NCBI GenBank assembly: GCA_016212665.1
Contig: JACREZ010000005.1
Location: 1-64,000 of the forward strand
DNA: 64,000 bases
From: Ignavibacteriota bacterium
GTDB lineage: Bacteria; Bacteroidota; Ignavibacteria; UBA10030; SZUA-254
Direction of reading: 5' to 3'
In this document: in pieces, positions 1 to 64,000 of the stretch
Layout: every line of letters starts with the position of its first letter
Numbering within the stretch: the first letter of the stretch is position 1
Notes under the pieces: model-generated
The model's input: only the letters and a program-made list of their open reading frames with translations
What the model was told of the DNA's origin: nothing
Databases searched by the model: none
Position numbers and translations under genes: made by a program

Positions 1-1
1 G

Positions 2-136
2 ACAAAAGGGATGGATTATGTTGAGCAGGGTATTGCAAAATACCAGGAACGAGTACAAATCTCTCAACTGCGAATCCTCCAGAAAAAAGCTACGTCTTTA
101 GGATTTAACCTTGTTCCTATGGTGAGTGTTCATTAG
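2..136 (+). CDS. C-terminal fragment, transposase-like
   Basis: An open frame runs in from the left edge and stops at a TAG ending at 136; about 44 residues are visible. The tail contains DYVEQG, a Tyr/Gln/Glu-rich helix and KKATSLGFNLVP, a pattern I associate with the extreme C-terminus of some bacterial transposases. No catalytic residues are in view, so family and activity cannot be judged. It could also be the end of an unrelated helical protein. Confidence 0.4.
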   Translation, partial: TKGMDYVEQGIAKYQERVQISQLRILQKKATSLGFNLVPMVSVH

Positions 137-207
137 CAGCGCAGCGAAGCAATCTCACTATTGAATGTAGAACGAAATGCGGGATTGCTTCGTCGCTTCG
201 CTCCTCG
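134..207. repeat. Dispersed palindromic repeat (GATTGCTTCGC type)
   Basis: The segment carries GCAGCGAAGCAATCTCACTA followed by ATGCGGGATTGCTTCG. Its reverse complement matches segments near 7186-7244 and 31583-31679, which share GATTGCTTCGC next to CGCATTCTGT. It is a dispersed, imperfectly palindromic intergenic repeat. Apparent reading frames through it, such as one giving EERSDEAI, are spurious. Confidence 0.7.
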
Positions 208-237
208 CAAAGACACTTTTCGGTATTCGGCAACACG
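204..237 (+). promoter_or_regulatory. Conserved 5' motif shared with the 16813 paralogue
   Basis: CTCGCAAAGACACTTTTCG followed by TTCGGCAACACG is nearly identical to 16602-16635. Both copies are in the same orientation, 211-235 bp upstream of the start codons of two paralogous genes. It may be a control element or a remnant of the duplication. The role is inferred only from position and similarity. Confidence 0.45.
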
Positions 238-438
238 CTCATGATATACAATTCAGGGTTGAGTTGAATTGATTTTTTGATGCAGAAAGTGCGTGAAATA
301 AAAAGCAATTTCACAAAATTGTTCTTGGAACTTTGGATGATTTTTGTTACAATTTGCATGTAATCAATGCATTCCGCTTGATGGCAGTTGAGGGCGGTGT
401 GCAACATTTTTTCAAACAATTATCTCAAGGAGTTCATT

Positions 439-1131
439 ATGAGCAATCCAACAATTTATGGTTTAGTACAAGAGCATAGTCTTGTGAAAGAATTGTGGTT
501 GGCAGATAAATCACGTTTAGAAAAACGAGGAGCCACACAAGCACGAATCGACACATACTCGACAAACATTGATGCAATGAAGGTGAGTAAATCTTCTTCG
601 GTAGGTACGCGGTCGGATAAGAAACAATCTGCGGTCGATGAGAAAAAAGCGCGGGGAGAAGCGCTCATTCCCATTAACAAATTCCGGACAGCGGCAAAGG
701 ATGTGTTCGGCGCGAAGAGTCCGAAGTTGAAGGAGTTTAGCGTTGGAGTAACGTTAACCAATTCGACTCCGAAAATGCTGGAAGCAATTACGAACATCAA
801 GAATGGTTGGACGAAGTATCAGTCGGCGTTGATGGAAGAAGGAGGCATTTTGGAAGAAGATTATACCGAACTTCTCGACGCAGAAGCCGCATTGACAATG
901 AAAGATACTGCACAGGAGGTGAAGCGGAAGAAAGAAGCGCCGGAGATGACTACCGCGGTGAAGAAAGCCATGGCGGCGGCGGTTAAGCAGGCTGATTTTA
1001 TCCACGGGAAAGCGGAGATTGAATTCGCAAAGGAGAAGGATAAATTGAAGCAATGGAAAGCCGCGAGGAAATTGAGATATGCGAAAGAGAAACCGGGGGA
1101 TGATGAGAAGCCACCGGAAACAGGAAGGTAA
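439..1131 (+). CDS. Uncharacterised helical orphan protein (paralogue of 16813-17505)
   Basis: A 230-residue soluble protein with no recognised domain, no signal peptide and no membrane segment. It is rich in Lys, Glu and Ala and predicted mostly helical. It shares with the 16813 gene the segments LEKRG near the N-terminus, IN.FR.AAKD.F.A.SP.LK.F.VG in the middle, GGIL.ED, and ADFI.GKA...FAK.K near the C-terminus. The start at 439 is preceded by AAGGAG; an upstream TTG at 388 is less likely. A terminator-like hairpin follows and a defence operon starts about 200 bp downstream. Function is unknown. Confidence 0.8.
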   Translation: MSNPTIYGLVQEHSLVKELWLADKSRLEKRGATQARIDTYSTNIDAMKVSKSSSVGTRSDKKQSAVDEKKARGEALIPINKFRTAAKDVFGAKSPKLKEFSVGVTLTNSTPKMLEAITNIKNGWTKYQSALMEEGGILEEDYTELLDAEAALTMKDTAQEVKRKKEAPEMTTAVKKAMAAAVKQADFIHGKAEIEFAKEKDKLKQWKAARKLRYAKEKPGDDEKPPETGR

Positions 1132-1143
1132 AATGTGAACTGA

Positions 1144-1178
1144 ATGGAGATTACGCGAGAGCGTGGTCTCCATTTTTA
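1144..1178 (+). terminator. Rho-independent terminator
   Basis: ATGGAGA pairs with TCTCCAT around an inner ACGC-GAGA-GCGT stem-loop, followed by a run of T. It lies just after the stop codon at 1131 and separates the orphan gene from the SIR2-HerA operon. Confidence 0.75.
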
Positions 1179-1231
1179 TTATGATGAAAGATGGATTTCG
1201 CCGCGACGAGACCATCTGATAACTTTTTTTG

Positions 1232-1262
1232 TTTGATGGAAAATGTGAATGGTGTATATTGT
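1232..1262 (+). promoter_or_regulatory. Bacteroidota-type promoter for SIR2-HerA
   Basis: TTTG at 1232-1235, a 19-nt spacer, then TATATTGT at 1255-1262 match the Bacteroidota -33/-7 pattern. The spacer shares GAATGGTG directly before the -7 box with the promoter upstream of the OLD-family gene (47443-47473). It lies 87 bp before the SIR2 start. Confidence 0.55.
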
Positions 1263-1348
1263 GTCAAACCAATAAGTCTTCATGAATATGCTTTGTACGC
1301 AATGAAATCAGTGTAATAATGACCGAATCACACAAGTAAACGACAAAC

Positions 1349-2614
1349 ATGATTATTTACCACGACCCATTACGACAACTAAAATATTTAAGACAAACAC
1401 TTTCACAAAACAAAAAACCTCTCGGCTTTTTTCTTGCTGCAGGTTGTCCTTTAGCTGTAACAATGCCAACAGGGGAACCACCTCTCATTCCAGACATTGC
1501 TGGTCTTACAAAATTTGTAAGCGAAGAGCTTCAATCGAAAGACAAGAAGAAGAAAAATAATTTTGACTTATTGCTTGACGAGCTACTTAAAACTGGTAAC
1601 AAGAATCCGAACATTGAGGATATTTTAAGTTTTGTTCGTGGACTGAAACAAGTTTCAGTTGGAGCAACAGATGTAAGAGGATTGACTGAAAAAGATTTGA
1701 CTGAATTAGAAAAAGGTATCTGTAAAAAAATCGTAGAGAAAACAAATGTTGCATTACCCAATCGTGATACGCCTTATCATCAATTGGCACAATGGATACA
1801 TTTGATTGACAGAGATTCTCCTATTGAATGTTTTACCACTAACTACGATTTACTAACTGAGCAAGCATTTGAGGAAACTGGTGTTACTTACTTTGATGGC
1901 TTCGTTGGTTCAAGAGAACCATTTTTTGATTTAAGAGCAATAGAAGATACTCTTATTCCAAAGCATTGGACACGGCTTTGGAAAGTTCATGGTTCAATAA
2001 ATTGGTTTCTTAATTCCAAACAGGAAGTCTATCGCTCCACAGATGTTAATTCAAGTGATTCCTATATCATTCATCCGTCCCACTTGAAGTATGACGAAAG
2101 CAGAAAGATGCCATATTTAGCTTTGATTGACCGACTAAATTCTTTTCTCCGACAGACATCAGCCGTTTTAATTACAAGCGGATATTCCTTTGGTGATACT
2201 CATTTGAACGATACAATCGTGAACGCATTGAAAGCAAATCCGACAGCAATGGTTATTGCGTTGCTTCACGACACATACTCTTACAAAGATGCAGCAGGAA
2301 AAATAGTTCCTCGTTACGAGAAAGCATTTTCATATGCAAAAAGCAGATTTAATTTAAGCGCATGGACTTTTGATGAAGCGGTTATCGGTGGTCAACAGGG
2401 AAAATGGAAGGTAACAAGTCGAGATACCTTAACCGATGAAAATTTAGGAGAGGCAATTCTTGAAACTCCTGAAATTATAAAAGCTGTTGCTCCAGCAACC
2501 GTAGATACAACAATCTATCATTATCAATTGCAACTTGGAAATTTTGCGAAACTTGGAAACTTCCTTCAAGAATTGATTGGCAAAGAACAATTCAAAATAG
2601 ACGATGCAAAATAA
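1349..2614 (+). CDS. SIR2-domain protein of SIR2-HerA (Nezha-type) defence
   Basis: 421 residues with a SIR2-like NAD-binding fold. Visible motifs are an AAGCP glycine turn (30-34) where the family usually has GAGxS, TTNYD (163-167), KVHGS with the candidate catalytic His214, and SGYSFGD (277-283). In SIR2-HerA systems this subunit assembles with the HerA ATPase and degrades NAD+, or shows nuclease activity, during phage infection. The gene overlaps the downstream herA-like gene by 11 bp, which implies translational coupling. The ribosome-binding site before 1349 is weak. It is unlikely to be a housekeeping protein deacetylase: the typical four-Cys zinc module is absent and the partner gene is diagnostic. 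Confidence 0.88.
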   Translation: MIIYHDPLRQLKYLRQTLSQNKKPLGFFLAAGCPLAVTMPTGEPPLIPDIAGLTKFVSEELQSKDKKKKNNFDLLLDELLKTGNKNPNIEDILSFVRGLKQVSVGATDVRGLTEKDLTELEKGICKKIVEKTNVALPNRDTPYHQLAQWIHLIDRDSPIECFTTNYDLLTEQAFEETGVTYFDGFVGSREPFFDLRAIEDTLIPKHWTRLWKVHGSINWFLNSKQEVYRSTDVNSSDSYIIHPSHLKYDESRKMPYLALIDRLNSFLRQTSAVLITSGYSFGDTHLNDTIVNALKANPTAMVIALLHDTYSYKDAAGKIVPRYEKAFSYAKSRFNLSAWTFDEAVIGGQQGKWKVTSRDTLTDENLGEAILETPEIIKAVAPATVDTTIYHYQLQLGNFAKLGNFLQELIGKEQFKIDDAK

Positions 2615-4514
2615 GTCAACATTTTTAGGGACTATCCAAGATGTAAACGGAACAACAGTTAGTGTTACGCTTGCAAATGAATCTCTATCGGGATTGACTT
2701 ATGTTGATGGAGAAGGTTATCGCATCGGACAAATTGGAAGCTTTGTGAAAATCCCTATCGGCTACATTGATTTGTTTGGAATAGTAACTCAAGTTGGTGC
2801 AAGTGCGGTTCCTGAGAATCAAGTAATGAATCAACCCTACGGCAATCGTTGGTTCACAATTCAATTGGTAGGGGAAGGACAACGAAACGGAAAATTTGAG
2901 AGAGGAATTTCTCAATATCCTACCATTGGAGATGAAGTTCATTTAGTTTCAGAATCTGATTTAAAAAGAATTTACGGTCAGCCCGACAGACCATACTTTG
3001 TAAAAGTTGGACACATTGCAGGAGCAGAATCTATTTCGGCATTAGTTGATGTAAATAAACTCGTAACTCGACATAGTGCAATTGTCGGAACTACCGGTTC
3101 AGGAAAATCAACAACAGTTGCAGGAATATTGTCAGCACTATCAGATTCAAAAAACTATCCGTCAGCACGAATAATAATTCTCGACATTCACGGTGAATAC
3201 GGTCAGGCATTCAGAGGCAGAGCAAACATTTTTAAAGTTAATGCAGACACAAAGAGCCAAGAGAATGAATTATACATTCCTTATTGGGCTTTAAATTTTG
3301 ATGAACTCACTCAAATTTCTTTCGGTGAATTTGGAAACGAAAAAGACAGAAGTGCACTAATTGAAAGGGTAATTGGTCAAAAAGAAAAAACACTTTTAAA
3401 ATATCCAAAGAATGGAGTTATAAAAGAAACTATTAGTGTTGACAGTCCAATTCCATTTAGTTTAAATCAACTTTGGTTTGAACTATGGAACGAAACATTC
3501 TTTACATATTATTCAGACAAAGGAAAGAAACCGCTAAAAGAAAATTGGGCATACGAACAAGATGAAGACGGAAATGAATTGAAGGGTGATGCGGCAACTG
3601 CAACACCACCACGATTCAAGCCGGTAAAAAATGTCAAAGATGATGAAGAAAAAATTCAATATGGAACAAGCACTTTAAATATTAGAGGACAGCTTGAAAC
3701 ACTTGGTTCTAAACTTAGAATCCCTCGTTACGATTTCCTTTTTCGCCCAGGAAAATTTACTCCTGCACTGGATGGTAAAGTTGACAACGACCTTGATTCA
3801 TTATTAAAAGCATGGATTGGCAGCAACAAGCCAATAACGATTCTTGATTTGTCAGGTGTGCCAATTGATATTCTTAATACAATTGTCGGAGTTCTATTGA
3901 GAGTTCTTTATGAGGGTTTGTTTTGGTCGAGACGATTATCTCAAGGCGGTATAGAAAGACCTTTATTAGTTGTTATGGAAGAAGCACACAATTATCTAAA
4001 CGACAATTTCAAGGGCATTGCTTCAAGTGTTGTGCAAAGAATTGTAAAGGAAGGCAGGAAGTATGGTATCGGAGCGATGATTGTTAGCCAAAGACCTTCG
4101 GAAATAAACTCAACGATTCTTTCGCAATGTGGAACATTTTTCGCAATGCGACTTGCTAATGCAACAGACAGAGGGCATATCACGGCTGCCTTACCAGACA
4201 ATTTAGATGGACTGACAAATATGTTACCTATACTTAGAACTGGCGAAGCAATAATTGTTGGTGAAGCAGTAAAGTTGCCAATGAGAACAATTATTGAAGC
4301 ACCGCCCAAAGATAAAAGACCAAACAGTCAAGACCCAATTGTTTATGATGAGAAGCCGACAGAAGATTCATGGCAACCCGGTGGTTGGGGAATACCAATG
4401 GAACCGAATCCAAACTTTGAAGAATTTTTAGAGGTTTGGAGAGCGCAAAATCCATTTCCGGCAAAAGTTTTTAAGGGAGAAGGAAAAATTAAATCAACAA
4501 AAAAGAAAAAATAA
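2604..4514 (+). CDS. herA: HerA-family ATPase, partner of SIR2
   Basis: A 636-residue DUF87/HerA-type hexameric ATPase. An N-terminal beta-barrel (about 1-130) precedes Walker A GTTGSGKST (162-170). Walker B VVMEEAH lies near 455-461 and is followed by the sensor region IVSQRPSEI. The C-terminal tail is lysine-rich. The start ATG lies inside the end of the SIR2 gene, typical of the two-gene SIR2-HerA antiviral cassette in which HerA forms the ring core. A DNA-repair HerA would normally sit next to NurA, which is absent. The KTSC gene follows after 3 bp. Confidence 0.9.
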   Translation: MQNKSTFLGTIQDVNGTTVSVTLANESLSGLTYVDGEGYRIGQIGSFVKIPIGYIDLFGIVTQVGASAVPENQVMNQPYGNRWFTIQLVGEGQRNGKFERGISQYPTIGDEVHLVSESDLKRIYGQPDRPYFVKVGHIAGAESISALVDVNKLVTRHSAIVGTTGSGKSTTVAGILSALSDSKNYPSARIIILDIHGEYGQAFRGRANIFKVNADTKSQENELYIPYWALNFDELTQISFGEFGNEKDRSALIERVIGQKEKTLLKYPKNGVIKETISVDSPIPFSLNQLWFELWNETFFTYYSDKGKKPLKENWAYEQDEDGNELKGDAATATPPRFKPVKNVKDDEEKIQYGTSTLNIRGQLETLGSKLRIPRYDFLFRPGKFTPALDGKVDNDLDSLLKAWIGSNKPITILDLSGVPIDILNTIVGVLLRVLYEGLFWSRRLSQGGIERPLLVVMEEAHNYLNDNFKGIASSVVQRIVKEGRKYGIGAMIVSQRPSEINSTILSQCGTFFAMRLANATDRGHITAALPDNLDGLTNMLPILRTGEAIIVGEAVKLPMRTIIEAPPKDKRPNSQDPIVYDEKPTEDSWQPGGWGIPMEPNPNFEEFLEVWRAQNPFPAKVFKGEGKIKSTKKKK

Positions 4515-4517
4515 ATC

Positions 4518-4727
4518 ATGGAAAGAACACAAGTTGATTCGACAAACATTTCATCAATAGGATATGATGAAGATTCAAACACACTTGAAATAGAATTTCA
4601 TAGTGGTGCGGTTTACCAATATTTCGATGTTCCTTTAAATGTGTATGAAGGATTGAGAGATTCAGGTTCTAAAGGACAATATTTTGCACAAAATATAAAA
4701 GGTTATTACCGTTATGTGAAAATTTGA
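4518..4727 (+). CDS. KTSC-domain small protein
   Basis: A 69-residue protein that is almost entirely a KTSC domain: VDSTNISSIGYDEDSNTLE leading into EFHSGAVYQYFDVP and ending in SKGQYFAQNIKGYYRYVKI. KTSC domains are small beta-rich modules often found alone or fused to lysyl-tRNA synthetase-like or phage proteins; the biochemical role is not settled. It follows herA by 3 bp, so it is probably co-transcribed with the SIR2-HerA pair. Whether it belongs to the defence system or merely hitchhikes is unknown. Confidence 0.8.
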   Translation: MERTQVDSTNISSIGYDEDSNTLEIEFHSGAVYQYFDVPLNVYEGLRDSGSKGQYFAQNIKGYYRYVKI

Positions 4728-4811
4728 TTCTTAGTTTTATTAACTATTCCCAATTAAGTAAAAATAATATGATTTCAAAATTGATTAGCACAGACATAAC
4801 AATTTGCAGTA

Positions 4812-5798
4812 ATGCGTAAACCACTAACACGAAACAAGTCCCTCCCAATCTTCTTCGGAGAACTTCAAGTTAAAGGAGAAAAACAGTTTGTGGAACCATC
4901 ACAACCGCAGAAGGAAGAACCGCGCCTGTTTTATCAGCACCCACACGGAGAACTTTGGCAAGGGAACAGTATCGAGTGGTTAAAATCGTTACAGTCGGAA
5001 AGTGTTGATGTAATTTTTGCCGACCCGCCATACAATATCAAAAAGGCAGAGTGGGATAGTTTTGAAAGTCAGGAAGAATACATCAGGTTTTCGATGCAGT
5101 GGATTGAACAGGCGGCAAGAGTGTTGAAACCGACCGGAACACTTTTCATTTGTGGCTTTTCTGAAATTCTTGCAGATATAAAACATCCGGCATCAAAACA
5201 TTTCAAATCGTGCCGGTGGATTATCTGGCACTACAAAAACAAAGCAAACCTTGGCAAGGATTGGGGACGAAGTCACGAGAGTATTTTGCATTTCCGCAAA
5301 ACAAAAAACTTCACCTTCAATATTGACAGTATCCGCATTCCCTACGGCGAACATACCTTGAAGTATCCGAGTCATCCGCAAGCGGAAACGAGTCAATATG
5401 GAAAAGGAAAAAACGGAGACCATATTTGGGAACCGAACCCACTCGGCGCAAAACCAAAAGATGTTTTGGAAATCCCACAAGACATTATCGAAGTACCGAC
5501 AACGTGCAACGGTATGCACGAAAAGACTCCACACCCCACACAAAAGCCGGAAGAACTTTTGCGCAAAATCATTCTTGCATCTTCCAACATCGGTGACACC
5601 GTGCTTGACCCATTTTGCGGTTCCGGAACAACTCCTGTTTGTGCAGAGCAACTCCAACGCAAATGGCTGGCTTGCGATTTATCAATTGAGTATTTGGATT
5701 GGGCTGTCAAACGTTTAGAACTTGTGGAGGATTGGAATATTGACAAATGGATTACGTACGATATGGAAAACGCAAAAAGGAGAAATTCCATCCGATGA
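4812..5798 (+). CDS. Type II DNA methyltransferase (beta-class, N6-A/N4-C)
   Basis: 328 residues. Catalytic motif IV ADPPYN comes first (about residues 70-75), then HPTQKP (near 241), and the SAM-binding motif DPFCGSGTT comes last (about 266-274), the order of beta-class amino-methyltransferases. DPPY suggests N6-adenine, though N4-cytosine is possible. The last four bases overlap the start of the next gene (ATGA at 5795-5798), as in a compact restriction-modification operon. The recognition sequence cannot be read from the protein. Confidence 0.9.
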   Translation: MRKPLTRNKSLPIFFGELQVKGEKQFVEPSQPQKEEPRLFYQHPHGELWQGNSIEWLKSLQSESVDVIFADPPYNIKKAEWDSFESQEEYIRFSMQWIEQAARVLKPTGTLFICGFSEILADIKHPASKHFKSCRWIIWHYKNKANLGKDWGRSHESILHFRKTKNFTFNIDSIRIPYGEHTLKYPSHPQAETSQYGKGKNGDHIWEPNPLGAKPKDVLEIPQDIIEVPTTCNGMHEKTPHPTQKPEELLRKIILASSNIGDTVLDPFCGSGTTPVCAEQLQRKWLACDLSIEYLDWAVKRLELVEDWNIDKWITYDMENAKRRNSIR

Positions 5799-6700
5799 AT
5801 CTAAAACAACTTGTAACCAAGGCGAAAGATAAATCCAATTTCGCCGAGTTGAAATCGTACATTGCCTTCTGTGATGATTACCTTCAATACATTGCAGATA
5901 ATTTGCAGGCGATTATTGTTTCACAAAACGAAAACCATTACCGCTTCTATCAATACAAGAAGGAAGGCAACTTTCAAATTACGAGACCAATCAATTCAAC
6001 ATTGATGTACGAGGCAAAAACGTTTTCAAAAACCTCAAAAGAGTTTTTGAAAATATTGAGAAGTATTAAGACCATCAACAAAAAAGATAAAGCGGTAAGG
6101 CAGATTCTCAACAACTCAACGTACACAATCCAGCAATCCATCGGTTCTGCATTAGATGGATTGCCAGCCGGACAATCGAACACAGCACGAAAATTAAACG
6201 GTGATTTATTCGAGCATTTTATTCGCTTAATCATTCGTGAAATAGGAATCCCGTGCAAAGCAGATATAATACAAGTTCCTGTGGTTGTGGAAGGCGAGCC
6301 ACAATTTGCCATGAGTTATCAGCACGACTTGATTATCGAAAAAGCAAATGAGGTGAAGGTTATCGGGTCAATAAAAACATCAAGCAAAGACCGGCTTGAT
6401 AAAATATTCATTGATAAATTTCTCTATAACAAACTGACAGAAAAAGCAACCCCTCATATTGCAATCTTTTTAAATGATGTACAGAGAAAAAATACAAGGA
6501 AAGAAAATGAGTACGGAATTAACTCAACGTTTCTTCCCGGACACTTCAAGGGTTACACTGTAAAACTTAATCCTCTTGACGGAGTGTATTATTGTGACAT
6601 CCGACCCAACATGAGAACCGAAAGCATTTTGAAAGACCACATCAAAACATTTGATAATTTGCTTGTTGAGGATATATGGAGGTTTGTGAAGAACAGATGA
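5795..6700 (+). CDS. Probable type II restriction endonuclease
   Basis: 301 residues from the ATG at 5795, which overlaps the methyltransferase stop and is preceded by AAAAAGGAGA; an upstream in-frame start at 5747 lies inside the methyltransferase and is less likely. The likely nuclease core is HDLIIEKANEVKVIG followed by SIKTSSKDR, resembling a PD-(D/E)XK site in which the usual Glu before x-Lys is Ser. Methyltransferase-coupled position is the main argument. I do not recognise the exact enzyme family or its recognition site. Confidence 0.7.
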   Translation: MNLKQLVTKAKDKSNFAELKSYIAFCDDYLQYIADNLQAIIVSQNENHYRFYQYKKEGNFQITRPINSTLMYEAKTFSKTSKEFLKILRSIKTINKKDKAVRQILNNSTYTIQQSIGSALDGLPAGQSNTARKLNGDLFEHFIRLIIREIGIPCKADIIQVPVVVEGEPQFAMSYQHDLIIEKANEVKVIGSIKTSSKDRLDKIFIDKFLYNKLTEKATPHIAIFLNDVQRKNTRKENEYGINSTFLPGHFKGYTVKLNPLDGVYYCDIRPNMRTESILKDHIKTFDNLLVEDIWRFVKNR

Positions 6701-6867
6701 TGTTGCTATTTAAAGCAGTCTTCCCGGATTGATATCGGGAGCAGGCGTGACAGTTTTTGATTAGATAATTAGTGGTAAGCACGTTGCATGGTTTCATTTC
6801 CATATCAAAAACGCAGAAGTAAAGTACTGTTTGGGATGTTTTTGAAGGAAATGATGAATTTCAAACA

Positions 6868-7098
6868 ACATTGTCAGTGAAAGAGAAATCTTTGTGCGAA
6901 ATAAATTTGTCTTTGTACGTGAAAGAGCCGTCTATTATGAGTGAAGGTTGTTCTTTCTTGAGTGAAGATGCGTCTCGGATGGATGAAGAGACCTCTTTTT
7001 ATGATGAATGAGTGACTTCTTTGGAAGAAGATTGTTCTTTATACGATGAATGTCTGTCCAGATACGATGAAGGAATGGACTGAACGGGTGAACTTATG
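6868..7098 (+). repeat. 21-bp periodic array, 11 degenerate units (A1)
   Basis: Eleven consecutive units of exactly 21 bp with no length slippage across 231 bp. Unit starts at 6889, 6910, 6931, 6952, 6973, 6994, 7015, 7036 and 7057 mostly begin TCT or TCC and carry GATGAA or GTGAA near the middle. Read as codons, each is seven residues of the type S-L-Y-D-E-x-x, but a TGA interrupts near 7009, so it is not an intact protein. Downstream of the restriction gene. Confidence 0.75.
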
Positions 7099-7185
7099 AT
7101 TGGTGTGGTGTAGTTCTCTCATCGGAGCATGGATGATGAGTTGTAGGAGGTTGAATTATTGGAGCAATTACTTGAAGTGAAAGAG

Positions 7186-7244
7186 GGGGTCCGCATTCTG
7201 TCCTACTTTCGATAGTGAGATTGCTTCGCTACGCTGCTAATGAC
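7186..7244. repeat. Dispersed GATTGCTTCGC repeat copy
   Basis: CGCATTCTGTCCTACTTTCG followed by AGATTGCTTCGC and TAATGACA. It matches the copy at 31583-31679 and, inverted, the one at 134-207. Intergenic, imperfectly palindromic, no coding capacity. Confidence 0.65.
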
Positions 7245-7300
7245 ATACAGTATAGAGAATTGATTCTGCTCGTTTCAGTTGTATCTAACTCATCCCCCAT

Positions 7301-7326
7301 CCCCTTCCCTTACACAAGGGAAGGGG
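7301..7326. repeat. Perfect 11-bp palindrome
   Basis: CCCCTTCCCTT, a four-base ACAC loop, then AAGGGAAGGGG. No T-run follows, so it is a palindromic repeat rather than a terminator. Confidence 0.7.
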
Positions 7327-7591
7327 AGTGAGAGGCTGGGTTTGGTAGTAAAGAGCACAATGTCATTCACATTATTTCATAAAGCGTGCTTTATTCCTCT
7401 TCTCGCAATGACCATTCGGCAGCACTATCACTAAGGAATTTTGATAGATACGTTATAGGCAACCACGTTAGAAATATTATTCTACCAGCAGTTGCACCTT
7501 TAGACAAGACAATTAAGATTGGTAATCGTTCAAGGGAGAGAAATTAATAGTGTCGAAGGAAATTGGACATTGAACATTCAAAAACGGTGGC

Positions 7592-7623
7592 TTTGAAATC
7601 ACTCTGCATTTGCTTATATTTTG
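7592..7623 (+). promoter_or_regulatory. Promoter of the M23/bactofilin/ATP synthase block
   Basis: TTTG at 7592-7595, 19 nt, then TATATTTTG at 7615-7623, a good match to the Bacteroidota -33/-7 consensus. It lies about 70 bp upstream of the peptidase start. Confidence 0.5.
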
Positions 7624-7691
7624 CCCGACTTTTTAGGAAAATGGTATCTGAATTGCGCTCTACCCTACGGGTCGTAGATGAGTTATAACTG

Positions 7692-8594
7692 ATGTCTGCT
7701 GAAAATGCCCCTCGCCGTAAAGGCTTAGATAATTATACTATTGTATTTGTCCCGGGCGACCAATCGAAGAAATCGAGGTCGTTTGGTGTTAATTCACTTG
7801 GAATTATTGGGATTGTTGTGAGCGCGATTGCGTTTATTGCGGTTAGCATTCTTGCGGTGATTGTTTATACTCCTCTCGGAACGTATCTGCAATTCGCTTC
7901 GCCGGAAATTGAACAGTTGTACGGTCAACGAGTTCAGCAAATACAGACCGAGTTGACTTCGTTGATGAATGAAGTTCATACATTGCAGTTGTATAATATA
8001 CAACTGCGGAAAGCGCTCGGTGAAAATGTGGGCTTGAATGGAAATCAGCAGGGAAAAGAGAGCGTGAGTCAGGAATCAATCAGTAACAATCAACCGGAGA
8101 AGCAGATACAGACTTCGTTGGTTGTACAGGAACATGAAAAAACAAGAATTGCGCAGACTCAAGGTTCAGTGAGTAGTAGGTTCAGTTCGATTCATAGTTC
8201 TACGGTGAACGAAGAGTTTCGATTTCCGTTGGCGATGCCGGTGATTGGTTATACGACCCGCGGGTTTGACATGGATGGAAATCATTTTGGAATTGATTTG
8301 GTAGCAAAAGAGGGGAACCCGGTCGTAGCGGCGGCGCACGGAAGTGTGTTGTACGCAGACTGGACGTATGATGATGGTTGGACGATGATTGTTGCGCATG
8401 GTGACGGATACACGACTGTGTATAAGCATAATAAACGTTTGTTGAAGCAACGTGGTGAAAGTGTGAAGCGTGGAGAAAGTATTGCATTATTAGGGAATAC
8501 CGGGCGCGCAAGTTCGGGACCGCACGTTCATTTTGAAGTGTGGAAGAACAGCGTTACACTAAATCCATTGGATTATATGAACACGATTCAATAA
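7692..8594 (+). CDS. M23-family peptidoglycan endopeptidase, membrane-anchored
   Basis: 300 residues: a cytoplasmic N-terminus, one membrane helix (about 37-60), a coiled-coil-like linker (70-110), a Gln/Ser-rich spacer, and a C-terminal LytM/M23 domain (about 177-297). Zinc ligands are visible as HFGID (His198, Asp202) and HVHFE (His278/His280), with His236 nearby. The enzyme should cleave peptide cross-links of the wall. It is followed after 15 bp by a bactofilin gene, a common pairing in which the bactofilin scaffold localises the hydrolase. Confidence 0.92.
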   Translation: MSAENAPRRKGLDNYTIVFVPGDQSKKSRSFGVNSLGIIGIVVSAIAFIAVSILAVIVYTPLGTYLQFASPEIEQLYGQRVQQIQTELTSLMNEVHTLQLYNIQLRKALGENVGLNGNQQGKESVSQESISNNQPEKQIQTSLVVQEHEKTRIAQTQGSVSSRFSSIHSSTVNEEFRFPLAMPVIGYTTRGFDMDGNHFGIDLVAKEGNPVVAAAHGSVLYADWTYDDGWTMIVAHGDGYTTVYKHNKRLLKQRGESVKRGESIALLGNTGRASSGPHVHFEVWKNSVTLNPLDYMNTIQ

Positions 8595-8609
8595 GAAAGA
8601 ATAGTCGCC

Positions 8610-9002
8610 ATGAAAAATGAACCATCTGCCGGAATCAACCTGATTGGTCTCGGAACTGTGCTTGAAGGAAAACTTCGTTCTCCCGGAGATATTCAGATTG
8701 ACGGGAAAGTAGTCGGTGAAATAACCGCATCACAAAATATCTCTATCGGTTCTTCGGGTGATGTCGAGGGGAACATAAACGCTCGGAACATTACAATTGG
8801 CGGAAAGATTAAAGGGACAATCATCGCACAGGAAAAGTTGATGTTTCAGAACAAAGCGGTTGTGCGTGGTGATATTCGTGCCGCAAAATTGGTGATTGAC
8901 GAGGGCGCGTTGTTTGATGGAAATTGTTCGATGGGCGAAGCGAAACAGATGCCGAGTGTCGTCGAGTTGAAACCTGAACTGCGGAAAGCAGAAGGTCGTT
9001 AA
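8610..9002 (+). CDS. bacA: Bactofilin (polymer-forming cytoskeletal protein)
   Basis: 130 residues, almost all a right-handed beta-helix of the bactofilin (DUF583) family: repeated glycine- and isoleucine-rich turns such as GDIQIDGKVVGEI, SGDVEGNIN, GGKIKGTI and AVVRGDIRAAKL. Bactofilins polymerise without nucleotides and recruit wall enzymes. The upstream M23 peptidase fits that role. The stop codon directly abuts the next start, so the three genes are probably one transcript. Confidence 0.93.
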   Translation: MKNEPSAGINLIGLGTVLEGKLRSPGDIQIDGKVVGEITASQNISIGSSGDVEGNINARNITIGGKIKGTIIAQEKLMFQNKAVVRGDIRAAKLVIDEGALFDGNCSMGEAKQMPSVVELKPELRKAEGR

Positions 9003-9269
9003 GTGATGCTACCCCCCGAAGAAAAGAAGAAGGGGGAGAGCGAAAAGTTTGGAAAAACTTTCCGTGAGTCGGGACAGTTTCTTGGCTCAGGAATACAGAT
9101 GGCGGCGGCAGTGGTGATTATGTACTTCGTAGGAATCTGGATAGATGGAAAGTTTGAAAGTGCGCCGTGGGGAATGATTGTGTGTGTGTTCTTTGGCGCA
9201 ACTGCGGGTTTGGTTCACTTTATTAGAGAAGTGAATGAGTTGAGTAAGAAAGAAGCAAAGAAAAAGTAG
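9003..9269 (+). CDS. atpZ: AtpZ/AtpI-family ATP synthase accessory protein
   Basis: 88 residues with a charged N-terminus, two membrane helices (about 33-50 and 57-74) and a lysine-rich C-terminus, as in the AtpZ family found at the head of ATP synthase operons. The motif GxxxDxxFxxxPWG is partly visible as IWIDGKFESAPWG. The start is GTG at 9003, directly after the bactofilin stop, or ATG at 9006. Proposed roles are ion uptake for, or assembly of, the rotor ring. Confidence 0.82.
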   Translation: MMLPPEEKKKGESEKFGKTFRESGQFLGSGIQMAAAVVIMYFVGIWIDGKFESAPWGMIVCVFFGATAGLVHFIREVNELSKKEAKKK

Positions 9270-9293
9270 CGTTACCATAAATGATAACGCTAC
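9266..9293. repeat. 9-bp stem-loop spanning the atpZ stop
   Basis: GTAGCGTTA and TAACGCTAC form a perfect 9-bp stem around a 10-nt loop; the left arm includes the TAG stop. There is no T-run. It could be an RNA-processing or mRNA-stability element. Confidence 0.5.
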
Positions 9294-9304
9294 ACCTAAC
9301 AAGC

Positions 9305-9324
9305 CCCGTAAACGGGACTTTTTT
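9305..9324 (+). terminator. Short hairpin with T-run in the operon
   Basis: CCCGT-AA-ACGGG followed by ACTTTTTT. It could terminate or attenuate transcription between atpZ and the next membrane gene. The stem is only 5 bp and the loop 2 nt, so strength is doubtful. Confidence 0.45.
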
Positions 9325-9398
9325 CTGGAGTCCGATTCATTGGACTTGATTAATAAAAGCGTGACCGTTTACGGTCATGCGGATTTCGTAAGGTAGTT

Positions 9399-9773
9399 TT
9401 GTCATTTCCCAAGCAGGTATTGTTTGCATTGCTGTGTATAAGTGTCTTCGGAAGTTATCCGTTGTACGTGTATGGCGATGGAGAAATGATAAAAGCCGCG
9501 GTAGTTGGTGCGGTGTTGGCAACGGTCAATGTGTTGCTTGGTTATATGGCGATAGAACATTCGTTTAACAAGTCTGCGACGACGTTTTTGAAAGTCGTGC
9601 TTGGCGGAATTGGAATACGGATGTTTGTGTTAGCAGGAATCATTGTCGTGCTGATTAAGTTCGTAGAGATGAATATTCCTGCATTAATCGGTTCGCTCGG
9701 TATATATTATGTCGTCTATTTGACGCTCGAAGTTCTTTATATCAACAAAAAAGTTAGTGTAAGACAACAATAA
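9399..9773 (+). CDS. AtpI-like membrane protein of the ATP synthase operon
   Basis: 124 residues with four predicted membrane helices (about 5-22, 30-50, 60-85 and 92-113) and a basic C-terminus. Its position between atpZ and atpB and its topology suggest the ATP synthase I family that accompanies F0 genes, although sequence motifs are weak. The start is a TTG at 9399 with AAGG upstream. It ends 9 bp before atpB. It may assist c-ring or Mg2+ handling, by family analogy only. Confidence 0.65.
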   Translation: MSFPKQVLFALLCISVFGSYPLYVYGDGEMIKAAVVGAVLATVNVLLGYMAIEHSFNKSATTFLKVVLGGIGIRMFVLAGIIVVLIKFVEMNIPALIGSLGIYYVVYLTLEVLYINKKVSVRQQ

Positions 9774-9782
9774 ATTTTGTAA

Positions 9783-10703
9783 GTGTTTTTTAATTCAGAA
9801 TCAATAGAAACAAGTCAGCATGGCGCGGCAGATACTCTTCATGCTGTCGCGCAAGCAAGTGAGCATGGTGAAGGGGGTGGAAACTTATTCACCGAATTGC
9901 TTCATCACTTAAATGATACGCACGAGATAGAATATCCGGGCGGTCATTTTGAACTTCCTCATTTTCCTCCAGTCGAAATCGCTGGGTTGACGATTGATTT
10001 ATCGCCAACGAAGCATGTAGTCTTCATGTGGCTTGCCGCCGCACTGCTTCTATTTATAACAATCAAAGCCGCGAGGAAAAATTCCAAGAGTCTCGTTCCC
10101 AAAGGACTTGGAAATCTCATCGAAGTGTTTGTGCAATTCATCCGTGATGAAGTTGCAATGCCGAACATGGGGAAAGGTGGGATGCAATACTTACCCTATT
10201 TACTCACGACGTTTTTCTTTATCCTTGCAATGAACTTGCTTGGATTGATTCCGTATGGCGCATCAGCGACAGGAAACATCAGCGTTACGCTTGCGCTTGC
10301 GGTAATTGCATTTATCATGATTCAACTCTCGGCAATCAAAGCGGGTGGGATTGGAAATTATCTCAAGCATTTGACCGGCGGCGTTCACCCGATGCTGTGG
10401 CCCATTATGATTCCGATTGAAGTTCTCGGACTTTTCACCAAGCCGTTTGCGCTGTGCATTCGTTTGTACGCAAACATGACAGGCGGTCACATCGTCATTG
10501 TTTCGATGATTGGATTGATTTTCTTATTCAAATCATATTTGATTGCGCCGGCTTCGGTTGGATTTGTCGCGGCAATCAACATGCTTGAATTGTTCGTAGC
10601 GTTTTTACAAGCATATATTTTCACCATGCTCACTTCATTGTTTATGGGACTCGGTATTAAAGCGGCTGAGGAACACCATGGGCATGAAACGCATGGACAT
10701 TGA
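9783..10703 (+). CDS. atpB: ATP synthase F0 subunit a
   Basis: 306 residues, longer than the E. coli subunit because of a His/Glu-rich N-terminal extension of about 70 residues (repeated H.E.GGG and HH). The conserved core includes NLLGLIP (151-157) and the essential arginine in CIRLYANMTGGH (Arg227), which faces the c-ring. Five to six membrane helices are evident. The start is GTG at 9783. First of the structural atp genes here. Confidence 0.95.
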   Translation: MFFNSESIETSQHGAADTLHAVAQASEHGEGGGNLFTELLHHLNDTHEIEYPGGHFELPHFPPVEIAGLTIDLSPTKHVVFMWLAAALLLFITIKAARKNSKSLVPKGLGNLIEVFVQFIRDEVAMPNMGKGGMQYLPYLLTTFFFILAMNLLGLIPYGASATGNISVTLALAVIAFIMIQLSAIKAGGIGNYLKHLTGGVHPMLWPIMIPIEVLGLFTKPFALCIRLYANMTGGHIVIVSMIGLIFLFKSYLIAPASVGFVAAINMLELFVAFLQAYIFTMLTSLFMGLGIKAAEEHHGHETHGH

Positions 10704-10866
10704 AGCTAAACTTCATTATTCATCATTCAGAATTCGATATTCATTATTAACCATGTAGTTAATTTGAATTATGAATATCGAATGTCGAATATAGAATGTA
10801 GAACATAATAAACATTAAAATTTTTAACTCGATAATTATTATTCATTAAACATCAGGAGATATAGA
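10704..10866. repeat. Inverted AT-rich repeat between atpB and atpE
   Basis: The gap carries ATTCGATATTCATTATT and, inverted, AATATCGAATGTCGAATATAG, a member of the dispersed ATTCGA/TCGAAT family also seen at 16401-16506, 38371-38491 and 42952-43345. The atpE ribosome-binding site AGGAGA lies at 10856-10861. Confidence 0.6.
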
Positions 10867-11097
10867 ATGGAAGCATTAGGTTTAGGTTACTTAGCAGCAG
10901 GAATTGGCGCGGCATTAACGGTTATCGGAGCCGGACTCGGCATCGGTAAACTTGCGGCGGCGGCGATGGATGCAAGCGGACGCCAACCCGAAGTTGCAGG
11001 ACAGGTTCGTACGTCAATGTTGATTGCAGCAGCACTCATCGAAGGCGCAACGTTCTTCGCACTTGTTATCTGCATCATTCTCGCAACAAAATCATAA
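10867..11097 (+). CDS. atpE: ATP synthase F0 subunit c (proton type)
   Basis: 76 residues forming a two-helix hairpin. The polar loop is GRQPE (38-42) and the ion carboxylate is Glu59 in LIEGATFF. The Na+-type signature (a Gln about 13 residues before the loop Arg, and Glu-Ser/Thr at the carboxylate) is missing: Ile and Glu-Gly stand there. A proton-driven ring is therefore expected. Glycine repeats GAGLGIG support tight helix packing. Confidence 0.95.
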   Translation: MEALGLGYLAAGIGAALTVIGAGLGIGKLAAAAMDASGRQPEVAGQVRTSMLIAAALIEGATFFALVICIILATKS

Positions 11098-11243
11098 CAT
11101 TGACGATTGAATCATTTACGATTGTATCATTGATGATTGAATAATTTATTCGATGACTCAATGATTACATCGTCAATCTCCGCCAAGGGCGGATGCGCCT
11201 ATGGCGCAGTCAATTGTTTAAATAATCAACCCAAGGAATACCA
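11098..11243. repeat. Repeat-filled gap between atpE and atpF
   Basis: TGACGATTGAATCATTTACG-like direct and inverted repeats are followed by two small hairpins, CCGCC-AAGG-GCGG and TGCGCC-TAT-GGCGCA. The atpF ribosome-binding site AAGGA lies just before 11244. No coding region. Confidence 0.55.
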
Positions 11244-11729
11244 ATGTTAGAAATAAATCCGGGACTTGTTGTCTGGACAACTATAACGTTTGTTCTTCTT
11301 GTTATCGTTCTGAAGAAGGTTGCCTGGAAACCGATTCTTGAAGCGTTGGAAAAGCGCGAAGAACATATTCGACTTTCCATCGAAAAAGCGGAACAGGGAA
11401 GAACGGAAGCGGAACGGTTGCTTGAACAACATCGTCAACAGTTAGCATCTGCTGAAACCGAAGCGCATAAAATTATCAAGGAAAGCCGTGAACTTGCACA
11501 AAAGTTGAAGGCAGAAATTGAAGAGACTGCGAAGAAGCAGGCACATGCAATTGTTTCTCAGGCGAAAGCGGAAATCGAACGCGATAAAGATGCGGCGCTC
11601 GCACAACTGCGCGGCGAAGTTGCCGATTTGGCAATTCTTGCCGCCGGAAAAATACTCAACGAAACGCTCGATGCGAACAGGCATCGGAAGTTAGTTGACG
11701 ATGTGTTAAAATCATTGCCGAAGAATTAA
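11244..11729 (+). CDS. atpF: ATP synthase F0 subunit b
   Basis: 161 residues: one N-terminal membrane helix (about 6-23), then a long charged coiled coil rich in Glu, Lys and Gln (about 30-140), the peripheral stalk. The sequence VAWKPILEALEKREEHI is typical of bacterial b subunits. Only one b gene is present, so it should form a homodimer. The gap to atpH is 6 bp. Confidence 0.94.
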   Translation: MLEINPGLVVWTTITFVLLVIVLKKVAWKPILEALEKREEHIRLSIEKAEQGRTEAERLLEQHRQQLASAETEAHKIIKESRELAQKLKAEIEETAKKQAHAIVSQAKAEIERDKDAALAQLRGEVADLAILAAGKILNETLDANRHRKLVDDVLKSLPKN

Positions 11730-11735
11730 CGGACG

Positions 11736-12281
11736 ATGAAAAACACACGAGCCGCATATCGTTATGCGTTGGCGCTACTCGGCGTCGCTGAAGAAATCAA
11801 ACAACTCGATGCAGTCAGTAATGATTTTGTGTTGATGGATGCTGTCATCAATCAGACGCGCGAGTTTTTACTTTTTCTGAAAAGTCCGGTGATTAATAAG
11901 GAAAAGAAGAAACGCGTTCTCGATGAAGTGTTCAGCGGTAAAGTCAGTAAGACAACATCGGTGTTTCTTCAATTGATGACGACGAAGAACCGGGAAAACA
12001 TTCTGCCGGAAATCATTCAGCAGTTTAATAAATTGCGGGATGAACGGCTTGGTATTTTGAATACAGAAGTTCGGTCTGCGGTTGCAATAAGCAATGAACA
12101 GCAACAGGCAATCATCGAACAATTGAAACAGCGAACAGGAAAAAACATTCGCTTGAAAATGAAACAAGACCCGTCCATCATCGGTGGCTTCACTGTTCAA
12201 TATGAAGACACGGTTGTTGATGGAAGCGTTCGTCGCCAACTTGAAGTGTTGGCAGAACGATTTGCAACGGGTGTGGTATAA
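11736..12281 (+). CDS. atpH: ATP synthase F1 subunit delta
   Basis: 181 residues matching OSCP/delta: the N-terminal helical segment RAAYRYALALLGVAE, the central FLLFLKSPVINKEKKKRVLDEVF, and the C-terminal GGFTVQYEDTVVDGSVRRQLEVL, which is the family signature. It connects the peripheral stalk to the top of F1. Located between atpF and atpA as usual. Confidence 0.94.
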   Translation: MKNTRAAYRYALALLGVAEEIKQLDAVSNDFVLMDAVINQTREFLLFLKSPVINKEKKKRVLDEVFSGKVSKTTSVFLQLMTTKNRENILPEIIQQFNKLRDERLGILNTEVRSAVAISNEQQQAIIEQLKQRTGKNIRLKMKQDPSIIGGFTVQYEDTVVDGSVRRQLEVLAERFATGVV

Positions 12282-12317
12282 TTTGTACATCTATTTTGGA
12301 AATGAAAAGGAACATCA

Positions 12318-13865
12318 ATGGCAGAAGTAAGATCTGATGAAGTCTCTGCAATATTAAGAAAACAACTTTCCGGTTTTGAAAAAGAAGTGGACGTTTATGA
12401 CGTCGGTACCGTACTGCAAGTCGGTGACGGTATTGCGCGTATTTATGGACTGTCCAAAGTCATGGCAAGTGAGTTGGTGGAATTTCCCAACAACATTTTC
12501 GGCATGGTGCTGAACCTTGAAGAAGACAATGTCGGTTGTGTTATTTTCGGTGAAGCGAATAAAATCAAAGAAGGCGACACTGTAAAACGAACCGGTCGTG
12601 TTGCATCAATGCCTGTCGGCGAAGCGATGCTTGGTCGTGTCATCAATCCGCTCGGTCAACCGATTGACGGACGTGGCGCAATCAAGACAGACAAGTTTTC
12701 TCCGCTCGAACGAAAAGCGCTCGGAGTTATTCAGCGTCAGCCGGTGAAAGAACCGTTGCAGACCGGTATCAAAGCGGTGGACGGAATGATTCCGATTGGT
12801 CGCGGTCAGCGAGAGTTAATCATTGGCGACCGACAGACGGGAAAAACTGCTGTTGCAATTGATGCAATCATCAACCAAAAATATACGCACACCGAACTTG
12901 CAAAGAAGCGGGGCGTGAAACCGATGTTTTGCATTTATGTTGCCATCGGACAAAAAGGTTCGACTGTAGCACAGGTTGTTGCAGGATTGGAAGAAGCCGG
13001 AGCAATGGAATACACGACAGTGATTTCCGCAACGGCAAGCGACCCTTCTCCGTTGCAGTTTATCGCACCGTATGCAGGCGCGACGCTTGGTGAGTTTTTC
13101 CGTGATAGCGGAAGACATGCATTGGTTATTTATGATGACTTGTCGAAACACGCTCAGGCGTATCGTCAGGTGTCGTTGTTGTTGCGCCGTCCGCCGGGAC
13201 GTGAAGCATATCCGGGCGACGTGTTTTATTTACACTCGCGCTTGCTCGAACGCGCTTCCAAATTGAGTGACGAACTTGGCGGCGGAAGTTTAACTGCGCT
13301 TCCGGTGATTGAAACACAGGCAGGCGACGTTTCTGCATATATTCCCACGAACGTTATTTCCATAACGGACGGACAGATTTATCTTGAGCCGAATCTGTTC
13401 AACTCTGGTGTACGTCCCGCAATTAACGTCGGTATCTCGGTTTCCCGTGTCGGTGGAAATGCTCAAATCAAAGCAATGAAAAAAGTTGCCGGTCGTTTGC
13501 GTCTTGACCTTGCACAGTATCGTGAACTTGAAGCGTTCGCGAAATTCGGTTCCGATTTGGACAAATCAACTCAGGCACAGTTAACGCGTGGTTCTCGTCT
13601 TGTTGAATTACTCAAACAAGGTCAGTATCAACCGATGGCGGTAGAGAATCAGGTCGTGAGTATTTTCTTCGGAACGAATGGTTTTCTTGATGAAATTCCT
13701 TTGCAACATGTCCGAAGATACGAGCAAGAATTGCATGAGATGATGGAATTAAAACATCGCTCACTGCTTGATGAGATTGCAGAGAAGAAAGAGTTGACGA
13801 AAGAAATTTCGGACCAACTCACAAGTATCGCGAAAGAATTTACCGCTTCATTTAAGGTTGCATAA
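12318..13865 (+). CDS. atpA: ATP synthase F1 subunit alpha
   Basis: 515 residues. Walker A is GDRQTGKT (170-177); the [14 protein letters not shown] block, with its conserved arginine, is near residues 366-379. N-terminal beta-barrel and C-terminal helical domain are complete. AAGGAACATCA precedes the ATG at 12318. It forms the non-catalytic nucleotide sites with the beta subunit, whose gene (atpD) is not in this operon. Confidence 0.97.
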
Positions 13866-13867
13866 GA

Positions 13868-14785
13868 ATGGCAACGCTTCGTGACATACGCCGCCGAATC
13901 GGCGCGGTGAAGAGTACACAGAAAATCACCAAAGCGATGAAGATGGTTGCGGCGGCAAAACTCCGCCGTGCGCAAGATGCAATGATTGCCGCGCGCCCTT
14001 ATGCGAAGACGATGAAGCAGATTCTTCAACATCTTTCTTCGAAGGTTGATGTTACGACAAATCAATTCTTTGAAGAGCGGGAAGTAAAGAATGTTGCACT
14101 TGTTGTTGTCACTTCTGACAGAGGATTATGCGGTTCGTTCAATGCGAATTTGATTAAAGCCGCAGTTGCCCACATCAACAAGAACTACAAAGACCTGAAC
14201 GAAGCCGGACATCTGAAGTTAATCTGTATCGGAAAGAAAGGGTACGATTTCTTCAGCAAGCGGAATTACAAAATTATCGAAAAACATACGGGACTGTTCA
14301 GCGCGCTCAACTTCCAGCAAGCAAAGACGATTGTGGGAGAAATTCTTGACGGGTATTCTTCCGTTGACAAATCAGGACAGTCGAAGGAACCGGCTTTTGA
14401 TAAAGTAGAAATCATTTACAACGAATTTAAATCCATCGCTCAACCAAGAATCAGCATTGAGCAATATCTCCCGATTGTTCCTGAAACAACATCTCACATC
14501 TCACATCTCACATCTCACATCGATTACATCTACGAGCCATCGAGTAAAGAAATTATGGATGCATTGCTTCCCAAACATCTCAACTTCCAGATATGGCGAG
14601 TTCTTCTTGAATCGAACGCGGCAGAGCAAGGTGCGCGTATGGCGGCGATGGATAACGCAACCACGAATGCCTCTGATATGATTCGCGTATTACAACTTTC
14701 TTACAACAAAGCACGTCAGGCATCAATCACAAAAGAATTGCTTGAGATTGTCGGCGGGGCGGAAGCGTTGAAGAAGGCAAGTTAG
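13868..14785 (+). CDS. atpG: ATP synthase F1 subunit gamma
   Basis: 305 residues. N-terminal helix ATLRDIRRRIGAVKSTQKI and C-terminal YNKARQASITKELLEIVGGA are both intact, forming the rotor shaft. The middle contains a variable loop with a 7-bp tandem repeat at DNA level (14489-14521) giving HISHLTSHI, where related proteins have an acidic, poorly conserved linker. Two bases separate it from atpA. It is the last gene of the operon; atpD and atpC are not downstream. Confidence 0.95.
   Translation: MATLRDIRRRIGAVKSTQKITKAMKMVAAAKLRRAQDAMIAARPYAKTMKQILQHLSSKVDVTTNQFFEEREVKNVALVVVTSDRGLCGSFNANLIKAAVAHINKNYKDLNEAGHLKLICIGKKGYDFFSKRNYKIIEKHTGLFSALNFQQAKTIVGEILDGYSSVDKSGQSKEPAFDKVEIIYNEFKSIAQPRISIEQYLPIVPETTSHISHLTSHIDYIYEPSSKEIMDALLPKHLNFQIWRVLLESNAAEQGARMAAMDNATTNASDMIRVLQLSYNKARQASITKELLEIVGGAEALKKAS
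14489..14521 (+). repeat. 7-bp tandem repeat inside atpG
   Basis: Four full and one partial copy of ACATCTC lie within the coding sequence. Because seven is not a multiple of three, gain or loss of one unit would shift the reading frame. The current copy number keeps it open. Confidence 0.9.
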
Positions 14786-14813
14786 TTGTAAATATTTTCT
14801 TGCAACAAGTTGA

Positions 14814-14849
14814 AACCCGACTTTTCAAATATGAAGAGCCGGGTTTTTT
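14814..14849 (+). terminator. Terminator after atpG
   Basis: AACCCG and CGGGTT pair across a 20-nt loop that itself contains TTTCA/TGAA, followed by six T. It lies about 30 bp after the atpG stop and ends the ATP synthase transcript. Confidence 0.8.
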
Positions 14850-15051
14850 GTTCGTGCATTTATGTTCCGGATCGTTGATAGGGTGCTTCTTTCCAGACAT
14901 GTTTAAAATGAAATACAATGGATTTGGAATTCCTGATTGCGTACGCCTTGTCATCCCTGTAGGCCTCGTCGCTTCGCTTCTCGCTATACACTCCATCTTT
15001 TCTGTGGAAGGGAATTTCTTTATATTCCTCCCGAATTAATAAAAGGAACCA

Positions 15052-15504
15052 TTGAACACAATTACTATCCGTATTGCAAGATTAAACGCATCCACATCAG
15101 ATGTTCCATTACCCACTTATGCTACATCCGGCTCGGCTGGAATGGATTTACGTGCAACAGCCGAAAACGATGTTGTCATTACACCGGGCGAGCGGGCATT
15201 AGTCCCATGTGGATTTCAAATTGAACTTCCTCAAGGATACGAAGCACAAGTTCGACCGAGGAGCGGCTTGGCGATGAAAAACGGTGTTACAGTACTGAAC
15301 TCTCCCGGAACGATTGACTCCGATTACCGGGGCGAAGTGAAAGTTATTCTCATCAATCTTGGTCAGGAAGAATTTGTTGTGAAGCGAGGCGATAGAATTG
15401 CACAAATGGTCATCGCCCCCGTTACACATGTTGCATTGATGGAAGTCGAATCGTTGACCGAAACTTCCCGCGGCGAAGGCGGATTCGGACACACGGGTAA
15501 ATAA
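15052..15504 (+). CDS. dut: dUTP diphosphatase
   Basis: 150 residues of the trimeric dUTPase family, hydrolysing dUTP to dUMP and pyrophosphate. Motifs in order: AGMDLRA (motif 1), [11 protein letters not shown] (motif 2), [14 protein letters not shown] (motif 3), [11 protein letters not shown] (motif 4) and the flexible C-terminal lid [10 protein letters not shown] (motif 5). The start is TTG at 15052 with AAAAGGA upstream. Complete and typical length. Confidence 0.97.
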
Positions 15505-15542
15505 ATTACAAATCTCCATGGGCAAACCTCAATGAAATATCA

Positions 15543-15636
15543 GTCCGCAAAACTACCTAGCTCGTCATGCCGAATTTATTTCGGCATCTATTCCCACACA
15601 ACGAAACAGATTCTGACATTCGTCAGAATGACGGAG
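15543..15636. repeat. Two small hairpin repeats
   Basis: ATGCCGAA...TTCGGCAT near 15569-15588 and ATTCTGAC...GTCAGAAT near 15611-15630. They are typical short dispersed palindromes between dut and rsmI, with no clear terminator T-run. Confidence 0.5.
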
Positions 15637-15671
15637 TTTGGTTTTGATTTTTGGTCATCAACAACAATTAA

Positions 15672-16376
15672 ATGAGCAACCAAATAGAAACAGGAATACT
15701 TTATTTAGTCGCCACGCCAATCGGCAACTACGACGACATTACCATTCGTGCATTAAACATTCTCAAATCGGTTGATGTGATTATTTGTGAGGAGCGAAAG
15801 GAAGGAGAACGACTTCTCCGACATTACGGCATCGAAATAAAACAACTCGACCAGTTGAACGAGCATAATGAATCCGCCGCATCGTTTCACATTCTCGAAT
15901 ACTTGAAAGCCGGGAAAAATGTCGCGCTTATTTCCGATGCCGGTACGCCAGTGTTTTCTGACCCCGGATTGATTCTTGTACGAAAAGCAATAGAACAGAA
16001 AATAAAAATTGTTCCCATTCCCGGCGCATCATCCATTCTCCCTGCGTTAACATTGTGCGGTTTCCCGATTGACGCATTTCTCTTTGCAGGATTTCTCTCT
16101 CCCAAAAGCAACCGGCGTATCACCGAACTTCGTCAACTGAGAAACGAACGTCGCACAACGGTGTTCATGGATACACCGTACCGACTTGTTCCGTTACTCA
16201 AAGATATTCTCGAAGTCTATGGCGACGAACGTCGTGTTGCTGTCGCATTCAATCTCACCATGCCCGATGAAAAAATACATCGCGGAACCGCGCTCGAACT
16301 CTTCCGCTTCTTCGAGAAACGAGGTATGAAAGGAGAGTTTGTGATTGTGGTGGAAGGGGCGGGGAAGAAGAAGTAG
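15672..16376 (+). CDS. rsmI: 16S rRNA 2'-O-methyltransferase RsmI
   Basis: 234 residues of the tetrapyrrole-methylase-like fold. The signature LYLVATPIGNYDDITIRAL at the N-terminus, GTPVFSDPG and PIPGASS are visible. It methylates C1402 of 16S rRNA. It is shorter than the roughly 280-residue E. coli enzyme because the C-terminal helical extension is missing. The stop is followed by a repeat-filled gap of over 400 bp. Confidence 0.88.
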   Translation: MSNQIETGILYLVATPIGNYDDITIRALNILKSVDVIICEERKEGERLLRHYGIEIKQLDQLNEHNESAASFHILEYLKAGKNVALISDAGTPVFSDPGLILVRKAIEQKIKIVPIPGASSILPALTLCGFPIDAFLFAGFLSPKSNRRITELRQLRNERRTTVFMDTPYRLVPLLKDILEVYGDERRVAVAFNLTMPDEKIHRGTALELFRFFEKRGMKGEFVIVVEGAGKKK

Positions 16377-16400
16377 TTTGGAGTTTATTAGATTATCACA

Positions 16401-16506
16401 AAAGCCCTTCATCATTTGATATTCCTTGTTCGACATTCGACATTCAAGTAAATAATGAATGTCGAATGACGAATTCTGAACTTCGAAATTTCTTTTTGGA
16501 CAGCCA
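16401..16506. mobile_element. MITE-like repeat, degraded copy
   Basis: The segment is a close inverted match to 38371-38491: CCCTTCATCATTTGATATTC, CTTGTTCGACATTC, AAGTAAATAATGAATGTCG, ending in TTTTTGGACAGCC. The right terminal repeat (GGACAGCC) is clear; the left one is degraded. It is non-coding and about 105 bp long. Confidence 0.65.
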
Positions 16507-16601
16507 TATGAGGAAATTCCCCAACCCTAAGGTGAAATCCGATTACTAATGAATAGTATCTTTCGGTTTGTTTCCACGATGAACCCGTTCTGGGTTGAGG
16601 T

Positions 16602-16635
16602 CTCGCAAAGATACTTTTCGTAGTTCGGCAATACG
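16602..16635 (+). promoter_or_regulatory. Conserved 5' motif shared with the 439 paralogue
   Basis: CTCGCAAAGATACTTTTCG followed by GTTCGGCAATACG matches 204-237 with few differences, in the same orientation and at a similar distance (211 bp) from the start codon of the paralogous gene. The AT-rich DNA after it contains a run of A. Confidence 0.45.
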
Positions 16636-16812
16636 GACGTAAAGAAAAAAAAAGTGAAAAAAAGTCATTTATATTCTTGGATATTTCAAAAATAAGCATT
16701 AACATTGCACCCAAGATAACATGGGAACCTGTTTCGCAAGAGCAGTCAGGTAGTACGAAGCAGGCAACCTTCATCAAAATTTTATTATCATTACAAGCGA
16801 TGGGAACTTATT

Positions 16813-17505
16813 ATGAGCAATATCAGTAGTGAAGGATTAGAAGACGAGTATCGGAGTATTGATGCTCTCTGTACAACATACGCAAGCGTTTTAGAAAAGC
16901 GCGGCGTTACTGCCGAGGTGCGCGCCAATTACGCATCGGCGATTAACACCATGACGATGAAACGCGCAGCGTACTATTCGGCAGAATCATCGAAGGAAGA
17001 ATTGACACGCGAGGAAAAACAAGCGCGTGCAGAACTTCTTACTGTCATCAACGCGTTTCGGCAGGCGGCGAAGGATACCTTCCCGGCTCGAAGTCCGCTC
17101 CTCAAAAAATTTCATGTCGGCGATAACCACGGCAACTCGACCAAGACGTTGCTTGCATGGGCGGACGACATCAAACAAAATTTCTCTCCGGAGAATGCAC
17201 CGATGAAACAGAAGGGAGGAATCCTCGATGAAGACCTTGACGCTTTAACAAATGAGCGTATCAATCTCGCCTCGAAAGACTCACAACAAAAAACGATGGA
17301 GACCTCGACCATACCGACTGCGTTCAAAGAACTCACCACCTCGATGAACGATGTGAAAACGATTGCCGACTTCATCCAGGGGAAAGCGAAGATGGTCTTT
17401 GCCAAAGATAAAGTGACGTTGAAAAAATTTGAGCAAGCGAAGCGACTCCGCTTCACGCAACCCGGCACAAAACCGAAAGCCCCCGAACCACCTCCGGCGA
17501 AATAG
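16813..17505 (+). CDS. Uncharacterised helical orphan protein (paralogue of 439-1131)
   Basis: 230 residues, helical, no recognised domain, no signal sequence. It aligns over its full length with the product of 439-1131 (LEKRG.T, IN.FR.AAKD.F, SP.LK.F.VG, GGIL.ED, ADFI.GKA...FAKDK) and ends in a proline-rich tail KPKAPEPPPAK. A second set of orphan genes at 46622 and 57244 has comparable context. A 13-unit 21-bp array begins 36 bp after the stop. Unknown function; the duplication and shared upstream motif suggest a mobile or expanding family. Confidence 0.8.
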   Translation: MSNISSEGLEDEYRSIDALCTTYASVLEKRGVTAEVRANYASAINTMTMKRAAYYSAESSKEELTREEKQARAELLTVINAFRQAAKDTFPARSPLLKKFHVGDNHGNSTKTLLAWADDIKQNFSPENAPMKQKGGILDEDLDALTNERINLASKDSQQKTMETSTIPTAFKELTTSMNDVKTIADFIQGKAKMVFAKDKVTLKKFEQAKRLRFTQPGTKPKAPEPPPAK

Positions 17506-17541
17506 TAGTTCATGATACGTTACGCTCGCGAAGACCAATTG

Positions 17542-17814
17542 CCGTTTCGGTTCTCTACCAATCTTTTGGATGCAGAGACGCGTCTGTTTGATTTCATGAG
17601 CCGGCTATTCCATTCGTATAACGTTCTATTTGACTTCTCTAACAAAAATGTTCATCTCTATAGTAATCTATTGCGCTTACATAAGAAACTTTTTGGTTTC
17701 TATGGACAGATATTTGGGTTCTATAGGAGGATATTGTGTATGTATGAGCGGATAATCGGTTTCTTTTCCTCAATTATGGTGTATTTGGGGAATATTTTGA
17801 GTTTTTGCTTTATC
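17542..17814 (+). repeat. 21-bp periodic array, 13 degenerate units (A2)
   Basis: Thirteen units of exactly 21 bp. The best-conserved units start at 17584, 17626, 17689, 17710 and 17731 and follow the pattern nTATTTGGTTTCTATGG plus four variable bases. In one frame, which stays open to 17898, they read as heptapeptides such as L-F-G-F-Y-G-Q and I-F-G-F-Y-R-R. No ribosome-binding site or plausible protein family supports translation, so it is listed as a repeat. It follows the 16813 gene directly. Confidence 0.8.
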
Positions 17815-17992
17815 CGAAGTTGGCGTGGTGTTGGAGTTGAGCGTGGTGGTGATGATATAGGAAATAATTTGTGCCACTCACTTCTCAGACGAAAGTAGTA
17901 ATGGTTACGAGTTTTTTTTTCAAAAAGAGAGGTGAATGGGATTTTCGTTCACTAATTCATAGAAAAAATTCCGCCACACGGACAAGTTTATT

Positions 17993-19249
17993 ATGGACAA
18001 TAGCCACAAGCTACTTAAGATAATAGATAATTATCAAAATAGTAGAAAATATGTAATTCCACTTGTAGCGAGTGAGAATTTTTCATCTGAATTCGTTCGT
18101 AATCTTTTACAAACAGACCTTGGTAATAGATATTTCATAATTCCTAGCGGAGCGAAGAGGCGTATGTGGGATTATCCTAATCAAAAATTCATAAAACCAT
18201 TAATAGAATATACTCGAAATCTTTGTTTCAAAATATTTGGAGGAAAGTACGTTAGTCTCTCAGCCTTATCTGGTAATCAGTGTGTTATAGGAATTATCCT
18301 GGGGCTTGCAAAGCCTGGTAATACTGTTATTGGAATTAATGCGAAGCAAGGTGGACACTGGGCGTTGAAGGAATTTTCAAAAAGAGTCGGAGTTAAAACC
18401 TGCAATATTCCCTTTGACCCAAAGTCATGCATGATTGATCTTTACCGGCTTTCAAAGCTCGTGAAAAATACTAAACCTAGTTTTGTAATGTTAGATTCAA
18501 GCCATACACTTTTTATTCATCAGGTAAATGAAATTAAGGATGCCATAAAAATTAAAGTTCCAATTTTCTACGACATTTCACACATCATGGGTCTTGTGGG
18601 TGGAGGTGCAATCCCGAATCCACTTGAACTGGGTGCGGCCTGTATACACGGTAGTACGCATAAGACCCTTTTCGGACCACAGAAAGGACTACTAATTTTT
18701 TCAAAGGGATACAAAAACGAGTTTGAATCTGTAGAGGATTCTATCCATCCCATTCTCTCATCGAACATACATCTTCACCATATTGCTGCGTTAGCAGGTT
18801 CTTTGCTTGAGCTAAACACATTTGGTCACGTATACTCCTTCAGGGCAATAGAAAATGCGCGAATGATTGGAGAGATTTTGCACTTTTCAGGAATAAATGT
18901 TGCTTTCCCTGAACGTAACTTCACTGAAACTCATCAAATATGGATCCCGCTTGGTTCTAAAACAAGAACTAGAACGATTTTCAATAGACTTCAATCTGTA
19001 GGGATACTTGTAAATTGTGTCCAACTTCCATTTAATTTAGGAACAGGTCTCAGAATTGGAACAGGCGAAATTACAAGAATGGGTTACAATGCAGAAGATG
19101 TAAAATTTATAGCAAGTTTGATTGTTGATGTAATTCAGAATAAAAAGAGATTGCAATTCATCAAGTTATCTGTTTCTCAGATAGCGCAAGAGCGTACAAA
19201 CATTGAGTATACATTCAATGACGCGGATAGTCTTTTTAACAGAAAATAA
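17993..19249 (+). CDS. Divergent serine hydroxymethyltransferase-like PLP enzyme
   Basis: 418 residues with the SHMT fold-type I layout: VASEN (25-29), FYDISHIMGL with the PLP-ring Asp194, and GSTHKTLFGPQKG with the Schiff-base Lys224. The usual folate and substrate loop (YxEGYPGxRYYGG) is replaced by LGNRYFIIPSGAKRRMWDYP, so the substrate probably differs from serine plus tetrahydrofolate. It is AT-rich compared with its neighbours and overlaps the next gene. SHMT-like enzymes of this kind occur in amino-acid or natural-product modification. Role unknown. Confidence 0.8.
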   Translation: MDNSHKLLKIIDNYQNSRKYVIPLVASENFSSEFVRNLLQTDLGNRYFIIPSGAKRRMWDYPNQKFIKPLIEYTRNLCFKIFGGKYVSLSALSGNQCVIGIILGLAKPGNTVIGINAKQGGHWALKEFSKRVGVKTCNIPFDPKSCMIDLYRLSKLVKNTKPSFVMLDSSHTLFIHQVNEIKDAIKIKVPIFYDISHIMGLVGGGAIPNPLELGAACIHGSTHKTLFGPQKGLLIFSKGYKNEFESVEDSIHPILSSNIHLHHIAALAGSLLELNTFGHVYSFRAIENARMIGEILHFSGINVAFPERNFTETHQIWIPLGSKTRTRTIFNRLQSVGILVNCVQLPFNLGTGLRIGTGEITRMGYNAEDVKFIASLIVDVIQNKKRLQFIKLSVSQIAQERTNIEYTFNDADSLFNRK

Positions 19250-20783
19250 AAATAATTTGAGGTTAAATGTGCATTTATATTTTGAATCAAACAATACATT
19301 TCAAGAAACAATTCTTCTTCTTCATGGTTGGGCTGGATCAAAGGCAATTTGGAAATATCATACACCTAGACTTGCATCTAAATGGAAGGTCGTTGAGGTT
19401 GATTTATGGGGCCACGGTGACTCTTTACCACCTAGTTCTTATCTCACACCTCCTATTATTTCTGATGATATTCTAAATGTTTTAGATAAAGTAGGAAGCC
19501 CCGATTGTTACATTATTGCTCACAGCATGGGATGTGCAATAGCTTTATCGTTAGCACTTCATTCGCCAAAAAGGGTAAAGGGTTTAATTCTAATTGAGGG
19601 TATATACCCAATTCCAGAAATGTTTGCTTCGAAAGGTCGTCCGATAGACGATAATAATAGAAGACAAATCTTTGAGCAAATGTTATATCCTCACGCTAAT
19701 GAAACATGGGCAGTTAATCTCATTAATGAAATGATGATTGTACCAACCGATGTACTTGAGAAGTACAATGAATTTCTTCGAATAGATAGAGTAGCAATGC
19801 TGAAGAAAACCTCATGCCCATACCAGATAATTTCACGAGAGAACTATAGAGGTAAACATCTTCAAGCACAACTATGGGGAAATCTCGGTCTCGATGAATC
19901 ATCTGTACTATCAGTGCAGGGAACGAGTACTCATTTTGTTCTGCAGGAAAACCCATTGGCAACAAATCAAACTCTTCAACAAGCAGTATATACACTCAAG
20001 AAAAAAGCAGATATGCTTCTTAAAATTTCAGTTGAATCTTTCTTTTCTGCTCAAGCAGAACAATACTTCTCTAGTCCAATGCATGCTACCGAAAGGTTAG
20101 ATGAGTTAGTTGATTTACTAGAACTTACAGGAAAAGAGAAAGTCATTGACCTTGGTTGTGGGGCGGGCCATACAACTTTTGCTGTCGCTCCCTATGCTAA
20201 AGAAGTACTGGCTTATGATTTTAGCAAGAAGATGCTACAAATTGTTGAACGGGAAATTCTAAATCGAAAACTATCTAACGTAACTACTATACTAGGAGAT
20301 GTTCAATCACTTACTTACCCTAATTCAACATTTGATAGATTGACATCCCGAATCGCAGCACATCATTTTCCAGATCTTGAAAAATTTATTATGGAGTCTG
20401 CGAGAGTTCTAAAGAATAATGGTATTATGGTGATTGTTGACAATACGGCACCAAATTCTTCAGACTTATATTTATTTACTGATGGGATTGAAAAACTTAA
20501 GGATTCCTCACACTTCCATTTGTACCCCGAGACAACATGGCGAATATTACTCAGTGCTGCAGGATTTAAATTGGGCTATTTTCGTTATTATAAAGCACGA
20601 CATATATTTTCTGAATGGGCAGCAGTTGCAAACATCGAGACGGATACGCTCCGAGAAATTGAGAGGCAACTCCTCAACGCAAATGAGAAAATAAAAAGTT
20701 ATTTTCAGATAGAGATAGAAGAAGGCAAAGTAAAAAGTTTTTGCATTGATAGACTCACACTGCAAGCTAGAATACAAAAATAA
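19218..20783 (+). CDS. Alpha/beta-hydrolase fused to a class I methyltransferase
   Basis: 521 residues from the ATG at 19218 (a TTG at 19203 is also possible); it overlaps the SHMT-like gene by 32 bp. The N-terminal half is an alpha/beta hydrolase: LLLHGWAGS (oxyanion region), DLWGHGDS, and the nucleophile elbow AHSMG. The C-terminal half (about residue 275 on) is a SAM-dependent methyltransferase with VIDLGCGAGHTT (motif I), an acidic residue in AYDFS, and LPDLEKFI-like helices typical of UbiE/BioC-type enzymes. BioC and BioH act on the same pathway as separate proteins, which makes the fusion suggestive. Substrate unknown. Confidence 0.85.
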   Translation: MTRIVFLTENKNNLRLNVHLYFESNNTFQETILLLHGWAGSKAIWKYHTPRLASKWKVVEVDLWGHGDSLPPSSYLTPPIISDDILNVLDKVGSPDCYIIAHSMGCAIALSLALHSPKRVKGLILIEGIYPIPEMFASKGRPIDDNNRRQIFEQMLYPHANETWAVNLINEMMIVPTDVLEKYNEFLRIDRVAMLKKTSCPYQIISRENYRGKHLQAQLWGNLGLDESSVLSVQGTSTHFVLQENPLATNQTLQQAVYTLKKKADMLLKISVESFFSAQAEQYFSSPMHATERLDELVDLLELTGKEKVIDLGCGAGHTTFAVAPYAKEVLAYDFSKKMLQIVEREILNRKLSNVTTILGDVQSLTYPNSTFDRLTSRIAAHHFPDLEKFIMESARVLKNNGIMVIVDNTAPNSSDLYLFTDGIEKLKDSSHFHLYPETTWRILLSAAGFKLGYFRYYKARHIFSEWAAVANIETDTLREIERQLLNANEKIKSYFQIEIEEGKVKSFCIDRLTLQARIQK

Positions 20784-20805
20784 AAGCTAAACAAAACTAA
20801 CAACT

Positions 20806-21669
20806 ATGGATTCTTCAAAACTTTTCAATACAAACGTACTCCTGATCGCGGTTTCAGCGCTGGTGTTTATCATATTCCTTCTGTTATCATATCTTTTTCC
20901 AAGAAAAAGGTATGAGCGTTTGCATACTTTATTCATACATTTGGCATTTACTTGTATTCCAGCATTTTTAATAGGGGTAGTTGACAGAGTTTACTTATTA
21001 GAATATTTTCTTGAGGATACAGAGACACTAATCAAATCCAGAATTGTTGAACCATTTGGAATATATACAGGTAATCTCGATAAATACGGTCTCAAAGCGA
21101 TGGGACCGCCACTTGATTTTAACAAAATATTCAATGATATGGAACCTGGTGGTACATTACTAATTCTTGACACAGTAATTCCAGACATTCATAAAACCTT
21201 TCCAAGTATGCGGAGTGCCTTTGACAGGGGTGTTAAAATAAAAATTTTGGTTTCACATCCAGACGCGACAATCACAAAACTACGAGCGGAAGAAATAGGT
21301 CCGGAATGGGATTATAATAAAAGCTTTCGCCCAGCAATATATGGATACATAAGCCATTTTCAAGCAATTGTAGCAGAAGATAAGAAGAAGCGAACTGAAC
21401 TTCTCGAAATACGTTATTATGAGGATTTGCCTGGCATGCCAATGTATATCTTAGACAATCCTGGTGATAACAACGATTATCTCCATCATGGTTATTTTTT
21501 ATCTAGTGCATCAGTCGAGCTACCTGATGTTGAATTCACGAGAACTAATACGGGCGTTTTCATAGCTTTTCTTGAGTACTTCAATGAAAAATGGGAACGT
21601 AACAAAGAAAATAAGATTGACCTTGTAAAGTTCTCTGGACCGGGAAGTCTACCCACTCCAAAATTTTGA
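20806..21669 (+). CDS. Membrane protein with a PLD-like domain
   Basis: 287 residues: two N-terminal membrane helices (about 12-29 and 42-62), then a soluble domain with LLILDTVIPDI and RGVKIKILVSHPDATITKLRAEEIG, resembling the degenerate phospholipase-D-like fold of DUF5919-type proteins. The catalytic HxK motifs of true PLD enzymes are not visible. It starts 22 bp after the fusion gene, so it is likely in the same operon. It may act at the membrane on the product of the two upstream enzymes, or as an effector. Confidence 0.6.
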   Translation: MDSSKLFNTNVLLIAVSALVFIIFLLLSYLFPRKRYERLHTLFIHLAFTCIPAFLIGVVDRVYLLEYFLEDTETLIKSRIVEPFGIYTGNLDKYGLKAMGPPLDFNKIFNDMEPGGTLLILDTVIPDIHKTFPSMRSAFDRGVKIKILVSHPDATITKLRAEEIGPEWDYNKSFRPAIYGYISHFQAIVAEDKKKRTELLEIRYYEDLPGMPMYILDNPGDNNDYLHHGYFLSSASVELPDVEFTRTNTGVFIAFLEYFNEKWERNKENKIDLVKFSGPGSLPTPKF

Positions 21670-21713
21670 AAACAGTAATTTCTATATTGCCATTTTCATC
21701 TGGTTCCCGCGCC

Positions 21714-21957
21714 CCCAGTCAGTTATCAGCGTGGGACTGTAACCTCAAACGCTCCGCGTCCAACAATATCTTCATGGCAACGTCTCGCTTCTAAAAACTT
21801 TTCTCTTGGGTGTCACTTTCCACACCGTAAAGGTTCGTTCACCTCGTTCCCACGCTCCCAATCAGTTATCAGCGTGGGAATGTAACATCAGACGCTCCGC
21901 CTGCCTGCCGCAGGCATGGCGTTCAACAATATCTTCATGGTTATATCTCGCTTCTAA
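21714..21957. repeat. Two direct copies of an intergenic repeat
   Basis: CAGTTATCAGCGTGGGACTG and AACAATATCTTCATGG (21714-21797) recur at 21857-21957 with an extra palindrome CTGCCTGCCGCAGGCATGGC inserted. Palindromic CCACGCT/AGCGTGG arms link it to repeats at 49340-49500 and 56512. The 414-bp gap 21670-22083 contains nothing else. Confidence 0.65.
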
Positions 21958-22083
21958 CATCTTTTGGTTTTCACACCGGCGGGAAGTACATATTCAAATA
22001 GAACAAGCGCCCAACATTGCAATTCCTTAGAAAAAAAAGTATTTTCTTTCTGTGAATTTTTGAAACAAATCAAAGAGAAAACC

Positions 22084-22296
22084 ATGCAAACTGCACATGC
22101 TTATTACGATGGTCATACAATTCGACTTGACGAACCGATGAGTTTGAAAAAGAATGACAAATTAGTTGTTACGGTAATTTCAAATCAGCAAGAGGAACTC
22201 ATTCAAGATGATTATGAATTAGCGTGCTTGAATGATGTAGAAAGTGATGATTTTCTGAGTAAAGAAGATATTCAGTATTACTTAACTCTTCAATAA
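22084..22296 (+). CDS. Putative antitoxin of a MazF/PemK-type module
   Basis: 70 residues: an N-terminal beta segment HAYYDGHTIRLDEPMSLKKND, as in DUF2281/DUF104-type antitoxins, followed by an acidic C-terminus (DDYELACLNDVESDDFLSKEDIQYYL) that would bind the toxin. The ATG at 22084 is preceded by AAAGAGAAAACC. Its TAA overlaps the A of the toxin ATG, so the two genes are translationally coupled. Confidence 0.7.
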   Translation: MQTAHAYYDGHTIRLDEPMSLKKNDKLVVTVISNQQEELIQDDYELACLNDVESDDFLSKEDIQYYLTLQ

Positions 22297-22637
22297 TGGA
22301 ACTCCATTACGGTTGTATTTATTTAGTCAACTTTGACCCATGCATCGGGAGAGAGTATCGAAAAGTACGTCCGGCTTTGGTAGTTCAATCCGATGTACTG
22401 ACAACAGTTTCACCGTTAGTAACCGTGATGCCAATATCAACAAAAATAGAGCGCAAAGAAGTATACGATATTTTGTTGGTGAAAGATGATATCAACCGTT
22501 AGCTTATAGATTCAATAATCAAGACATATCAACTATCATCATTTGATAAAAGAAGATTTATCCATTATATCGGTAAAGCACAACCGATGGTGATGGCAGA
22601 AGTTCAACGATACATTCGTCAGCATTTCGGTGTATAA
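22296..22637 (+). pseudogene. MazF/PemK-like toxin with an in-frame stop
   Basis: The N-terminal 68 residues fit a MazF/PemK endoribonuclease: YGCIYLVNFDPCIGREYRKVRPALVV, then PLVTVMPIS. A TAG at 22500-22502 breaks the frame, and the rest continues in the same frame as LIDSIIKTYQLSSFDKRRF and IGKAQ to a TAA at 22637, matching the C-terminal half of the family. A single nonsense change is the simplest explanation. The toxin is probably inactive unless the stop is read through. Confidence 0.75.
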
Positions 22638-22682
22638 GTTCGCCTAGTACTAACGCCGGAGCGTAGAACGAGAGTTAATTTT

Positions 22683-22804
22683 CCCTTAGGTGTCACGGTA
22701 CACACCGTGACGCGAACGTTTATCTCGGAATGGTCTCATGCCAAAGGTTTACAACTCGTACCTACGGTATCATAGATAGAGCAGACAGGCGTGGCCTTTC
22801 AGTA
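22683..22804. repeat. Long direct repeat, left copy
   Basis: About 120 bp containing GGTGTCACGG...CCGTGAC, GGTCTCATGCCAAAGG, ACTCGTACCTACGGTATC and GAGCAGACAGGCGTG. A strongly similar copy lies at 23561-23683, with the PIN toxin-antitoxin pair between them. Confidence 0.75.
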
Positions 22805-22885
22805 TAGGGGGGAACGACTGAAAATGAACTATTGAAAATTGAAGTTGAAATTTGTACCTTACAACTGCAAAAACGAAAGACAACT

Positions 22886-23128
22886 ATGCAACAAACAATT
22901 ACAGCAATGTACGATGGAGAGGTTTTACGTCCCGATGAGCCGGTGCGTTTGCAACCGAACTCCCACTACCGTATTACCATAGAGGAGACAAAAGAAAAAG
23001 CAAACGGTCAAAATCTTTGGGAGTTCTTAAAAAGAACTACCGGAACAATTGAGGGACCAAAAGATTGGTCGGCAGAACACGACCATTATTTGTATGGAGT
23101 CTCTAAACGGCGTGAAGAAAAAGAATGA
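22886..23128 (+). CDS. Antitoxin (DUF104-like) of a VapBC-type pair
   Basis: 80 residues from the ATG at 22886. ITAMYDGEVLRPDEPVRLQPN is the beta-rich DUF104/AF2212-type core, and the C-terminus (SAEHDHYLYGVSKRREEKE) is charged. The last four bases overlap the start of the PIN-domain gene (ATGA). The pair sits between two long direct repeats. Confidence 0.8.
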   Translation: MQQTITAMYDGEVLRPDEPVRLQPNSHYRITIEETKEKANGQNLWEFLKRTTGTIEGPKDWSAEHDHYLYGVSKRREEKE

Positions 23129-23541
23129 GTAACGACCGCTTCTTTCTTGATACTGCGTATATAGTTGCTTTGTTAAATCCGCGAGATGAATTCCACCGAA
23201 AAGCGGAAGAGCTCTTCTCTCGTGTTGAATCAGCCAAGGAAGTATGGATTACAGAAGCTGTATTGACGGAGGTAGGAAACGCATTATCCCGGAAAGACCG
23301 TCCCGTTGCGGTAACGTTTATCAATAGTTGTTATCTCACGGTCAACCTGAATGTTGTTTCAGTAGATAGAACTCTCTTCCATCGTGCAGTAAAATATTAT
23401 GACTCGCACCGAGATAAGGATTGGGGATTAACGGATTGCATTTCTTTTGTTGTGACGAAAGATGAAGATTTGACGGACGCGTTAACTTCTGATGAACACT
23501 TTCGTCAGGCGGGATTTACACCACTCTTGTTAAACACATAA
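23125..23541 (+). CDS. PIN-domain toxin (VapC-like)
   Basis: 138 residues of the PIN ribonuclease fold. Acidic residues of the metal site are visible in FLDTAYIVALLN (Asp9), the Glu of VLTEVGNAL, and DWGLTDCISFVV with the following Asp. It probably cleaves RNA when free of its antitoxin, which is encoded just upstream with a 4-bp overlap. The length is typical. Confidence 0.88.
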   Translation: MSNDRFFLDTAYIVALLNPRDEFHRKAEELFSRVESAKEVWITEAVLTEVGNALSRKDRPVAVTFINSCYLTVNLNVVSVDRTLFHRAVKYYDSHRDKDWGLTDCISFVVTKDEDLTDALTSDEHFRQAGFTPLLLNT

Positions 23542-23560
23542 CCACCACAAGACGCTGGTT

Positions 23561-23683
23561 CCCTTGGGTGTCACGGTCCACAATGTGGCACGAATGCGAA
23601 GGTCACGGAGTGGTCTCATGCCAAAGGTTTACAACTCGTACCTACGGTATCGTAGATTGAGCAGACAGGCGTGACTTCCCAGC
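23561..23683. repeat. Long direct repeat, right copy
   Basis: Matches 22683-22804, with identical stretches GGTCTCATGCCAAAGG and ACTCGTACCTACGGTATC. The shorter GGTGTCACGG / GGTCACGGA core is also found at 44674-44735 and 50467-50528. Confidence 0.75.
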
Positions 23684-23860
23684 AAAAACCCCGCCTCTGG
23701 TAGGTGTGAAAAAGTATAGTAAACATTTAGTGTAATTGCGTCATTGCCGATTTGATAATCGGCTACTACTTTCTTACCACTCATTGCCAAGAATATTTTG
23801 TATGTAACTTCATTTCAATATATTTGTGCAAATTTAACACAACAGTAAACTAACGGTATT

Positions 23861-24085
23861 ATGAACTACAAAACGAATGTTGTAATCGAAAAAGATGATT
23901 ATGGTTATTATGCCTACTGTCCCGGCTTATCAGGATGTCAGACTCAAGGTGAAACACTTGAAGAAGTAATGGCAAATATCAAGGAAGCAATCGAATTATA
24001 TTTAGAGACGCTTGACAGCGAAGAACGAAGTACGGTATTGAGCAAAGAGATACTGACAACGTCTCTTGAGGTGGCTGTTGTCTAA
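23861..24085 (+). CDS. hicB: HicB-family antitoxin
   Basis: 74 residues with the HicB partial RNase-H-like fold: VVIEKDDYGYYAYCPGLSGC, GETLEEVMANIKEAIELYLE. It lacks a long C-terminal DNA-binding domain, as in short HicB proteins. It precedes and overlaps hicA, the reverse of the order in many hicAB operons but common for this short subtype. Confidence 0.9.
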   Translation: MNYKTNVVIEKDDYGYYAYCPGLSGCQTQGETLEEVMANIKEAIELYLETLDSEERSTVLSKEILTTSLEVAVV

Positions 24086-24284
24086 ACAGTTACGACTAAC
24101 TGCGAAGGAGGCAGAGAAAATTCTTTATGACGCAGGTTTCGAATTGTTACGAGTAAAAGGAAGTCATCATATCTACATAAAGAATTCAGTCAGAATTGTA
24201 CTCCCGTTTCATGGAGTAAAAATTCTTCATCCAAAAATTGTGAAACAAGTTTTGGAAGCAGTTGCTAAAGTTCAGAATTATTGA
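24078..24284 (+). CDS. hicA: HicA-family mRNA interferase toxin
   Basis: 68 residues from TTG at 24078, chosen because GAGG lies 6 nt upstream and the sequence then begins SKQLRLTAKEAEKIL, the usual HicA start; a TTG at 24066 is an alternative. The double-stranded-RNA-binding-like fold carries the active histidine in VKGSHHIY. It is toxic by mRNA cleavage and neutralised by HicB. Confidence 0.88.
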   Translation: MSKQLRLTAKEAEKILYDAGFELLRVKGSHHIYIKNSVRIVLPFHGVKILHPKIVKQVLEAVAKVQNY

Positions 24285-24401
24285 ATATGGTTATCATCTC
24301 GATCCCTCAATCCTAAATCGTCAATTGTCAATCATAAGGCAAATTGTTTTCCTTCCCCCTTTTTTCTATATTTTCACAGCAATTTTCAAAGAAACGACTG
24401 A

Positions 24402-25421
24402 ATGGAAATACTTCAACAAACACATCGCGCTCCTGAGATTTACGGAGATTTTTGGTTTAACTCCGACCCTATTCCGCTGACGGCATTGCGTGGTCAGGTG
24501 GTGTGTATTCATTTTTGGGATTACACTTCTCAGGCGTGCATGAACACGCTTCCGTATGTGAAGGAATGGTATCGTCGCTACGCTGATAAAAATTTGGTCG
24601 TCATCGGAGTGCACACGCCGGAGTTTCCATTCGCCGCCGACCCGTTCGAGGTACGCAAGGCAATTGAGAAATTTCGTCTCAATTATCCCGTCGTGCTTGA
24701 TAGAGACCATTCTATCGGTAATTCATTTCGTTTCCGAACGTACCCTACTTGTTTATTGATTGACAAATATGGATTCATTCGATATGTTCAGGAAGGAGTC
24801 GGTGCGTATAAAGATTTAGAGAAGGCAATTCAGGCGCTTGTAACAGAATCGGGTTACCGCGCAGAGTTGCCTGAGATAATGGCTCCCCTTCGTGATGAGG
24901 ATAAGCATGGGGCAATCTCCTATAAAACCACACCGGAAATACTTGCGGGCTTTCAGCATCGCTCAATTGGAAACGTCGAGGGATTTGTCCCGCAATGCAC
25001 CACCTATTTTGAAGACCCGGGATTTTATCTCGAAGGAAGATTGTACTTGCAAGGCAACTGGTACGCCCACAGAGAATTTTTGAAGTTGGACGATAGCGAA
25101 GGGGATGAGGGGGGAGTCATGGTACAATATCAAGCGAAAGAAGTGAACGCCGTGTTGAAGCCGGAAGGGGAAAAAAACTTTCAAGTGTTTGTTGCTCAGG
25201 ATGGAAACTTCTTAACGTTGCTGAACAAAGGCGAAGACATCCGGATTGATGAGGAGGGAAGAAGTTTTGTATTAGTGAACGAGCCGAAACTCTACAACCT
25301 TGTGAAGAACAAAACGTTCGGTGAACATAAACTCAAACTCACTTCCCGCTCGAATGGCTTGGCGTTGTATTCGTTCTCGTTCGTATCGAGCGTGATACCG
25401 GAGATGATTTCGAACAACTGA
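24402..25421 (+). CDS. Redoxin with a DipZ-like C-terminal domain
   Basis: 339 residues. The N-terminal thioredoxin/AhpC-like domain (about 1-150) has DYTSQACMNTLPYV in place of the usual WxxCxxC, so only one active-site cysteine remains, and TYPTCLLID carries the cis-proline region. The C-terminal beta domain (about 200-335) resembles the carbohydrate-module-like tail of DipZ-type redoxins. No signal peptide is evident. Its partner or substrate is unknown; a peroxiredoxin-like one-cysteine function is possible. Confidence 0.8.
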   Translation: MEILQQTHRAPEIYGDFWFNSDPIPLTALRGQVVCIHFWDYTSQACMNTLPYVKEWYRRYADKNLVVIGVHTPEFPFAADPFEVRKAIEKFRLNYPVVLDRDHSIGNSFRFRTYPTCLLIDKYGFIRYVQEGVGAYKDLEKAIQALVTESGYRAELPEIMAPLRDEDKHGAISYKTTPEILAGFQHRSIGNVEGFVPQCTTYFEDPGFYLEGRLYLQGNWYAHREFLKLDDSEGDEGGVMVQYQAKEVNAVLKPEGEKNFQVFVAQDGNFLTLLNKGEDIRIDEEGRSFVLVNEPKLYNLVKNKTFGEHKLKLTSRSNGLALYSFSFVSSVIPEMISNN

Positions 25422-25491
25422 TGAGATATTCAGTGTTCGACCACTTACGATATAGTAAAATTCAGGAAACAATTCTGCTACGTTCATAAAC

Positions 25492-25587
25492 TTAACCACA
25501 AAGGTCACAAAGAATTTTCACAAAGTTCACAGAGATGGAATCTTTTCTTTGAGTTCTTTGTGAAGACTTTGTGCGCTTTGTGGTAAA
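25492..25587. repeat. Inverted repeat (TTAACCACAAAG type)
   Basis: TTAACCACAAAGGTCACAAAG at the left pairs with CTTTGTGCGCTTTGTGGTAA at the right. The last bases of the window (TAACCACAAA) look like the start of another copy. No coding content; no cobalamin riboswitch features were seen before metH. Confidence 0.65.
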
Positions 25588-25654
25588 TCGCTATAACGTT
25601 ACAGGCAGATTCCACATGAAACAAAAACAATAATCCTGAAACATAAGCCTTAGC

Positions 25655-28600
25655 ATGAAACAATTCATAGATATTCTAAAAGAAAAAGTTCTCGTCTTCG
25701 ACGGCGCTACCGGAACGCACCTGCAAGGACAGAACTTAACTGCAGATGATTTCGGCGGTGAGCATCTTAACGGATGCAATGAGTATCTTGTTATTTCAAA
25801 ACCGTCCGCTGTGGAGAATGTTCATGCAGATTATCTCGATGCCGGTTGCGATGTGATTGAAACGGATACGTTTGGAGGAACGTCCATTGTTTTGGCAGAA
25901 TACAATTTAACCGAGCGTGCTTATGAGTTGAATTTCAAAGCGGCGCAAATTGCAAAACGGGTTGCGACGGACTTTTCATCAAACAATCATCAACGGTTTG
26001 TCTGCGGTTCGCTCGGACCGACCACAAAACTTCCTTCGCTTGGTCATATCAAATTCAAAGAGATGGCTGAGTCGTTTAAGATTCAGGCAAAAGGATTGGT
26101 TGAAGGGGGCGTTGATTTGCTTTCCGTCGAGACGTGTCAGGATATTCTTCAAACAAAAGCCGCGTTGTACGGCATCTTCGAATATTTTGAAGAAACTCGA
26201 ACACGAGTTCCGGTTATTGTATCCATTACGATTGAAACCATGGGAACGATGTTGCTGGGAACCGAGATTGCAGCGGCATTGACTTCTCTCGAACCGTTCG
26301 ATGTAGATGTAATTGGGATGAACTGCGCAACGGGACCGAAAGAAATGTCGGAGAATGTCCGATATCTTTGCTCGAACAGTCCTAAGCCGATTCTTGTTAT
26401 GCCGAATGCGGGATTGCCGGAAAATGTTGGTGGAAGAGCGCACTATCATTTGTCGCCGGAAGATTTTACACATTATTTATCTCACTTTGTAAAAGATTTG
26501 GGAGTGAACATCGTCGGCGGTTGTTGCGGCACAACGAAGGAACATATTCGCCAACTTGTGAAGGCAGTTGGAAATCTCGCGCCAACAAAACGGAATTGGA
26601 GTTTCACACCGAGTGTGTCGAGTTTGTATCAATCTATTCCGCTTCAGATTGATAATCCTCCCTTGTTTGTTGGTGAACGAACGAACGCGAACGGAAGCAA
26701 GCAATTCCGCGACCTTCTTGCAAAAGAAGATTGGGAAGGAATTGTTGGAATGGGTAAAGATGCGGCAAGAGAAGGCTCGCACATGGTTGATGTTTGCGCG
26801 GCGTATGTCGGGAGAAATGAAACAAGCGACATGCACGAAATCATTACTCGATTCAACACACAAGTAACTCTTCCAATTGTCATTGATTCAACTGAATCGC
26901 CGGTGATTGAAGAAGCGTTGCAACTCATTGCAGGGAAATCAATTATCAACTCCATCAATCTTGAAGACGGAGAAGAGAGAATCAATAAGATTGTTCCGTT
27001 GTGTAAAAAGTACGGCGCGGCGGTTATCGCTCTCACGATTGATGAGCAGGGAATGGCAAAAACGGCGGAACATAAACTTGCTATTGCCAAACGAATATAT
27101 GATTTGGTAGTAAATAAATACAAGATGAAACCGCACGACCTTATTTTCGATACGCTGACGTTTACACTTGGTTCCGGTGATGAAGAGTTCAGACGGGCAG
27201 GAATTGAAACGATTAAAGCAATCAAACTCATCAAGAAAGAATTTCCTGAAGTCAAAACACTTCTTGGAGTCAGTAATATTTCTTTTGGATTGTCACCACA
27301 TGCACGACATGCAATCAATAGCGTGTTTCTGCATTATGCAGTTGAGGCAGGATTGGATTTAGCAATCGTTCATGCAGCGAAGATAATGCCTCTGTTCAAA
27401 CTTGATGAGAAGGCGAGAGAACTTTGTCGTCAGTTGATTTTTGATGAACGCAAGTTTGAGACGATTGACGGAACCGTGAAATGTGTTTACGACCCGCTCA
27501 CTGAATTGATGGCACACTTTGCTTCACAAAAAGGAGAGAAGAAGGAAGCCAAAGTACAGTCGGGAACTGTTGAAGAGCGATTGAAGAACAGGATTATTGA
27601 CGGCGATAAAGTTGGCTTGCAGAAAGATTTGGATGAAGCCCTGAAAACATATCCCCCGTTGGAAATCATCAACAATATTTTGCTTGATGGAATGAAGACC
27701 GTTGGTGAATTATTCGGAAGCGGACAAATGCAATTGCCGTTTGTTCTTCAATCTGCTGAGGTAATGAAGTCTGCCGTCGCGCATCTTGAGCAATTCATGG
27801 ATAAAGCAGATTCAACATCAAAGGGAACGATGGTGATTGCAACGGTGAAGGGAGACGTCCACGACATCGGAAAGAATTTGGTTGATATTATTCTGACAAA
27901 CAACGGTTACAAAGTTGTCAATCTCGGAATCAAATGTTCGATTGAGACAATGCTTCATGCTGTAGAAGAACACAATGCCGATGCAATCGGAATGAGCGGT
28001 TTGTTGGTGAAATCAACGCTCATCATGAAAGAAAATCTTGAAGTGATGAACGAGCAGAATGTTACTATTCCTGTCGTGCTTGGCGGCGCCGCGCTAACGC
28101 GTAGATATGTCGAACAGGATTTGAAGCCGGTTTACAAAGGCAAACTTTCTTATGCGAACGATGCGTTCGATGGATTACATTTTATGGAAGAACTTGCTTC
28201 AAACAAAGCAAGTGGAATTCCAATCGAACAAAGTGAAATAGTTTCCGAACTTGAAACTGACGAGGAAGAAACTCTAACAGGATTGGAAGCGAAGATTGCA
28301 TTGTCATTGAAATCGGATGAAGTACAAATACTCTCTTCAATCAAACCGGCAGAGCAAATACCAACGCCGCCTTTTTGGGGAACAAAAGTCATCGAAGATA
28401 TTTCGCTTGATGAAGTATTCAAGTACATCAATGAAGTTGCTCTCTTTCGCGGGCAATGGCAGGTGAGGAAGGGGAAGATGGCTCCATCCGAATACGAGAG
28501 ATTGTTGGAGGAGAAAATCTACCCTGAGTTAGAGAAGTTAAAGTTAAAAGTAAAAAGTGAAAAGTTATTACAACCGAAGGTTGTGTATGGCTATTTTCCT

Positions 28601-29200
28601 TGTTACTCCGATGGAAATGATTTGATTGTTTGCCACAACGATGAAGTAATCCGCAATCCGAAATCCCTGCCCGCCGCTTCGCTTTGGCAGGCGGGTGAAA
28701 TCCGAAATCTTCGCTTCACGTATCCTCGTCAATCCAAAGACCGCCACCTTTGTATTTCTGATTTCTTCGCTCCGAAAGACTCAGGTAAAGTTGATGTAGT
28801 TGTTTTTCATTTAGTAACGATGGGGAACGTTGCATCGGAGTATGCACAGGAATTGTTCAAATCAAACAATTACAAAGATTATCTCTACTTTCATGGATTG
28901 AGTGTCGAAGCTACTGAAGCGTTGGCGGAGATGTGGCATAAAAGAATCAGAGAGGAACTTAAGATTGCACAGAACGATTCTCCTGAGATGAAGAAACTGT
29001 TCAGTCAGAAATATCAAGGTTCACGATACAGTTTTGGCTATCCTGCCTGTCCGAATCTCGAAGACCATGTAAAGTTGTTTGAATTACTGAAACCTGAGCG
29101 AATCGGTGTTGAATTAACGGAGGAATTTCAACTTGTTCCTGAACAGAGTACGGATGCGATTATTGTGCATCATCCGGAGGCGAGGTATTTTAATATCTGA
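25655..29200 (+). CDS. metH: Cobalamin-dependent methionine synthase
   Basis: 1181 residues in the full four-module order: homocysteine domain (about 1-310) with zinc cysteines in GMNCATG and GGCCGTT; pterin domain (about 330-610) with VGERTNANGS; cobalamin domain with GDVHDIGKNLV (about 733-743) and its axial His; and the SAM-activation domain at the C-terminus ending in GVELTEEFQLVPEQSTDA. It transfers a methyl group from methyl-tetrahydrofolate to homocysteine. A short palindromic insertion lies in the activation domain near 28664-28693. It is slightly shorter than the E. coli enzyme. Confidence 0.97.
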   Translation: MKQFIDILKEKVLVFDGATGTHLQGQNLTADDFGGEHLNGCNEYLVISKPSAVENVHADYLDAGCDVIETDTFGGTSIVLAEYNLTERAYELNFKAAQIAKRVATDFSSNNHQRFVCGSLGPTTKLPSLGHIKFKEMAESFKIQAKGLVEGGVDLLSVETCQDILQTKAALYGIFEYFEETRTRVPVIVSITIETMGTMLLGTEIAAALTSLEPFDVDVIGMNCATGPKEMSENVRYLCSNSPKPILVMPNAGLPENVGGRAHYHLSPEDFTHYLSHFVKDLGVNIVGGCCGTTKEHIRQLVKAVGNLAPTKRNWSFTPSVSSLYQSIPLQIDNPPLFVGERTNANGSKQFRDLLAKEDWEGIVGMGKDAAREGSHMVDVCAAYVGRNETSDMHEIITRFNTQVTLPIVIDSTESPVIEEALQLIAGKSIINSINLEDGEERINKIVPLCKKYGAAVIALTIDEQGMAKTAEHKLAIAKRIYDLVVNKYKMKPHDLIFDTLTFTLGSGDEEFRRAGIETIKAIKLIKKEFPEVKTLLGVSNISFGLSPHARHAINSVFLHYAVEAGLDLAIVHAAKIMPLFKLDEKARELCRQLIFDERKFETIDGTVKCVYDPLTELMAHFASQKGEKKEAKVQSGTVEERLKNRIIDGDKVGLQKDLDEALKTYPPLEIINNILLDGMKTVGELFGSGQMQLPFVLQSAEVMKSAVAHLEQFMDKADSTSKGTMVIATVKGDVHDIGKNLVDIILTNNGYKVVNLGIKCSIETMLHAVEEHNADAIGMSGLLVKSTLIMKENLEVMNEQNVTIPVVLGGAALTRRYVEQDLKPVYKGKLSYANDAFDGLHFMEELASNKASGIPIEQSEIVSELETDEEETLTGLEAKIALSLKSDEVQILSSIKPAEQIPTPPFWGTKVIEDISLDEVFKYINEVALFRGQWQVRKGKMAPSEYERLLEEKIYPELEKLKLKVKSEKLLQPKVVYGYFPCYSDGNDLIVCHNDEVIRNPKSLPAASLWQAGEIRNLRFTYPRQSKDRHLCISDFFAPKDSGKVDVVVFHLVTMGNVASEYAQELFKSNNYKDYLYFHGLSVEATEALAEMWHKRIREELKIAQNDSPEMKKLFSQKYQGSRYSFGYPACPNLEDHVKLFELLKPERIGVELTEEFQLVPEQSTDAIIVHHPEARYFNI

Positions 29201-29224
29201 TGGTTTGGATTACAAAATAAAACT

Positions 29225-29557
29225 ATGTACTTGCCTAATGCTGAAAACGTAGTAATTGCAAAGAAGAAAATTACTGAGTACCTTCTTTCTGATGTTCATC
29301 CGATAGGAAGAACGAAAGCAAATTACCTTAAACGATTTGGTTTTGAATTACAACGATGGGAAATACTAAGAGAAGCATTGCGAAAACTTGTGGTGGAGTT
29401 TGAAGTTTCTTCTGTCCAATCATCTCCACATGGGACACGTTATGTGATTGATGGGAACATACAAACGCCCGATGGACGTAATCCTCTCATTAGGACAATC
29501 TGGGTGATTGACAAAGAAAAAATAAACCCTCACTTTGTTACAGCATTTCCACTATAA
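29225..29557 (+). CDS. DUF6883 protein, toxin-like
   Basis: 110 residues beginning LPNAENVVIAKKKITEYLLS and ending RTIWVIDKEKINPHFVTAFPL, the layout of DUF6883. The domain also appears at the C-terminus of polymorphic toxins and in free-standing pairs with small proteins like the next gene. The conserved GxxKAxyFxxxGF-like segment is present as IGRTKANYLKRFGF. A ribonuclease-type toxic role is suspected from family context only. Confidence 0.7.
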   Translation: MYLPNAENVVIAKKKITEYLLSDVHPIGRTKANYLKRFGFELQRWEILREALRKLVVEFEVSSVQSSPHGTRYVIDGNIQTPDGRNPLIRTIWVIDKEKINPHFVTAFPL

Positions 29558-29569
29558 TTTAAATAAGGA

Positions 29570-29800
29570 ATGAATATGCTAAATGAACTTGATACAGTCG
29601 TATTGACTACCGATGTACCTGAGCATCATCTTCAAAAAGGAGATGTCGGTATCATCGTCCACTCGTACACAAACTCTGACGGTTATGAAGTAGAATTTGT
29701 AACGCTTGGAGGTGAGACGATTGCCGTTCTGACTCTTTCATCTACGCAGATTCGTGTTGCTGACAAACGTGCGATTCCACATGTCAGGATGGTTGCATAA
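29570..29800 (+). CDS. DUF4926 protein, probable partner of DUF6883
   Basis: 76 residues with the small beta-barrel DUF4926 pattern: ELDTVVLTTDVPEHHLQKGD, GIIVHSY, YEVEFVTLGGET, VLTLSSTQIR. DUF4926 proteins are regularly encoded beside DUF6883 proteins, suggesting a toxin-immunity or toxin-antitoxin pair. AAGGA precedes the ATG at 29570; a second ATG at 29576 is possible. Confidence 0.75.
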   Translation: MNMLNELDTVVLTTDVPEHHLQKGDVGIIVHSYTNSDGYEVEFVTLGGETIAVLTLSSTQIRVADKRAIPHVRMVA

Positions 29801-29866
29801 CTATGTTGTTACAACCCACTAAATTTTATTGGATATTTTCCCCCTTTTTGCTATACTTACGCCCGA

Positions 29867-30229
29867 ATGAATGAAGAGCAATTCAAGCGTGGAATTGATG
29901 AGTTTAATAATCACATGTTCTTTGAATGTCACGACACGCTTGAGGATTTATGGCACGAAACACGAGGTCATGACCGGTTGTTTCTTCAAGGATTGATTCA
30001 AATTTCTGTCGGCTTCTATCACTTCCTGAACAAAAATTTCAAAGGTGCGCATAGCCAATGGACGAAAGCGCAACAAAAATTAGAACAGTACCGTCCGCAT
30101 CATCGAACTCTCGACGTGGATTCTGTGATGAATGAAATTCCAAAATGGCTTACGCTCGCAGGCAAAGGTTTAGAAGGAGAGAGAGTCGAAGTTGACGAAA
30201 CACAAATACCGAAATTACTTTACCACTGA
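29867..30229 (+). CDS. DUF309 protein
   Basis: 120 residues of the helical DUF309 family. The signature FNNHMFFECHDTLEDLWHE contains the conserved His-Glu/Asp pattern, followed by FLQGLIQISVGFYHF. DUF309 proteins are predicted metal-dependent or scaffold helical bundles of unknown biochemical role. It lies before a ferredoxin gene with a 21-bp gap. Confidence 0.88.
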   Translation: MNEEQFKRGIDEFNNHMFFECHDTLEDLWHETRGHDRLFLQGLIQISVGFYHFLNKNFKGAHSQWTKAQQKLEQYRPHHRTLDVDSVMNEIPKWLTLAGKGLEGERVEVDETQIPKLLYH

Positions 30230-30250
30230 ACAATAACTAAAGGACCTTTT

Positions 30251-30595
30251 ATGGCAACAATGATAACCGAAGAATGTATCAATTGCGGCGCGTGTGAACC
30301 CGAATGTCCGAACACTGCAATCTACGCAGGCGGAGCACAGTACGAGTTCAACGGACAAATGTTTGATGCACTCTCAAACGATTTCTACTACATCGTTCCT
30401 GAAAAATGTACGGAATGTGTAGGTCACTTTGATCAGGAACAATGCGCGGCGGTATGTCCCGTTGATTGCTGTGTCCCTGACCCGAATCATGTCGAAAGTG
30501 AAGAACTACTTTTTGACAGAGCAAAACAAATTCACCCTGATAGAGCATTCAATGATTTGAGTGAAACAAACTCTCACTTCAGGAAGAACGCTTAA
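30251..30595 (+). CDS. 2[4Fe-4S] ferredoxin (YfhL type)
   Basis: 114 residues with two cluster motifs: CINCGACEPECP (residues about 10-21) and CTECVGHFDQEQCAAVCPVDC, in which the second cluster has an enlarged C-x8-C spacing typical of YfhL/FdxN-like ferredoxins. A C-terminal helix of about 35 residues follows. It is a low-potential electron carrier; the partner is not evident. A terminator follows. Confidence 0.93.
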   Translation: MATMITEECINCGACEPECPNTAIYAGGAQYEFNGQMFDALSNDFYYIVPEKCTECVGHFDQEQCAAVCPVDCCVPDPNHVESEELLFDRAKQIHPDRAFNDLSETNSHFRKNA

Positions 30596-30616
30596 CTCTC
30601 GACTGATGTTTGATTT

Positions 30617-30651
30617 GAGGTCGGTTGGTTCATTCCTTCCGACCTCTTTTT
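30617..30651 (+). terminator. Strong terminator after the ferredoxin gene
   Basis: GAGGTCGG and CCGACCTC form an 8-bp GC-rich stem around a 14-nt loop, followed by TTTTTATTT. Confidence 0.85.
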
Positions 30652-30716
30652 ATTTACTGTTGTATATCGGTTAGAGGTTATTGGTTTGAGTTTTGGTTAT
30701 TTTTGATTGAACAAAT

Positions 30717-31562
30717 ATGATGATTGGTAACTACGAATTATATCAAATAGAAACCGGACGATTTGCGCTCGATGGAGGCGCAATGTTCGGCATTATTCCC
30801 AAACCATTGTGGAGTAAAACGAATCCACCTGACGAGCGAAACAGAATTACACTTGCCGCCCGAGCATTATTGTTGATTGGCAATGGTCGAAAAATACTTA
30901 TTGATAATGGAAACGGCTCGAAGTTCACCGAGAAACAGGTTGATATTTACCGACTTGATATGACTCAGTTTGAGTTGAACAAATCATTGCAAGAAATCGG
31001 ATTGACTGCGGATGACATCACGGATGTAATTCTTACGCATCTCCATTTTGACCACGCTGGAGGTTCGACAGTAAAAGAGAACGGCGTGCTTCGACCGACT
31101 TTCAGAAATGCCAAGTATTATGTTCAGAAGGCGCATTGGGAACAGGCGATGAATCCAACCGAACGAGACAAAGGAAGTTTTATGTACGATGACTTCATGC
31201 CTCTCAAAGAGCATGGAGTACTTGAGTTTGTTGATGGAGAAGTTGAGTTATTTCCCAACATCCAAATGGTTGTGGTGAACGGACATACAGCCGCTCAACA
31301 ATTACCGAAAATCTCTGACGGGAACTCGACTTTGTTACATTGTTGTGATTTGTTTCCAACAACGGCGCATGTTCCGTTGCCATATATCATGGCGTATGAT
31401 TTACGTCCGTTGGTAACGCTCGAAGAACGAAAGAAGATTTTGAAACAAGCAACAGAGGAACATTGGCTCCTCTTTTTTGAGCATGACCCGAATACTGTTG
31501 CCGGAACGGTCAAATTGACGGATAAAGGTTACTCATTCGATAAAGTAGTTGATTTCAAATAA
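30717..31562 (+). CDS. MBL-fold metallo-hydrolase
   Basis: 281 residues with the metallo-beta-lactamase signature THLHFDHAGG (HxHxDH) and downstream metal ligands in NGHTAAQ and FFEHDPNT. The fold binds two zinc or iron ions. Typical homologues are lactonases, glyoxalase-like or quorum-quenching hydrolases; the substrate cannot be told from sequence. Cytoplasmic: no signal peptide. Confidence 0.9.
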   Translation: MMIGNYELYQIETGRFALDGGAMFGIIPKPLWSKTNPPDERNRITLAARALLLIGNGRKILIDNGNGSKFTEKQVDIYRLDMTQFELNKSLQEIGLTADDITDVILTHLHFDHAGGSTVKENGVLRPTFRNAKYYVQKAHWEQAMNPTERDKGSFMYDDFMPLKEHGVLEFVDGEVELFPNIQMVVVNGHTAAQQLPKISDGNSTLLHCCDLFPTTAHVPLPYIMAYDLRPLVTLEERKKILKQATEEHWLLFFEHDPNTVAGTVKLTDKGYSFDKVVDFK

Positions 31563-31582
31563 TGAGTATGTGTTGGAATACG

Positions 31583-31679
31583 GAAAACCGTTTTTGCGAG
31601 GGGTGGAGCAGGGTACTCTCAATCCCGCATTCTGTTCCACTTTCAAAAATTAGATTGCTTCGCTTCGCTCGCAATGACA
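31583..31679. repeat. Dispersed GATTGCTTCGC repeat copy
   Basis: CCCGCATTCTGTTCCACTTTC and AGATTGCTTCGCTTCGCTCG match the copies at 134-207 (inverted) and 7186-7244. Lies between the MBL gene and queG. Confidence 0.7.
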
Positions 31680-31731
31680 ATTTCATGGTGAATCGTTTTT
31701 GATTTTTCTGCATCAAACTACAAGATGATGG

Positions 31732-32685
31732 ATGCAATCACTTAAAAACATTATCAAGGAGAAAGCGTTCGAACTTGGTTTTTGCAAGGTTGGCATTGCA
31801 CCGATTACACGACTTGATGCAGAATCATTACAGTTACAGGAGTGGTTAAGTCGAGGTTATCACGCATCCATGTCGTGGATGGAACGGGGATTTGAAAAGC
31901 GAATTGACCCTACACTGATTCTTCCTGAAGCGAAGTCAATGCTTTGCGTAGCAATGAATTACTACACTCCTGTTCAACATTCATCGAACATTGAATCAGG
32001 GAAAATTTCGCGCTATGCTTGGGGAGATGATTATCATGAGATTATTCAAAAACGATTGGAAACGTTGCTTGAATTCATCAAACAGCAAAAGCTGGAAACT
32101 GTTGGGAAGGTCTATGTTGATACAGGTCCGGTCATGGACAAAGTGTGGGCGCAACGGGCAGGAATCGGTTGGGAAGGGAAACACACGAATGTTATTTCAC
32201 AGGAATATGGTTCGTGGCTGTTTCTTGGTGAAATCATCCTGAATATTGAATTCGAGTACGATTTTCCTACAACTGACCATTGCGGTGATTGTACACTCTG
32301 TATCGAAGCATGTCCGACAGATGCAATCGTTGAACCGTATGTTGTGGATGCAAACAAATGTATTTCGTATTTGACTATTGAGCATAGGAGTGAGATTGCA
32401 AAGGAGTTAGGTGAGAAGTTTGACAAATGGATTTACGGTTGCGACATCTGTCAGGATGTTTGTCCTTGGAATCACAAGTTCGGACAAGAAACTGAAATGC
32501 AAGAATTTTCTCCAAGAGAATTCAATCAAGCGCCTTTGTTGGAGGAACTTGCATCAATTACACAAGAAGAATTTTCAAAACGATTTCATCGTAGTCCTGT
32601 TAAGCGAACGAAAGTTCAGGGGCTTAGACGAAACGCACAAGTTATTTTAGATACAATGAAACAGAAAGAAAAGGAAAATACATGA
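31732..32685 (+). CDS. queG: Epoxyqueuosine reductase
   Basis: 317 residues. QueG is a cobalamin- and Fe-S-dependent enzyme that performs the last step of queuosine synthesis in tRNA. Two cluster motifs are visible, CGDCTLCIEACPTDAI and CDICQDVCPWN, plus the conserved VDTGPVMDK. Length is slightly below the E. coli protein (379), lacking the C-terminal HEAT-like extension. The stop overlaps the trxB start by 4 bp. TTG at 31732 serves as start. Confidence 0.93.
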   Translation: MQSLKNIIKEKAFELGFCKVGIAPITRLDAESLQLQEWLSRGYHASMSWMERGFEKRIDPTLILPEAKSMLCVAMNYYTPVQHSSNIESGKISRYAWGDDYHEIIQKRLETLLEFIKQQKLETVGKVYVDTGPVMDKVWAQRAGIGWEGKHTNVISQEYGSWLFLGEIILNIEFEYDFPTTDHCGDCTLCIEACPTDAIVEPYVVDANKCISYLTIEHRSEIAKELGEKFDKWIYGCDICQDVCPWNHKFGQETEMQEFSPREFNQAPLLEELASITQEEFSKRFHRSPVKRTKVQGLRRNAQVILDTMKQKEKENT

Positions 32686-33632
32686 ACTCGAACAATCATT
32701 ACAAAGTAATTATTATCGGCTCAGGTCCGGCAGGATTGACTGCCGCGCTTTACACAGGACGAGCAAATCTTAACCCGCTTGTCTTTGAAGGACATCAGCC
32801 CGGTGGACAACTTACGATTACGACAGAAGTCGAAAACTATCCCGGATTTCCTGAAGGGATTCTCGGTCCTGAATTGATGGATTTATTCAGAAAACAGGCG
32901 CAACGGTTTAATGCCAAGACGCTCTTTCAGGATGTTACCAAAGTGGATTTCTCTCAGAGTCCGTTCAAAGTTTGGTCTGATACGGAAGAATACACTGCTG
33001 ACTCAGTTATCATTTCGACAGGAGCATCAGCAAAATTGTTGAACATCGAATCAGAAAAGAAATTTATGGGCTACGGAGTTTCTGCCTGTGCGACATGCGA
33101 CGGATTCTTTTTCAGAGGATTGGAAGTAGCAATCGTCGGCGGCGGTGATACAGCGCTGGAGGAAGCTAATTATTTAACACGGTTCGCTTCAAAAGTACAT
33201 GTCATTCATCGAAGGGACCAACTTCGTGCATCAAAGATTATGCAGGAACGGGCAATGGCAAATCCGAAAATTTCTTTCATTTGGAACTCGGCAGTTGAGG
33301 AAGTGCTTGGAAAAGAGGAAAACGGGAGAAAATCAGTTACAGGTGTTCGTCTAAAAAATCTCAAGACAGGTGGCGTTAATGAAATGAAACTGGATGGCTT
33401 GTTTGTCGCAATCGGACATCAACCAAATGTATCGCTGTTCAAGGGACAGATTGAAATGGATGAAAAGGAATACATTAAAGTGAAGTCGGGTTCAACTGCG
33501 ACAAATATTCCCGGAGTATTTGCGGCAGGTGATGTAGCAGATTCTGTTTATCGTCAAGCTGTTACAGCGGCAGGTTCAGGTTGCGCCGCGGCGATAGATA
33601 CCGAACGGTATTTGGAAACTTTGCACCTGTAA
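32682..33632 (+). CDS. trxB: Thioredoxin reductase
   Basis: 316 residues, flavoprotein of the TrxB family. FAD-binding GSGPAGLTAALYTGRANL near the N-terminus, redox-active CATCD (about 135-139), NADPH motif GGGDTALEEANYL, and the C-terminal FAD motif GVFAAGDVAD. It reduces thioredoxin with NADPH. Coupled to queG by an ATGA overlap, an unusual but plausible operon since both depend on reducing power. Confidence 0.97.
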   Translation: MNSNNHYKVIIIGSGPAGLTAALYTGRANLNPLVFEGHQPGGQLTITTEVENYPGFPEGILGPELMDLFRKQAQRFNAKTLFQDVTKVDFSQSPFKVWSDTEEYTADSVIISTGASAKLLNIESEKKFMGYGVSACATCDGFFFRGLEVAIVGGGDTALEEANYLTRFASKVHVIHRRDQLRASKIMQERAMANPKISFIWNSAVEEVLGKEENGRKSVTGVRLKNLKTGGVNEMKLDGLFVAIGHQPNVSLFKGQIEMDEKEYIKVKSGSTATNIPGVFAAGDVADSVYRQAVTAAGSGCAAAIDTERYLETLHL

Positions 33633-33910
33633 GAATTTTTAGTTTGTAGTTTTGGGTTTTTAGTTTTGGTTTGAAGTTTCCTGTTTCCTGTTTTCAGTTT
33701 ACGGTTTTTACATTTCTCTGATACGACAGATTGACAGCCAAGCGATGAAAAATTTGCTCCAAAAAAGACAGCCTGACAATGGAAGATGGAACAAGATTTA
33801 TATTACTTTGATTTCAAACAAAAAACAAAGTCTTCCTTTTGGCACAATGATTGAAAATAGAAGAAGCACAATCATTCAATCAATCATTCACAATATAAAG
33901 GAAAATATTT
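33633..33910. other. Non-coding gap before hsp20
   Basis: The 278-bp gap begins with T/G-rich simple sequence (TTTAGTTTGTAGTTTTGGG type) and ends with the Hsp20 leader. No CIRCE inverted repeat is visible. A short open frame at 33745-33981 overlaps the hsp20 start and is not supported. Confidence 0.5.
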
Positions 33911-34393
33911 ATGTCAGTTATTCGATGGAAACCTCTCAGAGATGTCACAGCATGGCATCCGGCAAACGATGTCACAAATGAATTTACAACGATGCAACGG
34001 GAAATGGACCGCATGTTCGACCGATTTCTCCGGGGCGGAGTTGTAGAGGATGAGACTGCGTGTGCTTGGTTGCCTCCGGTTGATATTCTTGAGAAGGAAA
34101 ACGAATTCCTCGTTCATGTCGAACTTCCCGGAGTTGATAAGAACGATGTAAAGATTAACGTTGCCAATTCGGTTCTCACCATCAAAGGAGAGAAGAAATC
34201 GGTGACAGAATCGAAAGAGAAGAACTATCACCGGATGGAGCGTTGCTACGGTTCATTCCAACGTTCGTTCTCACTGCCGACTTCAGTGAAGGCAGACAAA
34301 ATCGAGGCTTCCTACAACAATGGCATTTTGGAAATCTCCCTGCCAAAAGTTGAAGAAGCAAAACCGAAGGAAATCGAAGTGAAAGTGAAGTAA
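33911..34393 (+). CDS. Small heat-shock protein (Hsp20/alpha-crystallin)
   Basis: 160 residues: an N-terminal arm with MQREMDRMFDRF, then the alpha-crystallin domain (about 48-145) with VHVELPGVDKNDVKINV and the GILEISLPK signature, and a short C-terminal extension. It is an ATP-independent holdase that binds unfolding proteins. AAGGAAAATATTT precedes the ATG at 33911. Confidence 0.95.
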   Translation: MSVIRWKPLRDVTAWHPANDVTNEFTTMQREMDRMFDRFLRGGVVEDETACAWLPPVDILEKENEFLVHVELPGVDKNDVKINVANSVLTIKGEKKSVTESKEKNYHRMERCYGSFQRSFSLPTSVKADKIEASYNNGILEISLPKVEEAKPKEIEVKVK

Positions 34394-34494
34394 ACTTCAC
34401 GGGTTACTGGTTTTCGGTTCTTGGTTACAGTTTATTGTTTGCTGTTGACTCGGTACTAAATCAGAACAAATACTTCATGACTTATTTCTATCAG

Positions 34495-34522
34495 AAGGGT
34501 CGTCGCAAGCGACCCTTTTTTG
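34495..34522 (+). terminator. Terminator after hsp20
   Basis: AAGGGTCG and CGACCCTT form an 8-bp stem around a 7-nt loop, followed by TTTTT. About 100 bp after the Hsp20 stop. Confidence 0.85.
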
Positions 34523-34569
34523 TTATTGAACTTTTTCAACCTATAAAGAGTTTAGTGTAAAAATTCATT

Positions 34570-35577
34570 ATGGAAAATATAATACTCTTCCCGTTTGCAG
34601 ATTATTGGCACTTCTATGCAGGTTTTACAGCATTTGTTCTTGTTATGCTGGCGATAGATTTGGGTGTCTTTCACAGAGATGCGCATGAGGTTTCATTTAA
34701 AGAATCACTCACTTGGAGTGTTGTTTGGATTTCTTTTGCTCTCATATTCAACGTACTCCTGTACTATTTTTCTCAAGGAATATTTGAATCGGATGCCCGA
34801 CTGACTACGCTCCCAGGATTCAATTCCGAACTTGCTGCTAAACAAGTTGCACTTGAGTTTCTCACCGGATTCATAGTAGAAAAAACGTTAGCTATTGATA
34901 ATATCTTTGTCTTTGTTGTTGTCTTCAGTTTCTTCGCTATACCGTTAAAATATCAGCACAGGGTTTTATTTTTTGGTATCATAGGAGCTCTGATATTCCG
35001 AATTCTCTTTATTGCAATGGGTTCGATTCTTCTTTCGTACCAATGGATTGTTGTTTTCTTTGGTATCTTTCTGATTTTGACTGGCGGAAAAATCATTTTC
35101 GCACCGGAAAAACCAATCGAACCTGAAAAAAATCCAATAATCAATCTCTTTACAAAAATTTTCCCTGTAACACCAACTATCGAAGGGCAAAAATTTTTCT
35201 TAAGAAGGGAGCAAGTATTGTATGCCACTCCTTTAATGGTAGCGCTTCTCTTTATCGAAGTTTCCGACATTATTTTTGCCGTTGATTCAGTTCCTGCAAT
35301 TTTTGCAATCACGAACGAACCTTTGATTGTCTTTACCTCAAACGTATTTGCTATACTCGGTTTACGGGCGATGTATTTTATGTTAGCAGGAGTAATACAT
35401 AAATTTCAATACATCAAGTATGGTTTGGGCCTCGTACTTGTTTTCGTTGGTTTAAAAATGGCTTGGTTAAACGAAGCATTTGGTGGAAAATTTCCAATTA
35501 GTTGGTCTCTTATTATCATCATTGCCCTGATTGGCTCATCAATCATTTATTCATTAATAAAAAAGAAAGAAAAATAA
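34570..35577 (+). CDS. TerC/Alx-family membrane protein
   Basis: 335 residues with about nine membrane helices. Motifs of the family: LAIDLGVFHRDAHEVSFKESL, EKTLAIDNIFVF, FIEVSDIIFAVDSVPA, with conserved acidic residues inside helices. TerC/Alx proteins are linked to manganese export or metal homeostasis and tellurium resistance. Upstream I do not see the yybP-ykoY riboswitch that often controls such genes. One base separates it from the next gene. Confidence 0.92.
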   Translation: MENIILFPFADYWHFYAGFTAFVLVMLAIDLGVFHRDAHEVSFKESLTWSVVWISFALIFNVLLYYFSQGIFESDARLTTLPGFNSELAAKQVALEFLTGFIVEKTLAIDNIFVFVVVFSFFAIPLKYQHRVLFFGIIGALIFRILFIAMGSILLSYQWIVVFFGIFLILTGGKIIFAPEKPIEPEKNPIINLFTKIFPVTPTIEGQKFFLRREQVLYATPLMVALLFIEVSDIIFAVDSVPAIFAITNEPLIVFTSNVFAILGLRAMYFMLAGVIHKFQYIKYGLGLVLVFVGLKMAWLNEAFGGKFPISWSLIIIIALIGSSIIYSLIKKKEK

Positions 35578-35578
35578 C

Positions 35579-35854
35579 ATGAAATGTCCTGTCTGTAACG
35601 TTGATTTATTACTGAGTGAAAAACAAGGAATTGAAATAGATTACTGTCCGAAATGCCGTGGGATTTGGTTGGACAGGGGAGAACTTGAAAAAATCCTTGA
35701 ACGTTCATCCGAAATTGAGTTTGGACCGAAGAAAAATGAGGATAATTTTCGCGAGAGACGTTATAACGATAATGATGATGATAAATTCCAATCCACTGAA
35801 TATTACAAACGGAGGAAAAAATCTTTCCTTGGAGAGTTGTTTGATTTTGATTAA
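35579..35854 (+). CDS. zf-TFIIB zinc-ribbon protein
   Basis: 91 residues: the N-terminal CPVC.....(x)..DYCPKCRGIWLDRGELEKI is the zf-TFIIB zinc ribbon, followed by an Asp/Asn-rich and basic tail. The start ATG follows the TerC stop by one base. Such proteins may bind metal or nucleic acid. Function unknown. Confidence 0.85.
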   Translation: MKCPVCNVDLLLSEKQGIEIDYCPKCRGIWLDRGELEKILERSSEIEFGPKKNEDNFRERRYNDNDDDKFQSTEYYKRRKKSFLGELFDFD

Positions 35855-35982
35855 AAGGCGTCAAACAATGAACATCAATTTCGTTTTTTGAATTTTCACC
35901 CTTCTTTTCGTATAATGGGACGCAAAATCAATGACTTAACGGTCTTGATTTTAGATTTTGGTATAGAACAACTGAATTACTT

Positions 35983-36897
35983 GTGAATAAATCAACAAAA
36001 ATATTTCTCTTTGTCCTGCTCGGACTTGGACTGTTAACTACGGTTTCCGTCCTTATGTTTTGGCTGATGCTGAAAAGCGTTGACCGAAAAGAGGAAATCG
36101 TGTTTCATGGTTCGGGGGAAAAGATTGCAGTGGTCGAGATAAAGGGTGTGATTCTTGATTCGGAGGAGATTGTTCGTCAACTCAAGAAGTTTCATGAAGA
36201 CCGTTCGATTCAGGCAATTTTATTACGCATAGATTCTCCCGGCGGCGGTGTTGCGGCAAGTCAGGAAATTTATGAGGAAGTGAGGAAGATTCGTGAGACA
36301 GGGAAGATTGTTGTGGTGAGCATGAGTTCGCTTGCGGCGAGCGGCGGATATTATGTTGCTTGCGGGGCAAATAAAATTGTAGCAAATAAGGGAACGTTGA
36401 CCGGTTCAATCGGTGTCATTTCTCAGTTCATGCAGTTCGATTCGTTGATGGGAAAAATCGGAATCACGATGAACACAATCAAGAGCGGGAAGATGAAGGA
36501 TGCAGGAAATCCTTTTAGAAAAATGACTGCTGATGATAAAGAATATTTTCAAAGTTTGATGGATGATGTTCATAAACAATTCATTGGCGTCGTTGAAGAT
36601 GAACGGGGAATTGAACATGATACGTTGGTGAAGTATGCCGACGGAAGAGTATTCACCGGAGAGCAGGCATTGGAATTGGGATTGGTTGATACGCTCGGAA
36701 CGTTTGAAGATGCTGTCGGTATTGCCGCTGAACTTGCAGGCATCAGCGGTGAACCATCAATTGTGAAAGAAGCAAAAAAGAAAACCACATTGTTCGATTT
36801 ACTTATGAACGATGCAGAGGTTCCTGAGTTTACCGATTTGAAAAATCAGATACTGCATCAACCGATTTTGCAATACAGAATACCACAAGGATTTTAA
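35983..36897 (+). CDS. sppA: Signal peptide peptidase SppA, short form
   Basis: 304 residues: an N-terminal membrane anchor (about 6-27) and one Clp/crotonase-like S49 protease domain. The nucleophile serine is in SLAASGGYYVA and the general-base lysine in KSGKMKDAG. It degrades signal peptides remaining in the membrane. It is half the length of E. coli SppA, as in Gram-positive and many Bacteroidota forms. Start is GTG at 35983. Confidence 0.93.
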   Translation: MNKSTKIFLFVLLGLGLLTTVSVLMFWLMLKSVDRKEEIVFHGSGEKIAVVEIKGVILDSEEIVRQLKKFHEDRSIQAILLRIDSPGGGVAASQEIYEEVRKIRETGKIVVVSMSSLAASGGYYVACGANKIVANKGTLTGSIGVISQFMQFDSLMGKIGITMNTIKSGKMKDAGNPFRKMTADDKEYFQSLMDDVHKQFIGVVEDERGIEHDTLVKYADGRVFTGEQALELGLVDTLGTFEDAVGIAAELAGISGEPSIVKEAKKKTTLFDLLMNDAEVPEFTDLKNQILHQPILQYRIPQGF

Positions 36898-36939
36898 TTC
36901 GTACATCACACATGTTATACAACTCGAAGGAATAACACT

Positions 36940-37248
36940 TTGACGAAAGCAGATATTGTTGACCATATCGCCTCCGGTACAGGACTTACAAAAGTTGAAA
37001 CAGAAGCCGTCGTTGACGGATTTATTCAAACAGTCATTGAGGCGCTGAAGGAGGGAAAGAATATTGAGATTCGCGGCTTCGGAAGTTTTAAGACGAAGAA
37101 GCGGAAGGGGAGAGTTGCGCGAAATCCTCGCACAGGCGCACAGGTGATGGTTGATGAACATTTCGTTCCTATCTTTAAGGTTTCGAAAGAACTCAAAGGA
37201 ATGGTCAACGATAAGTTGATGAAACGACAACCAACAATTGTTGAGTAA
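36940..37248 (+). CDS. HU/IHF-family DNA-bending protein
   Basis: 102 residues starting at TTG 36940 after GAAGGAATAACAC. TKADIVDHIASGTGLTK, GKNIEIRGFGSF and RVARNPRTGAQV, with the DNA-inserting proline, are classic. It compacts DNA or assists recombination and replication. It sits between sppA and the zinc-ribbon/TPR gene. Confidence 0.95.
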   Translation: MTKADIVDHIASGTGLTKVETEAVVDGFIQTVIEALKEGKNIEIRGFGSFKTKKRKGRVARNPRTGAQVMVDEHFVPIFKVSKELKGMVNDKLMKRQPTIVE

Positions 37249-37258
37249 TTTTTCTTCC

Positions 37259-38149
37259 ATGACACCCAAAATACTTTGTCCATCGTGCAGTAAAGAAGTC
37301 GCTCTCGGCGATAAGTTTTGCAGTTCATGCGGAACGAAACTTACATGGAACGAATCGGCTGCTCAGTCGAAAGAATCTGTTAATGTTGAAGGTGGTTCAC
37401 TTATTACCTGTCAGATGTGCGGGTTTGAAAATAAACAAACATCCCTGTATTGCGAGAGTTGTGGAGTTCCAACTGGTTCGGAAGTAGCGAAGCAGGTTGA
37501 ATCAACAAAATCAAAAGAGAACGTATCTGCAACGGAAAAAACTCCGCCACTGAAATCGTTGCAGAGTTGGAAAATTACTGTAGCGATGGCTGTGATTTTT
37601 ATAATCGTGCTTGTCGTGCTTCAATCGGACGAAGAAAAAATTGAACCGGCGCCCAGGAAAGTGGCTCCGGTGCAAAGACAACAACCTGTTATTCCACAGG
37701 AGATGTTACAAGAAGTTCAGGCATTGGAAGAAGCGGTACAACAAAATCCGGATGACATGCAGACGCAGTTACGCTTTGCAAATCGTTTGCAGGATGTTCG
37801 GATGTTTGGTCGCGCAGTGAATGAATATCAAAAGTATTTAGTGAAAAATCCGACCGACCCAAATGCACGGGTTGACTTAGGTGTTTCATATTTTGAATTA
37901 TCCTTACTTGATTCGGTCAAGCATCATGAGTATCTTATGCTTGCAGAGAAAGAGATGGAGACGGCATTGCAACATGACCCGAAACATCAAATGGGATATT
38001 TTAATTTAGGAATTGTTAGCCTGCACATGGGCAACATGGACAAAGCGAAAAACTGGTTCCAACAATGTGCAACCCTGGATTCGACAACGGAAACGGGACA
38101 GAAAGCAAAAATGTTAATTCAACAACACTCATTCAATAATCCATCATAG
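37259..38149 (+). CDS. Zinc-ribbon, membrane-anchored TPR protein
   Basis: 296 residues from ATG 37259 (a TTG at 37238 would overlap the HU gene). Two zinc ribbons (CPSCSKEV...CSSCG and CQMCGFEN...CESCG), a single membrane helix (about 105-122), then TPR repeats in the second half (about 150-290) such as AVNEYQKYLVKNPTDPNARVDLGV. Likely a scaffold that holds proteins outside the membrane. Its stop overlaps the Shine-Dalgarno of the next gene. Confidence 0.82.
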   Translation: MTPKILCPSCSKEVALGDKFCSSCGTKLTWNESAAQSKESVNVEGGSLITCQMCGFENKQTSLYCESCGVPTGSEVAKQVESTKSKENVSATEKTPPLKSLQSWKITVAMAVIFIIVLVVLQSDEEKIEPAPRKVAPVQRQQPVIPQEMLQEVQALEEAVQQNPDDMQTQLRFANRLQDVRMFGRAVNEYQKYLVKNPTDPNARVDLGVSYFELSLLDSVKHHEYLMLAEKEMETALQHDPKHQMGYFNLGIVSLHMGNMDKAKNWFQQCATLDSTTETGQKAKMLIQQHSFNNPS

Positions 38150-38161
38150 GAGAAAACACAC

Positions 38162-38257
38162 GTGCCAAGTGGAAAAAAACGCTTACGCCGCAAGATGTCA
38201 ACACATAAGCGGAAAAAACGCCTGCGGAAGATGCGTCATAAGAAGAAGAAACGTTAG
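38162..38257 (+). CDS. Ribosomal protein bS22-like, COX24/AURKAIP1 domain
   Basis: 31 residues, extremely basic: PSGKKRLRRKMSTHKRKKR followed by LRKMRHKKKKR. This matches the short COX24/AURKAIP1 family (mS38 in mitochondria; bS22 in some bacteria), a small-subunit ribosomal protein. GTG start at 38162 with AGGAG nine bases upstream at 38148-38152, overlapping the preceding stop. A strong terminator follows directly, supporting expression. Confidence 0.88.
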   Translation: MPSGKKRLRRKMSTHKRKKRLRKMRHKKKKR

Positions 38258-38261
38258 AATG

Positions 38262-38304
38262 AAACCTGTGTGACAAACCGGTCGGTTTGTCGCGCAGGTT
38301 TTTC
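38262..38304 (+). terminator. Strong terminator after the bS22-like gene
   Basis: AACCTG...CAGGTT flank an inner stem GACAAACCG / CGGTTTGTC, giving about 17 paired bases, followed by TTTCTTT. Confidence 0.9.
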
Positions 38305-38370
38305 TTTAAGAATATTTTATGAAAGCAAGAGAAACGTTTCATTTACTTGAACGATTCTCGTCCATCCCCG

Positions 38371-38491
38371 AGGGGCTGTCCGAAAGGCAACTTCGGAATT
38401 AAGAATTCGTCTTTCGATATTCGTTATTTACTTGAATATCAAATGTCGAACAAGGAATGTCGAATGATGAAGGACTTTTCGGACAGCCTCA
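38371..38491. mobile_element. MITE-like element with terminal inverted repeats
   Basis: About 120 bp with terminal repeats GGCTGTCCGAAAGG (left) and CTTTTCGGACAGCC (right). The interior (ATTCGTCTTTCGATATTCG, GTCGAACAAGGAATGTCG) matches 16401-16506 in inverted orientation. No coding capacity. The rest of the 300-bp gap 38305-38598 shows nothing else apart from the next gene's leader. Confidence 0.7.
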
Positions 38492-38598
38492 GTGATGATG
38501 GATAAATGACAATAATTCCAAATATCCCAAGTTGTTTTTTAATCAATTTGTAACTACTTTCAAACCATTCAAACTTACAATTAGAACAAGAAATTTTT

Positions 38599-38982
38599 AT
38601 GGCTGAAGAAAACAATGGAATGGCAAAAGGCTTAATGATTGGTTTTCTCTCCGGCGCGGTTGTAGGAGCGATTGTTGCGCTTCTCTATGCACCGAAGAGC
38701 GGAAAAGAATTACGCCGCGAAATCAAAGAAAAAGCCGGCGATCTGAAAGATGAAGTTGCCGAAAAACTTCACCTCGCACGAACGAAAGCGGCTGATATTA
38801 TCAACGAAGGAAAGCGTCGTTCGGACCAAATCATCAACGACGCAAAAGAACAGGCAAGTCACTTGCTCGATGATGCAGATAAGTTGATTTCGACTGCAAA
38901 AGTTCGGGCAGAAGAAGAAGCGAAAAAAGTCAACGTTGCATTTCGTGCCGGAGTTGATTCATATAAAAAAGAAAGTAATTAA
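38599..38982 (+). CDS. YtxH-domain protein
   Basis: 127 residues: one glycine-rich membrane helix (about 11-29) with the YtxH signature GALLYAPKSGKELR as ALLYAPKSGKELRREI, then a long amphipathic helix rich in Lys, Glu and Ala. YtxH proteins are general-stress and membrane-associated proteins of unclear function. Followed after 46 bp by a DUF948-like gene, the usual partner. Confidence 0.9.
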   Translation: MAEENNGMAKGLMIGFLSGAVVGAIVALLYAPKSGKELRREIKEKAGDLKDEVAEKLHLARTKAADIINEGKRRSDQIINDAKEQASHLLDDADKLISTAKVRAEEEAKKVNVAFRAGVDSYKKESN

Positions 38983-39028
38983 CTCTGTAACTTCTTCACA
39001 ACATCCGTAATTTACAGCAGGAACTTTT

Positions 39029-39415
39029 GTGGAATCACTTTTAGTCTTTATGCAGGTAATTGCATTGGCGTGTGTTTCTGTCCTCAGTGTGTATTTGATT
39101 GTCACCATCATTCGTGTGCGTGATATTCTCAAACAAATTGAGCAGGACATACGCGAAATCAGTTCAAAGGCAATACCTGTGTTTGAAAATCTTGAAGTCA
39201 TCACGACGCGAATAAAAAGTGTCACTGCCAACATCGAAGAACAGGTCGAGATGGTAGGACAAACAATTCGCTCAGTGAAAGGCATCTCAGATAACATCGT
39301 TGAGTTTCAACAACGAATACAACAAAAAGTACAAGAACCGATTTTTGAAGCGTTGAATATTCTCTCTTCAATTATCAGAGGAATACGAGGAGTCGTTGAC
39401 CGTGTCCGGGGATAA
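39029..39415 (+). CDS. DUF948-like membrane coiled-coil protein
   Basis: 128 residues from GTG 39029: a membrane helix (about 4-25) then a long helix with heptad spacing (IEQDIREISSKAIPVFENLE, IEEQVEMVGQTIRSVKG). The topology and neighbourhood next to YtxH fit DUF948. Likely a paired stress-membrane protein. The C-terminus IRGIRGVVDRVRG is basic. Confidence 0.8.
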   Translation: MESLLVFMQVIALACVSVLSVYLIVTIIRVRDILKQIEQDIREISSKAIPVFENLEVITTRIKSVTANIEEQVEMVGQTIRSVKGISDNIVEFQQRIQQKVQEPIFEALNILSSIIRGIRGVVDRVRG

Positions 39416-39452
39416 CCAATGCTGAGTTTGAATACCATCGGCAAGGAGTTTG

Positions 39453-39502
39453 CCTCACTTCAACGCCCCGCTCTTCACAACGAAGAGCGGGCTGAAGTGA
39501 GG
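39453..39502. repeat. Long stem-loop without T-run
   Basis: CCTCACTTCA and TGAAGTGAGG form an outer stem, CCCGCTCTTC and GAAGAGCGGG an inner one, with loop ACAAC; about 20 of 22 bases pair. No T-tract follows. It lies in the gap before the EF-G2 gene (39416-39681). An open frame across it, 39419-39619, is not supported. Confidence 0.8.
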
Positions 39503-39681
39503 AAAGATTCAAAGCGTCAACACTGCTTGAGAGGCAACCAAGTTTTAACTTCCATTCTACAGAAATTCTTCTGTACTACTTTTCAACAATTCAATTTTAC
39601 CCCAACTACGTTTATTTAATGAATCTTCATTGAACAGGATTTTTTTATTTAACATCTAACCGAGAACAAGGAAATATTTTT

Positions 39682-41790
39682 ATGAAAGAATATAATGCAG
39701 AACACATTCGTAATATCGCTTTAATTGGTCATGCCGGAGCAGGTAAAACTACGCTTGCCGAGGCGCTTCTTTTTACTTCCGGAACTATTAACCGGCTTGG
39801 AAAAATTGAAGAAGGAAATACTGTTTCCGATTATCATCACGACGAAATTGAGCGACAGAACTCCATCAACGCATCCTTATTGACATGCGAATGGAAAGGT
39901 ACAAAAATCAACATGCTCGATACACCCGGCTATGTGGATTTCACAGGAGAAGTAAAATGTTGTCTTCGTGTTGCCGATACCGCTGTTGTGTTATTGAAGG
40001 CAGTGGAAGGAATCGAAGTAGGAACGGAAATCGTTTGGAAGTACACCAAGGAATATAACAACGGTGTCGTTCTTGTTATCAACAAATTAGAAAATGAAAA
40101 TGCGGACTTCGATAAAGTCCTGAAAATGGCGGAAGAACGTTTATCGCACGATGTTATCCCGGTACAATTTCCGGCAACTCAAGGATTGACATTCGAATCA
40201 ATAATTGATGTATTGAAAATGAAGATGTTGAAATACGAGCGGAACGGGAAAGGAAAATATACCGAAGCAGACATTCCTGCCGATTTGAAAGCAAAGGCAG
40301 AGAAAATGAAGGAGCAATTAATCGAAAAGATTGCTGAAACCGATGAAACATTAATGAATAAGTTTTTTGAAAACGGCGCTCTGACAGCAGAAGAATTAGC
40401 ACAGGGATTGCGCTCCGGTATCCGCCTGAGAAAACTTTTCCCGATATTCTGTACCGCAGGTTCACATAATATCGGAACAGCATCGTTGCTTGATTTTGTT
40501 GTTGATTCTTGTTCAGCGCCGAACGAAATGCCGTCGGTCTTGGGTGAACTTCCCGGCTCGACAGCGGAAGCAAAAAAAGAGACCCAAATTGTCTGCAATC
40601 CTTCGGCAGAACCGGTGATGTTTGTTTTCAAAACCGTCTCCGAGCAACATGTCGGTGAACTGTCATATTTCCGTGTCTATTCAGGCACAATTTCTCCCGG
40701 TTTGGATTTAGTCAACAACAATAACGGAAAATCCGAACGCATGGCACAGTTGTACATCATGAACGGGAAGGAGAGAAAAGAAATTGCCAAGTTATTTGCC
40801 GGTGATATCGCCGCAGTCGTGAAACTGAAAGACACGCATACAAACAATACGTTAAGTAACAAATCACTTTCGGTAAAACTTCAGACAGTGAAGTTTCCTG
40901 AGCCGATTATCAGTATGGCAATTGTCTCAAAGACAAAAGGCGACGAGGATAAGATTGCAACCGGACTTCACTCATTGCATGAAGAAGACCCGACATTCAT
41001 TATGAGTGTTGATGCCGAACTTCATCAGACGGTGTTAAGCGGACAGGGAGAACAACACCTGACGACCGTCATCAAGAGATTGAAAACAAAGTTCGGAGTC
41101 GAAGTAGAACTTGCCGAGCCGAAAATTCCGTACAGGGAAACAGTACGCGGCAGAGCGGCAGAAGTTGAGTACAAGCATAAGAAACAATCGGGTGGCAGAG
41201 GACAATACGGACACGTAGTTATTAAAATTGAACCGCTTGTTCGTGGTTCGGGATTTGAATTTGAAGATGCAATTGTCGGTGGTGTCGTTCCCGGACGATT
41301 TATTCCAGCGGTGGAAAAAGGTGTTAAAGAGGCAATGGAAGGAGGAGTCATCGCAGGATATAAAGTCGTTGATGTGAAAGTGACCCTGTTCTATGGCTCA
41401 TACCACGATGTGGATTCGGACGAACATTCATTCAAGATTGCCGGACGTATGGCGTTCAAAAAGGGATTTGTCGAAGCTAAGCCCATCCTCCTTGAACCGA
41501 TTTATGAAATCGAAGTAACCGTTCCCGAAGAATACATGGGAGACGTTATGGGCGATATTTCAAGTCGCCGTGGAAAAATTCTCGGAATGGATTCCGACGG
41601 TTCTCATCAAATCATCAAAGCATCCGTTCCGTTGAAGGAACTCTTCCGATACTCAACCAATCTCCGTTCCATGACGCAAGGACGTGGCATTCACAAACAA
41701 AAGTTCGACCACTACGAGCAAGTCCCGGCTGAAATCACCGAGAAGATTATTGCCGAGTATCAGAAACATAAGATTGAAGGAGAGGAATAA
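39682..41790 (+). CDS. Elongation factor G-like GTPase (EF-G2)
   Basis: 702 residues with five EF-G domains. GTPase motifs: GHAGAGKTTL (G1), DTPGYVDF (G3), and INKLE (G4), where the usual NKxD carries Glu in place of Asp. Domain IV and V, including GRGQYGHVVIKIEP and EYMGDVMGDISSRRGKI, are intact. Such second EF-G copies act in recycling, translocation under stress, or ribosome release. The CDS is isolated. Confidence 0.9.
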   Translation: MKEYNAEHIRNIALIGHAGAGKTTLAEALLFTSGTINRLGKIEEGNTVSDYHHDEIERQNSINASLLTCEWKGTKINMLDTPGYVDFTGEVKCCLRVADTAVVLLKAVEGIEVGTEIVWKYTKEYNNGVVLVINKLENENADFDKVLKMAEERLSHDVIPVQFPATQGLTFESIIDVLKMKMLKYERNGKGKYTEADIPADLKAKAEKMKEQLIEKIAETDETLMNKFFENGALTAEELAQGLRSGIRLRKLFPIFCTAGSHNIGTASLLDFVVDSCSAPNEMPSVLGELPGSTAEAKKETQIVCNPSAEPVMFVFKTVSEQHVGELSYFRVYSGTISPGLDLVNNNNGKSERMAQLYIMNGKERKEIAKLFAGDIAAVVKLKDTHTNNTLSNKSLSVKLQTVKFPEPIISMAIVSKTKGDEDKIATGLHSLHEEDPTFIMSVDAELHQTVLSGQGEQHLTTVIKRLKTKFGVEVELAEPKIPYRETVRGRAAEVEYKHKKQSGGRGQYGHVVIKIEPLVRGSGFEFEDAIVGGVVPGRFIPAVEKGVKEAMEGGVIAGYKVVDVKVTLFYGSYHDVDSDEHSFKIAGRMAFKKGFVEAKPILLEPIYEIEVTVPEEYMGDVMGDISSRRGKILGMDSDGSHQIIKASVPLKELFRYSTNLRSMTQGRGIHKQKFDHYEQVPAEITEKIIAEYQKHKIEGEE

Positions 41791-41918
41791 CATTCTTTTC
41801 TCAGTGCTCTCCGTGTCTCAGTGGTTAAAATAAACACTGAGACACGGAGTGAATATTTGGTAAATTCTTTTTGATGCTCTACATTTAGACACATGAAATT
41901 GACCGCTCATTTAGCAAA

Positions 41919-42209
41919 ATGAAACTACATCCTACTCAAGTAAAAGCATTACCAAATTATTTACTCTGGATTAAATTTAATGATGGTACTGAAGGAACTG
42001 TATCACTCAGTGATATTGCGGGACAAGGTGTTTTCGAACCATTTACAAATCAGGAATTCTTTAGACAGGTGTACATAGATAAACAATCTGGCGCTATCGC
42101 TTGGAATGAAGAATTAGATATTGATTCCTTGTCACTTTATTTGGAAATCAAGGGATTAAACTTTGAAGAATATCTGAATCAGGGAGAACCTGAGTATGCC
42201 ACTCATTAG
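41919..42209 (+). CDS. DUF2442 protein
   Basis: 96 residues: HPTQVKALPNYLLWIKFNDGT, DIAGQGVFEPF, and IAWNEELDIDSLSLY are the DUF2442 pattern. DUF2442 and DUF4160 genes are regularly adjacent, with toxin-antitoxin-like behaviour suspected. Overlaps the downstream DUF4160 start by 14 bp, arguing for coupled translation. Confidence 0.88.
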   Translation: MKLHPTQVKALPNYLLWIKFNDGTEGTVSLSDIAGQGVFEPFTNQEFFRQVYIDKQSGAIAWNEELDIDSLSLYLEIKGLNFEEYLNQGEPEYATH

Positions 42210-42456
42210 CCGATTCTATGGCATTTCGATTTATATCCATTTTCGTGACCATCAACCACCTCATTTTCATGCAATTTATGGAGAATATGAAGCGATGATT
42301 TCAATACAAGATGGGAAATTGTTACAGGGAGAAATGCCCGAACGAGCAATGAAGTTAATTCGTGAGTGGTCTGACGAGCATCGGCAAGAATTACTGTCTA
42401 ACTGGAAAGATATTCTCAATAAAAAGCCATATACAAAAGTAGATCCATTACAGTAA
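42196..42456 (+). CDS. DUF4160 protein
   Basis: 86 residues: MPLISRFYGISIYIHFRDH, the PPHFHAIYGEYEAMISI block with its conserved histidines, and a helical tail REWSDEHRQELLSNW. Paired with DUF2442; the pair is common in mobile and TA-like loci. Molecular activity unknown. Confidence 0.88.
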   Translation: MPLISRFYGISIYIHFRDHQPPHFHAIYGEYEAMISIQDGKLLQGEMPERAMKLIREWSDEHRQELLSNWKDILNKKPYTKVDPLQ

Positions 42457-42462
42457 TAGTCA

Positions 42463-42951
42463 ATGAACAAACTCTTCTCCCCATGGCGTTCAAAGTACAT
42501 CGAGTCTTTCTCCGAGCCGAAGAAAGATTCGACTGCGTGTATTCTTTGTGAAGCACATCTGGCGAACCTTGATGATGAGCGATTGATTGTAACCCGGGCA
42601 AACCATTGCTTTGTACTGATGAATCTCTATCCGTACAACAGCGGACACCTTATGATTGTCCCGTATAGGCACACGGCTGATTTTTCCGAACTCACAGATA
42701 ATGAATCACTCGAGATTATGTCTCTTCTGAAGAAGATGATGAACGCTCTTAAAAAAATCTCCAACCCCGATGGCTTCAACATCGGTTCCAATCTCGGAAA
42801 GGTTGCGGGCGCTGGAATTGACCAACATATCCATTTCCACATTGTTCCCCGATGGAATGGCGACACGAACTTCATGCCTGTGCTTGCCGATACAAAACTT
42901 ATTTCTGAAGATATGAGGGAGACATTGAGGAAGTTGAGGAATGTATTGTAA
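42463..42951 (+). CDS. HIT-family nucleotide hydrolase or transferase
   Basis: 162 residues. The histidine triad appears as HIHFHIVPRW. CILCEAHLANLDDERL near the N-terminus holds cysteines of a possible zinc site. HIT enzymes act on dinucleoside polyphosphates or AMP-lysine. The length and CxxC place it near Ap4A phosphorylase/FHIT-like proteins. Starts 6 bp after the DUF4160 stop. Confidence 0.93.
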   Translation: MNKLFSPWRSKYIESFSEPKKDSTACILCEAHLANLDDERLIVTRANHCFVLMNLYPYNSGHLMIVPYRHTADFSELTDNESLEIMSLLKKMMNALKKISNPDGFNIGSNLGKVAGAGIDQHIHFHIVPRWNGDTNFMPVLADTKLISEDMRETLRKLRNVL

Positions 42952-43345
42952 GGAGTGATAATTTGAGGTAGCATTGTCTGTTAAATCCGAATTTCAAATA
43001 TCTAAATTCTAAACAAATACTAAATTCTAATATCGAAACAAATTCAAATCTAATATCTTTTATTGTATTTAGAACTTAGAATTTTTGCTAGTTATGCACT
43101 ACCGTTGGTTGACGTCAAAAATCCTAATATCGAAATTCCTACGGGTCGTGGACCGAAATGCAAAACAAACCCGAAATTCAAAAAAAACAAACTACTGTTT
43201 TCAGGTGAATTTGAACATTCGAGATTAAAATTTGTTTAGAATTTCGATATTATGATTTAGGATTTTTTTCCTTAAAATCCGATGTTTGAATAACTTCAGA
43301 TTCTAATATTATATCTTGTAACCATTAAGCCAAATCGAAAAAACT
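42952..43345. repeat. 394-bp gap with inverted AT-rich repeats
   Basis: Alternating ATTCTAAACAAATACTAAATTC and ATATCGAAA blocks at the left reappear inverted as TTTAGAATTTCGATATTATG near 43236-43255. A short ACGTCAAA/CGGTTG segment lies in the middle. No coding region. Confidence 0.6.
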
Positions 43346-43702
43346 ATGAACTCCAATCACGCCAAAATTCTTCTCTTTGTTATTACCGCGACAATTGTTA
43401 TTGCGGTATCATACAGTTATATCTTTCCTTCTGCCACGCTCGGAGACTTCAGTAAGTTCCAGCCCAACAGCGAAATCAATCAAATTGTCAATGTCGAGAT
43501 TGTCAGTTCGCAACCGATGGAACGAGATGCGAACGGAAATGTTTTCTCCTTCATTGCAAAAGATATCAATAACACAGAACGGAAAGTTGAACTCCATGAG
43601 CCGGTGAGTAAAGAAATCATCAATGCCGGTGTGGTTGAACTGCTGGGACATTTCCACGGAGATGTGTTTACTGCTACAAGAGTGACTCCTGTGAAGGAGT
43701 AA
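43346..43702 (+). CDS. CcmE-like OB-fold membrane protein
   Basis: 118 residues: one membrane helix (about 7-26) and a periplasmic beta-rich domain with FSFIAKDINNTERKVELHEPV and VVELLGHFHGDVFTATRV, resembling the OB-fold of the haem chaperone CcmE. The haem-binding histidine of true CcmE (HDENY) is not visible, so haem binding is uncertain. Alternative: generic OB-fold envelope protein. Confidence 0.55.
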   Translation: MNSNHAKILLFVITATIVIAVSYSYIFPSATLGDFSKFQPNSEINQIVNVEIVSSQPMERDANGNVFSFIAKDINNTERKVELHEPVSKEIINAGVVELLGHFHGDVFTATRVTPVKE

Positions 43703-43756
43703 CTGCATTGGATGAATGGAGTCCCGGTGTGTCGGAGAGGAATTACCTTTCCGAAC

Positions 43757-44644
43757 TTACCCGAATCGAATTGAATAATCCGGGACTGCAGGATTGTTAG
43801 GATAATCAAGTCCTTCTCTCGGTAGCAGGGCGGTACTGTGTGAACAATCGTTCCCCACAACATTTTTATTGATAAACGTTATCTCCACCACAGAGGGAAA
43901 ATCATTCTGCACATCATACGTCGCTCCGTTGTTTCCATGAATATGAACGACATAAAAATGCTTCGTTAAACCGAGCATACACTCATTGAACTCTTTTGTT
44001 CTTGTATCGAGGTCATGAAACTCCCCCGCAATGCACCGGATGCGATGCTGTGCATTCACAATATCCTGTGCAATTTCATACTCCGAGCCTTCAATATCCA
44101 TCTTCAAAAATATATCATGCCCTGATTTCTTCTCCGGGCACATATCAACAATATCGCTCAACCGAATATCCGTTGCGTTACGGAGGGTTGACACTCTTTT
44201 CCTGATATGAATATTCGGACGTTGAAAGAATGTAAAATATTCTTTGTACCGGTGAATCCGCTGAAGATATTTTTTCCTCTTCTCACCATTGAAGAGGAGA
44301 CCGTACAGGAACACTTTCCATGCATAAATAAGGATTCTCCGGAGAAACCACCATCGCCCGATGCTATGGTCAACGCCGATAATTTTCACAGCAGGATTTT
44401 TCATCCGGTACTCTTTGTCAAAACTCCAATCATCGGAGAGACCCAGCGAGACTACGACATCGCACTCCGTGATTTGGTCTCCGGGAATGACATATCCGCC
44501 ATCTCCTTTCTCGCCTAAACGGACAAGGTTCGGATATTCGATGGGTTTCAAAAGGTGTTTATTCAGATACAATGCGTACTCAATCTGCTTGTGAAAAATA
44601 TTTTTGTGAATGTACCAATAATCACTCACACTATCAATCATCAA
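43757..44644 (-). CDS. FkbM-family methyltransferase
   Basis: 295 residues. The SAM-binding segment EKGDGGYVIPG and VVSLGLSDDWSFDKEY, and the conserved FLKMDIEGSEYE (motif of FkbM family), are present, followed by GEFHDLD. FkbM enzymes O-methylate sugars or polyketides; the substrate here is unknown. It converges with the CcmE-like gene. Confidence 0.88.
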   Translation of the reverse strand: MMIDSVSDYWYIHKNIFHKQIEYALYLNKHLLKPIEYPNLVRLGEKGDGGYVIPGDQITECDVVVSLGLSDDWSFDKEYRMKNPAVKIIGVDHSIGRWWFLRRILIYAWKVFLYGLLFNGEKRKKYLQRIHRYKEYFTFFQRPNIHIRKRVSTLRNATDIRLSDIVDMCPEKKSGHDIFLKMDIEGSEYEIAQDIVNAQHRIRCIAGEFHDLDTRTKEFNECMLGLTKHFYVVHIHGNNGATYDVQNDFPSVVEITFINKNVVGNDCSHSTALLPREGLDYPNNPAVPDYSIRFG

Positions 44645-44758
44645 TTAAATCGAATATGAATTACCGAGTCCCGGGGTGTCACGGTCCCACCGTGACACGT
44701 GCGTTCAGGTCACGGAATGGTCCGTGACCTCCCAGCAATTAAATCGAATATGAATTAC
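44642..44758. repeat. GTCACGG repeat flanked by perfect 23-bp direct repeats
   Basis: A GGTGTCACGG...GGTCACGGAATGGTCC element (44674-44735) lies between two copies of a 23-bp sequence, CAATTAAATCGAATATG plus six bases, at 44642-44664 and 44736-44758. The 23-bp direct repeats may mark an insertion or a slippage duplication. Confidence 0.7.
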
Positions 44759-45330
44759 TGAGTGAGGGTGTTTCCGAATGGTTATTGCGGGCGTAACGAA
44801 GCAGGAAGAAAATGTAGGTCGAGATTTATCTCGACTATAAACGGTGTGGAAATGAATTTTGACCGACATCTATGATGTTAAATGATTGAAGTTACTATTT
44901 ACTAACCCCAAGGGTCTACGACTCGTAGAGGGGGAAATATTGCAGAAATGAAAGCAACCATACTACACTCCGTAGGAGTGACATAGAACTCCAATTTCGA
45001 AACTGTCCCAAAAGTCCGATTGACGTGTAGCCGCAGACTTTACGTCTGCGCTTTTAATTTGGAAACGCAACCATATCCCAAAGGAATGCCATAGACAAAG
45101 GTTGCGCCTACTATTGTAAATACCTAATAAATGATGTATGTTATCCCCGTATGTAACAAACAATCATCAATAACTATTTCGGAGATTCTTATGAAGAATT
45201 ATCTTTACAGTTTTGTTCTGCTCCACGATTCATCAACAACTTCATGTGTTCGATACATTGCATCGAACCAAGATCATTCCACTCCCACATACCCACCAGT
45301 TATGTAATCATCAAAACAGAAAGATGAAAT
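44759..45330. other. 570-bp gap without a gene
   Basis: It holds several small palindromes: GTCGAGATTTATCTCGAC (near 44819), TACGACTCGTAG (near 44917), CACTCCGTAGGAGTG (near 44967), GCAGACTTTACGTCTGC (near 45037). Short open frames here have no family support. A promoter for the lipoprotein gene is expected but not identified. Confidence 0.5.
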
Positions 45331-45822
45331 ATGAAAATACTCTTCTTATTCATTACCTTCATTTGTTTGAATGGATGTACATCTTCGAACTTTGTCTCCC
45401 AACCGGCTGGAGGTGATTCTCTCAGCTTACTAGAATTTATCAATGAGGTGAAGGGAGAACATTGCAGGATTGAATTATCAGATGGACGAATAATGGAGGG
45501 GAAGAACCTTGAAGTAACTCATGATTCAATACGGTGGGTTGATGTAGTTTCTGCTCAGGTTTTCACCATCTCAACAGTTCAGATTGATGTAGTTGTTTGT
45601 GAAGCGCCATGGTTGGGAGCGCTGGAAGGATTCGGAGTAGGTGTTGTTGTTGGAGGAACTGCCGGTTTTCTTTCTTCAGAAGAAAAAGATAAAAAATTTG
45701 CCGGAGAACTTGCTCCACTTTATCTTGCTAGCGCAGGAGGGCTGGCAGGAGGAATAGTTGGCGGGATTATTGGTCTGGTTCTTACACACGATTATGAATA
45801 CAAATTTGTAAGAAAGAAATAA
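45331..45822 (+). CDS. Predicted lipoprotein with glycine-zipper helices
   Basis: 163 residues. MKILFLFITFICLNGC ends in a lipobox with Cys16. The mature part has a small beta domain (KGEHCRIELSDGRIMEGKNL, like an SM-type or DUF beta module) and two glycine-rich hydrophobic helices (about 91-112 and 130-152; GFGVGVVVGGTAGF). It should be outer-membrane or inner-membrane anchored. Function unknown. Confidence 0.75.
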   Translation: MKILFLFITFICLNGCTSSNFVSQPAGGDSLSLLEFINEVKGEHCRIELSDGRIMEGKNLEVTHDSIRWVDVVSAQVFTISTVQIDVVVCEAPWLGALEGFGVGVVVGGTAGFLSSEEKDKKFAGELAPLYLASAGGLAGGIVGGIIGLVLTHDYEYKFVRKK

Positions 45823-45983
45823 TCCAAGAAGGGATATTCACGTGGGGCTGTCAAAAAAAGTGCAATCGCCTTGGGTGTCATTCCTGCGAAAGCAGGAATC
45901 CATTTCACCTTCGACGATTCTGGAATACCGTTGGCGCGAGATAGTCTCCAAGAATAATCCTTCAAATTGACCTGTTTTTGATA

Positions 45984-46064
45984 GTCGTAGTTTACCCATG
46001 CACGTTTTGCGTAGTTTCCCCCCCAAAAAATCGTAGTTTACCCCCCCAAAAATGCGTAGTTCAC
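45984..46064. repeat. Short GTAGTTTACCC repeat cluster with C7 tracts
   Basis: GTAGTT recurs at about 45986, 46011, 46033 and 46056, each followed by TTACCC or TTCCCCCCC and then AAAAA. Spacing is 22-25 bp. Two perfect C7 runs occur. No protein is encoded. It lies upstream of the 21-bp array A3. Confidence 0.6.
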
Positions 46065-46210
46065 GTATTGACTGGGATTTTTTTTTTCTTTATCATTACA
46101 CTCGTTGGTCAAATGATTATTTCCATTCAATAGTTATTGAAAGTTGAATCCATGACGATATATTCCTTTTTTGAGCAATGCCCCAAATTTCATCAGAAAC
46201 GCATTTCCGC

Positions 46211-46378
46211 CGTCGGAAATTGATGCCTATGGGACGGAAATCGTTAACTATCTTTCGGAAACCGCTAACTATGCTTTGGAAATCGCATACTATCCTTTTG
46301 AAATCGCCAACTATCCTTCGGAAATTGGTAACTGTACGACGGAAAAGGTCAACGTGAGAATGGAAAGCCTATTCTCCG
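46211..46378 (+). repeat. 21-bp periodic array, 8 degenerate units (A3)
   Basis: Eight consecutive units of 21 bp; the consensus is CCNTCGGAAATCGCNAACTA. In one frame it reads P-S-E-I-A-N-Y-type heptapeptides and stays open to about 46473, but no start signal supports a protein. It ends about 243 bp before the 46622 orphan gene. Confidence 0.8.
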
Positions 46379-46621
46379 GTTCGGATGTGGTTAACGGATG
46401 GATGGATGCGATATTCTCGGCAATGAAAGTGTCAACTATCAAATTTGACTTAAATTTAAGGATTAGTAGTTGAGCAATTTAGCATGTCTTACAAATGAAT
46501 GATGTAAAGAAATTATTTGTAATGTAATGCAAGATAAGATTTGTATTGTTATGTATGATAATGAGTTACAAGATTCAATTCACTTAATTAACTAATATCT
46601 AACAAACTAAAGGAACAAATT

Positions 46622-47347
46622 ATGAGTCGTCCGAAAGAAGTAGTTCGACTATATACAATGGCAGATTCTGATATGATGCAGGTATCGGAGAAAACCCGCG
46701 AAGCATTTATTGAGGATAATGCAGATTTTCAGGCATTCGACCCTGATTTTAAGGACCCGTATGCCGCGAACTGGCAGTCTGAGATTGATGCCGCTAAAAG
46801 CGTACCAACCGATAATGTCATAGTTGACACTATGACGATTTTAACCACTGCCACAGAAAATGCGATGGAGTTATGCCGGAATAAATTTCAGTCAATGAAG
46901 TTTTTCATCGAGAAAGCATTCCCGAATAAGACTTCTATCTGGAATGAGTTCGGGTATAACGATTATGACAGGTCGAGGACATCTCATCCGCTGATGATTT
47001 CGTTTATGCGCGATCTCTATGCAGTTGCACAAAAATACAGTGCGGAACTGATTGCGAAAAATTTTACGCAAGCGATGATTGATGAAATCGGAACGTTATT
47101 GAACCAATTGAACAGTTCCGATACGGCGCAGGAAGCATACAAAGGTACCCGCGAGGTCCTGACGCAGAATAGAATTATTCTCCTGAACCAAGTCTGGACA
47201 ACGACGGTGACAGTATGCAGAGCCGGGAAGTTGATTTACATGAACAACTATGCGAAGTACCAACGCTACGTGTTGCCGGGCGACCCGACGACTCCGGATG
47301 AGGAACCACCTCCGCCACCACCGGACCAGCCGCCGCCTACGCCGTAG
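46622..47347 (+). CDS. Uncharacterised helical orphan protein with proline tail
   Basis: 241 residues: a predicted helical bundle (about 1-210) with the segments FFIEKAFPNKTSIWNEFG, LAVAQKYSAELIAKNF and a C-terminal YAKYQRYVLPGDPTTPDEE leading to a poly-proline tail (PPPPPPDQPPPTP). The layout, with a helical core, basic segment and proline-rich end, is like the 16813 gene, with little sequence identity. AAAGGAAC precedes ATG 46622. It lies downstream of a 21-bp array. Function unknown. Confidence 0.75.
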   Translation: MSRPKEVVRLYTMADSDMMQVSEKTREAFIEDNADFQAFDPDFKDPYAANWQSEIDAAKSVPTDNVIVDTMTILTTATENAMELCRNKFQSMKFFIEKAFPNKTSIWNEFGYNDYDRSRTSHPLMISFMRDLYAVAQKYSAELIAKNFTQAMIDEIGTLLNQLNSSDTAQEAYKGTREVLTQNRIILLNQVWTTTVTVCRAGKLIYMNNYAKYQRYVLPGDPTTPDEEPPPPPPDQPPPTP

Positions 47348-47358
47348 GCTTATAGTTG

Positions 47359-47381
47359 GAGTCTGATTTGAAATTGGACTT
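47359..47381. repeat. GAGTC-GATT small palindrome
   Basis: GAGTCTGATTTGAAATTGGACTT is an imperfect palindrome just after the 46622 gene; similar elements lie at 57883-57901 and near 9330. No T-tract. Confidence 0.5.
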
Positions 47382-47442
47382 CATCTTTGCTATACTTTGT
47401 CAGGTCACGTAGGGGAGACGTGACTTGACAGGGTATTTGATA

Positions 47443-47473
47443 TTTGATTGTTAAAATGAATGGTGTATATTTG
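47443..47473 (+). promoter_or_regulatory. Bacteroidota-type promoter of the OLD gene
   Basis: TTTG (47443-47446), 19 nt, TATATTTG (47466-47473): a full consensus match. It resembles 1232-1262 upstream of SIR2, sharing AAAATG and GAATGGTGTATATT. A second candidate TTTG-N20-TATACTTTG lies near 47368-47396. Confidence 0.6.
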
Positions 47474-47558
47474 CGGAAAATTTTTACAGGTGTTGCTGGT
47501 GATACGGTGATGCCCAAGAAAACCAGGTAAAACTTGACTGAAACAATTGGACACAGGT

Positions 47559-49325
47559 ATGAAATATAAAAAATTCATTATAGAAAATTATCGAGGTATA
47601 ACTGATAGAATAGAAATTAATGTAGAAAAAAAATCATTACTACCTATCATTGGGATTAATGAATGCGGTAAAACAACAATCCTCAATGCCATTTATGCTT
47701 TTGATTATATGAATGATTGGCAAAATAAAACGTTTTCACACCTAACCGATATCATGAATCTCTATAAAGTTTCTAGCGGCATTTGTAGTATATCAGCAGT
47801 AGTGAATGTTACCAAGGCAGAATTGAAGGAATCGATGAAAAGTAAACTACAACTTACCGATACAAATGCTGATGAAAAGCTTAAGAGATTTTATGATACT
47901 AAGGAGTTTGAAATCACAATTACTCGAAAATTAGTTTATCAAAACAATCAATTATCAAGTTTTTATGAGTTCTACCCTAAACTATCCCTGAAAAATCCAA
48001 GTGAGGAGAATGATTTTTGTAAAGAACTAATTCTAAAACTACCCTACATACTTTATTTCGATGACTTCAGAGAGATATTTCCCGATATAATAGAAATTAC
48101 CAGTGAGAATCAAAATGTAGGATGGCTTCCTATAATACAAGAATTATTTATTCAGACTGATGAAAGTTATTCAGTTTATGATTTAAAAAATTTAGAAGAG
48201 AGGAGAAGAAAATCCATTCTTGCACAAGTCAAGAGAAAATTGAATGCAACGTTGACAGCACAATGGTCAAATTTTAGATTAGAAAATAAAGACGCTCTTG
48301 AAATCGATATAGATTTTAAGATTGAAAATAAAGTTACTCCTGTAATAAAAGAAATTAGGCAAGGCAATAATGTTGTAAAGCAAAGACATGATCAAGAAAT
48401 CGAAAAATATTTTTTAAAATTCGATCTTATAGAAAGGGATTCCAATGGGATAGAACATTATTTTTATATAAAAAATAGAAGTAAAGGATTTTATTGGTTT
48501 TTTAATTTTGTTATGAAATTAGAATTCAATCCTGATAAAGCTGGTGATCTTAATAATGCAATATATTTACTTGATGAGCCTGGATCTTATTTACACCCAT
48601 ATGCACAGACTAAACTTTGTAAAAAATTAAAAGAGCTATCCAATGAGAATATAGTTATTTATTGTACACATTCTCATTATCTGCTAAATCCAGAAACAAT
48701 ACCACTAAATAATATTCATGTTGTTAACAAAAATGAATTAGGTGACATTGTAATAAATCTGTTCCATCAATATCAAAATCAAAAGAGTAAGGGTGTTGAA
48801 ACAGCATTTCAAACTATTAATGAGGCACTATTTTTAAAACCTTTTGATATTGATATTAATAATAAAAAAATAATGATTGTAGAGGGTATTTATGACTACT
48901 ATGCGTATTCATTATTTAATCACAGCAAGGAATTCAGCATTTTACCGGGAAAGGGATCTGAGTCGTTGATAAACTTCATTTCATTAATGATAGCATTTGA
49001 AGTTGATTTCCGTGTTCTTTGGGATAACGATTCATCGGGAAATATAAGTTATGAAAAAGCAAAAACATTTTTTGGTGATGAAATGGCAAACAAGCATTTC
49101 TTCTTATTACCATCTAAAAATGGAAAGAAAAGAATACTACAAGATTTATTTGAGCCAATCGATTTAAGCATGATTAATAATGCACTACAACTAAATGATA
49201 AAGTATCTTTTGAAAAAAAGATATCGTCTCTTTTTTTCGATGAAAGCAAAAATGAAATTGTTAAAAAGATATCTCAAAAAACAAAAGATAATTTCAACAA
49301 TGTGTTTAGGTCAGTCATTTATTAA
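47559..49325 (+). CDS. OLD-family ATPase/TOPRIM nuclease
   Basis: 588 residues from ATG 47559. Walker A is GINECGKTT, the ABC-type D-loop region is IYLLDEPGSYLHP, and a TOPRIM module follows with the glutamate in IVEGIYDYYAY and the LWDNDSSG acidic pair. OLD nucleases of this kind are antiviral (P2 Old, GajA of Gabija). No UvrD-like partner gene (as in Gabija) is adjacent, so it would be a class 1, single-gene form. The gene is very AT-rich compared with the flanks, suggesting horizontal acquisition. Confidence 0.85.
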   Translation: MKYKKFIIENYRGITDRIEINVEKKSLLPIIGINECGKTTILNAIYAFDYMNDWQNKTFSHLTDIMNLYKVSSGICSISAVVNVTKAELKESMKSKLQLTDTNADEKLKRFYDTKEFEITITRKLVYQNNQLSSFYEFYPKLSLKNPSEENDFCKELILKLPYILYFDDFREIFPDIIEITSENQNVGWLPIIQELFIQTDESYSVYDLKNLEERRRKSILAQVKRKLNATLTAQWSNFRLENKDALEIDIDFKIENKVTPVIKEIRQGNNVVKQRHDQEIEKYFLKFDLIERDSNGIEHYFYIKNRSKGFYWFFNFVMKLEFNPDKAGDLNNAIYLLDEPGSYLHPYAQTKLCKKLKELSNENIVIYCTHSHYLLNPETIPLNNIHVVNKNELGDIVINLFHQYQNQKSKGVETAFQTINEALFLKPFDIDINNKKIMIVEGIYDYYAYSLFNHSKEFSILPGKGSESLINFISLMIAFEVDFRVLWDNDSSGNISYEKAKTFFGDEMANKHFFLLPSKNGKKRILQDLFEPIDLSMINNALQLNDKVSFEKKISSLFFDESKNEIVKKISQKTKDNFNNVFRSVIY

Positions 49326-49339
49326 CAGATACTTTTTTC

Positions 49340-49500
49340 TCGTCCCCACGCTCCGGCATGGGGATGCAAAAGTGTTACGCTCTGCGTTTAACAGTCAACG
49401 AAAATACTCACGCGTCTTTATTCGATACATGAGAAATATTATTTATTAAATGCAGGACGCATGAGCGTAAAAATTAACATTCCCACGCTGACGTGGGAAA
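49340..49500. repeat. CCCACGCT palindromic repeat
   Basis: CCCCACGCTCCGGCATGGGG at the left and TTCCCACGCTGACGTGGGAA at the right. Related to repeats at 21714-21957. Intergenic, no coding content. Confidence 0.6.
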
Positions 49501-49575
49501 GAGAAAATAATTTGCTTGATAAAAGGAGAATCAGTAAACTCCAGAAACGAAAGTCAGAATATTACTTGAAATAAA

Positions 49576-49788
49576 ATGAGCACATCAGAAATCATAAGAG
49601 AGATCGAGCAGTTACCATTGCAGAAAAGAATCTTCATTGTAGAACGGACAATTCATACCATGAGAGAAAAAGAAGATTTAAAAGACATGGAGATAGCGGC
49701 ACAGAAACTTACCGATGAATACAGGAACAATAGAGAATTAACAGAACTCACAAATCTGGATTTTGAAACCTTTTATGAAGCAAGGTGA
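49576..49788 (+). CDS. Antitoxin, partner lost
   Basis: 70 residues: STSEIIREIEQLPLQKRIFI is a helix-type dimerisation region common to short antitoxins of MazE/DUF2281-like modules, and the end NLDFETFYEAR overlaps a toxin start. The toxin frame (see 49775) stops after eight codons, so this antitoxin is an orphan. ATG 49576 lacks a clear ribosome-binding site. Confidence 0.7.
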   Translation: MSTSEIIREIEQLPLQKRIFIVERTIHTMREKEDLKDMEIAAQKLTDEYRNNRELTELTNLDFETFYEAR

Positions 49789-49900
49789 AATCTGGCTTTA
49801 GACTGGGAAGGAGTTGCACTCCTGACCAATCTTGGTCGTGGAGAAAGGCAATTCCGAACTAAGGGGTTGTATAAAATAATGAGATGTTTCTTATATTGGA
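49775..49900 (+). pseudogene. MazF/PemK toxin remnant, eight codons
   Basis: ATG at 49775, overlapping the antitoxin by 14 bp, reads MKQGEIWL and then TAG (49799-49801). MKQGEIWL is the usual beginning of MazF/PemK toxins (MKQGEIWLxNLDPxxG). After the stop the match is lost; the following sequence is repeat-like. The gene has been truncated by deletion or insertion. The right border is approximate. Confidence 0.7.
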
Positions 49901-49917
49901 AAAAAATATAACCTACT

Positions 49918-50154
49918 ATGTCAACACTCGAATTAAAACAAAGACTCATAACAACAATCGAACTCACTGAGAACAGAACCCTATTGCAAGAGTTGAATAC
50001 TTTGTTAGAGGTGGACATCGGAGAGGTTGAGCTTTATCAAATGAATGACGCTCAAACAAACGCTGTCCACGAAGCAAGAGCACAAATAAAAAATGGTCAA
50101 TTCCTGACGAACGAACAGGCGGATAAAGCAACGGATGAATGGCTAAACAAGTAA
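49918..50154 (+). CDS. Antitoxin of a RelE/ParE module
   Basis: 78 residues: helical N-terminus STLELKQRLITTIELTENRT and an acidic, variable C-terminus (SARAQIKNGQFLTNEQADKA). Its stop overlaps the downstream toxin start by 16 bp. Typical of ParD-like antitoxins. Confidence 0.75.
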   Translation: MSTLELKQRLITTIELTENRTLLQELNTLLEVDIGEVELYQMNDAQTNAVHEARAQIKNGQFLTNEQADKATDEWLNK

Positions 50155-50453
50155 TATGGTCGTTCCGCGCACAACAGGAGAGAATTCGTATTTTAGAATA
50201 TTGGAATGTGCGGAATTCTTCAAAAACGTACAGTAACAAATTAGATAAACTCATCAGAGAGGCAATAAAACTCATCACTCTTTATCCTCACATCGGTCGA
50301 AAAACAACCACTGATGAAAATGTGAAAGTAAAGGTAGTAAGAGAGTACCTTATTCTCTATGAAAACACAAATCAACAAATAAATATTTTGTCCATTTGGG
50401 ATAGTCGTCAGAACCCGGAAAAATTAGAAAAACTGTTGCATAGGAATTATTGA
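50139..50453 (+). CDS. RelE/ParE-superfamily toxin
   Basis: 104 residues: QVIWSFRAQQERIRILEYW, YPHIGRKT, and VREYLILYENTNQQINILSIWDSRQNPEKL form the RelE/ParE fold signature (YxI.Y....I.I..I.D.RQnP.K). Toxin acting on the ribosome or gyrase. Start ATG 50139 inside the antitoxin gene. Confidence 0.88.
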   Translation: MAKQVIWSFRAQQERIRILEYWNVRNSSKTYSNKLDKLIREAIKLITLYPHIGRKTTTDENVKVKVVREYLILYENTNQQINILSIWDSRQNPEKLEKLLHRNY

Positions 50454-50466
50454 TATATTTTTCTCG

Positions 50467-50528
50467 GGTGTCACGGTCCCAACGTGACACGAACATTCAG
50501 GTCACGGAATGGTCCGTGACCTCCCAGT
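50467..50528. repeat. GTCACGG repeat copy
   Basis: GGTGTCACGGTCCCAACGTG and GTCACGGAATGGTCCGTGAC; nearly identical to 44674-44735 and to the cores of 22683-22804 and 23561-23683. Palindromic, intergenic. Confidence 0.7.
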
Positions 50529-50631
50529 AATAGATGGATTAACTGTACTTTAATATTTAATACTGAGTCCTGTCAGTCTCTAAAATGAAAACCTTGTATT
50601 GGGTGTAAATGTTAGCAACGTTAAGAAACAC

Positions 50632-51456
50632 TCACTTCACCGGAAAATATCCAACCTTATTTACAATCTCTTGTCCTTCTTTGCTGAGAGTCCAATCAAT
50701 GTATTCCTTCAGCGCTCCTGTAGGTTTGCTACGGAGATACATGTAGAGGTAACGTGAGATGGGATATTTATCACTCTTCACGTTCTCTTCTGTCGGTTCG
50801 TAGGCTTGGGAGTTTGCATCTTCTTTCACTTTGAGGAATCTGATTCCTTTGCCGTATGCCGCGCCGCCGTAGCCGATGCCGTTTTTATCTTTTGCGATTG
50901 CGTTTACCACTGCGGCGGTGCCGGGCATGTTCTGCGCGCTCGGTGCAAAGTCGTCTCCGTTCAAAACATTATCTTTGAAATAGACATACGTGCCTGAGTT
51001 GTTCTCACGGCTGTATAAAATAATCTTTGCATCGTTCCCGCCAACTTGTTTCCAATTGGTGATATTGCCCTTATAAATATCCCGAATTTGTTCGAGCGAT
51101 AATTCTTTTACAGGATTTGATTCGTGAACGTACAATGCAATGCCATCTTTCGCCGCTTTGATTTCAACGCCGAGTGTGTTGTACCGTTGTTTGAGTTTTT
51201 CTTTTTCTGATTTTTTCATCGGACGTGATGCGTTGCAAATATCGGTTGTGCCGTTGATGAGTCCGGAGATTCCCGTTCCCGAACCGCCGCCTGTAACTTG
51301 TATCGTTACGCCCGGATGTTTCGACATGTAAATCTCCGCCCATCGTTGAGCGAGAATGACCATCGTGTCTGAACCTTTCACGGTAATCGTTTCGCCCTGT
51401 TGCATGAAGCCAAATGTTGTAAGAGCGATGATGAGTGTGATGATGATGTTTTTCAT
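50632..51456 (-). CDS. pstS: Phosphate-binding periplasmic protein PstS
   Basis: 274 residues with a signal peptide (MKNIIITLIIALTTFGFM), KGSDTMVILAQRWAE, TGGGSGTGISGLINGTTDI, and the SRENNSGTYVYF ligand region. It feeds phosphate to a PstCAB transporter. On the minus strand downstream of the porin gene. PstCAB genes are not in the window. Confidence 0.95.
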   Translation of the reverse strand: MKNIIITLIIALTTFGFMQQGETITVKGSDTMVILAQRWAEIYMSKHPGVTIQVTGGGSGTGISGLINGTTDICNASRPMKKSEKEKLKQRYNTLGVEIKAAKDGIALYVHESNPVKELSLEQIRDIYKGNITNWKQVGGNDAKIILYSRENNSGTYVYFKDNVLNGDDFAPSAQNMPGTAAVVNAIAKDKNGIGYGGAAYGKGIRFLKVKEDANSQAYEPTEENVKSDKYPISRYLYMYLRSKPTGALKEYIDWTLSKEGQEIVNKVGYFPVK

Positions 51457-51485
51457 TTGTTATTCCTTGTGTTGTTGTTACTATT

Positions 51486-51505
51486 CCCACAGCTAAAGCT
51501 GTGGG
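51486..51505. repeat. 9-bp hairpin between pstS and the porin gene
   Basis: CCCACAGCT, AA, AGCTGTGGG: a perfect stem; no T-run on either strand. Possibly controls the relative abundance of the two mRNAs. Confidence 0.6.
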
Positions 51506-51592
51506 CGGTATTATTTTTGAAATCGAAAATCATAAATCTTGAATCCTGAATCATTAATCGCCAATCAGCAATTAGCATTCAGAAATCAGAAA

Positions 51593-52915
51593 TTAAAATT
51601 TATACTGCGCTCTGAGAGTAAACACGTTATCTTTCACATCATCTTTGAACGAGGAGAGAGAACCTGTTGCTGACGAGTTTATTTTTTCGTTCGAGACCAT
51701 GTCGTAGTAGAGAACAAATTTCACGTTCTGGTCCCAATGATAAATCCAACCCAAACCAAGCGTACTGAATTTTACATCGCCGGAGGTGAGATTGCTTCCG
51801 CTTGCACCAATGTCGTTTCCTTCAACGTCGGAGTTCGGGTCATAGACATCGTATTTTAACATAAATTGGTGTTGCAAGCCAATGTTCTGAATGTAATTGA
51901 GGTACCAGCCGGAAAAGTTTCTCAGGTATAATGCACTTGTGGAAGTTGCCGGATTATAAAACTGACTCGATGAAGAAGTCCCGGGTTGTTTACCTGTTAT
52001 GTATTCGCCACGAAGCGACATTCCGCCAAGCACAGGTAAATCATAATACGTTTGTACGTCGAATCCATAGTATGTTCTGCCAAAGGCATTGAGTGAATCT
52101 GAAGTTGCAGAATGGAGTTTGTATGATTTTGTTGCCGAAGAGTTATCGAACTCGTACACTTTCGAGTTATTGCTCAACACTTTTCCTGAATAGAGAGAGA
52201 AGCCGCCATCAATTGCAAGATTTTCTTCTTCAAACGGAAGCGTGAAACCAAGTCGTCCAATGAAATCTTTGTTGTTATCATTTTCATTCGCGTTGGGTTG
52301 AACGCCGTTGAAAATTCCTGCTTTCAAATTGAAGTAACTGAGCGAACCTAATTCCGGTGCGACTTCTATTTTTGCTCCGAGTTCTCGCTCGCCCGGGAAG
52401 AGTGTCTGATACATTCGTGAACGCTCCGGCGTTTCGCGACTTGAGGATGAATAGGAAATTTCAAATCCAAACGGTCTATCAAAAACTCCGGCAGTCAAAC
52501 CAATTGTTCTCAACCACGGCTCTTTGATTGAAACGTACGCGTCTTTAATCCCGACGCCGCCTTGCGTTACATCAATTTGTAACACTGCTTGCGTGAGGTC
52601 GTTATCGTAATTGACTTTGACTCGTCCTCGACGGACTTGAAAACGTGAATCGCTGAAGGCAGGGAAATCACCGCCCGCAAATGATTTGGCTCCTGCCGTA
52701 TCAGCAATTTGAAATTGTGCCTGAATGTACCCCGACACTTTGATTTTCTTCAACGCATCGAGCGTTGTTTTCATTTCGAGCATGGTTTCGTTCATGCCAT
52801 CGAGTGCCCCCTTGACTTCGCCAAGTTCATCATCGGTGGCGATGTTGGTTGTGTCCTGGGAAAAGAGTGGAGTTGAAAGAGTGAGAAATATCAAGAATAG
52901 TAAAAATGTTTTCAT
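51593..52915 (-). CDS. OprP/OprO-like phosphate porin
   Basis: 440 residues from the ATG at 52915 (an earlier start at 52945 is possible but has no ribosome-binding site; AAAGG lies 6 nt before 52915). A signal peptide (MKTFLLFLIFLTLSTPLFSQ) is followed by a short coiled coil, then a beta-barrel in phosphate-selective porin O/P style: SGYIQAQFQIADTAG, RVKVNYDNDLTQA, ending with alternating strands ...TLRAQYKF. Co-directional with pstS, so likely induced together by phosphate starvation. Confidence 0.9.
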   Translation of the reverse strand: MKTFLLFLIFLTLSTPLFSQDTTNIATDDELGEVKGALDGMNETMLEMKTTLDALKKIKVSGYIQAQFQIADTAGAKSFAGGDFPAFSDSRFQVRRGRVKVNYDNDLTQAVLQIDVTQGGVGIKDAYVSIKEPWLRTIGLTAGVFDRPFGFEISYSSSSRETPERSRMYQTLFPGERELGAKIEVAPELGSLSYFNLKAGIFNGVQPNANENDNNKDFIGRLGFTLPFEEENLAIDGGFSLYSGKVLSNNSKVYEFDNSSATKSYKLHSATSDSLNAFGRTYYGFDVQTYYDLPVLGGMSLRGEYITGKQPGTSSSSQFYNPATSTSALYLRNFSGWYLNYIQNIGLQHQFMLKYDVYDPNSDVEGNDIGASGSNLTSGDVKFSTLGLGWIYHWDQNVKFVLYYDMVSNEKINSSATGSLSSFKDDVKDNVFTLRAQYKF

Positions 52916-53091
52916 CAGTAACCTTTTATTAATTGAACGGTGCAAATATATCAGTTCAATGTTACTGCCTGTTTAAGCGTGTGTTACGGAATTGTTAAGT
53001 TCGGAGAGGGAGAATGTATTTCTTCATTTCTCACCTTTTTCCTACATTAGTGCCGAAAATTTTATCTCATCTTAATCAGAAAATCAATTTT

Positions 53092-55845
53092 ATGGCTACG
53101 AATCTCAACTCCTTCAAAACAAAATCATCTCTCACCGTCAACGGGAAACCGTACTCGTTCTTTTCACTGAAACACTTGGAACAATCAACAGGAAAAAGTC
53201 TTGCACGACTTCCAATCTCCTTAAAGATATTGCTCGAAAATCTTCTTCGACAGGAAGACGGTCGCTCTGTACACAAAGCAGATATTGAAGCATTGATGAA
53301 TTGGAATCCGACGGCAACTCCTGATAAAGAAATTTCTTTTATGCCGGCTCGTGTGTTATTGCAGGATTTTACCGGAGTTCCGTGTGTTGTTGATTTGGCT
53401 GTCATGCGAGATGCGATGGTGAAGATGGGGGGCGACCCGAACAAAATCAATCCGCTTCAACCGGTTGATTTGGTGATTGACCATTCCGTGCAGGTGGATG
53501 AATTCGGAACTCCGAATGCCTTCATGCAAAACACTGAGTTGGAGTTCGAGCGAAACAAAGAACGCTACATGTTTTTGAAATGGGGACAACAGGCGTTTTC
53601 AAATTTCCGTGTTGTGCCGCCGGAAACCGGAATTGTTCATCAGGTCAATTTGGAATTTCTTGCCAAAGTAGTGTTCACAAAAGAAGAAAACGGAGAAACA
53701 TTTGCCTATCCCGATACGCTTGTCGGGACGGATTCGCACACGACGATGATTAACGGACTTGGTGTTCTCGGCTGGGGAGTTGGTGGAATTGAAGCAGAAG
53801 CCGCTATGCTTGGTCAACCGTGCGCAATGTTGATTCCGCAAGTTGTCGGATTCAAATTGTTCGGGAAACTTCCCGCCGGAGCAACTGCTACGGATGCGGT
53901 TCTTACAGCAACACAAATGTTAAGAAAGAAGGGAGTCGTTGGAAAGTTTGTAGAGTTTTACGGTGAAGGATTGTCAACACTCAGTCTTGCAGACCGTGCA
54001 ACGATTGCAAACATGGCTCCGGAATACGGCGCAACGATGGGATTCTTCCCTCCGGATAAGGAAACGCTGAACTATCTCAGATTAACAGGACGAAGTGAGG
54101 AACAGATTGCACTTGTAGAAGCGTATTGCAAAGAGCAAGGAATCTTCCATACAAAAGAAAGCGCAGAAGCAATCTTCTCCGACACGCTCGAACTCGACCT
54201 CTCGACAGTCGAGCCAAGTCTTGCTGGACCGAAACGACCGCAGGATAGAGTTACACTTTCCGGCGTGAAGAAATCATATCGCAAGGCAGTCACCGAGTAC
54301 GTGTCATCGAAGGGACAATCACTTGATGCCGGAGTATTGGAGAGATGGAGTGATGGAGTGACGAAAGTAGAAGTGTTGGAGAAGTCTGTACCTGTTCAAT
54401 CGAACGGAAGCGCTTACAATGTTAGCAACGGCTCGGTAGTAATTGCGGCGATTACGAGTTGCACGAATACATCGAACCCGAATGTGTTGATTGCGGCTGG
54501 ATTGCTTGCAAAGAAGGCTGTTGAACGAGGATTGAAAGCGAAACCGTGGGTGAAGACAAGTCTTGCTCCCGGTTCAAAAGTCGTGACAGAATATTTATTA
54601 CAGGCAGGATTGATGCAATACCTTGAGCAAGTCGGGTTTTATCTTGTTGGATATGGATGCACGACCTGCATTGGTAACAGCGGACCATTGCCCGAGCCTG
54701 TCAGCAAAGCAATTCAGGAAAATGATTTAGTGGTTGCGGCGGTTCTTTCAGGAAACAGGAACTTTGAAGGAAGAGTGAACGCGCAAGTACGGGCAAATTA
54801 TCTTGCATCGCCGCCGTTGGTGGTTGCGTACTCACTCGCCGGAACGATAGATTCCGATTTGAACACGCAACCAATCGGCACAGATAAAAACGGTAACTCG
54901 GTCTATCTCAAAGAACTATGGCCCACACCTGAAGAGATAGAACGCGCTGTTGCTTCGTCGGTTCAATCTTCGATGTTCAAACGTGTGTACTCAAATGTGT
55001 TTGAAGGAGACAAACATTGGAGTGAGTTGCCTGTGCCGAACGGTTCACGATTCGAATGGGACGATATTTCCACGTACATCAAAGCCGCGCCGTACTTTGA
55101 GAACTTACCGAAAGAACCATCGCCTTTGAAAGATATTTCCGGAGCGAAAGTTCTTGCGTTGCTTGGCGATTCCATCACGACCGACCATATTTCTCCTGCG
55201 GGAAATATCGCAAAGACAAGTCCTGCGGCTAAATATCTGACAGGAAATAATGTTCAGCCGAAGGACTTCAATCAATACGGAGCAAGGCGCGGCAACCACG
55301 AAGTGATGATGCGAGGAACGTTTGCAAACATCCGCTTGCGAAACATGCTCGCCCCGGGAACGGAAGGAGGTTGGACGGTTCATCATTCATCGAAAGAACC
55401 GCTTCCGATTTTTGATGCGTCGGAGTTGTACAAGAAGGAAGGAACGCCGTTGCTTGTGCTTTCAGGGAAAGAATATGGCTCAGGTTCTTCTCGTGATTGG
55501 GCGGCGAAAGGTCCTGCATTGCTTGGTGTGAAGGCAGTCATTGCAGAAAGCTATGAGCGCATTCATCGAAGTAATCTTGTCGGGATGGGTGTTCTTCCGT
55601 TACAGTTTGAAGAAGGACAAAACTACAAGACACTTGCCTTGACCGGATTTGAAACCTTTGAGATTCAAGGAATTGCGGAGAACATGCATGCAGGAAAGAA
55701 ACTCACGGTGAAAGCAAGTAGCCAAGATGGAAAGGTAATTTCCTTTACCGCTCTCTGCCGGATTGACACGCCAATGGAACTTGATTACTACCGCCACGGT
55801 GGGATTTTGCAGTATGTGTTGAGGAGTTTGTTGAAAGAAGACTGA
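53092..55845 (+). CDS. acnA: Aconitate hydratase AcnA
   Basis: 917 residues from ATG 53092 (a longer frame from 53014 lacks a supported start). Iron-sulfur cysteines lie in [11 protein letters not shown] and the later [20 protein letters not shown] and [13 protein letters not shown] are classical. It interconverts citrate and isocitrate in the TCA cycle and may bind RNA under iron loss. It is the longer AcnA/IRP-type, not AcnB. Confidence 0.96.
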
Positions 55846-55849
55846 TATT

Positions 55850-56323
55850 ATGAAACAATCAGTGTATATTGAAACCAGTGTAATAAGCTATTTGACTGCA
55901 AAACCCAGTAGAGATATTATCGTGGTTGCTCATCAACAGATAACGACCGAATGGTGGTCAGAACGAAAGAATAATTATCGGTTGTTTGTTTCCGAAATCG
56001 TTTTCCAGGAAGCAAGCAAAGGCGATGTCGAAGCAGCAAGTAAAAGAATGGAAACAATTAAATCGCTTGAGATGCTTTCATTAACTGAGAACGCGCGCGA
56101 ACTAACGCGTATTATTATCAACAAAGGAATAGTCCCCATTGAGCATGTAGAAGATGCATTGCATATCGCAATTGCAAGTGTGCATGAGATGGATTATCTT
56201 TTAACATGGAATTGCAAACACATTGCAAATGCTGAAATTCAAAAAGATTTGAAAAAACTTGTACACGAATCCGGATATACGTTGCCGGTCCTCTGTACTC
56301 CAGAAGAATTATTAGGAAAATAA
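55850..56323 (+). CDS. PIN-domain protein (VapC-like)
   Basis: 157 residues: the N-terminal VYIETSVISYLTAKPSRD carries the first acidic residue as Glu (normally Asp), LFVSEIVFQEASKGD the second, and EHVEDALHIAIASVHEMDYLLTWNCKHIAN the C-terminal set. Starts 4 bp after the acnA stop, so it may be co-transcribed. The small gene after it is its likely antitoxin. Confidence 0.85.
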   Translation: MKQSVYIETSVISYLTAKPSRDIIVVAHQQITTEWWSERKNNYRLFVSEIVFQEASKGDVEAASKRMETIKSLEMLSLTENARELTRIIINKGIVPIEHVEDALHIAIASVHEMDYLLTWNCKHIANAEIQKDLKKLVHESGYTLPVLCTPEELLGK

Positions 56324-56324
56324 T

Positions 56325-56501
56325 ATGTGGTCGGACCCGATTGTAGAAGAAGTAAGAAAATACAGAGATGAACATGCTCGGAAATTCCATTATGATATTG
56401 ACCGGATTTATGAAGACCTAAAAAGTTCTGAAGAGCAAAGACGGCAACAGAATAGTGTTCGAGAGGAAAAAGTAAAATATTCATACGCAAAAGAAAAGTA
56501 A
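56325..56501 (+). CDS. Small partner of the PIN protein, probable antitoxin
   Basis: 58 residues: MWSDPIVEEVRKYRDEHARK, then FHYDIDRIYEDLKSSEEQRR and a charged tail. This matches the small helical proteins that accompany this class of PIN proteins, downstream rather than upstream. It starts one base after the toxin stop. The order is the reverse of usual VapBC. Confidence 0.75.
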   Translation: MWSDPIVEEVRKYRDEHARKFHYDIDRIYEDLKSSEEQRRQQNSVREEKVKYSYAKEK

Positions 56502-56788
56502 TTCAGACTTGGTCCCACGCTCCAAGCATGTATGAGGTCAACGATAAGTTTTTGGGAATAGGAATAATATACAGATGCTCTGAGTCCAGCAAAAGAAAAC
56601 AGATTATGAACCAAACTCTGCACAAAATATTTGATGTTGAATTTACGTTTGATTACACTTCAGGAATCAACGCGGAGCGTAGGAATGAGTTATAAATTTT
56701 GACTCCACACCCAAATCAAAATTGTCCCATTGCATGGGATGCGCAGGTTGATATCAGGCGATTCTGTTACCGAGAATGTCAGAAAACT

Positions 56789-57075
56789 TGCTACGGTCGG
56801 AGGGAATATTGAAGGCAACATGAGGGGGTATTGGTATGGTTAGAGGGGATGTTGAAGGCAACATGAGGGGGGTTGGTATGGTTTGAGGGGATGTTGAAGG
56901 CAACATGAGGGTTGTTGGTACGGTTTGAGGGGATATTGAAGCCAACATGAGGTGATGTTGGTGCGGTTTGAGGGGATGTTGAACCCAATAGCGGGAACAA
57001 TAATGCGGTTTGAAGGGTCATTGAAGATAACATTGGCACATGTTGGCGATAACATGGCGGGCTGTTATGCGAGAA
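56789..57075 (+). repeat. 21-bp periodic array, 42-bp higher order (A4)
   Basis: Units alternate between GGATGTTGAAGGCAACATGA and GGTTGTTGGTACGGTTTGAG types (each with one further base), repeating every 42-43 bp, with about 13 half-units. GTTGAAGGCAAC in half of them can fold into a mini-hairpin. The end lies about 170 bp before the 57244 orphan gene. Reverse frames read M-L-P-S-T-S-P / Q-T-I-P-T-P-L heptads but are spurious. Confidence 0.8.
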
Positions 57076-57243
57076 ATGCCTAAAATAAGCCGATTTGAAG
57101 AATTTAATAAAAAAGAGTGTTCTTTGCGCCGTGGAGATTTCACGATGCCGAACAATAATAAATGCAGTCAAAATAATAAACAATTTCAAGCCCTTTTTGG
57201 GGATACATAATTAACAACACAAGTAATTACAAGGAAAAACATC

Positions 57244-57864
57244 ATGGCAAGAAAAGATTATTATGAAAACGTCGAGAAGAAAAAGCCGACGTGGCACGAG
57301 AACTACTCGACGAAACTCGAGGAGCATTTGGCGATACTCGGAATCACGCCGGAACAACTTGCTCAGGCACAGGCAGATTCGGTAACGGTTCGCACGGAGA
57401 TTGACGAAACCGAGCAGGCAAAGCAAGCATACTTTGCACGGGTAAGCCGGAAAAATACAACCTTAAGTACGATTGAGGCGCGTACCCGTGCGGTTGCGAA
57501 CTTCATTAAAGCAAGCCCCGGCTATACCGAAGCAATCGGGATTGACCTTGGTATCGTGGGTGAAGAAGCCGGATTGCCGACTTCGTTGGAAAATGTAAAG
57601 CCGGAGGTTACTATTACCCTGATGCCCGGTCGTGTTCGCAACGATTGGAAGAAGGGGAAGTTTCATGCACTTGCAGTCTATCGTATGCGCGGCGCCGAAA
57701 CCGAATGGAAAAAAATAGAAACCGATTTAAAGTCCCCCTTCGATGATGAAGACCCGAATCTTGTACCGGGCGTTCCCGAACTGCGGAAGTACAAATATGT
57801 GTACATCCTCGATGACATCGAAGTTGGCATCGCGCTTGAACTGAGCGTGGTGGTGTTGCAATAA
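57244..57864 (+). CDS. Uncharacterised orphan, helical N-terminus and FN3-like C-terminus
   Basis: 206 residues. The N-terminal half is helical (TPEQLAQAQADSVTVRTEID). The C-terminal half (about 115-205) has alternating strands typical of a fibronectin-III-like domain: PEVTITLMPGRVRNDWKKG, AVYRMRGAETEWKKIETDLKS, YVYILDDIEVGIALELSVVV. Similar proteins are widespread, uncharacterised, in this group. AAGGAAAAACATC precedes ATG 57244. Array A4 lies just upstream. Confidence 0.75.
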   Translation: MARKDYYENVEKKKPTWHENYSTKLEEHLAILGITPEQLAQAQADSVTVRTEIDETEQAKQAYFARVSRKNTTLSTIEARTRAVANFIKASPGYTEAIGIDLGIVGEEAGLPTSLENVKPEVTITLMPGRVRNDWKKGKFHALAVYRMRGAETEWKKIETDLKSPFDDEDPNLVPGVPELRKYKYVYILDDIEVGIALELSVVVLQ

Positions 57865-57882
57865 AGAGGACCGACGAGCAGA

Positions 57883-57901
57883 GTCCGATTCGTAATCGGA
57901 C
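57883..57901. repeat. Palindrome GTCCGATT-CGT-AATCGGAC
   Basis: Perfect 8-bp stem just after the 57244 gene, without T-run; similar imperfect copies follow the 46622 gene and lie near 9330. Possible mRNA end or regulatory element. Confidence 0.6.
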
Positions 57902-58059
57902 AGATTGATGTGAAGGTGCGACTCAGTTGTACTTTGTGGAGTCAGAGAAATTTCGAGTTTCGTACGAACCTAATAGGAAAGTGAGTCGCACATTTCGTGC
58001 GTGGCAAGTTTTGGTTTCATTTTGTATATTCAAACAGTATTTTAATATCAAAACTCATT

Positions 58060-58323
58060 ATGCTTAATCCCACAATAACAGAACAAGTTCGAAAACTCTC
58101 ACCATCTGAGCGGATAGATTTGATAGAGTTTGCGGTATCGCTTGTCAAAGAAGATACTGTCGTACAGAAAAAGAAATTACCTCAATCTCAGGAAAACGTT
58201 TCTGACGTTTTGCTTTCAATTGCAGAAATGGTTGACAATATTCCTGAAAGTGAAGTGGAAAAACTTCCTACAGATTTTGCAACGAATCATGACTACTATC
58301 TTTATCAGGCGCCGAAAAAATGA
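58060..58323 (+). CDS. Antitoxin of a PIN module
   Basis: 87 residues from ATG 58060: LNPTITEQVRKLSPSERIDL (helical dimerisation), then a variable acidic middle, and a tail FATNHDYYLYQAPKK similar to antitoxins of this kind. The stop overlaps the toxin start by 4 bp (ATGA). Confidence 0.8.
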   Translation: MLNPTITEQVRKLSPSERIDLIEFAVSLVKEDTVVQKKKLPQSQENVSDVLLSIAEMVDNIPESEVEKLPTDFATNHDYYLYQAPKK

Positions 58324-58727
58324 ATCAGGTCTATGCCGACGCCTTTTTCTGGATTGCGTTTTTTAATCGTCGAGATAAGTTCCACATCAAGGCAAGATCG
58401 TTTGCAACTTCCAATAAGTCGAAAACATTAGTAACCACTGATGCGGTACTTCTTGAAGTATTAAATCAATTCGCATCTCAGGGAGAATATTGGAGAAACT
58501 TGATAGCAAAGGCAGTTGAAAAATTATTGCAAGATTCAAAGACACGAATAATTCCGCTTACAAGAACTCTATTCAATCAAGGATTGACATTGTATAAAAC
58601 CCGATTGGATAAAGAATATAGTTTCGTAGATTGCATATCAATGGTTGTGATGAAACAAGAAAACATCAAAGAAGTTTTATCCAACGACCATCATTTTGTG
58701 CAAGAAGGATTCGCAACGCTTCTCTGA
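58320..58727 (+). CDS. PIN-domain toxin (VapC-like)
   Basis: 135 residues: YADAFFWIAFFN (Asp at the metal site), LLEVLNQF, YSFVDCISMVVM and NDHHFVQEGF form the complete PIN fold. Similar in layout to the 23125 toxin; likely related but not identical. Probably an RNase. Confidence 0.9.
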   Translation: MNQVYADAFFWIAFFNRRDKFHIKARSFATSNKSKTLVTTDAVLLEVLNQFASQGEYWRNLIAKAVEKLLQDSKTRIIPLTRTLFNQGLTLYKTRLDKEYSFVDCISMVVMKQENIKEVLSNDHHFVQEGFATLL

Positions 58728-58735
58728 AACGATTC

Positions 58736-59824
58736 TCACTCCATCGCTTCCGCTTCACCCTTTGCCTGACGATAAGCCCGTTCAACCGCCGGCGCGATAA
58801 AGAAACTATCGTACGCTCGTTCTTTCTTCGTATCCTTCATACAGAATTTCTCTTTCCACTCAGAGAGTGTTACGCGCTGTTGTGTTTCTTCGAGAGTCGC
58901 TCCTGAGGCAACAGATTTTCCAACTTCAGCAACCAGACTTGTTAACAATTCCTGCACTTGATGTAAATACATTCTGTCATGTTGTGGAGAACCATGACTG
59001 AGAAATAATACATCGGCGGCAAGCGAATCAAGTTTTGAAAGTGTTGTAATCCACTCGCTGTAATATGAACCAAATGCGAACGGGACAGGAGAGACGAGAA
59101 GGTCGCCTGTGGCAACAATCCGTTCCTTCGGTAAATAGATAATACAATCGCCGCGTGTGTTTCCACGTCCCAACCAGAGTAGTTTAATTATCCTGTCTCC
59201 GCGATACAGCATCATCGAATCATCAAACGTTATGTCAAGGGGAGAATTTTTAACGGTGTTATATTCAATCACTCCTTGTTTCATAAATTCAACAAGTTCC
59301 TGAACTCGTTTCTTGCGCGCTTCATCCAATTCTTTTCCGTTATTATCTTTTCCTGTTTTCAACCACTGTTCGTACATGTTTCTTCCTTCTTCAATTCCTT
59401 TGATGTCTTCGTCCCGAACTTTATGCACTTTTTCGATGATGTCGGTTCGTGTATTTCTCTGAGAAATGAACTCTACAGAGGGCCATTCCTCCTGATAAAC
59501 AAAATTACCGTTCACATGGTCATCATGGAAGTGCGTGTTGACAACATAGCGAACCGGTTTTGAAGTCAACTTTTTTAGTTCGCTTATCATCAGTCGTGTT
59601 GATGTGGGGAAAAGAGCGGCGTCAACCACCACAACATCGTTCTCGTTAATGATGAAGAGGGAGTTTCCTTCAATCGGGTCTTTCAACGGTTCTTTCCAGA
59701 CAAAACCGTAAATACCCTCTGCCAATTTTGTAATTTCATATTCCTTTGGTGGTGGAGTTGAAAAAGCATCTAATGTAAATGAAAGAACTATGAATAATAA
59801 TAAAAGAAATCGATGATGGTACAT
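58736..59824 (-). CDS. Periplasmic MBL-fold hydrolase
   Basis: 362 residues with a signal peptide (HRFLLLLFIVLSFTLDAFS) and THFHDDHVNGN (HxHxDH), then ligands around DLLVSPV and SHGSPQHDR. Class B3-like architecture; real beta-lactamase activity cannot be assumed. It converges with the PIN toxin gene. Confidence 0.85.
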   Translation of the reverse strand: MYHHRFLLLLFIVLSFTLDAFSTPPPKEYEITKLAEGIYGFVWKEPLKDPIEGNSLFIINENDVVVVDAALFPTSTRLMISELKKLTSKPVRYVVNTHFHDDHVNGNFVYQEEWPSVEFISQRNTRTDIIEKVHKVRDEDIKGIEEGRNMYEQWLKTGKDNNGKELDEARKKRVQELVEFMKQGVIEYNTVKNSPLDITFDDSMMLYRGDRIIKLLWLGRGNTRGDCIIYLPKERIVATGDLLVSPVPFAFGSYYSEWITTLSKLDSLAADVLFLSHGSPQHDRMYLHQVQELLTSLVAEVGKSVASGATLEETQQRVTLSEWKEKFCMKDTKKERAYDSFFIAPAVERAYRQAKGEAEAME

Positions 59825-59950
59825 AAAGAACTTCTGAGTAACGTGAGTGAATTATAAACATTAAGGATTACGCTCTCTGACGTTGAATGTTACAGGTGAA
59901 AGATTTTGTTATATTATCCGCCATGAAAATTTTGATTAGTATTTTGCCGA

Positions 59951-61852
59951 ATGAGTAAACAAATCAGCCCCGTCCTTCTTGCGGCGAAAGATATTTCTGT
60001 TCATTACGGCGAGCAGGAAGTATTGAAGAATGCGGAAATGAGTATCCACGAGGATGATAGAGTAGGTCTCATCGGGAGTAACGGCTCAGGTAAATCAACG
60101 TTACTGAAAATCCTTGCCGGCATTATGGAGCCGGACAGCGGAACAGTTTCCCGTCGGCGCGATATTATGGTTGGATACTTGTCGCAGGACTTTCAACTCG
60201 ACCCGCAACTCAGTGTCTATGAAAATATCAAAGAAGGAGCGCATGATGTTCTTGATATTTTGAAAGAATACGAATCTCTCCACTATACTTCCGAGCGTAA
60301 GCATGTACTCGAAGAACAAATCCATCACCGGGATGGATGGAATCTTGAGAACAGAATTGAAACTGTCATGCACTCTCTCAATGCACCGGAAAAAGAACGT
60401 TCAATTACCACTCTCTCCGGCGGTGAAAAGCGGCGTGTGGCATTGTGCAAAGCAATTATCTCCCGTCCCGATTTGCTGATTCTTGACGAACCGACAAACC
60501 ATTTAGACACTGAATCCATTGAATGGTTAGAAGGATTTTTGGAGAATTTTCCCGGCGCATGTTTGTTTGTCACACACGACAGATATTTCTTAGATGAAAT
60601 TGCAACGCGCATTATCGAACTTTCTAACGGCGAATGTTACTCGCATCTCGGCAACTACAATGATTTTATGCTCGATAAGATTGAGCGTGAAGCACAAATG
60701 GAAACTGAAGAGAGAAAAAGAAATATGTTTCTACGAAGCGAACTTGAATGGGTGAGGAAAGGTCCTCGTGCAAGAAGAACAAAATCGAAAAGTCGGCTCA
60801 GTAATTATTTCGAGATGGTGGAGAAGGGTGGTTATCAGGCAGAAGAAAAAGTGGAGTTGGTGATTCCCCCGGCGACAAGATTGGGTTCCAAAATATTGAA
60901 TCTGAAAAATATCGGGATGAGCATGGGTGGGAAAAAATTATTTGAAGGATTGGATTTCAACTTTACCGACAACCGAAAATTAGGAATCATAGGACGAAAC
61001 GGACTTGGCAAAACAACATTATTGAAAATTCTCCTTGAAGAATTGAAAGCCGAACAAGGTCATATAGAAATCGGTAACCGCACAATCTTCAACTATGTTG
61101 ACCAATCACGCATCGCATTGAATGATAACAATACCGTGCTGGAGGAAATAGGTGAAGGAAATGAGTGGATAATGTTCGGCGATGAACAACTCACCGTATG
61201 GAAATATCTCCGTCGGTTTTTATTCACCGATGAACGAATGCACACGAAGATTGAAAAACTTTCCGGAGGTGAACGAAGTAGAATCTTACTCGCCAAGATA
61301 TTAAAAAACGGCGGCAACTTTTTAATCCTCGATGAACCGACCAACGATTTAGACCTCGTTACGCTTCGTATTCTCGAAGAGGCATTGATTTCTTTTGAAG
61401 GATGTGTTATTGCTGTTAGTCATGACAGATACTTTTTGAACAGAGTATGTAACGGCATTCTTGCGTTCGAGGGGAATGGCTATGTCCATTTCAGTGAGGG
61501 GGATTATGATTATTATCTCGAAAAAAGAAACAGACGAATTGCTGAGGCGGAAGCATTGTTATCTGAAAAGAAAAATCAGGAAGCGACATTACCTCCTCGA
61601 CAAGAGAAACAACGGGGCAAACTGAAATGGAAAGAGCAAAAGGAACTCGAAGTTATCGAACAGACGATTATGTCTGCTGAAGCAGATGTCGAACGATTAG
61701 AAGCGATATTTTCCTCTCCCGATTACCACGAAAAGTACGGTGCGAAAACAGCAGAACTGACAAAAGAACTTGCCGCCGCAAAAGGAAAAGTGGAACAGTT
61801 ATATGCGAGATGGCATGAACTGGAAGAGATGAAACTGGAATTAGGAAGATGA
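59951..61852 (+). CDS. ABC-F family ATPase (Uup/EttA-like)
   Basis: 633 residues: two ABC cassettes, GSNGSGKST with LSGGEKRRVAL and GRNGLGKTT with LSGGERSRILL, joined by a linker and followed by a coiled-coil C-terminus (about 560-633) like Uup. ABC-F proteins act on the ribosome or on DNA repair intermediates. The Uup-like C-terminal coiled coil argues for ribosome or DNA binding rather than antibiotic resistance. Confidence 0.92.
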   Translation: MSKQISPVLLAAKDISVHYGEQEVLKNAEMSIHEDDRVGLIGSNGSGKSTLLKILAGIMEPDSGTVSRRRDIMVGYLSQDFQLDPQLSVYENIKEGAHDVLDILKEYESLHYTSERKHVLEEQIHHRDGWNLENRIETVMHSLNAPEKERSITTLSGGEKRRVALCKAIISRPDLLILDEPTNHLDTESIEWLEGFLENFPGACLFVTHDRYFLDEIATRIIELSNGECYSHLGNYNDFMLDKIEREAQMETEERKRNMFLRSELEWVRKGPRARRTKSKSRLSNYFEMVEKGGYQAEEKVELVIPPATRLGSKILNLKNIGMSMGGKKLFEGLDFNFTDNRKLGIIGRNGLGKTTLLKILLEELKAEQGHIEIGNRTIFNYVDQSRIALNDNNTVLEEIGEGNEWIMFGDEQLTVWKYLRRFLFTDERMHTKIEKLSGGERSRILLAKILKNGGNFLILDEPTNDLDLVTLRILEEALISFEGCVIAVSHDRYFLNRVCNGILAFEGNGYVHFSEGDYDYYLEKRNRRIAEAEALLSEKKNQEATLPPRQEKQRGKLKWKEQKELEVIEQTIMSAEADVERLEAIFSSPDYHEKYGAKTAELTKELAAAKGKVEQLYARWHELEEMKLELGR

Positions 61853-61892
61853 AGTAAGTTCATTTGTGAGTCCATCACAATTTAGTATATTT

Positions 61893-61950
61893 ACCTGTCG
61901 AATTTCAAATTACCAATCCGAAATCGGCAATTCGAAATCCGAAATCCTTT
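61893..61950. repeat. Short ATTCGAAAT-type repeat before the tRNA
   Basis: AATTTCAAATTACC and ATTCGAAATCCGAAATCC; related to the dispersed AT-rich family. The tRNA begins directly after it. Confidence 0.5.
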
Positions 61951-62024
61951 GCCCCCGTAGCTCAGATGGATAGAGCAGCGGTTTCCTAAACCGTTTGTCG
62001 GAGGTTCGACTCCTCTCGGGGGTA
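61951..62024 (+). tRNA. tRNA-Arg (anticodon CCT)
   Basis: 74 nt with full cloverleaf: acceptor GCCCCCG / CGGGGGT, D stem GCTC/GAGC, anticodon stem GCGGT/ACCGT with loop TTCCTAA (anticodon CCT at 61985-61987), T loop TTCGACT in stem GGAGG/CCTCT. Discriminator A; CCA is not encoded. It reads AGG codons. Confidence 0.93.
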
Positions 62025-62034
62025 CTTTTTTTTA
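62025..62034 (+). terminator. T-run after the tRNA
   Basis: CTTTTTTTTT follows the tRNA 3' end without its own hairpin; the tRNA fold could serve as the stem. Confidence 0.4.
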
Positions 62035-62052
62035 GTCTACGACTCGCAGAGT

Positions 62053-62152
62053 GAGTGGTGAGTAGTTAGTGGTGAGTGAGAAAATTTCTGATTTTCGATG
62101 GATGATTTCTAATTCTACCTACTAACCAATCACCACTCACAACTAACTAATA
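62053..62152. repeat. Inverted repeat (GTGAGTGGTGAGT type)
   Basis: GTGAGTAGTTAGTGGTGAGT at the left and CACCACTCACAACTAACTAA at the right. Typical of dispersed simple repeats. No coding region. Confidence 0.55.
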
Positions 62153-62194
62153 CCATAGACACACTTTTTGAATTTATTTAACCCTAAAAACTAC

Positions 62195-63889
62195 ATGAGA
62201 CTCAGCAATTACTTTCTTCCAACATTAAAAGAAATTCCATCCGACGCGCAGATGATTAGCCATCGGCTTATGTTACGCGCCGGAATGATTCGTCCGCTTG
62301 GCGCGGGCGTGTACTCGTTTTTGCCGCTTGGATATAAAGCGTTGAGGAAAGCAATCGAAATCATTCGAGAAGAAATGGATGCAATTGGCGGACAGGAGTT
62401 TCATCTTCCTGCGCTTAATCCACTTGAGCTTTGGGAACAAACAGATCGCGTTAAAGCATTCGGTGATACGATGTTTCATGTAAAAAATCGTCCGCTTGTG
62501 CTTGCGCCTACTCATGAGGAAGTGATTTGCTGGATAGCGAAGAATGAAATTCGCTCGTACCGGGATTTACCTCAAATTTGGTATCAGATTCAGACAAAGT
62601 TCAGAAACGAACCACGACCTCGCTCCGGAGTTATCCGCGGCAGACAATTTCTCATGAAAGATGCGTACAGTCTCGATGCAACGTGGGAGGGGTTAGACAA
62701 AAGTTATGATGCACACGCAGAAGCATACAAGAAAATGTTTACTCGTGCCGGATTGAAATTCTTTGTCGTTGGCGCTTCGAGCGGTGCGATGGGTGGAAGT
62801 GCATCTCAGGAATTCATGATTGAATCGGATGCGGGTGAAGATACGTGCGCAGTGTGTGATAAGTGTGGCTACGCGGCAAATCTGGAAGTTGCAACCTCGA
62901 ATGTTTCCAAAGCAACTCGTGACGGCGAATCAACATCGCATGAAGAGATTCATACGCCAAACGTCAAGACGATTGACGAACTTGTGAAATTTCTGAACGT
63001 GAAAGAAACGGTGTTGGCAAAATCGCTTTGTTATATGCAGGATAAACAACCGATTCTCGTCTTGATGCTCGGTAACGACCAAGTGAACGAGTCAAAATTA
63101 CTTTCTGTACTCAAAAGCGATTTCCGCCCGATGGCGGCAGATGAAATTCGTTCACTGACAGGTGCGGATGCCGGTTCAATTGGACCGCTCGGTTTGAAGG
63201 GATTCAAAATTATTGTTGACAAGCGATTGGAAGGAGGAAACAATTTCATCAGCGGCGCGAACAAGAATGATTATCATATCAAGAACATTGACCTTGCGCG
63301 AGACGTGAAGGTTGATGGCTATTTTGATTTGAGAACTGTTCTTGAAGGAGAGTCATGTTTCAGTTGCGGAACGTCGCTTCGTGTCGTCAAAGCGATTGAA
63401 CTCGGCCACGTTTTCAAACTTGGGACAAAGTATGCTGATGCACTTGAAGCATCGTTCCTAACGGAACAAGGGGAATCAAAGCCAATCATCATGGGAAGTT
63501 ACGGCATTGGTGTCGAGCGTGTCATTGCCTGTTTGATTGAACAAAGTCACGACGACAACGGAATTATCTGGAGCAAAACACTCGCACCGTATCAGGTTCA
63601 ACTTGTTCTTATCAACACAAAAAATGAAGAAGTCACCAAAGTGGCGGAGTCGCTTTATCAAAATTTTCAAAAAGAAAAAATTGAGGTGTTGTTTGATGAC
63701 AGAAAAGATTTAAGTCCCGGTTTCAAGTTCAAAGATGCGGATTTACTCGGAATGCCGTTGCATGTCATTGTCGGGGAAAAGAATGTTACAAACGGGAATG
63801 TGGAAATCAAAGACAGAAAGAGTGGAGCAAGGGAAATAGTTGAGATAGGGAAAGTAGTTGAGTATGTAAAGAAGTATTATACCGATTGA
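62195..63889 (+). CDS. proS: Prolyl-tRNA synthetase
   Basis: 564 residues from ATG 62195 (a TTG at 62168 is less likely). Class II motifs: RPLGAGVYSFLPLG, ALNPLELWEQTDR, PTHEEVICW, NEPRPRSGVIRGRQFLMKDAYS. An INS/YbaK-type editing domain lies between motifs 2 and 3 (about 220-400), as in bacterial-type ProRS. GSYGIGVERVIACLIEQ is motif 3. Charges tRNA-Pro. Confidence 0.96.
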   Translation: MRLSNYFLPTLKEIPSDAQMISHRLMLRAGMIRPLGAGVYSFLPLGYKALRKAIEIIREEMDAIGGQEFHLPALNPLELWEQTDRVKAFGDTMFHVKNRPLVLAPTHEEVICWIAKNEIRSYRDLPQIWYQIQTKFRNEPRPRSGVIRGRQFLMKDAYSLDATWEGLDKSYDAHAEAYKKMFTRAGLKFFVVGASSGAMGGSASQEFMIESDAGEDTCAVCDKCGYAANLEVATSNVSKATRDGESTSHEEIHTPNVKTIDELVKFLNVKETVLAKSLCYMQDKQPILVLMLGNDQVNESKLLSVLKSDFRPMAADEIRSLTGADAGSIGPLGLKGFKIIVDKRLEGGNNFISGANKNDYHIKNIDLARDVKVDGYFDLRTVLEGESCFSCGTSLRVVKAIELGHVFKLGTKYADALEASFLTEQGESKPIIMGSYGIGVERVIACLIEQSHDDNGIIWSKTLAPYQVQLVLINTKNEEVTKVAESLYQNFQKEKIEVLFDDRKDLSPGFKFKDADLLGMPLHVIVGEKNVTNGNVEIKDRKSGAREIVEIGKVVEYVKKYYTD

Positions 63890-64000
63890 TATTTGATTGA
63901 CGACCGCCTACGGCGAGTCTCACCTTTGCGGATTTACGATTGAGTCATCAATCTTGATTCCAGAGACATAAAACCTGAAACGATTGACTGTAACCACAAA
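63890..64000. other. Window end, no gene
   Basis: The last 111 bp contain short palindromes (CGCCTACGGCG) and TGATTCCAGAGACATAAAACC; the final TAACCACAAA resembles the start of the 25492 repeat. No coding region. Confidence 0.5.

Follow-up and report, generated by a model that had tools for sequence, protein, structure and literature searches.

Tandem arrays with a fixed 21-bp period and variable sequence are linked to orphan gene families in Bacteroidota

Four tandem arrays with different units and a common 21-bp spacing lie in a 64-kb window (the whole stretch of DNA analysed, 64,000 nucleotides), raising the question of what keeps the period constant and whether the arrays belong with the orphan genes beside them. 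All four occur near the positions given by the initial annotation, which further described them as having little slippage, with a 42-43 bp super-period in A4, and placed three of them within 0.3 kb of orphan genes; these descriptions hold (Table 1). With every lag scored over 126 bp, A3 reaches a self-match of 0.70 at lag 21. A4 reaches 0.73 at lag 42 (126-bp scoring), with a single 43-bp step among its 42-bp units. A1 and A2 show weaker self-match (0.54-0.55 at lag 21 and 0.60 at lag 42), keep register without indels and are weak or old arrays. Across the 64-kb window, no lag from 15 to 41 other than 21 exceeds a self-match of 0.49. A2 starts 37 bp past gene 16813 (P0003), and A3 and A4 are positioned ~0.2 kb ahead of genes 46622 (P0001) and 57244 (P0002), respectively.

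Table 1. Positions of the arrays, the orphan genes and a gene remnant in the 64-kb window
Feature	Position	Strand	Description
P0004, orphan gene	439..1131	+	paralogue of 16813, 36% identity
A1, 21-bp array	6868..7098	no strand	~11 units; solo, no family gene adjoining
P0003, orphan gene	16813..17505	+	230 aa, Pro-rich tail
A2, 21-bp array	17542..17814	no strand	between P0003 and P0002-type gene remnant
P0002-type gene 3'-end remnant	17816..17869	+	54 bp; 85% identical to L031 gene end
A3, 21-bp array	46206..46394	no strand	~9 units, core CGGAAATCGCTAACT
P0001, orphan gene	46622..47347	+	241 aa, Pro-rich tail
A4, array	56789..57061	no strand	42-bp higher-order unit of two 21-bp monomers
P0002, orphan gene	57244..57864	+	206 aa, helical N-terminal domain and fn3-like C-terminal domain

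The source genome of the window (G000), Ignavibacteria-like and 3.9 Mb in 45 contigs, was sampled over 335 kb, counting segments with a self-match of at least 0.50 across 105 bp. Such segments number 13, 10 and 9 at lags 21, 42 and 63, respectively; lags 19, 20 and 22 have none, and each remaining lag above 14 has at most two. Segments of a 7-bp class number 21 and 15 at lags 7 and 14. The long periods that dominate this sample are 21, 42 and 63 bp, and the 7-bp arrays are a separate kind. Together, the self-match peaks and the 335-kb lag spectrum, in which the excess at 21 bp predicted by the initial annotation is present, confirm the 21-bp periodicity and extend it genome-wide.

Within G000, all three members of the P0001 family carry an upstream array, the two paralogues of gene 46622 (44 and 41% identity) each being preceded by one of 21/42-bp period. 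The P0002 family comprises nine full-length members and four C-terminal fragments; the array lies upstream of seven full-length members and 190-345 bp downstream of the other two. A distant family member (L017/L058) has an array 63 bp upstream, and an A3 relative at C9:91274 precedes another family gene. The 438 bp separating gene 439 from the contig end contain no array. Since A2 lies between gene 16813 and the remnant of a 57244-type gene end, it may well have belonged to that lost gene. Arrays also occur alone, as A1 and several others (L006, L010, L014, L016 and L018) have no adjoining family gene. An A3 copy at C3:90474-90584 (87% identity over 111 bp), likewise lacking a family gene, has a sigma-factor operon on one side and a histidine kinase-like gene on the other. 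The P0002-type C-terminal fragments are located at C32:134754-134942, C19:39813-40004, C8:10390-10518 and C33:760-867, and the 3' ends of some are closer to each other than those of the full genes are. On C32, P0003- and P0002-type fragments occur together, in an order matching that of the window.

The linkage, formulated on this genome, was tested on homologues elsewhere, comprising 48 loci in 23 genomes: the Ignavibacteriae MAGs JACPVN and JAGXRH, a Chitinophagaceae MAG and Bacteroidota genomes from profile searches. An array of 21/42-bp period was counted if its end fell within the span from 700 bp ahead of the start codon to 80 bp past it. Such arrays are present at 38 of the 48 loci, in 19 of the 23 genomes, with a self-match of at least 0.6 at 32 loci, and control period pairs applied to the same 48 loci yield a mean of 5.25. 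Ordinary genes of at least 150 aa carry an upstream array in 0/174 cases in genomes without the families and in 19/319 cases in genomes with them, where a self-match of at least 0.6 is reached once (1/319). The corresponding Fisher p-values, 7e-34 (vs 0/174) and 3e-28 (vs 19/319), are indicative only, because the loci are partly dependent, start codons were guessed and some homologues are weak matches. Arrays end a median of 61.5 bp from the start codon. Three family genes in G283 have no array. The enrichment near homologues that the initial annotation anticipated is thus borne out, and its proposal of array and orphan gene as a single unit is largely supported: the linkage at 38/48 loci and the 21-bp excess stand, and the solo arrays depart from it. 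A 240-aa orphan whose 3' end carries a 42-bp array (L110:17527-18529, G188) possibly represents a further family of this type.

A third family extends the association to another phylum. The array at L015 lies ahead of an orphan gene of 124 aa that lacks a Pfam match, and strong arrays lie upstream of its members in G000 (self-match 0.92), in G159 of the Bacteroidota (0.68) and on plasmid pn1 of Nostoc sp. UHCC 0926 (0.95), the one plasmid relative found. The Nostoc array was predicted before the upstream DNA was inspected, against a background on pn1 of one such array per 150 kb examined, and its unit TGCATTCATAATGCA forms a near-perfect hairpin. Among single-copy orthologues of the third family in Bacteroidota family f9, arrays reach the threshold in 0/9; this clade and the three array-less genes of G283 indicate that the gene can do without the array. 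Arrays of 21-bp period precede several families of uncharacterised small-protein genes across Bacteroidota and in at least one cyanobacterium. Plasmid pn1 bears two more 21/42-bp arrays (L174:6358-6560 and L128:2305-2587) with no evident family gene.

hhalign identifies P0001 and P0003 as homologues (probability 94%, E 1e-7), and profile comparison detects no significant homology between either and P0002. P0001, P0003 and P0004 end in charged, Pro-rich C-terminal tails. The P0002 model (mean pLDDT 74) is composed of a long-helix N-terminal domain followed by an fn3-like sandwich; many PDB fn3 chains are among the best matches of this C-terminal half, with target TM-scores of ~0.5-0.6 over single domains and a best E of just 2.5e-3. 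None of P0001-P0004 matches Pfam or PADLOC, and a single weak PHROG match is the only hit; searches of the P0002 family return no match of note in Pfam, and none in NCBIfam (P0002 family alone) beyond one weak SMC match. The family genes apparently form single-gene transcription units, and their proteins appear cytosolic. The gene product is a poor candidate for binding the array, because the family proteins have a median pI of 5.6 and Pfam detects no DNA-binding domain in the window genes and relatives scanned. A viral origin was considered and rejected: P0002 has no relatives in phage records, and neither the P0002 nor the 124-aa family has any in viral contigs. Defence- or TA-like genes, including a HerA helicase, a DNA methylase, an AAA/OLD-like ATPase and genes of PIN-domain and nucleotidyltransferase type, lie near family genes at window positions 2604-5798, 47547-49325 and 58320-58727 and at L015:11183-13859. 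Restriction, HEPN and nucleotidyltransferase genes are among the family-gene neighbours; the comparison with random genes, whose proteins are longer and also match many PADLOC models, shows no decisive enrichment.

Coding potential was assessed in 42 arrays adjoining family genes, oriented to the gene; the few that are AT-rich or contain masked bases were excluded from later tests. Stop-free frames are about equally common on the two strands (25/126 sense, 23/126 antisense), all three frames contain stops in 22/42 arrays in sense and 24/42 in antisense, variability in the 42 arrays carries no codon-phase signal, and their mean GC and AT skews are about zero. The arrays are non-coding. That they encode heptapeptide repeats or small repeat proteins, as the equivalence of 21 bp to seven codons and the mechanical reading frames crossing A2 and A3 might suggest, can be given almost no probability and was rejected on the stops and the missing codon-position bias; long open frames are frequent by chance because the period is 21. 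The "seven-codon" label of the initial annotation is numerology only.

The units show a modest statistical excess of dyad symmetry over column-permuted arrays (mean z +0.64, SE 0.16, n=40), which is not universal and is missing from many arrays. Folding energy is reduced similarly on both strands (mean z -1.08 and -0.87), and the comparison reveals no clear strand difference in RNA structure (n=53). Symmetry and folding excess alike on both strands would be expected of sites at the DNA level rather than of a strand-specific RNA. Phase-locked GGAA/TTCC occurs in 9/59 arrays (0.4 expected), the carriers spanning many species without being universal, and the GGAAATCGCT core is restricted to three G000 arrays plus one single-site match elsewhere. 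A search of the window for known RNA families matches tRNA alone, and a search of the array-to-gene gaps for a shared promoter -7 element gives nothing consistent.

The period is constant and the sequence is not. Unit consensus sequences are unrelated between loci, and the best period is 21 or 42 in 40/40 arrays adjoining family genes, never 20 or 22; these 40 were chosen at lags 21/42, after which all lags from 10 to 69 competed. At the orthologous loci L028 and L042, the flanks align and the gene block is ~80% identical; the arrays do not align beyond their edge, yet both have period 21. In G182, which contains at least seven family copies, paralogous proteins are 80% identical and their arrays have diverged. 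The array diverges more quickly than the adjacent protein, which speaks against that protein binding it in a sequence-specific manner. Whole array-gene blocks duplicate: L028 and L029 share a block, 96.8%/91.9% identical, bounded at each side by a terminator hairpin. No common 3' end of the array-gene unit was found. A separate pair in G050, L161 and L166, has 94% identical DNA over a tract that begins exactly 7 bp ahead of the start codon and extends 14 bp past the stop. Upstream of it the DNA is unrelated, with a strong array at one locus and none at the other; this ORF-exact identity fits gene conversion or ORF-exact mobility.

With high confidence, the unit consists of a non-coding array, in which a 21-bp monomer (often in the form of 42-bp dimers) recurs ~8-20 times, just upstream of a small gene from one of at least three families; the monomer sequence is arbitrary and turns over rapidly, and its length is constant. 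For its mechanism we tentatively favour, at a probability of roughly 0.4, a cis element to which a sequence-tolerant protein would bind at intervals of two helical turns, its spacing being under selection. The putative protein, probably dimeric, would take one site per two turns, so that all sites would share the same face of the DNA and bound proteins could polymerise along the array, which would act in cis on the downstream gene. Since many arrays reach ~60 bp from the start codon, the promoter would be covered by the bound array or precede it, and expression might thereby be held back or insulated. Unequal recombination would renew the units in whole 21-bp steps, and selection would act on spacing, not on letters. 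The mechanism draws on the linkage, the constant period of sequence-variable units, the dyad and folding excess on both strands and the short gap to the start codon; against it count the poor suitability of the gene product as a binder, the many arrays without dyad excess, the solo arrays and the array-less genes of f9 and G283. A broader version is doubtful: a spacing-only code, in which a two-turn, 21-bp lattice of arbitrary letters is selected before unrelated orphan families in more than one phylum and is recognised by a protein through its period or shape, not its letters. If true, it would be a cis code independent of sequence and would give bacterial constant-size satellites their first assigned role.

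Three other readings compete with the cis-element mechanism. Transcription of the array as a repeated 5' leader or a separate small RNA, in which a hairpin series or sponge would control translation, possibly by binding the gene product, is unlikely, while agreeing with the scant promoter room left by arrays that end ~60 bp from the start codon, with near-perfect hairpin units such as that of Nostoc, and with the transcription of 52-nt bacterial satellites in B. coagulans described in PMC8625621 and PMC8161180. Against it are the nearly equal structure excess on the two strands, the absence of strand skew and the exactness of a 21-nt period that has no clear reason in single-stranded RNA. A mobile element, with array and gene travelling together through chromosomes and the array serving as an end or recombination tract, is improbable: the dispersed, patchy, multi-copy families (nine full copies and four fragments in G000, at least seven in G182), the near-identical L028/L029 block between terminator hairpins, the gene-less A3-like array at C3:90474 and the derivatives that retain only the gene 3' end point towards it, but Pfam, PADLOC and PHROG scans of the genes detect no transposase or recombinase, no shared terminal sequence was found, an unsystematic look revealed no target duplication, the copies have no conserved array sequence, and the ORF-limited identity of L161/L166 also fits gene conversion.

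Neutral satellites, in which an ancestral 21-bp period is kept by whole-unit slippage and persists in weakly constrained regions upstream of fast-evolving orphans, are rather improbable. In principle, an inherited period combined with slippage could maintain 21 bp in the absence of selection, which is an objection to the cis-element mechanism, and the quick array turnover at L028/L042, the arrays found away from family genes and the array-less f9 single-copy clade, whose gene does not need an array, all agree with neutrality. However, neutral indels would themselves be amplified and the period would drift, whereas 21 or 42 is best in 40/40 arrays across two phyla, including P0002 and other families with no detectable common origin, and the enrichment over ordinary genes is too strong. 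The link to defined families offers a first handle on function, with a gene that can be deleted, a promoter or leader that can be assayed and a period that can be altered. If spacing rather than sequence is selected, the arrays would represent an unusual regulatory DNA that ordinary alignment methods miss.

Several known systems combine repeats with genes. Iteron arrays and the parC/tubC centromere repeats are ~17-22 bp direct repeats with whole-turn spacing beside a small-protein gene, and their sequences differ between systems. The present arrays resemble iteron replicons as two-turn tandem direct repeats beside a small gene but differ from them in three respects: the family genes have no Rep or partition domain (Pfam; NCBIfam for the P0002 family), the array is not conserved together with the protein (L028/L042, G182 paralogues), and the arrays are chromosomal with many copies per genome. 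CRISPR and TIGR arrays also lie near genes; in contrast to them, the arrays here have no constant repeat with unique spacers, a far shorter period and no Cas-like neighbour noted.

The closest published counterparts, described by Subirana and Messeguer 2021 (PMC8161180), are tandem repeats in bacteria that keep a constant size (52 or 20-21 nt) while varying in sequence, reported from Bacillus, Cyanobacteria, Actinobacteria and others. That text notes 21 nt as two helical turns, leaves function open, offers a nucleoid or small-RNA role only as a guess and calls the repeats enigmatic. Like the arrays here, those repeats are 20-21 nt (and 40-41), mostly non-coding, with several unrelated families per genome and no sequence conservation. 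The present arrays, with fixed length in 40/40, unrelated sequences and no coding content, fit this constant-size, variable-sequence kind. The accessible portion of PMC8161180 describes no gene linkage, unlike the arrays here, which are tied to at least three orphan families at a strict 21/42 bp in Bacteroidota, and no report of a gene link for constant-size repeats was found in the literature readable without subscription. The repeat kind itself is already published, and the new part is the linkage of arrays to genes. The accessible text of PMC4679880 describes abundant intergenic TAACTGA heptamer direct repeats in Beggiatoaceae, a single fixed 7-bp sequence as opposed to the 21-bp period and arbitrary sequence seen here; the 7-bp arrays of G000 are their closer parallel. 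These 7-bp-period arrays are intergenic, occurring at window positions 10679-10890, 33587-33755, 51448-51667 and 62029-62195 and at L018:10447-10690, and have AATCC/GGATT-like cores with halves that are sometimes inverted.

Follow-up and report, generated by a model that had tools for sequence, protein, structure and literature searches.

A non-coding 21-bp repeat array beside a gene of an uncharacterised superfamily in an Ignavibacteriota genome: one case of an apparently undescribed two-part element

Iterons and the centromere repeats read by ParR-type proteins are tandem units of about 20–22 bp that lie in helical phase, are bound cooperatively and often stand beside the gene for their binder. 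The repeat unit of type III toxin–antitoxin systems (ToxIN, CptIN and TenpIN) is longer, at about 34–50 nt. These systems pair an endoribonuclease toxin with an antitoxin RNA made of several repeats (PMC8860590, PMC4627078). Here we describe array A4, which lies in a 64-kb window (the whole stretch of DNA that was analysed, 64,000 nucleotides) of an Ignavibacteriota genome, together with similar arrays linked to the A1, A5 and A6 branches of one gene superfamily. Like iterons, these arrays consist of tandem repeats of about 20–22 bp in helical phase: 629 of 654 unit spacings, over two sets, were multiples of 21 under a delineation that mildly penalises shifts. Unlike iterons and ParR sites, they are chromosomal, occur at many loci per genome with differing units and have no adjacent Rep or Par protein; the queries we used found no matches in phage and plasmid collections. 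With type III systems they share, at most loci, a position 5′ of a gene of about 200 codons and locus-specific, hairpin-capable repeats, but the basic unit is 21 bp throughout (with a super-period of 42 in A4), the array is upstream at 35 of 46 A1 and 19 of 23 A5 loci but 3′ in the A6 branch, and we found neither a match to a ToxN/AbiF-fold endoribonuclease nor an RNA-strand signature. Bacterial minisatellites (VNTRs) and the higher-order repeats of eukaryotic satellites are likewise tandem, evolve in concert and form dimeric higher-order repeats, whereas here a fixed 21-bp period runs over different sequences, is linked to a gene family and shows very few indels when diverged. Tandem operators, too, are phased dyads repeated several times ahead of a gene, but the present arrays are long (often 8–20 sites) and differ at each paralog. 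Unlike a CRISPR-like array, they have no separate unique spacers, and their superfamily neighbours have no PADLOC match. We found no description of such a two-part element in the open-access literature, and it is apparently undescribed.

Array A4 (56,787–57,062, forward strand) is non-coding. A unit profile resolves 13 slots in it, 12 of them filled by 21-bp units and one skipped, which agrees with the original prediction of about 13 half-units. Tandem Repeats Finder (TRF) reported a 42-bp period at 56,788–56,983 (4.6 copies, 87% matches, score 273), and the repeat continues at lower identity to 57,033. Because alternate units were 79% identical and adjacent units only 35%, the 42-bp super-period is genuine, and the two interleaved sequence classes that had been predicted with it are real. 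Self-match at period 42 was 0.889, compared with a maximum of 0.476 in the locally shuffled window (z of about 15), and a chance origin of the periodicity is excluded. Its basic unit is 21 bp, on which a higher-order repeat with a 42-bp step is superimposed. Successive units were spaced by 21, 22, 21, 21, 21, 21, 21, 22, 21, 21 and 43 bp, three of these values (22, 22 and 43) not being multiples of 21. The palindrome that had been assigned to one class is present in one unit class: reading the sequence, we located the perfect mini-dyad ATGTTGAAGGCAACAT (ATGTTG-AAGG-CAACAT) on the forward strand at 56,849–56,864 in unit 4, a second perfect copy at 56,891–56,906 and one-mismatch copies at 56,806–56,821 and 56,933–56,948. 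Taken alone at the 21-bp register, A4 showed no significant dyad symmetry. The array had also been interpreted as a satellite-like expansion of a dimer. That account stands in part: A4 does have a dimeric higher-order repeat, structures of dimer type are also seen in other arrays (C37a, C25, G002_188 and, weakly, G301), and a trio of related arrays gives support for satellite-like concerted evolution. It falls short in treating the array as an isolated curiosity; what is constant is the 21-bp period and the link with a protein superfamily.

An AT-rich leader (57,063–57,243, forward strand), which presumably carries a promoter and ribosome-binding site, separates A4 from a gene of the A1 family (57,244–57,864, forward strand). 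The encoded 206-aa protein was modelled as an N-terminal helical hairpin followed by a C-terminal FN3-like domain, at low confidence (pLDDT 65). It matched no Pfam, NCBIfam or PADLOC family, gave no convincing PHROG match and contained no recognisable DNA-binding domain. PHROG matches of E 1e-4 to 1e-2 for the superfamily protein were judged to be chance, as were the matches to solved structures by sequence, which reflected only coiled coils. Comparison with solved structures by fold gave weak FN3 matches, none at E ≤ 0.001, and viral contigs contained no relative. The window holds three more genes of the superfamily, all on the forward strand: a 241-aa gene of the A5 branch (46,622–47,347), a 230-aa gene of the A6 branch (16,813–17,505), in which most arrays stand 3′ of the gene, and a second A6-branch gene (439–1,131) that is 36% identical to the first. 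Enlarged alignments connected A5 with A6 at E 1e-24 and A1 with A5 at E 1e-9, and A1 with A6 weakly; judged by these alignments, the three branches are homologous, A1 and A5 remotely. The A1-family gene recurs in this genome as 12 other copies or fragments. Four loci of the genome (L017, L018, L019 and L020) carry truncated C-terminal A1-family copies, 63–75% identical over the last 36–64 residues, which are apparently decaying paralogs. Among the genomes compared, most of them metagenome assemblies, the family is patchy, with 14 matches in one relative and none in most; 22 of 391 genomes across the class carry it. Named relatives come from metagenome assemblies of Ignavibacteriales and Bacteroidota.

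Scanning the window for periods of 8–49, with thresholds derived from shuffles of the same 64 kb, we found four strong arrays, at 6,925, 17,629, 46,210 and 56,827 (A4), all with a period of 21 or 42 and all differing in sequence. The array at 46,200–46,346 (forward strand) has another unit sequence and lies about 280 bp upstream of the A5-branch gene, and the one at 17,576–17,806 (forward strand) lies about 70 bp 3′ of the 230-aa A6-branch gene. The array at 6,925–7,055 (approximate ends) is an orphan with no adjacent superfamily gene, as are three others (C16:56930, C16:320129 and G009:243608). No strong array was detected near the gene at 439–1,131, upstream of which the contig begins after 438 bp. 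A short 23-bp tandem repeat (GCGTAGTTTACCCCCCCAAAAAA) occupies 46,009–46,061, beside the 46.2-kb array. Four more period-21 arrays lie on a 339-kb contig from this genome, and we found no such arrays in stretches of three relatives that lack the gene family. An apparent 21-periodicity in genome G004 was a false signal from GroEL. We also rejected the idea that A4 is a mobile repeat: its exact unit is unique in the genome and had no real match in 40 relatives.

The arrays are associated with the superfamily well beyond this window. Among 46 full-length A1-family genes, which were best hits rather than a random sample and are not fully independent because the set includes related genes, 35 were preceded by a strong array at a distance of no more than 700 bp. 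The best period in a scan of 15–29 was exactly 21 in all 35 of these arrays, and at two more A1 loci (C23 and C16) an array lay just past 700 bp. As controls, an array was found within 720 bp downstream in 3 of 44 cases and in 14 of 1,500 random windows. Most full-length A1 copies in the present genome have a 21-bp array nearby; in relatives, too, the arrays precede the gene, typically from about −550 to −100 relative to the start codon. In an unbiased 403 kb of this genome, an array adjoined five of six superfamily genes and a superfamily gene adjoined five of eight arrays, the other three being orphans. The A5 branch likewise had an array upstream of the gene (19 of 23). In core members of the A6 branch, and at C24 and C37b, the array stands 3′ of the gene, and a role as an upstream operator therefore fits poorly. 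A4 is one case of a two-part element made of a non-coding 21-bp array and an adjacent superfamily gene. The element recurs at dozens of loci in Ignavibacteria-like bacteria. Repeat sequences differ at most of them, a pattern that suggests conservation of spacing, rather than of sequence, in the arrays.

We examined how this spacing behaves as units diverge. For every indel the arrays contained about 130 differences from consensus, and old arrays were 27–36% diverged from their consensus with few or no indels. In an alignment of four genera, the stretch from the array to the gene start was gap-free from about column 75, with many substitutions, and the flank further upstream of the array was gapped. 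The period did not drift, and copy number did not change in the array stretches that could be aligned (C23 with C16, and the four genera). Dyad symmetry was enriched in unit consensuses, with a Fisher p of 2e-10 over 43 arrays that is overstated because some arrays are homologous; 16 of the 43 individually reached p < 0.05, and several dyads were near-perfect palindromes with little loop. This enrichment is suggestive, and A/T runs may contribute to it. The word GGAA, oriented with the gene, was found in 21 arrays against 6.1 expected, and its reverse complement in 10, a bias that suggests that the arrays have polarity. No promoter motif was general among the leaders, some of which contained AT-rich words and one resembling GGAACTTT.

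Array sequences are retained at some loci and replaced at others. Three A5 genes from different genera, whose proteins are 59–73% identical, share the unit core GGCGGAAC...TAACT. Units in this trio were 0.84–0.89 identical within genomes and 0.75–0.79 between them, and this comparison of sequences supports homogenisation of units within each genome, that is, concerted evolution. The trio array could be aligned across genera; most of the leader could not. Three paralogs in G021 are 84–85% identical from about −165 to the gene end and have unrelated arrays, and C23 and C16, recent duplicates in the present genome, have arrays that align without gaps. An all-against-all comparison found 33 pairs of arrays with similar units, where 3.5 were expected. 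In most pairs the units point the same way relative to the gene; the pairs include two orphan arrays that share units with gene-linked arrays in the same genome. Recent expansions with near-identical units were seen at C34, C24 and G125_71. At L014, L015, L069 and L070, duplicated segments end at a hairpin just 3′ of the gene, an inverted repeat of about 36–38 bp that is a possible terminator or element boundary.

Several other explanations of the arrays have to be weighed. If they were neutral minisatellites, tandem DNA without function that slippage and unequal exchange maintain where upstream regions are long, then concerted evolution, dimeric higher-order repeats, near-identical recent expansions and orphan arrays would all be expected. 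It is hard to reconcile such an origin with the association of arrays with one superfamily in many genera, a single period in 35 of 35 scored arrays, the near absence of indels from strongly diverged arrays, the enrichment of dyads and oriented GGAA, or an A5 array that is kept across genera next to a leader that is not, and we regard it as unlikely. Translation is much less credible still. A period that is a multiple of three (21 bp is seven codons) could encode heptapeptide repeats, and long open frames do occur, including one of 132 aa antisense across A4; stop codons were rarer than in column permutations, and frames open through the whole array were commoner on the sense strand (12 versus 2 arrays, p 0.013). 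However, unit variation carried no codon-position signal (2 of 43 arrays at p < 0.05), stops were equally frequent on the two strands (265 versus 262), consistent with a general depletion of TA, frame-breaking spacings occurred in 9 of 43 arrays, and the translated repeats have no obvious character in common. A4 itself has stops in all six frames as well as frame-breaking spacings, which contradicts translation there. The arrays are non-coding, and a translated role for them in general is very improbable. The C37b array (L013, 886–1221 from the gene start) has an open frame with LRESVAR-like, coiled-coil-like heptads, noted together with an opposite-strand ORF at L048 6187–6741; its unit variation is not coding-like, and this array may merit a separate check.

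We also considered that the array acts as RNA, in the manner of a type III toxin–antitoxin system, with a transcript of hairpin repeats that binds or restrains the downstream protein. The position 5′ of a gene of about 200 codons at most loci, the dyads in the units, folding more stable than that of shuffles (median z of about −2 on the sense strand) and slight covariation of the dyad arms are all compatible with this. Yet the folding excess was found on both strands, G–T pairs were not in excess over A–C pairs and showed no strand preference, several dyads leave little loop, the arrays of the A6 branch stand 3′ of their genes, and the adjacent protein, modelled as helical plus FN3, has no ToxN-type match in Pfam, NCBIfam or PADLOC. 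In Rfam nothing exceeded the cut-offs, and one miRNA match was judged to be chance. An RNA role is accordingly a decidedly unlikely one. Since 21 bp is two turns of B-DNA, the arrays might instead be structural, giving the promoter region or the nucleoid its shape by phased bending, irrespective of sequence and of any specific binder. In favour of this, the period equals two full turns of the helix in arrays of differing sequence, but a wedge model predicted a bend of 0.468 degrees per bp, no more than the 0.476 of column-permuted 21-bp arrays, and the arrays are therefore not simply curved DNA. Bending would also leave the dyads and the conservation of unit cores between orthologs unexplained, and we consider it an outside chance.

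The explanation that we favour, tentatively and at somewhat short of an even chance, is that the array is a helically phased, locus-specific row of protein-binding sites with a cis effect on the gene beside it. The roughly one-fifth of A1 genes that have no array, the orphan arrays and the small share of arrays with individually significant dyads count against it. Whereas the element itself is observed, this mechanism and its putative binding protein are inferred. Each unit would hold a candidate site for a DNA-binding protein, probably a dimer, and the 21-bp spacing would place all sites on one face of the helix and thereby allow cooperative assembly as a regular row. The assembled row may control expression of the adjacent gene or serve as a locus-specific address. 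Unit turnover would keep units alike within an array while their sequence drifts, with selection holding the helical phase. A site that is sometimes kept in orthologs and changed in paralogs is what would be expected of an address that avoids cross-talk. It is possible, although we hold this more doubtfully, that the arrays form a new class of chromosomal two-part element, in which a fixed-period array carries a locus-specific address and a protein reads it by assembling along the repeats. The adjacent superfamily protein, or a partner of it, is a possible reader.

The surroundings of these elements contain other genes of note. The superfamily gene at 439–1,131 is directly followed by an anti-phage cluster (1,349–6,700) with a SIR2 and HerA pair and then a type II methyltransferase and restriction enzyme. 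The array-linked gene at 46,622–47,347 is followed immediately by a gene for an AAA ATPase/OLD-type protein (47,547–49,325), whose best PADLOC match is AriA (E 2.5e-25). The array elements may favour defence-rich regions. PIN-domain genes flank the A4 element at 55,850–56,323 (a weak match) and 58,320–58,727 (a clear match, E 4e-12), and they possibly belong to toxin–antitoxin pairs because each is beside a small ORF.

If the favoured explanation is right, many unannotated proteins and seemingly random intergenic repeats would be two halves of one element, defined by the geometry of the DNA helix and not by sequence. Such elements could then be searched for by a simple signature, a period of exactly 21 beside a superfamily gene, and they would offer a direct test of how tandem arrays diverge in sequence yet keep phase. 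The arrays would also provide the first functional handle on an uncharacterised but widespread protein superfamily. Should the address reading hold, the many independently addressed copies in each genome would represent parallel, insulated circuits in Ignavibacteria-like bacteria.
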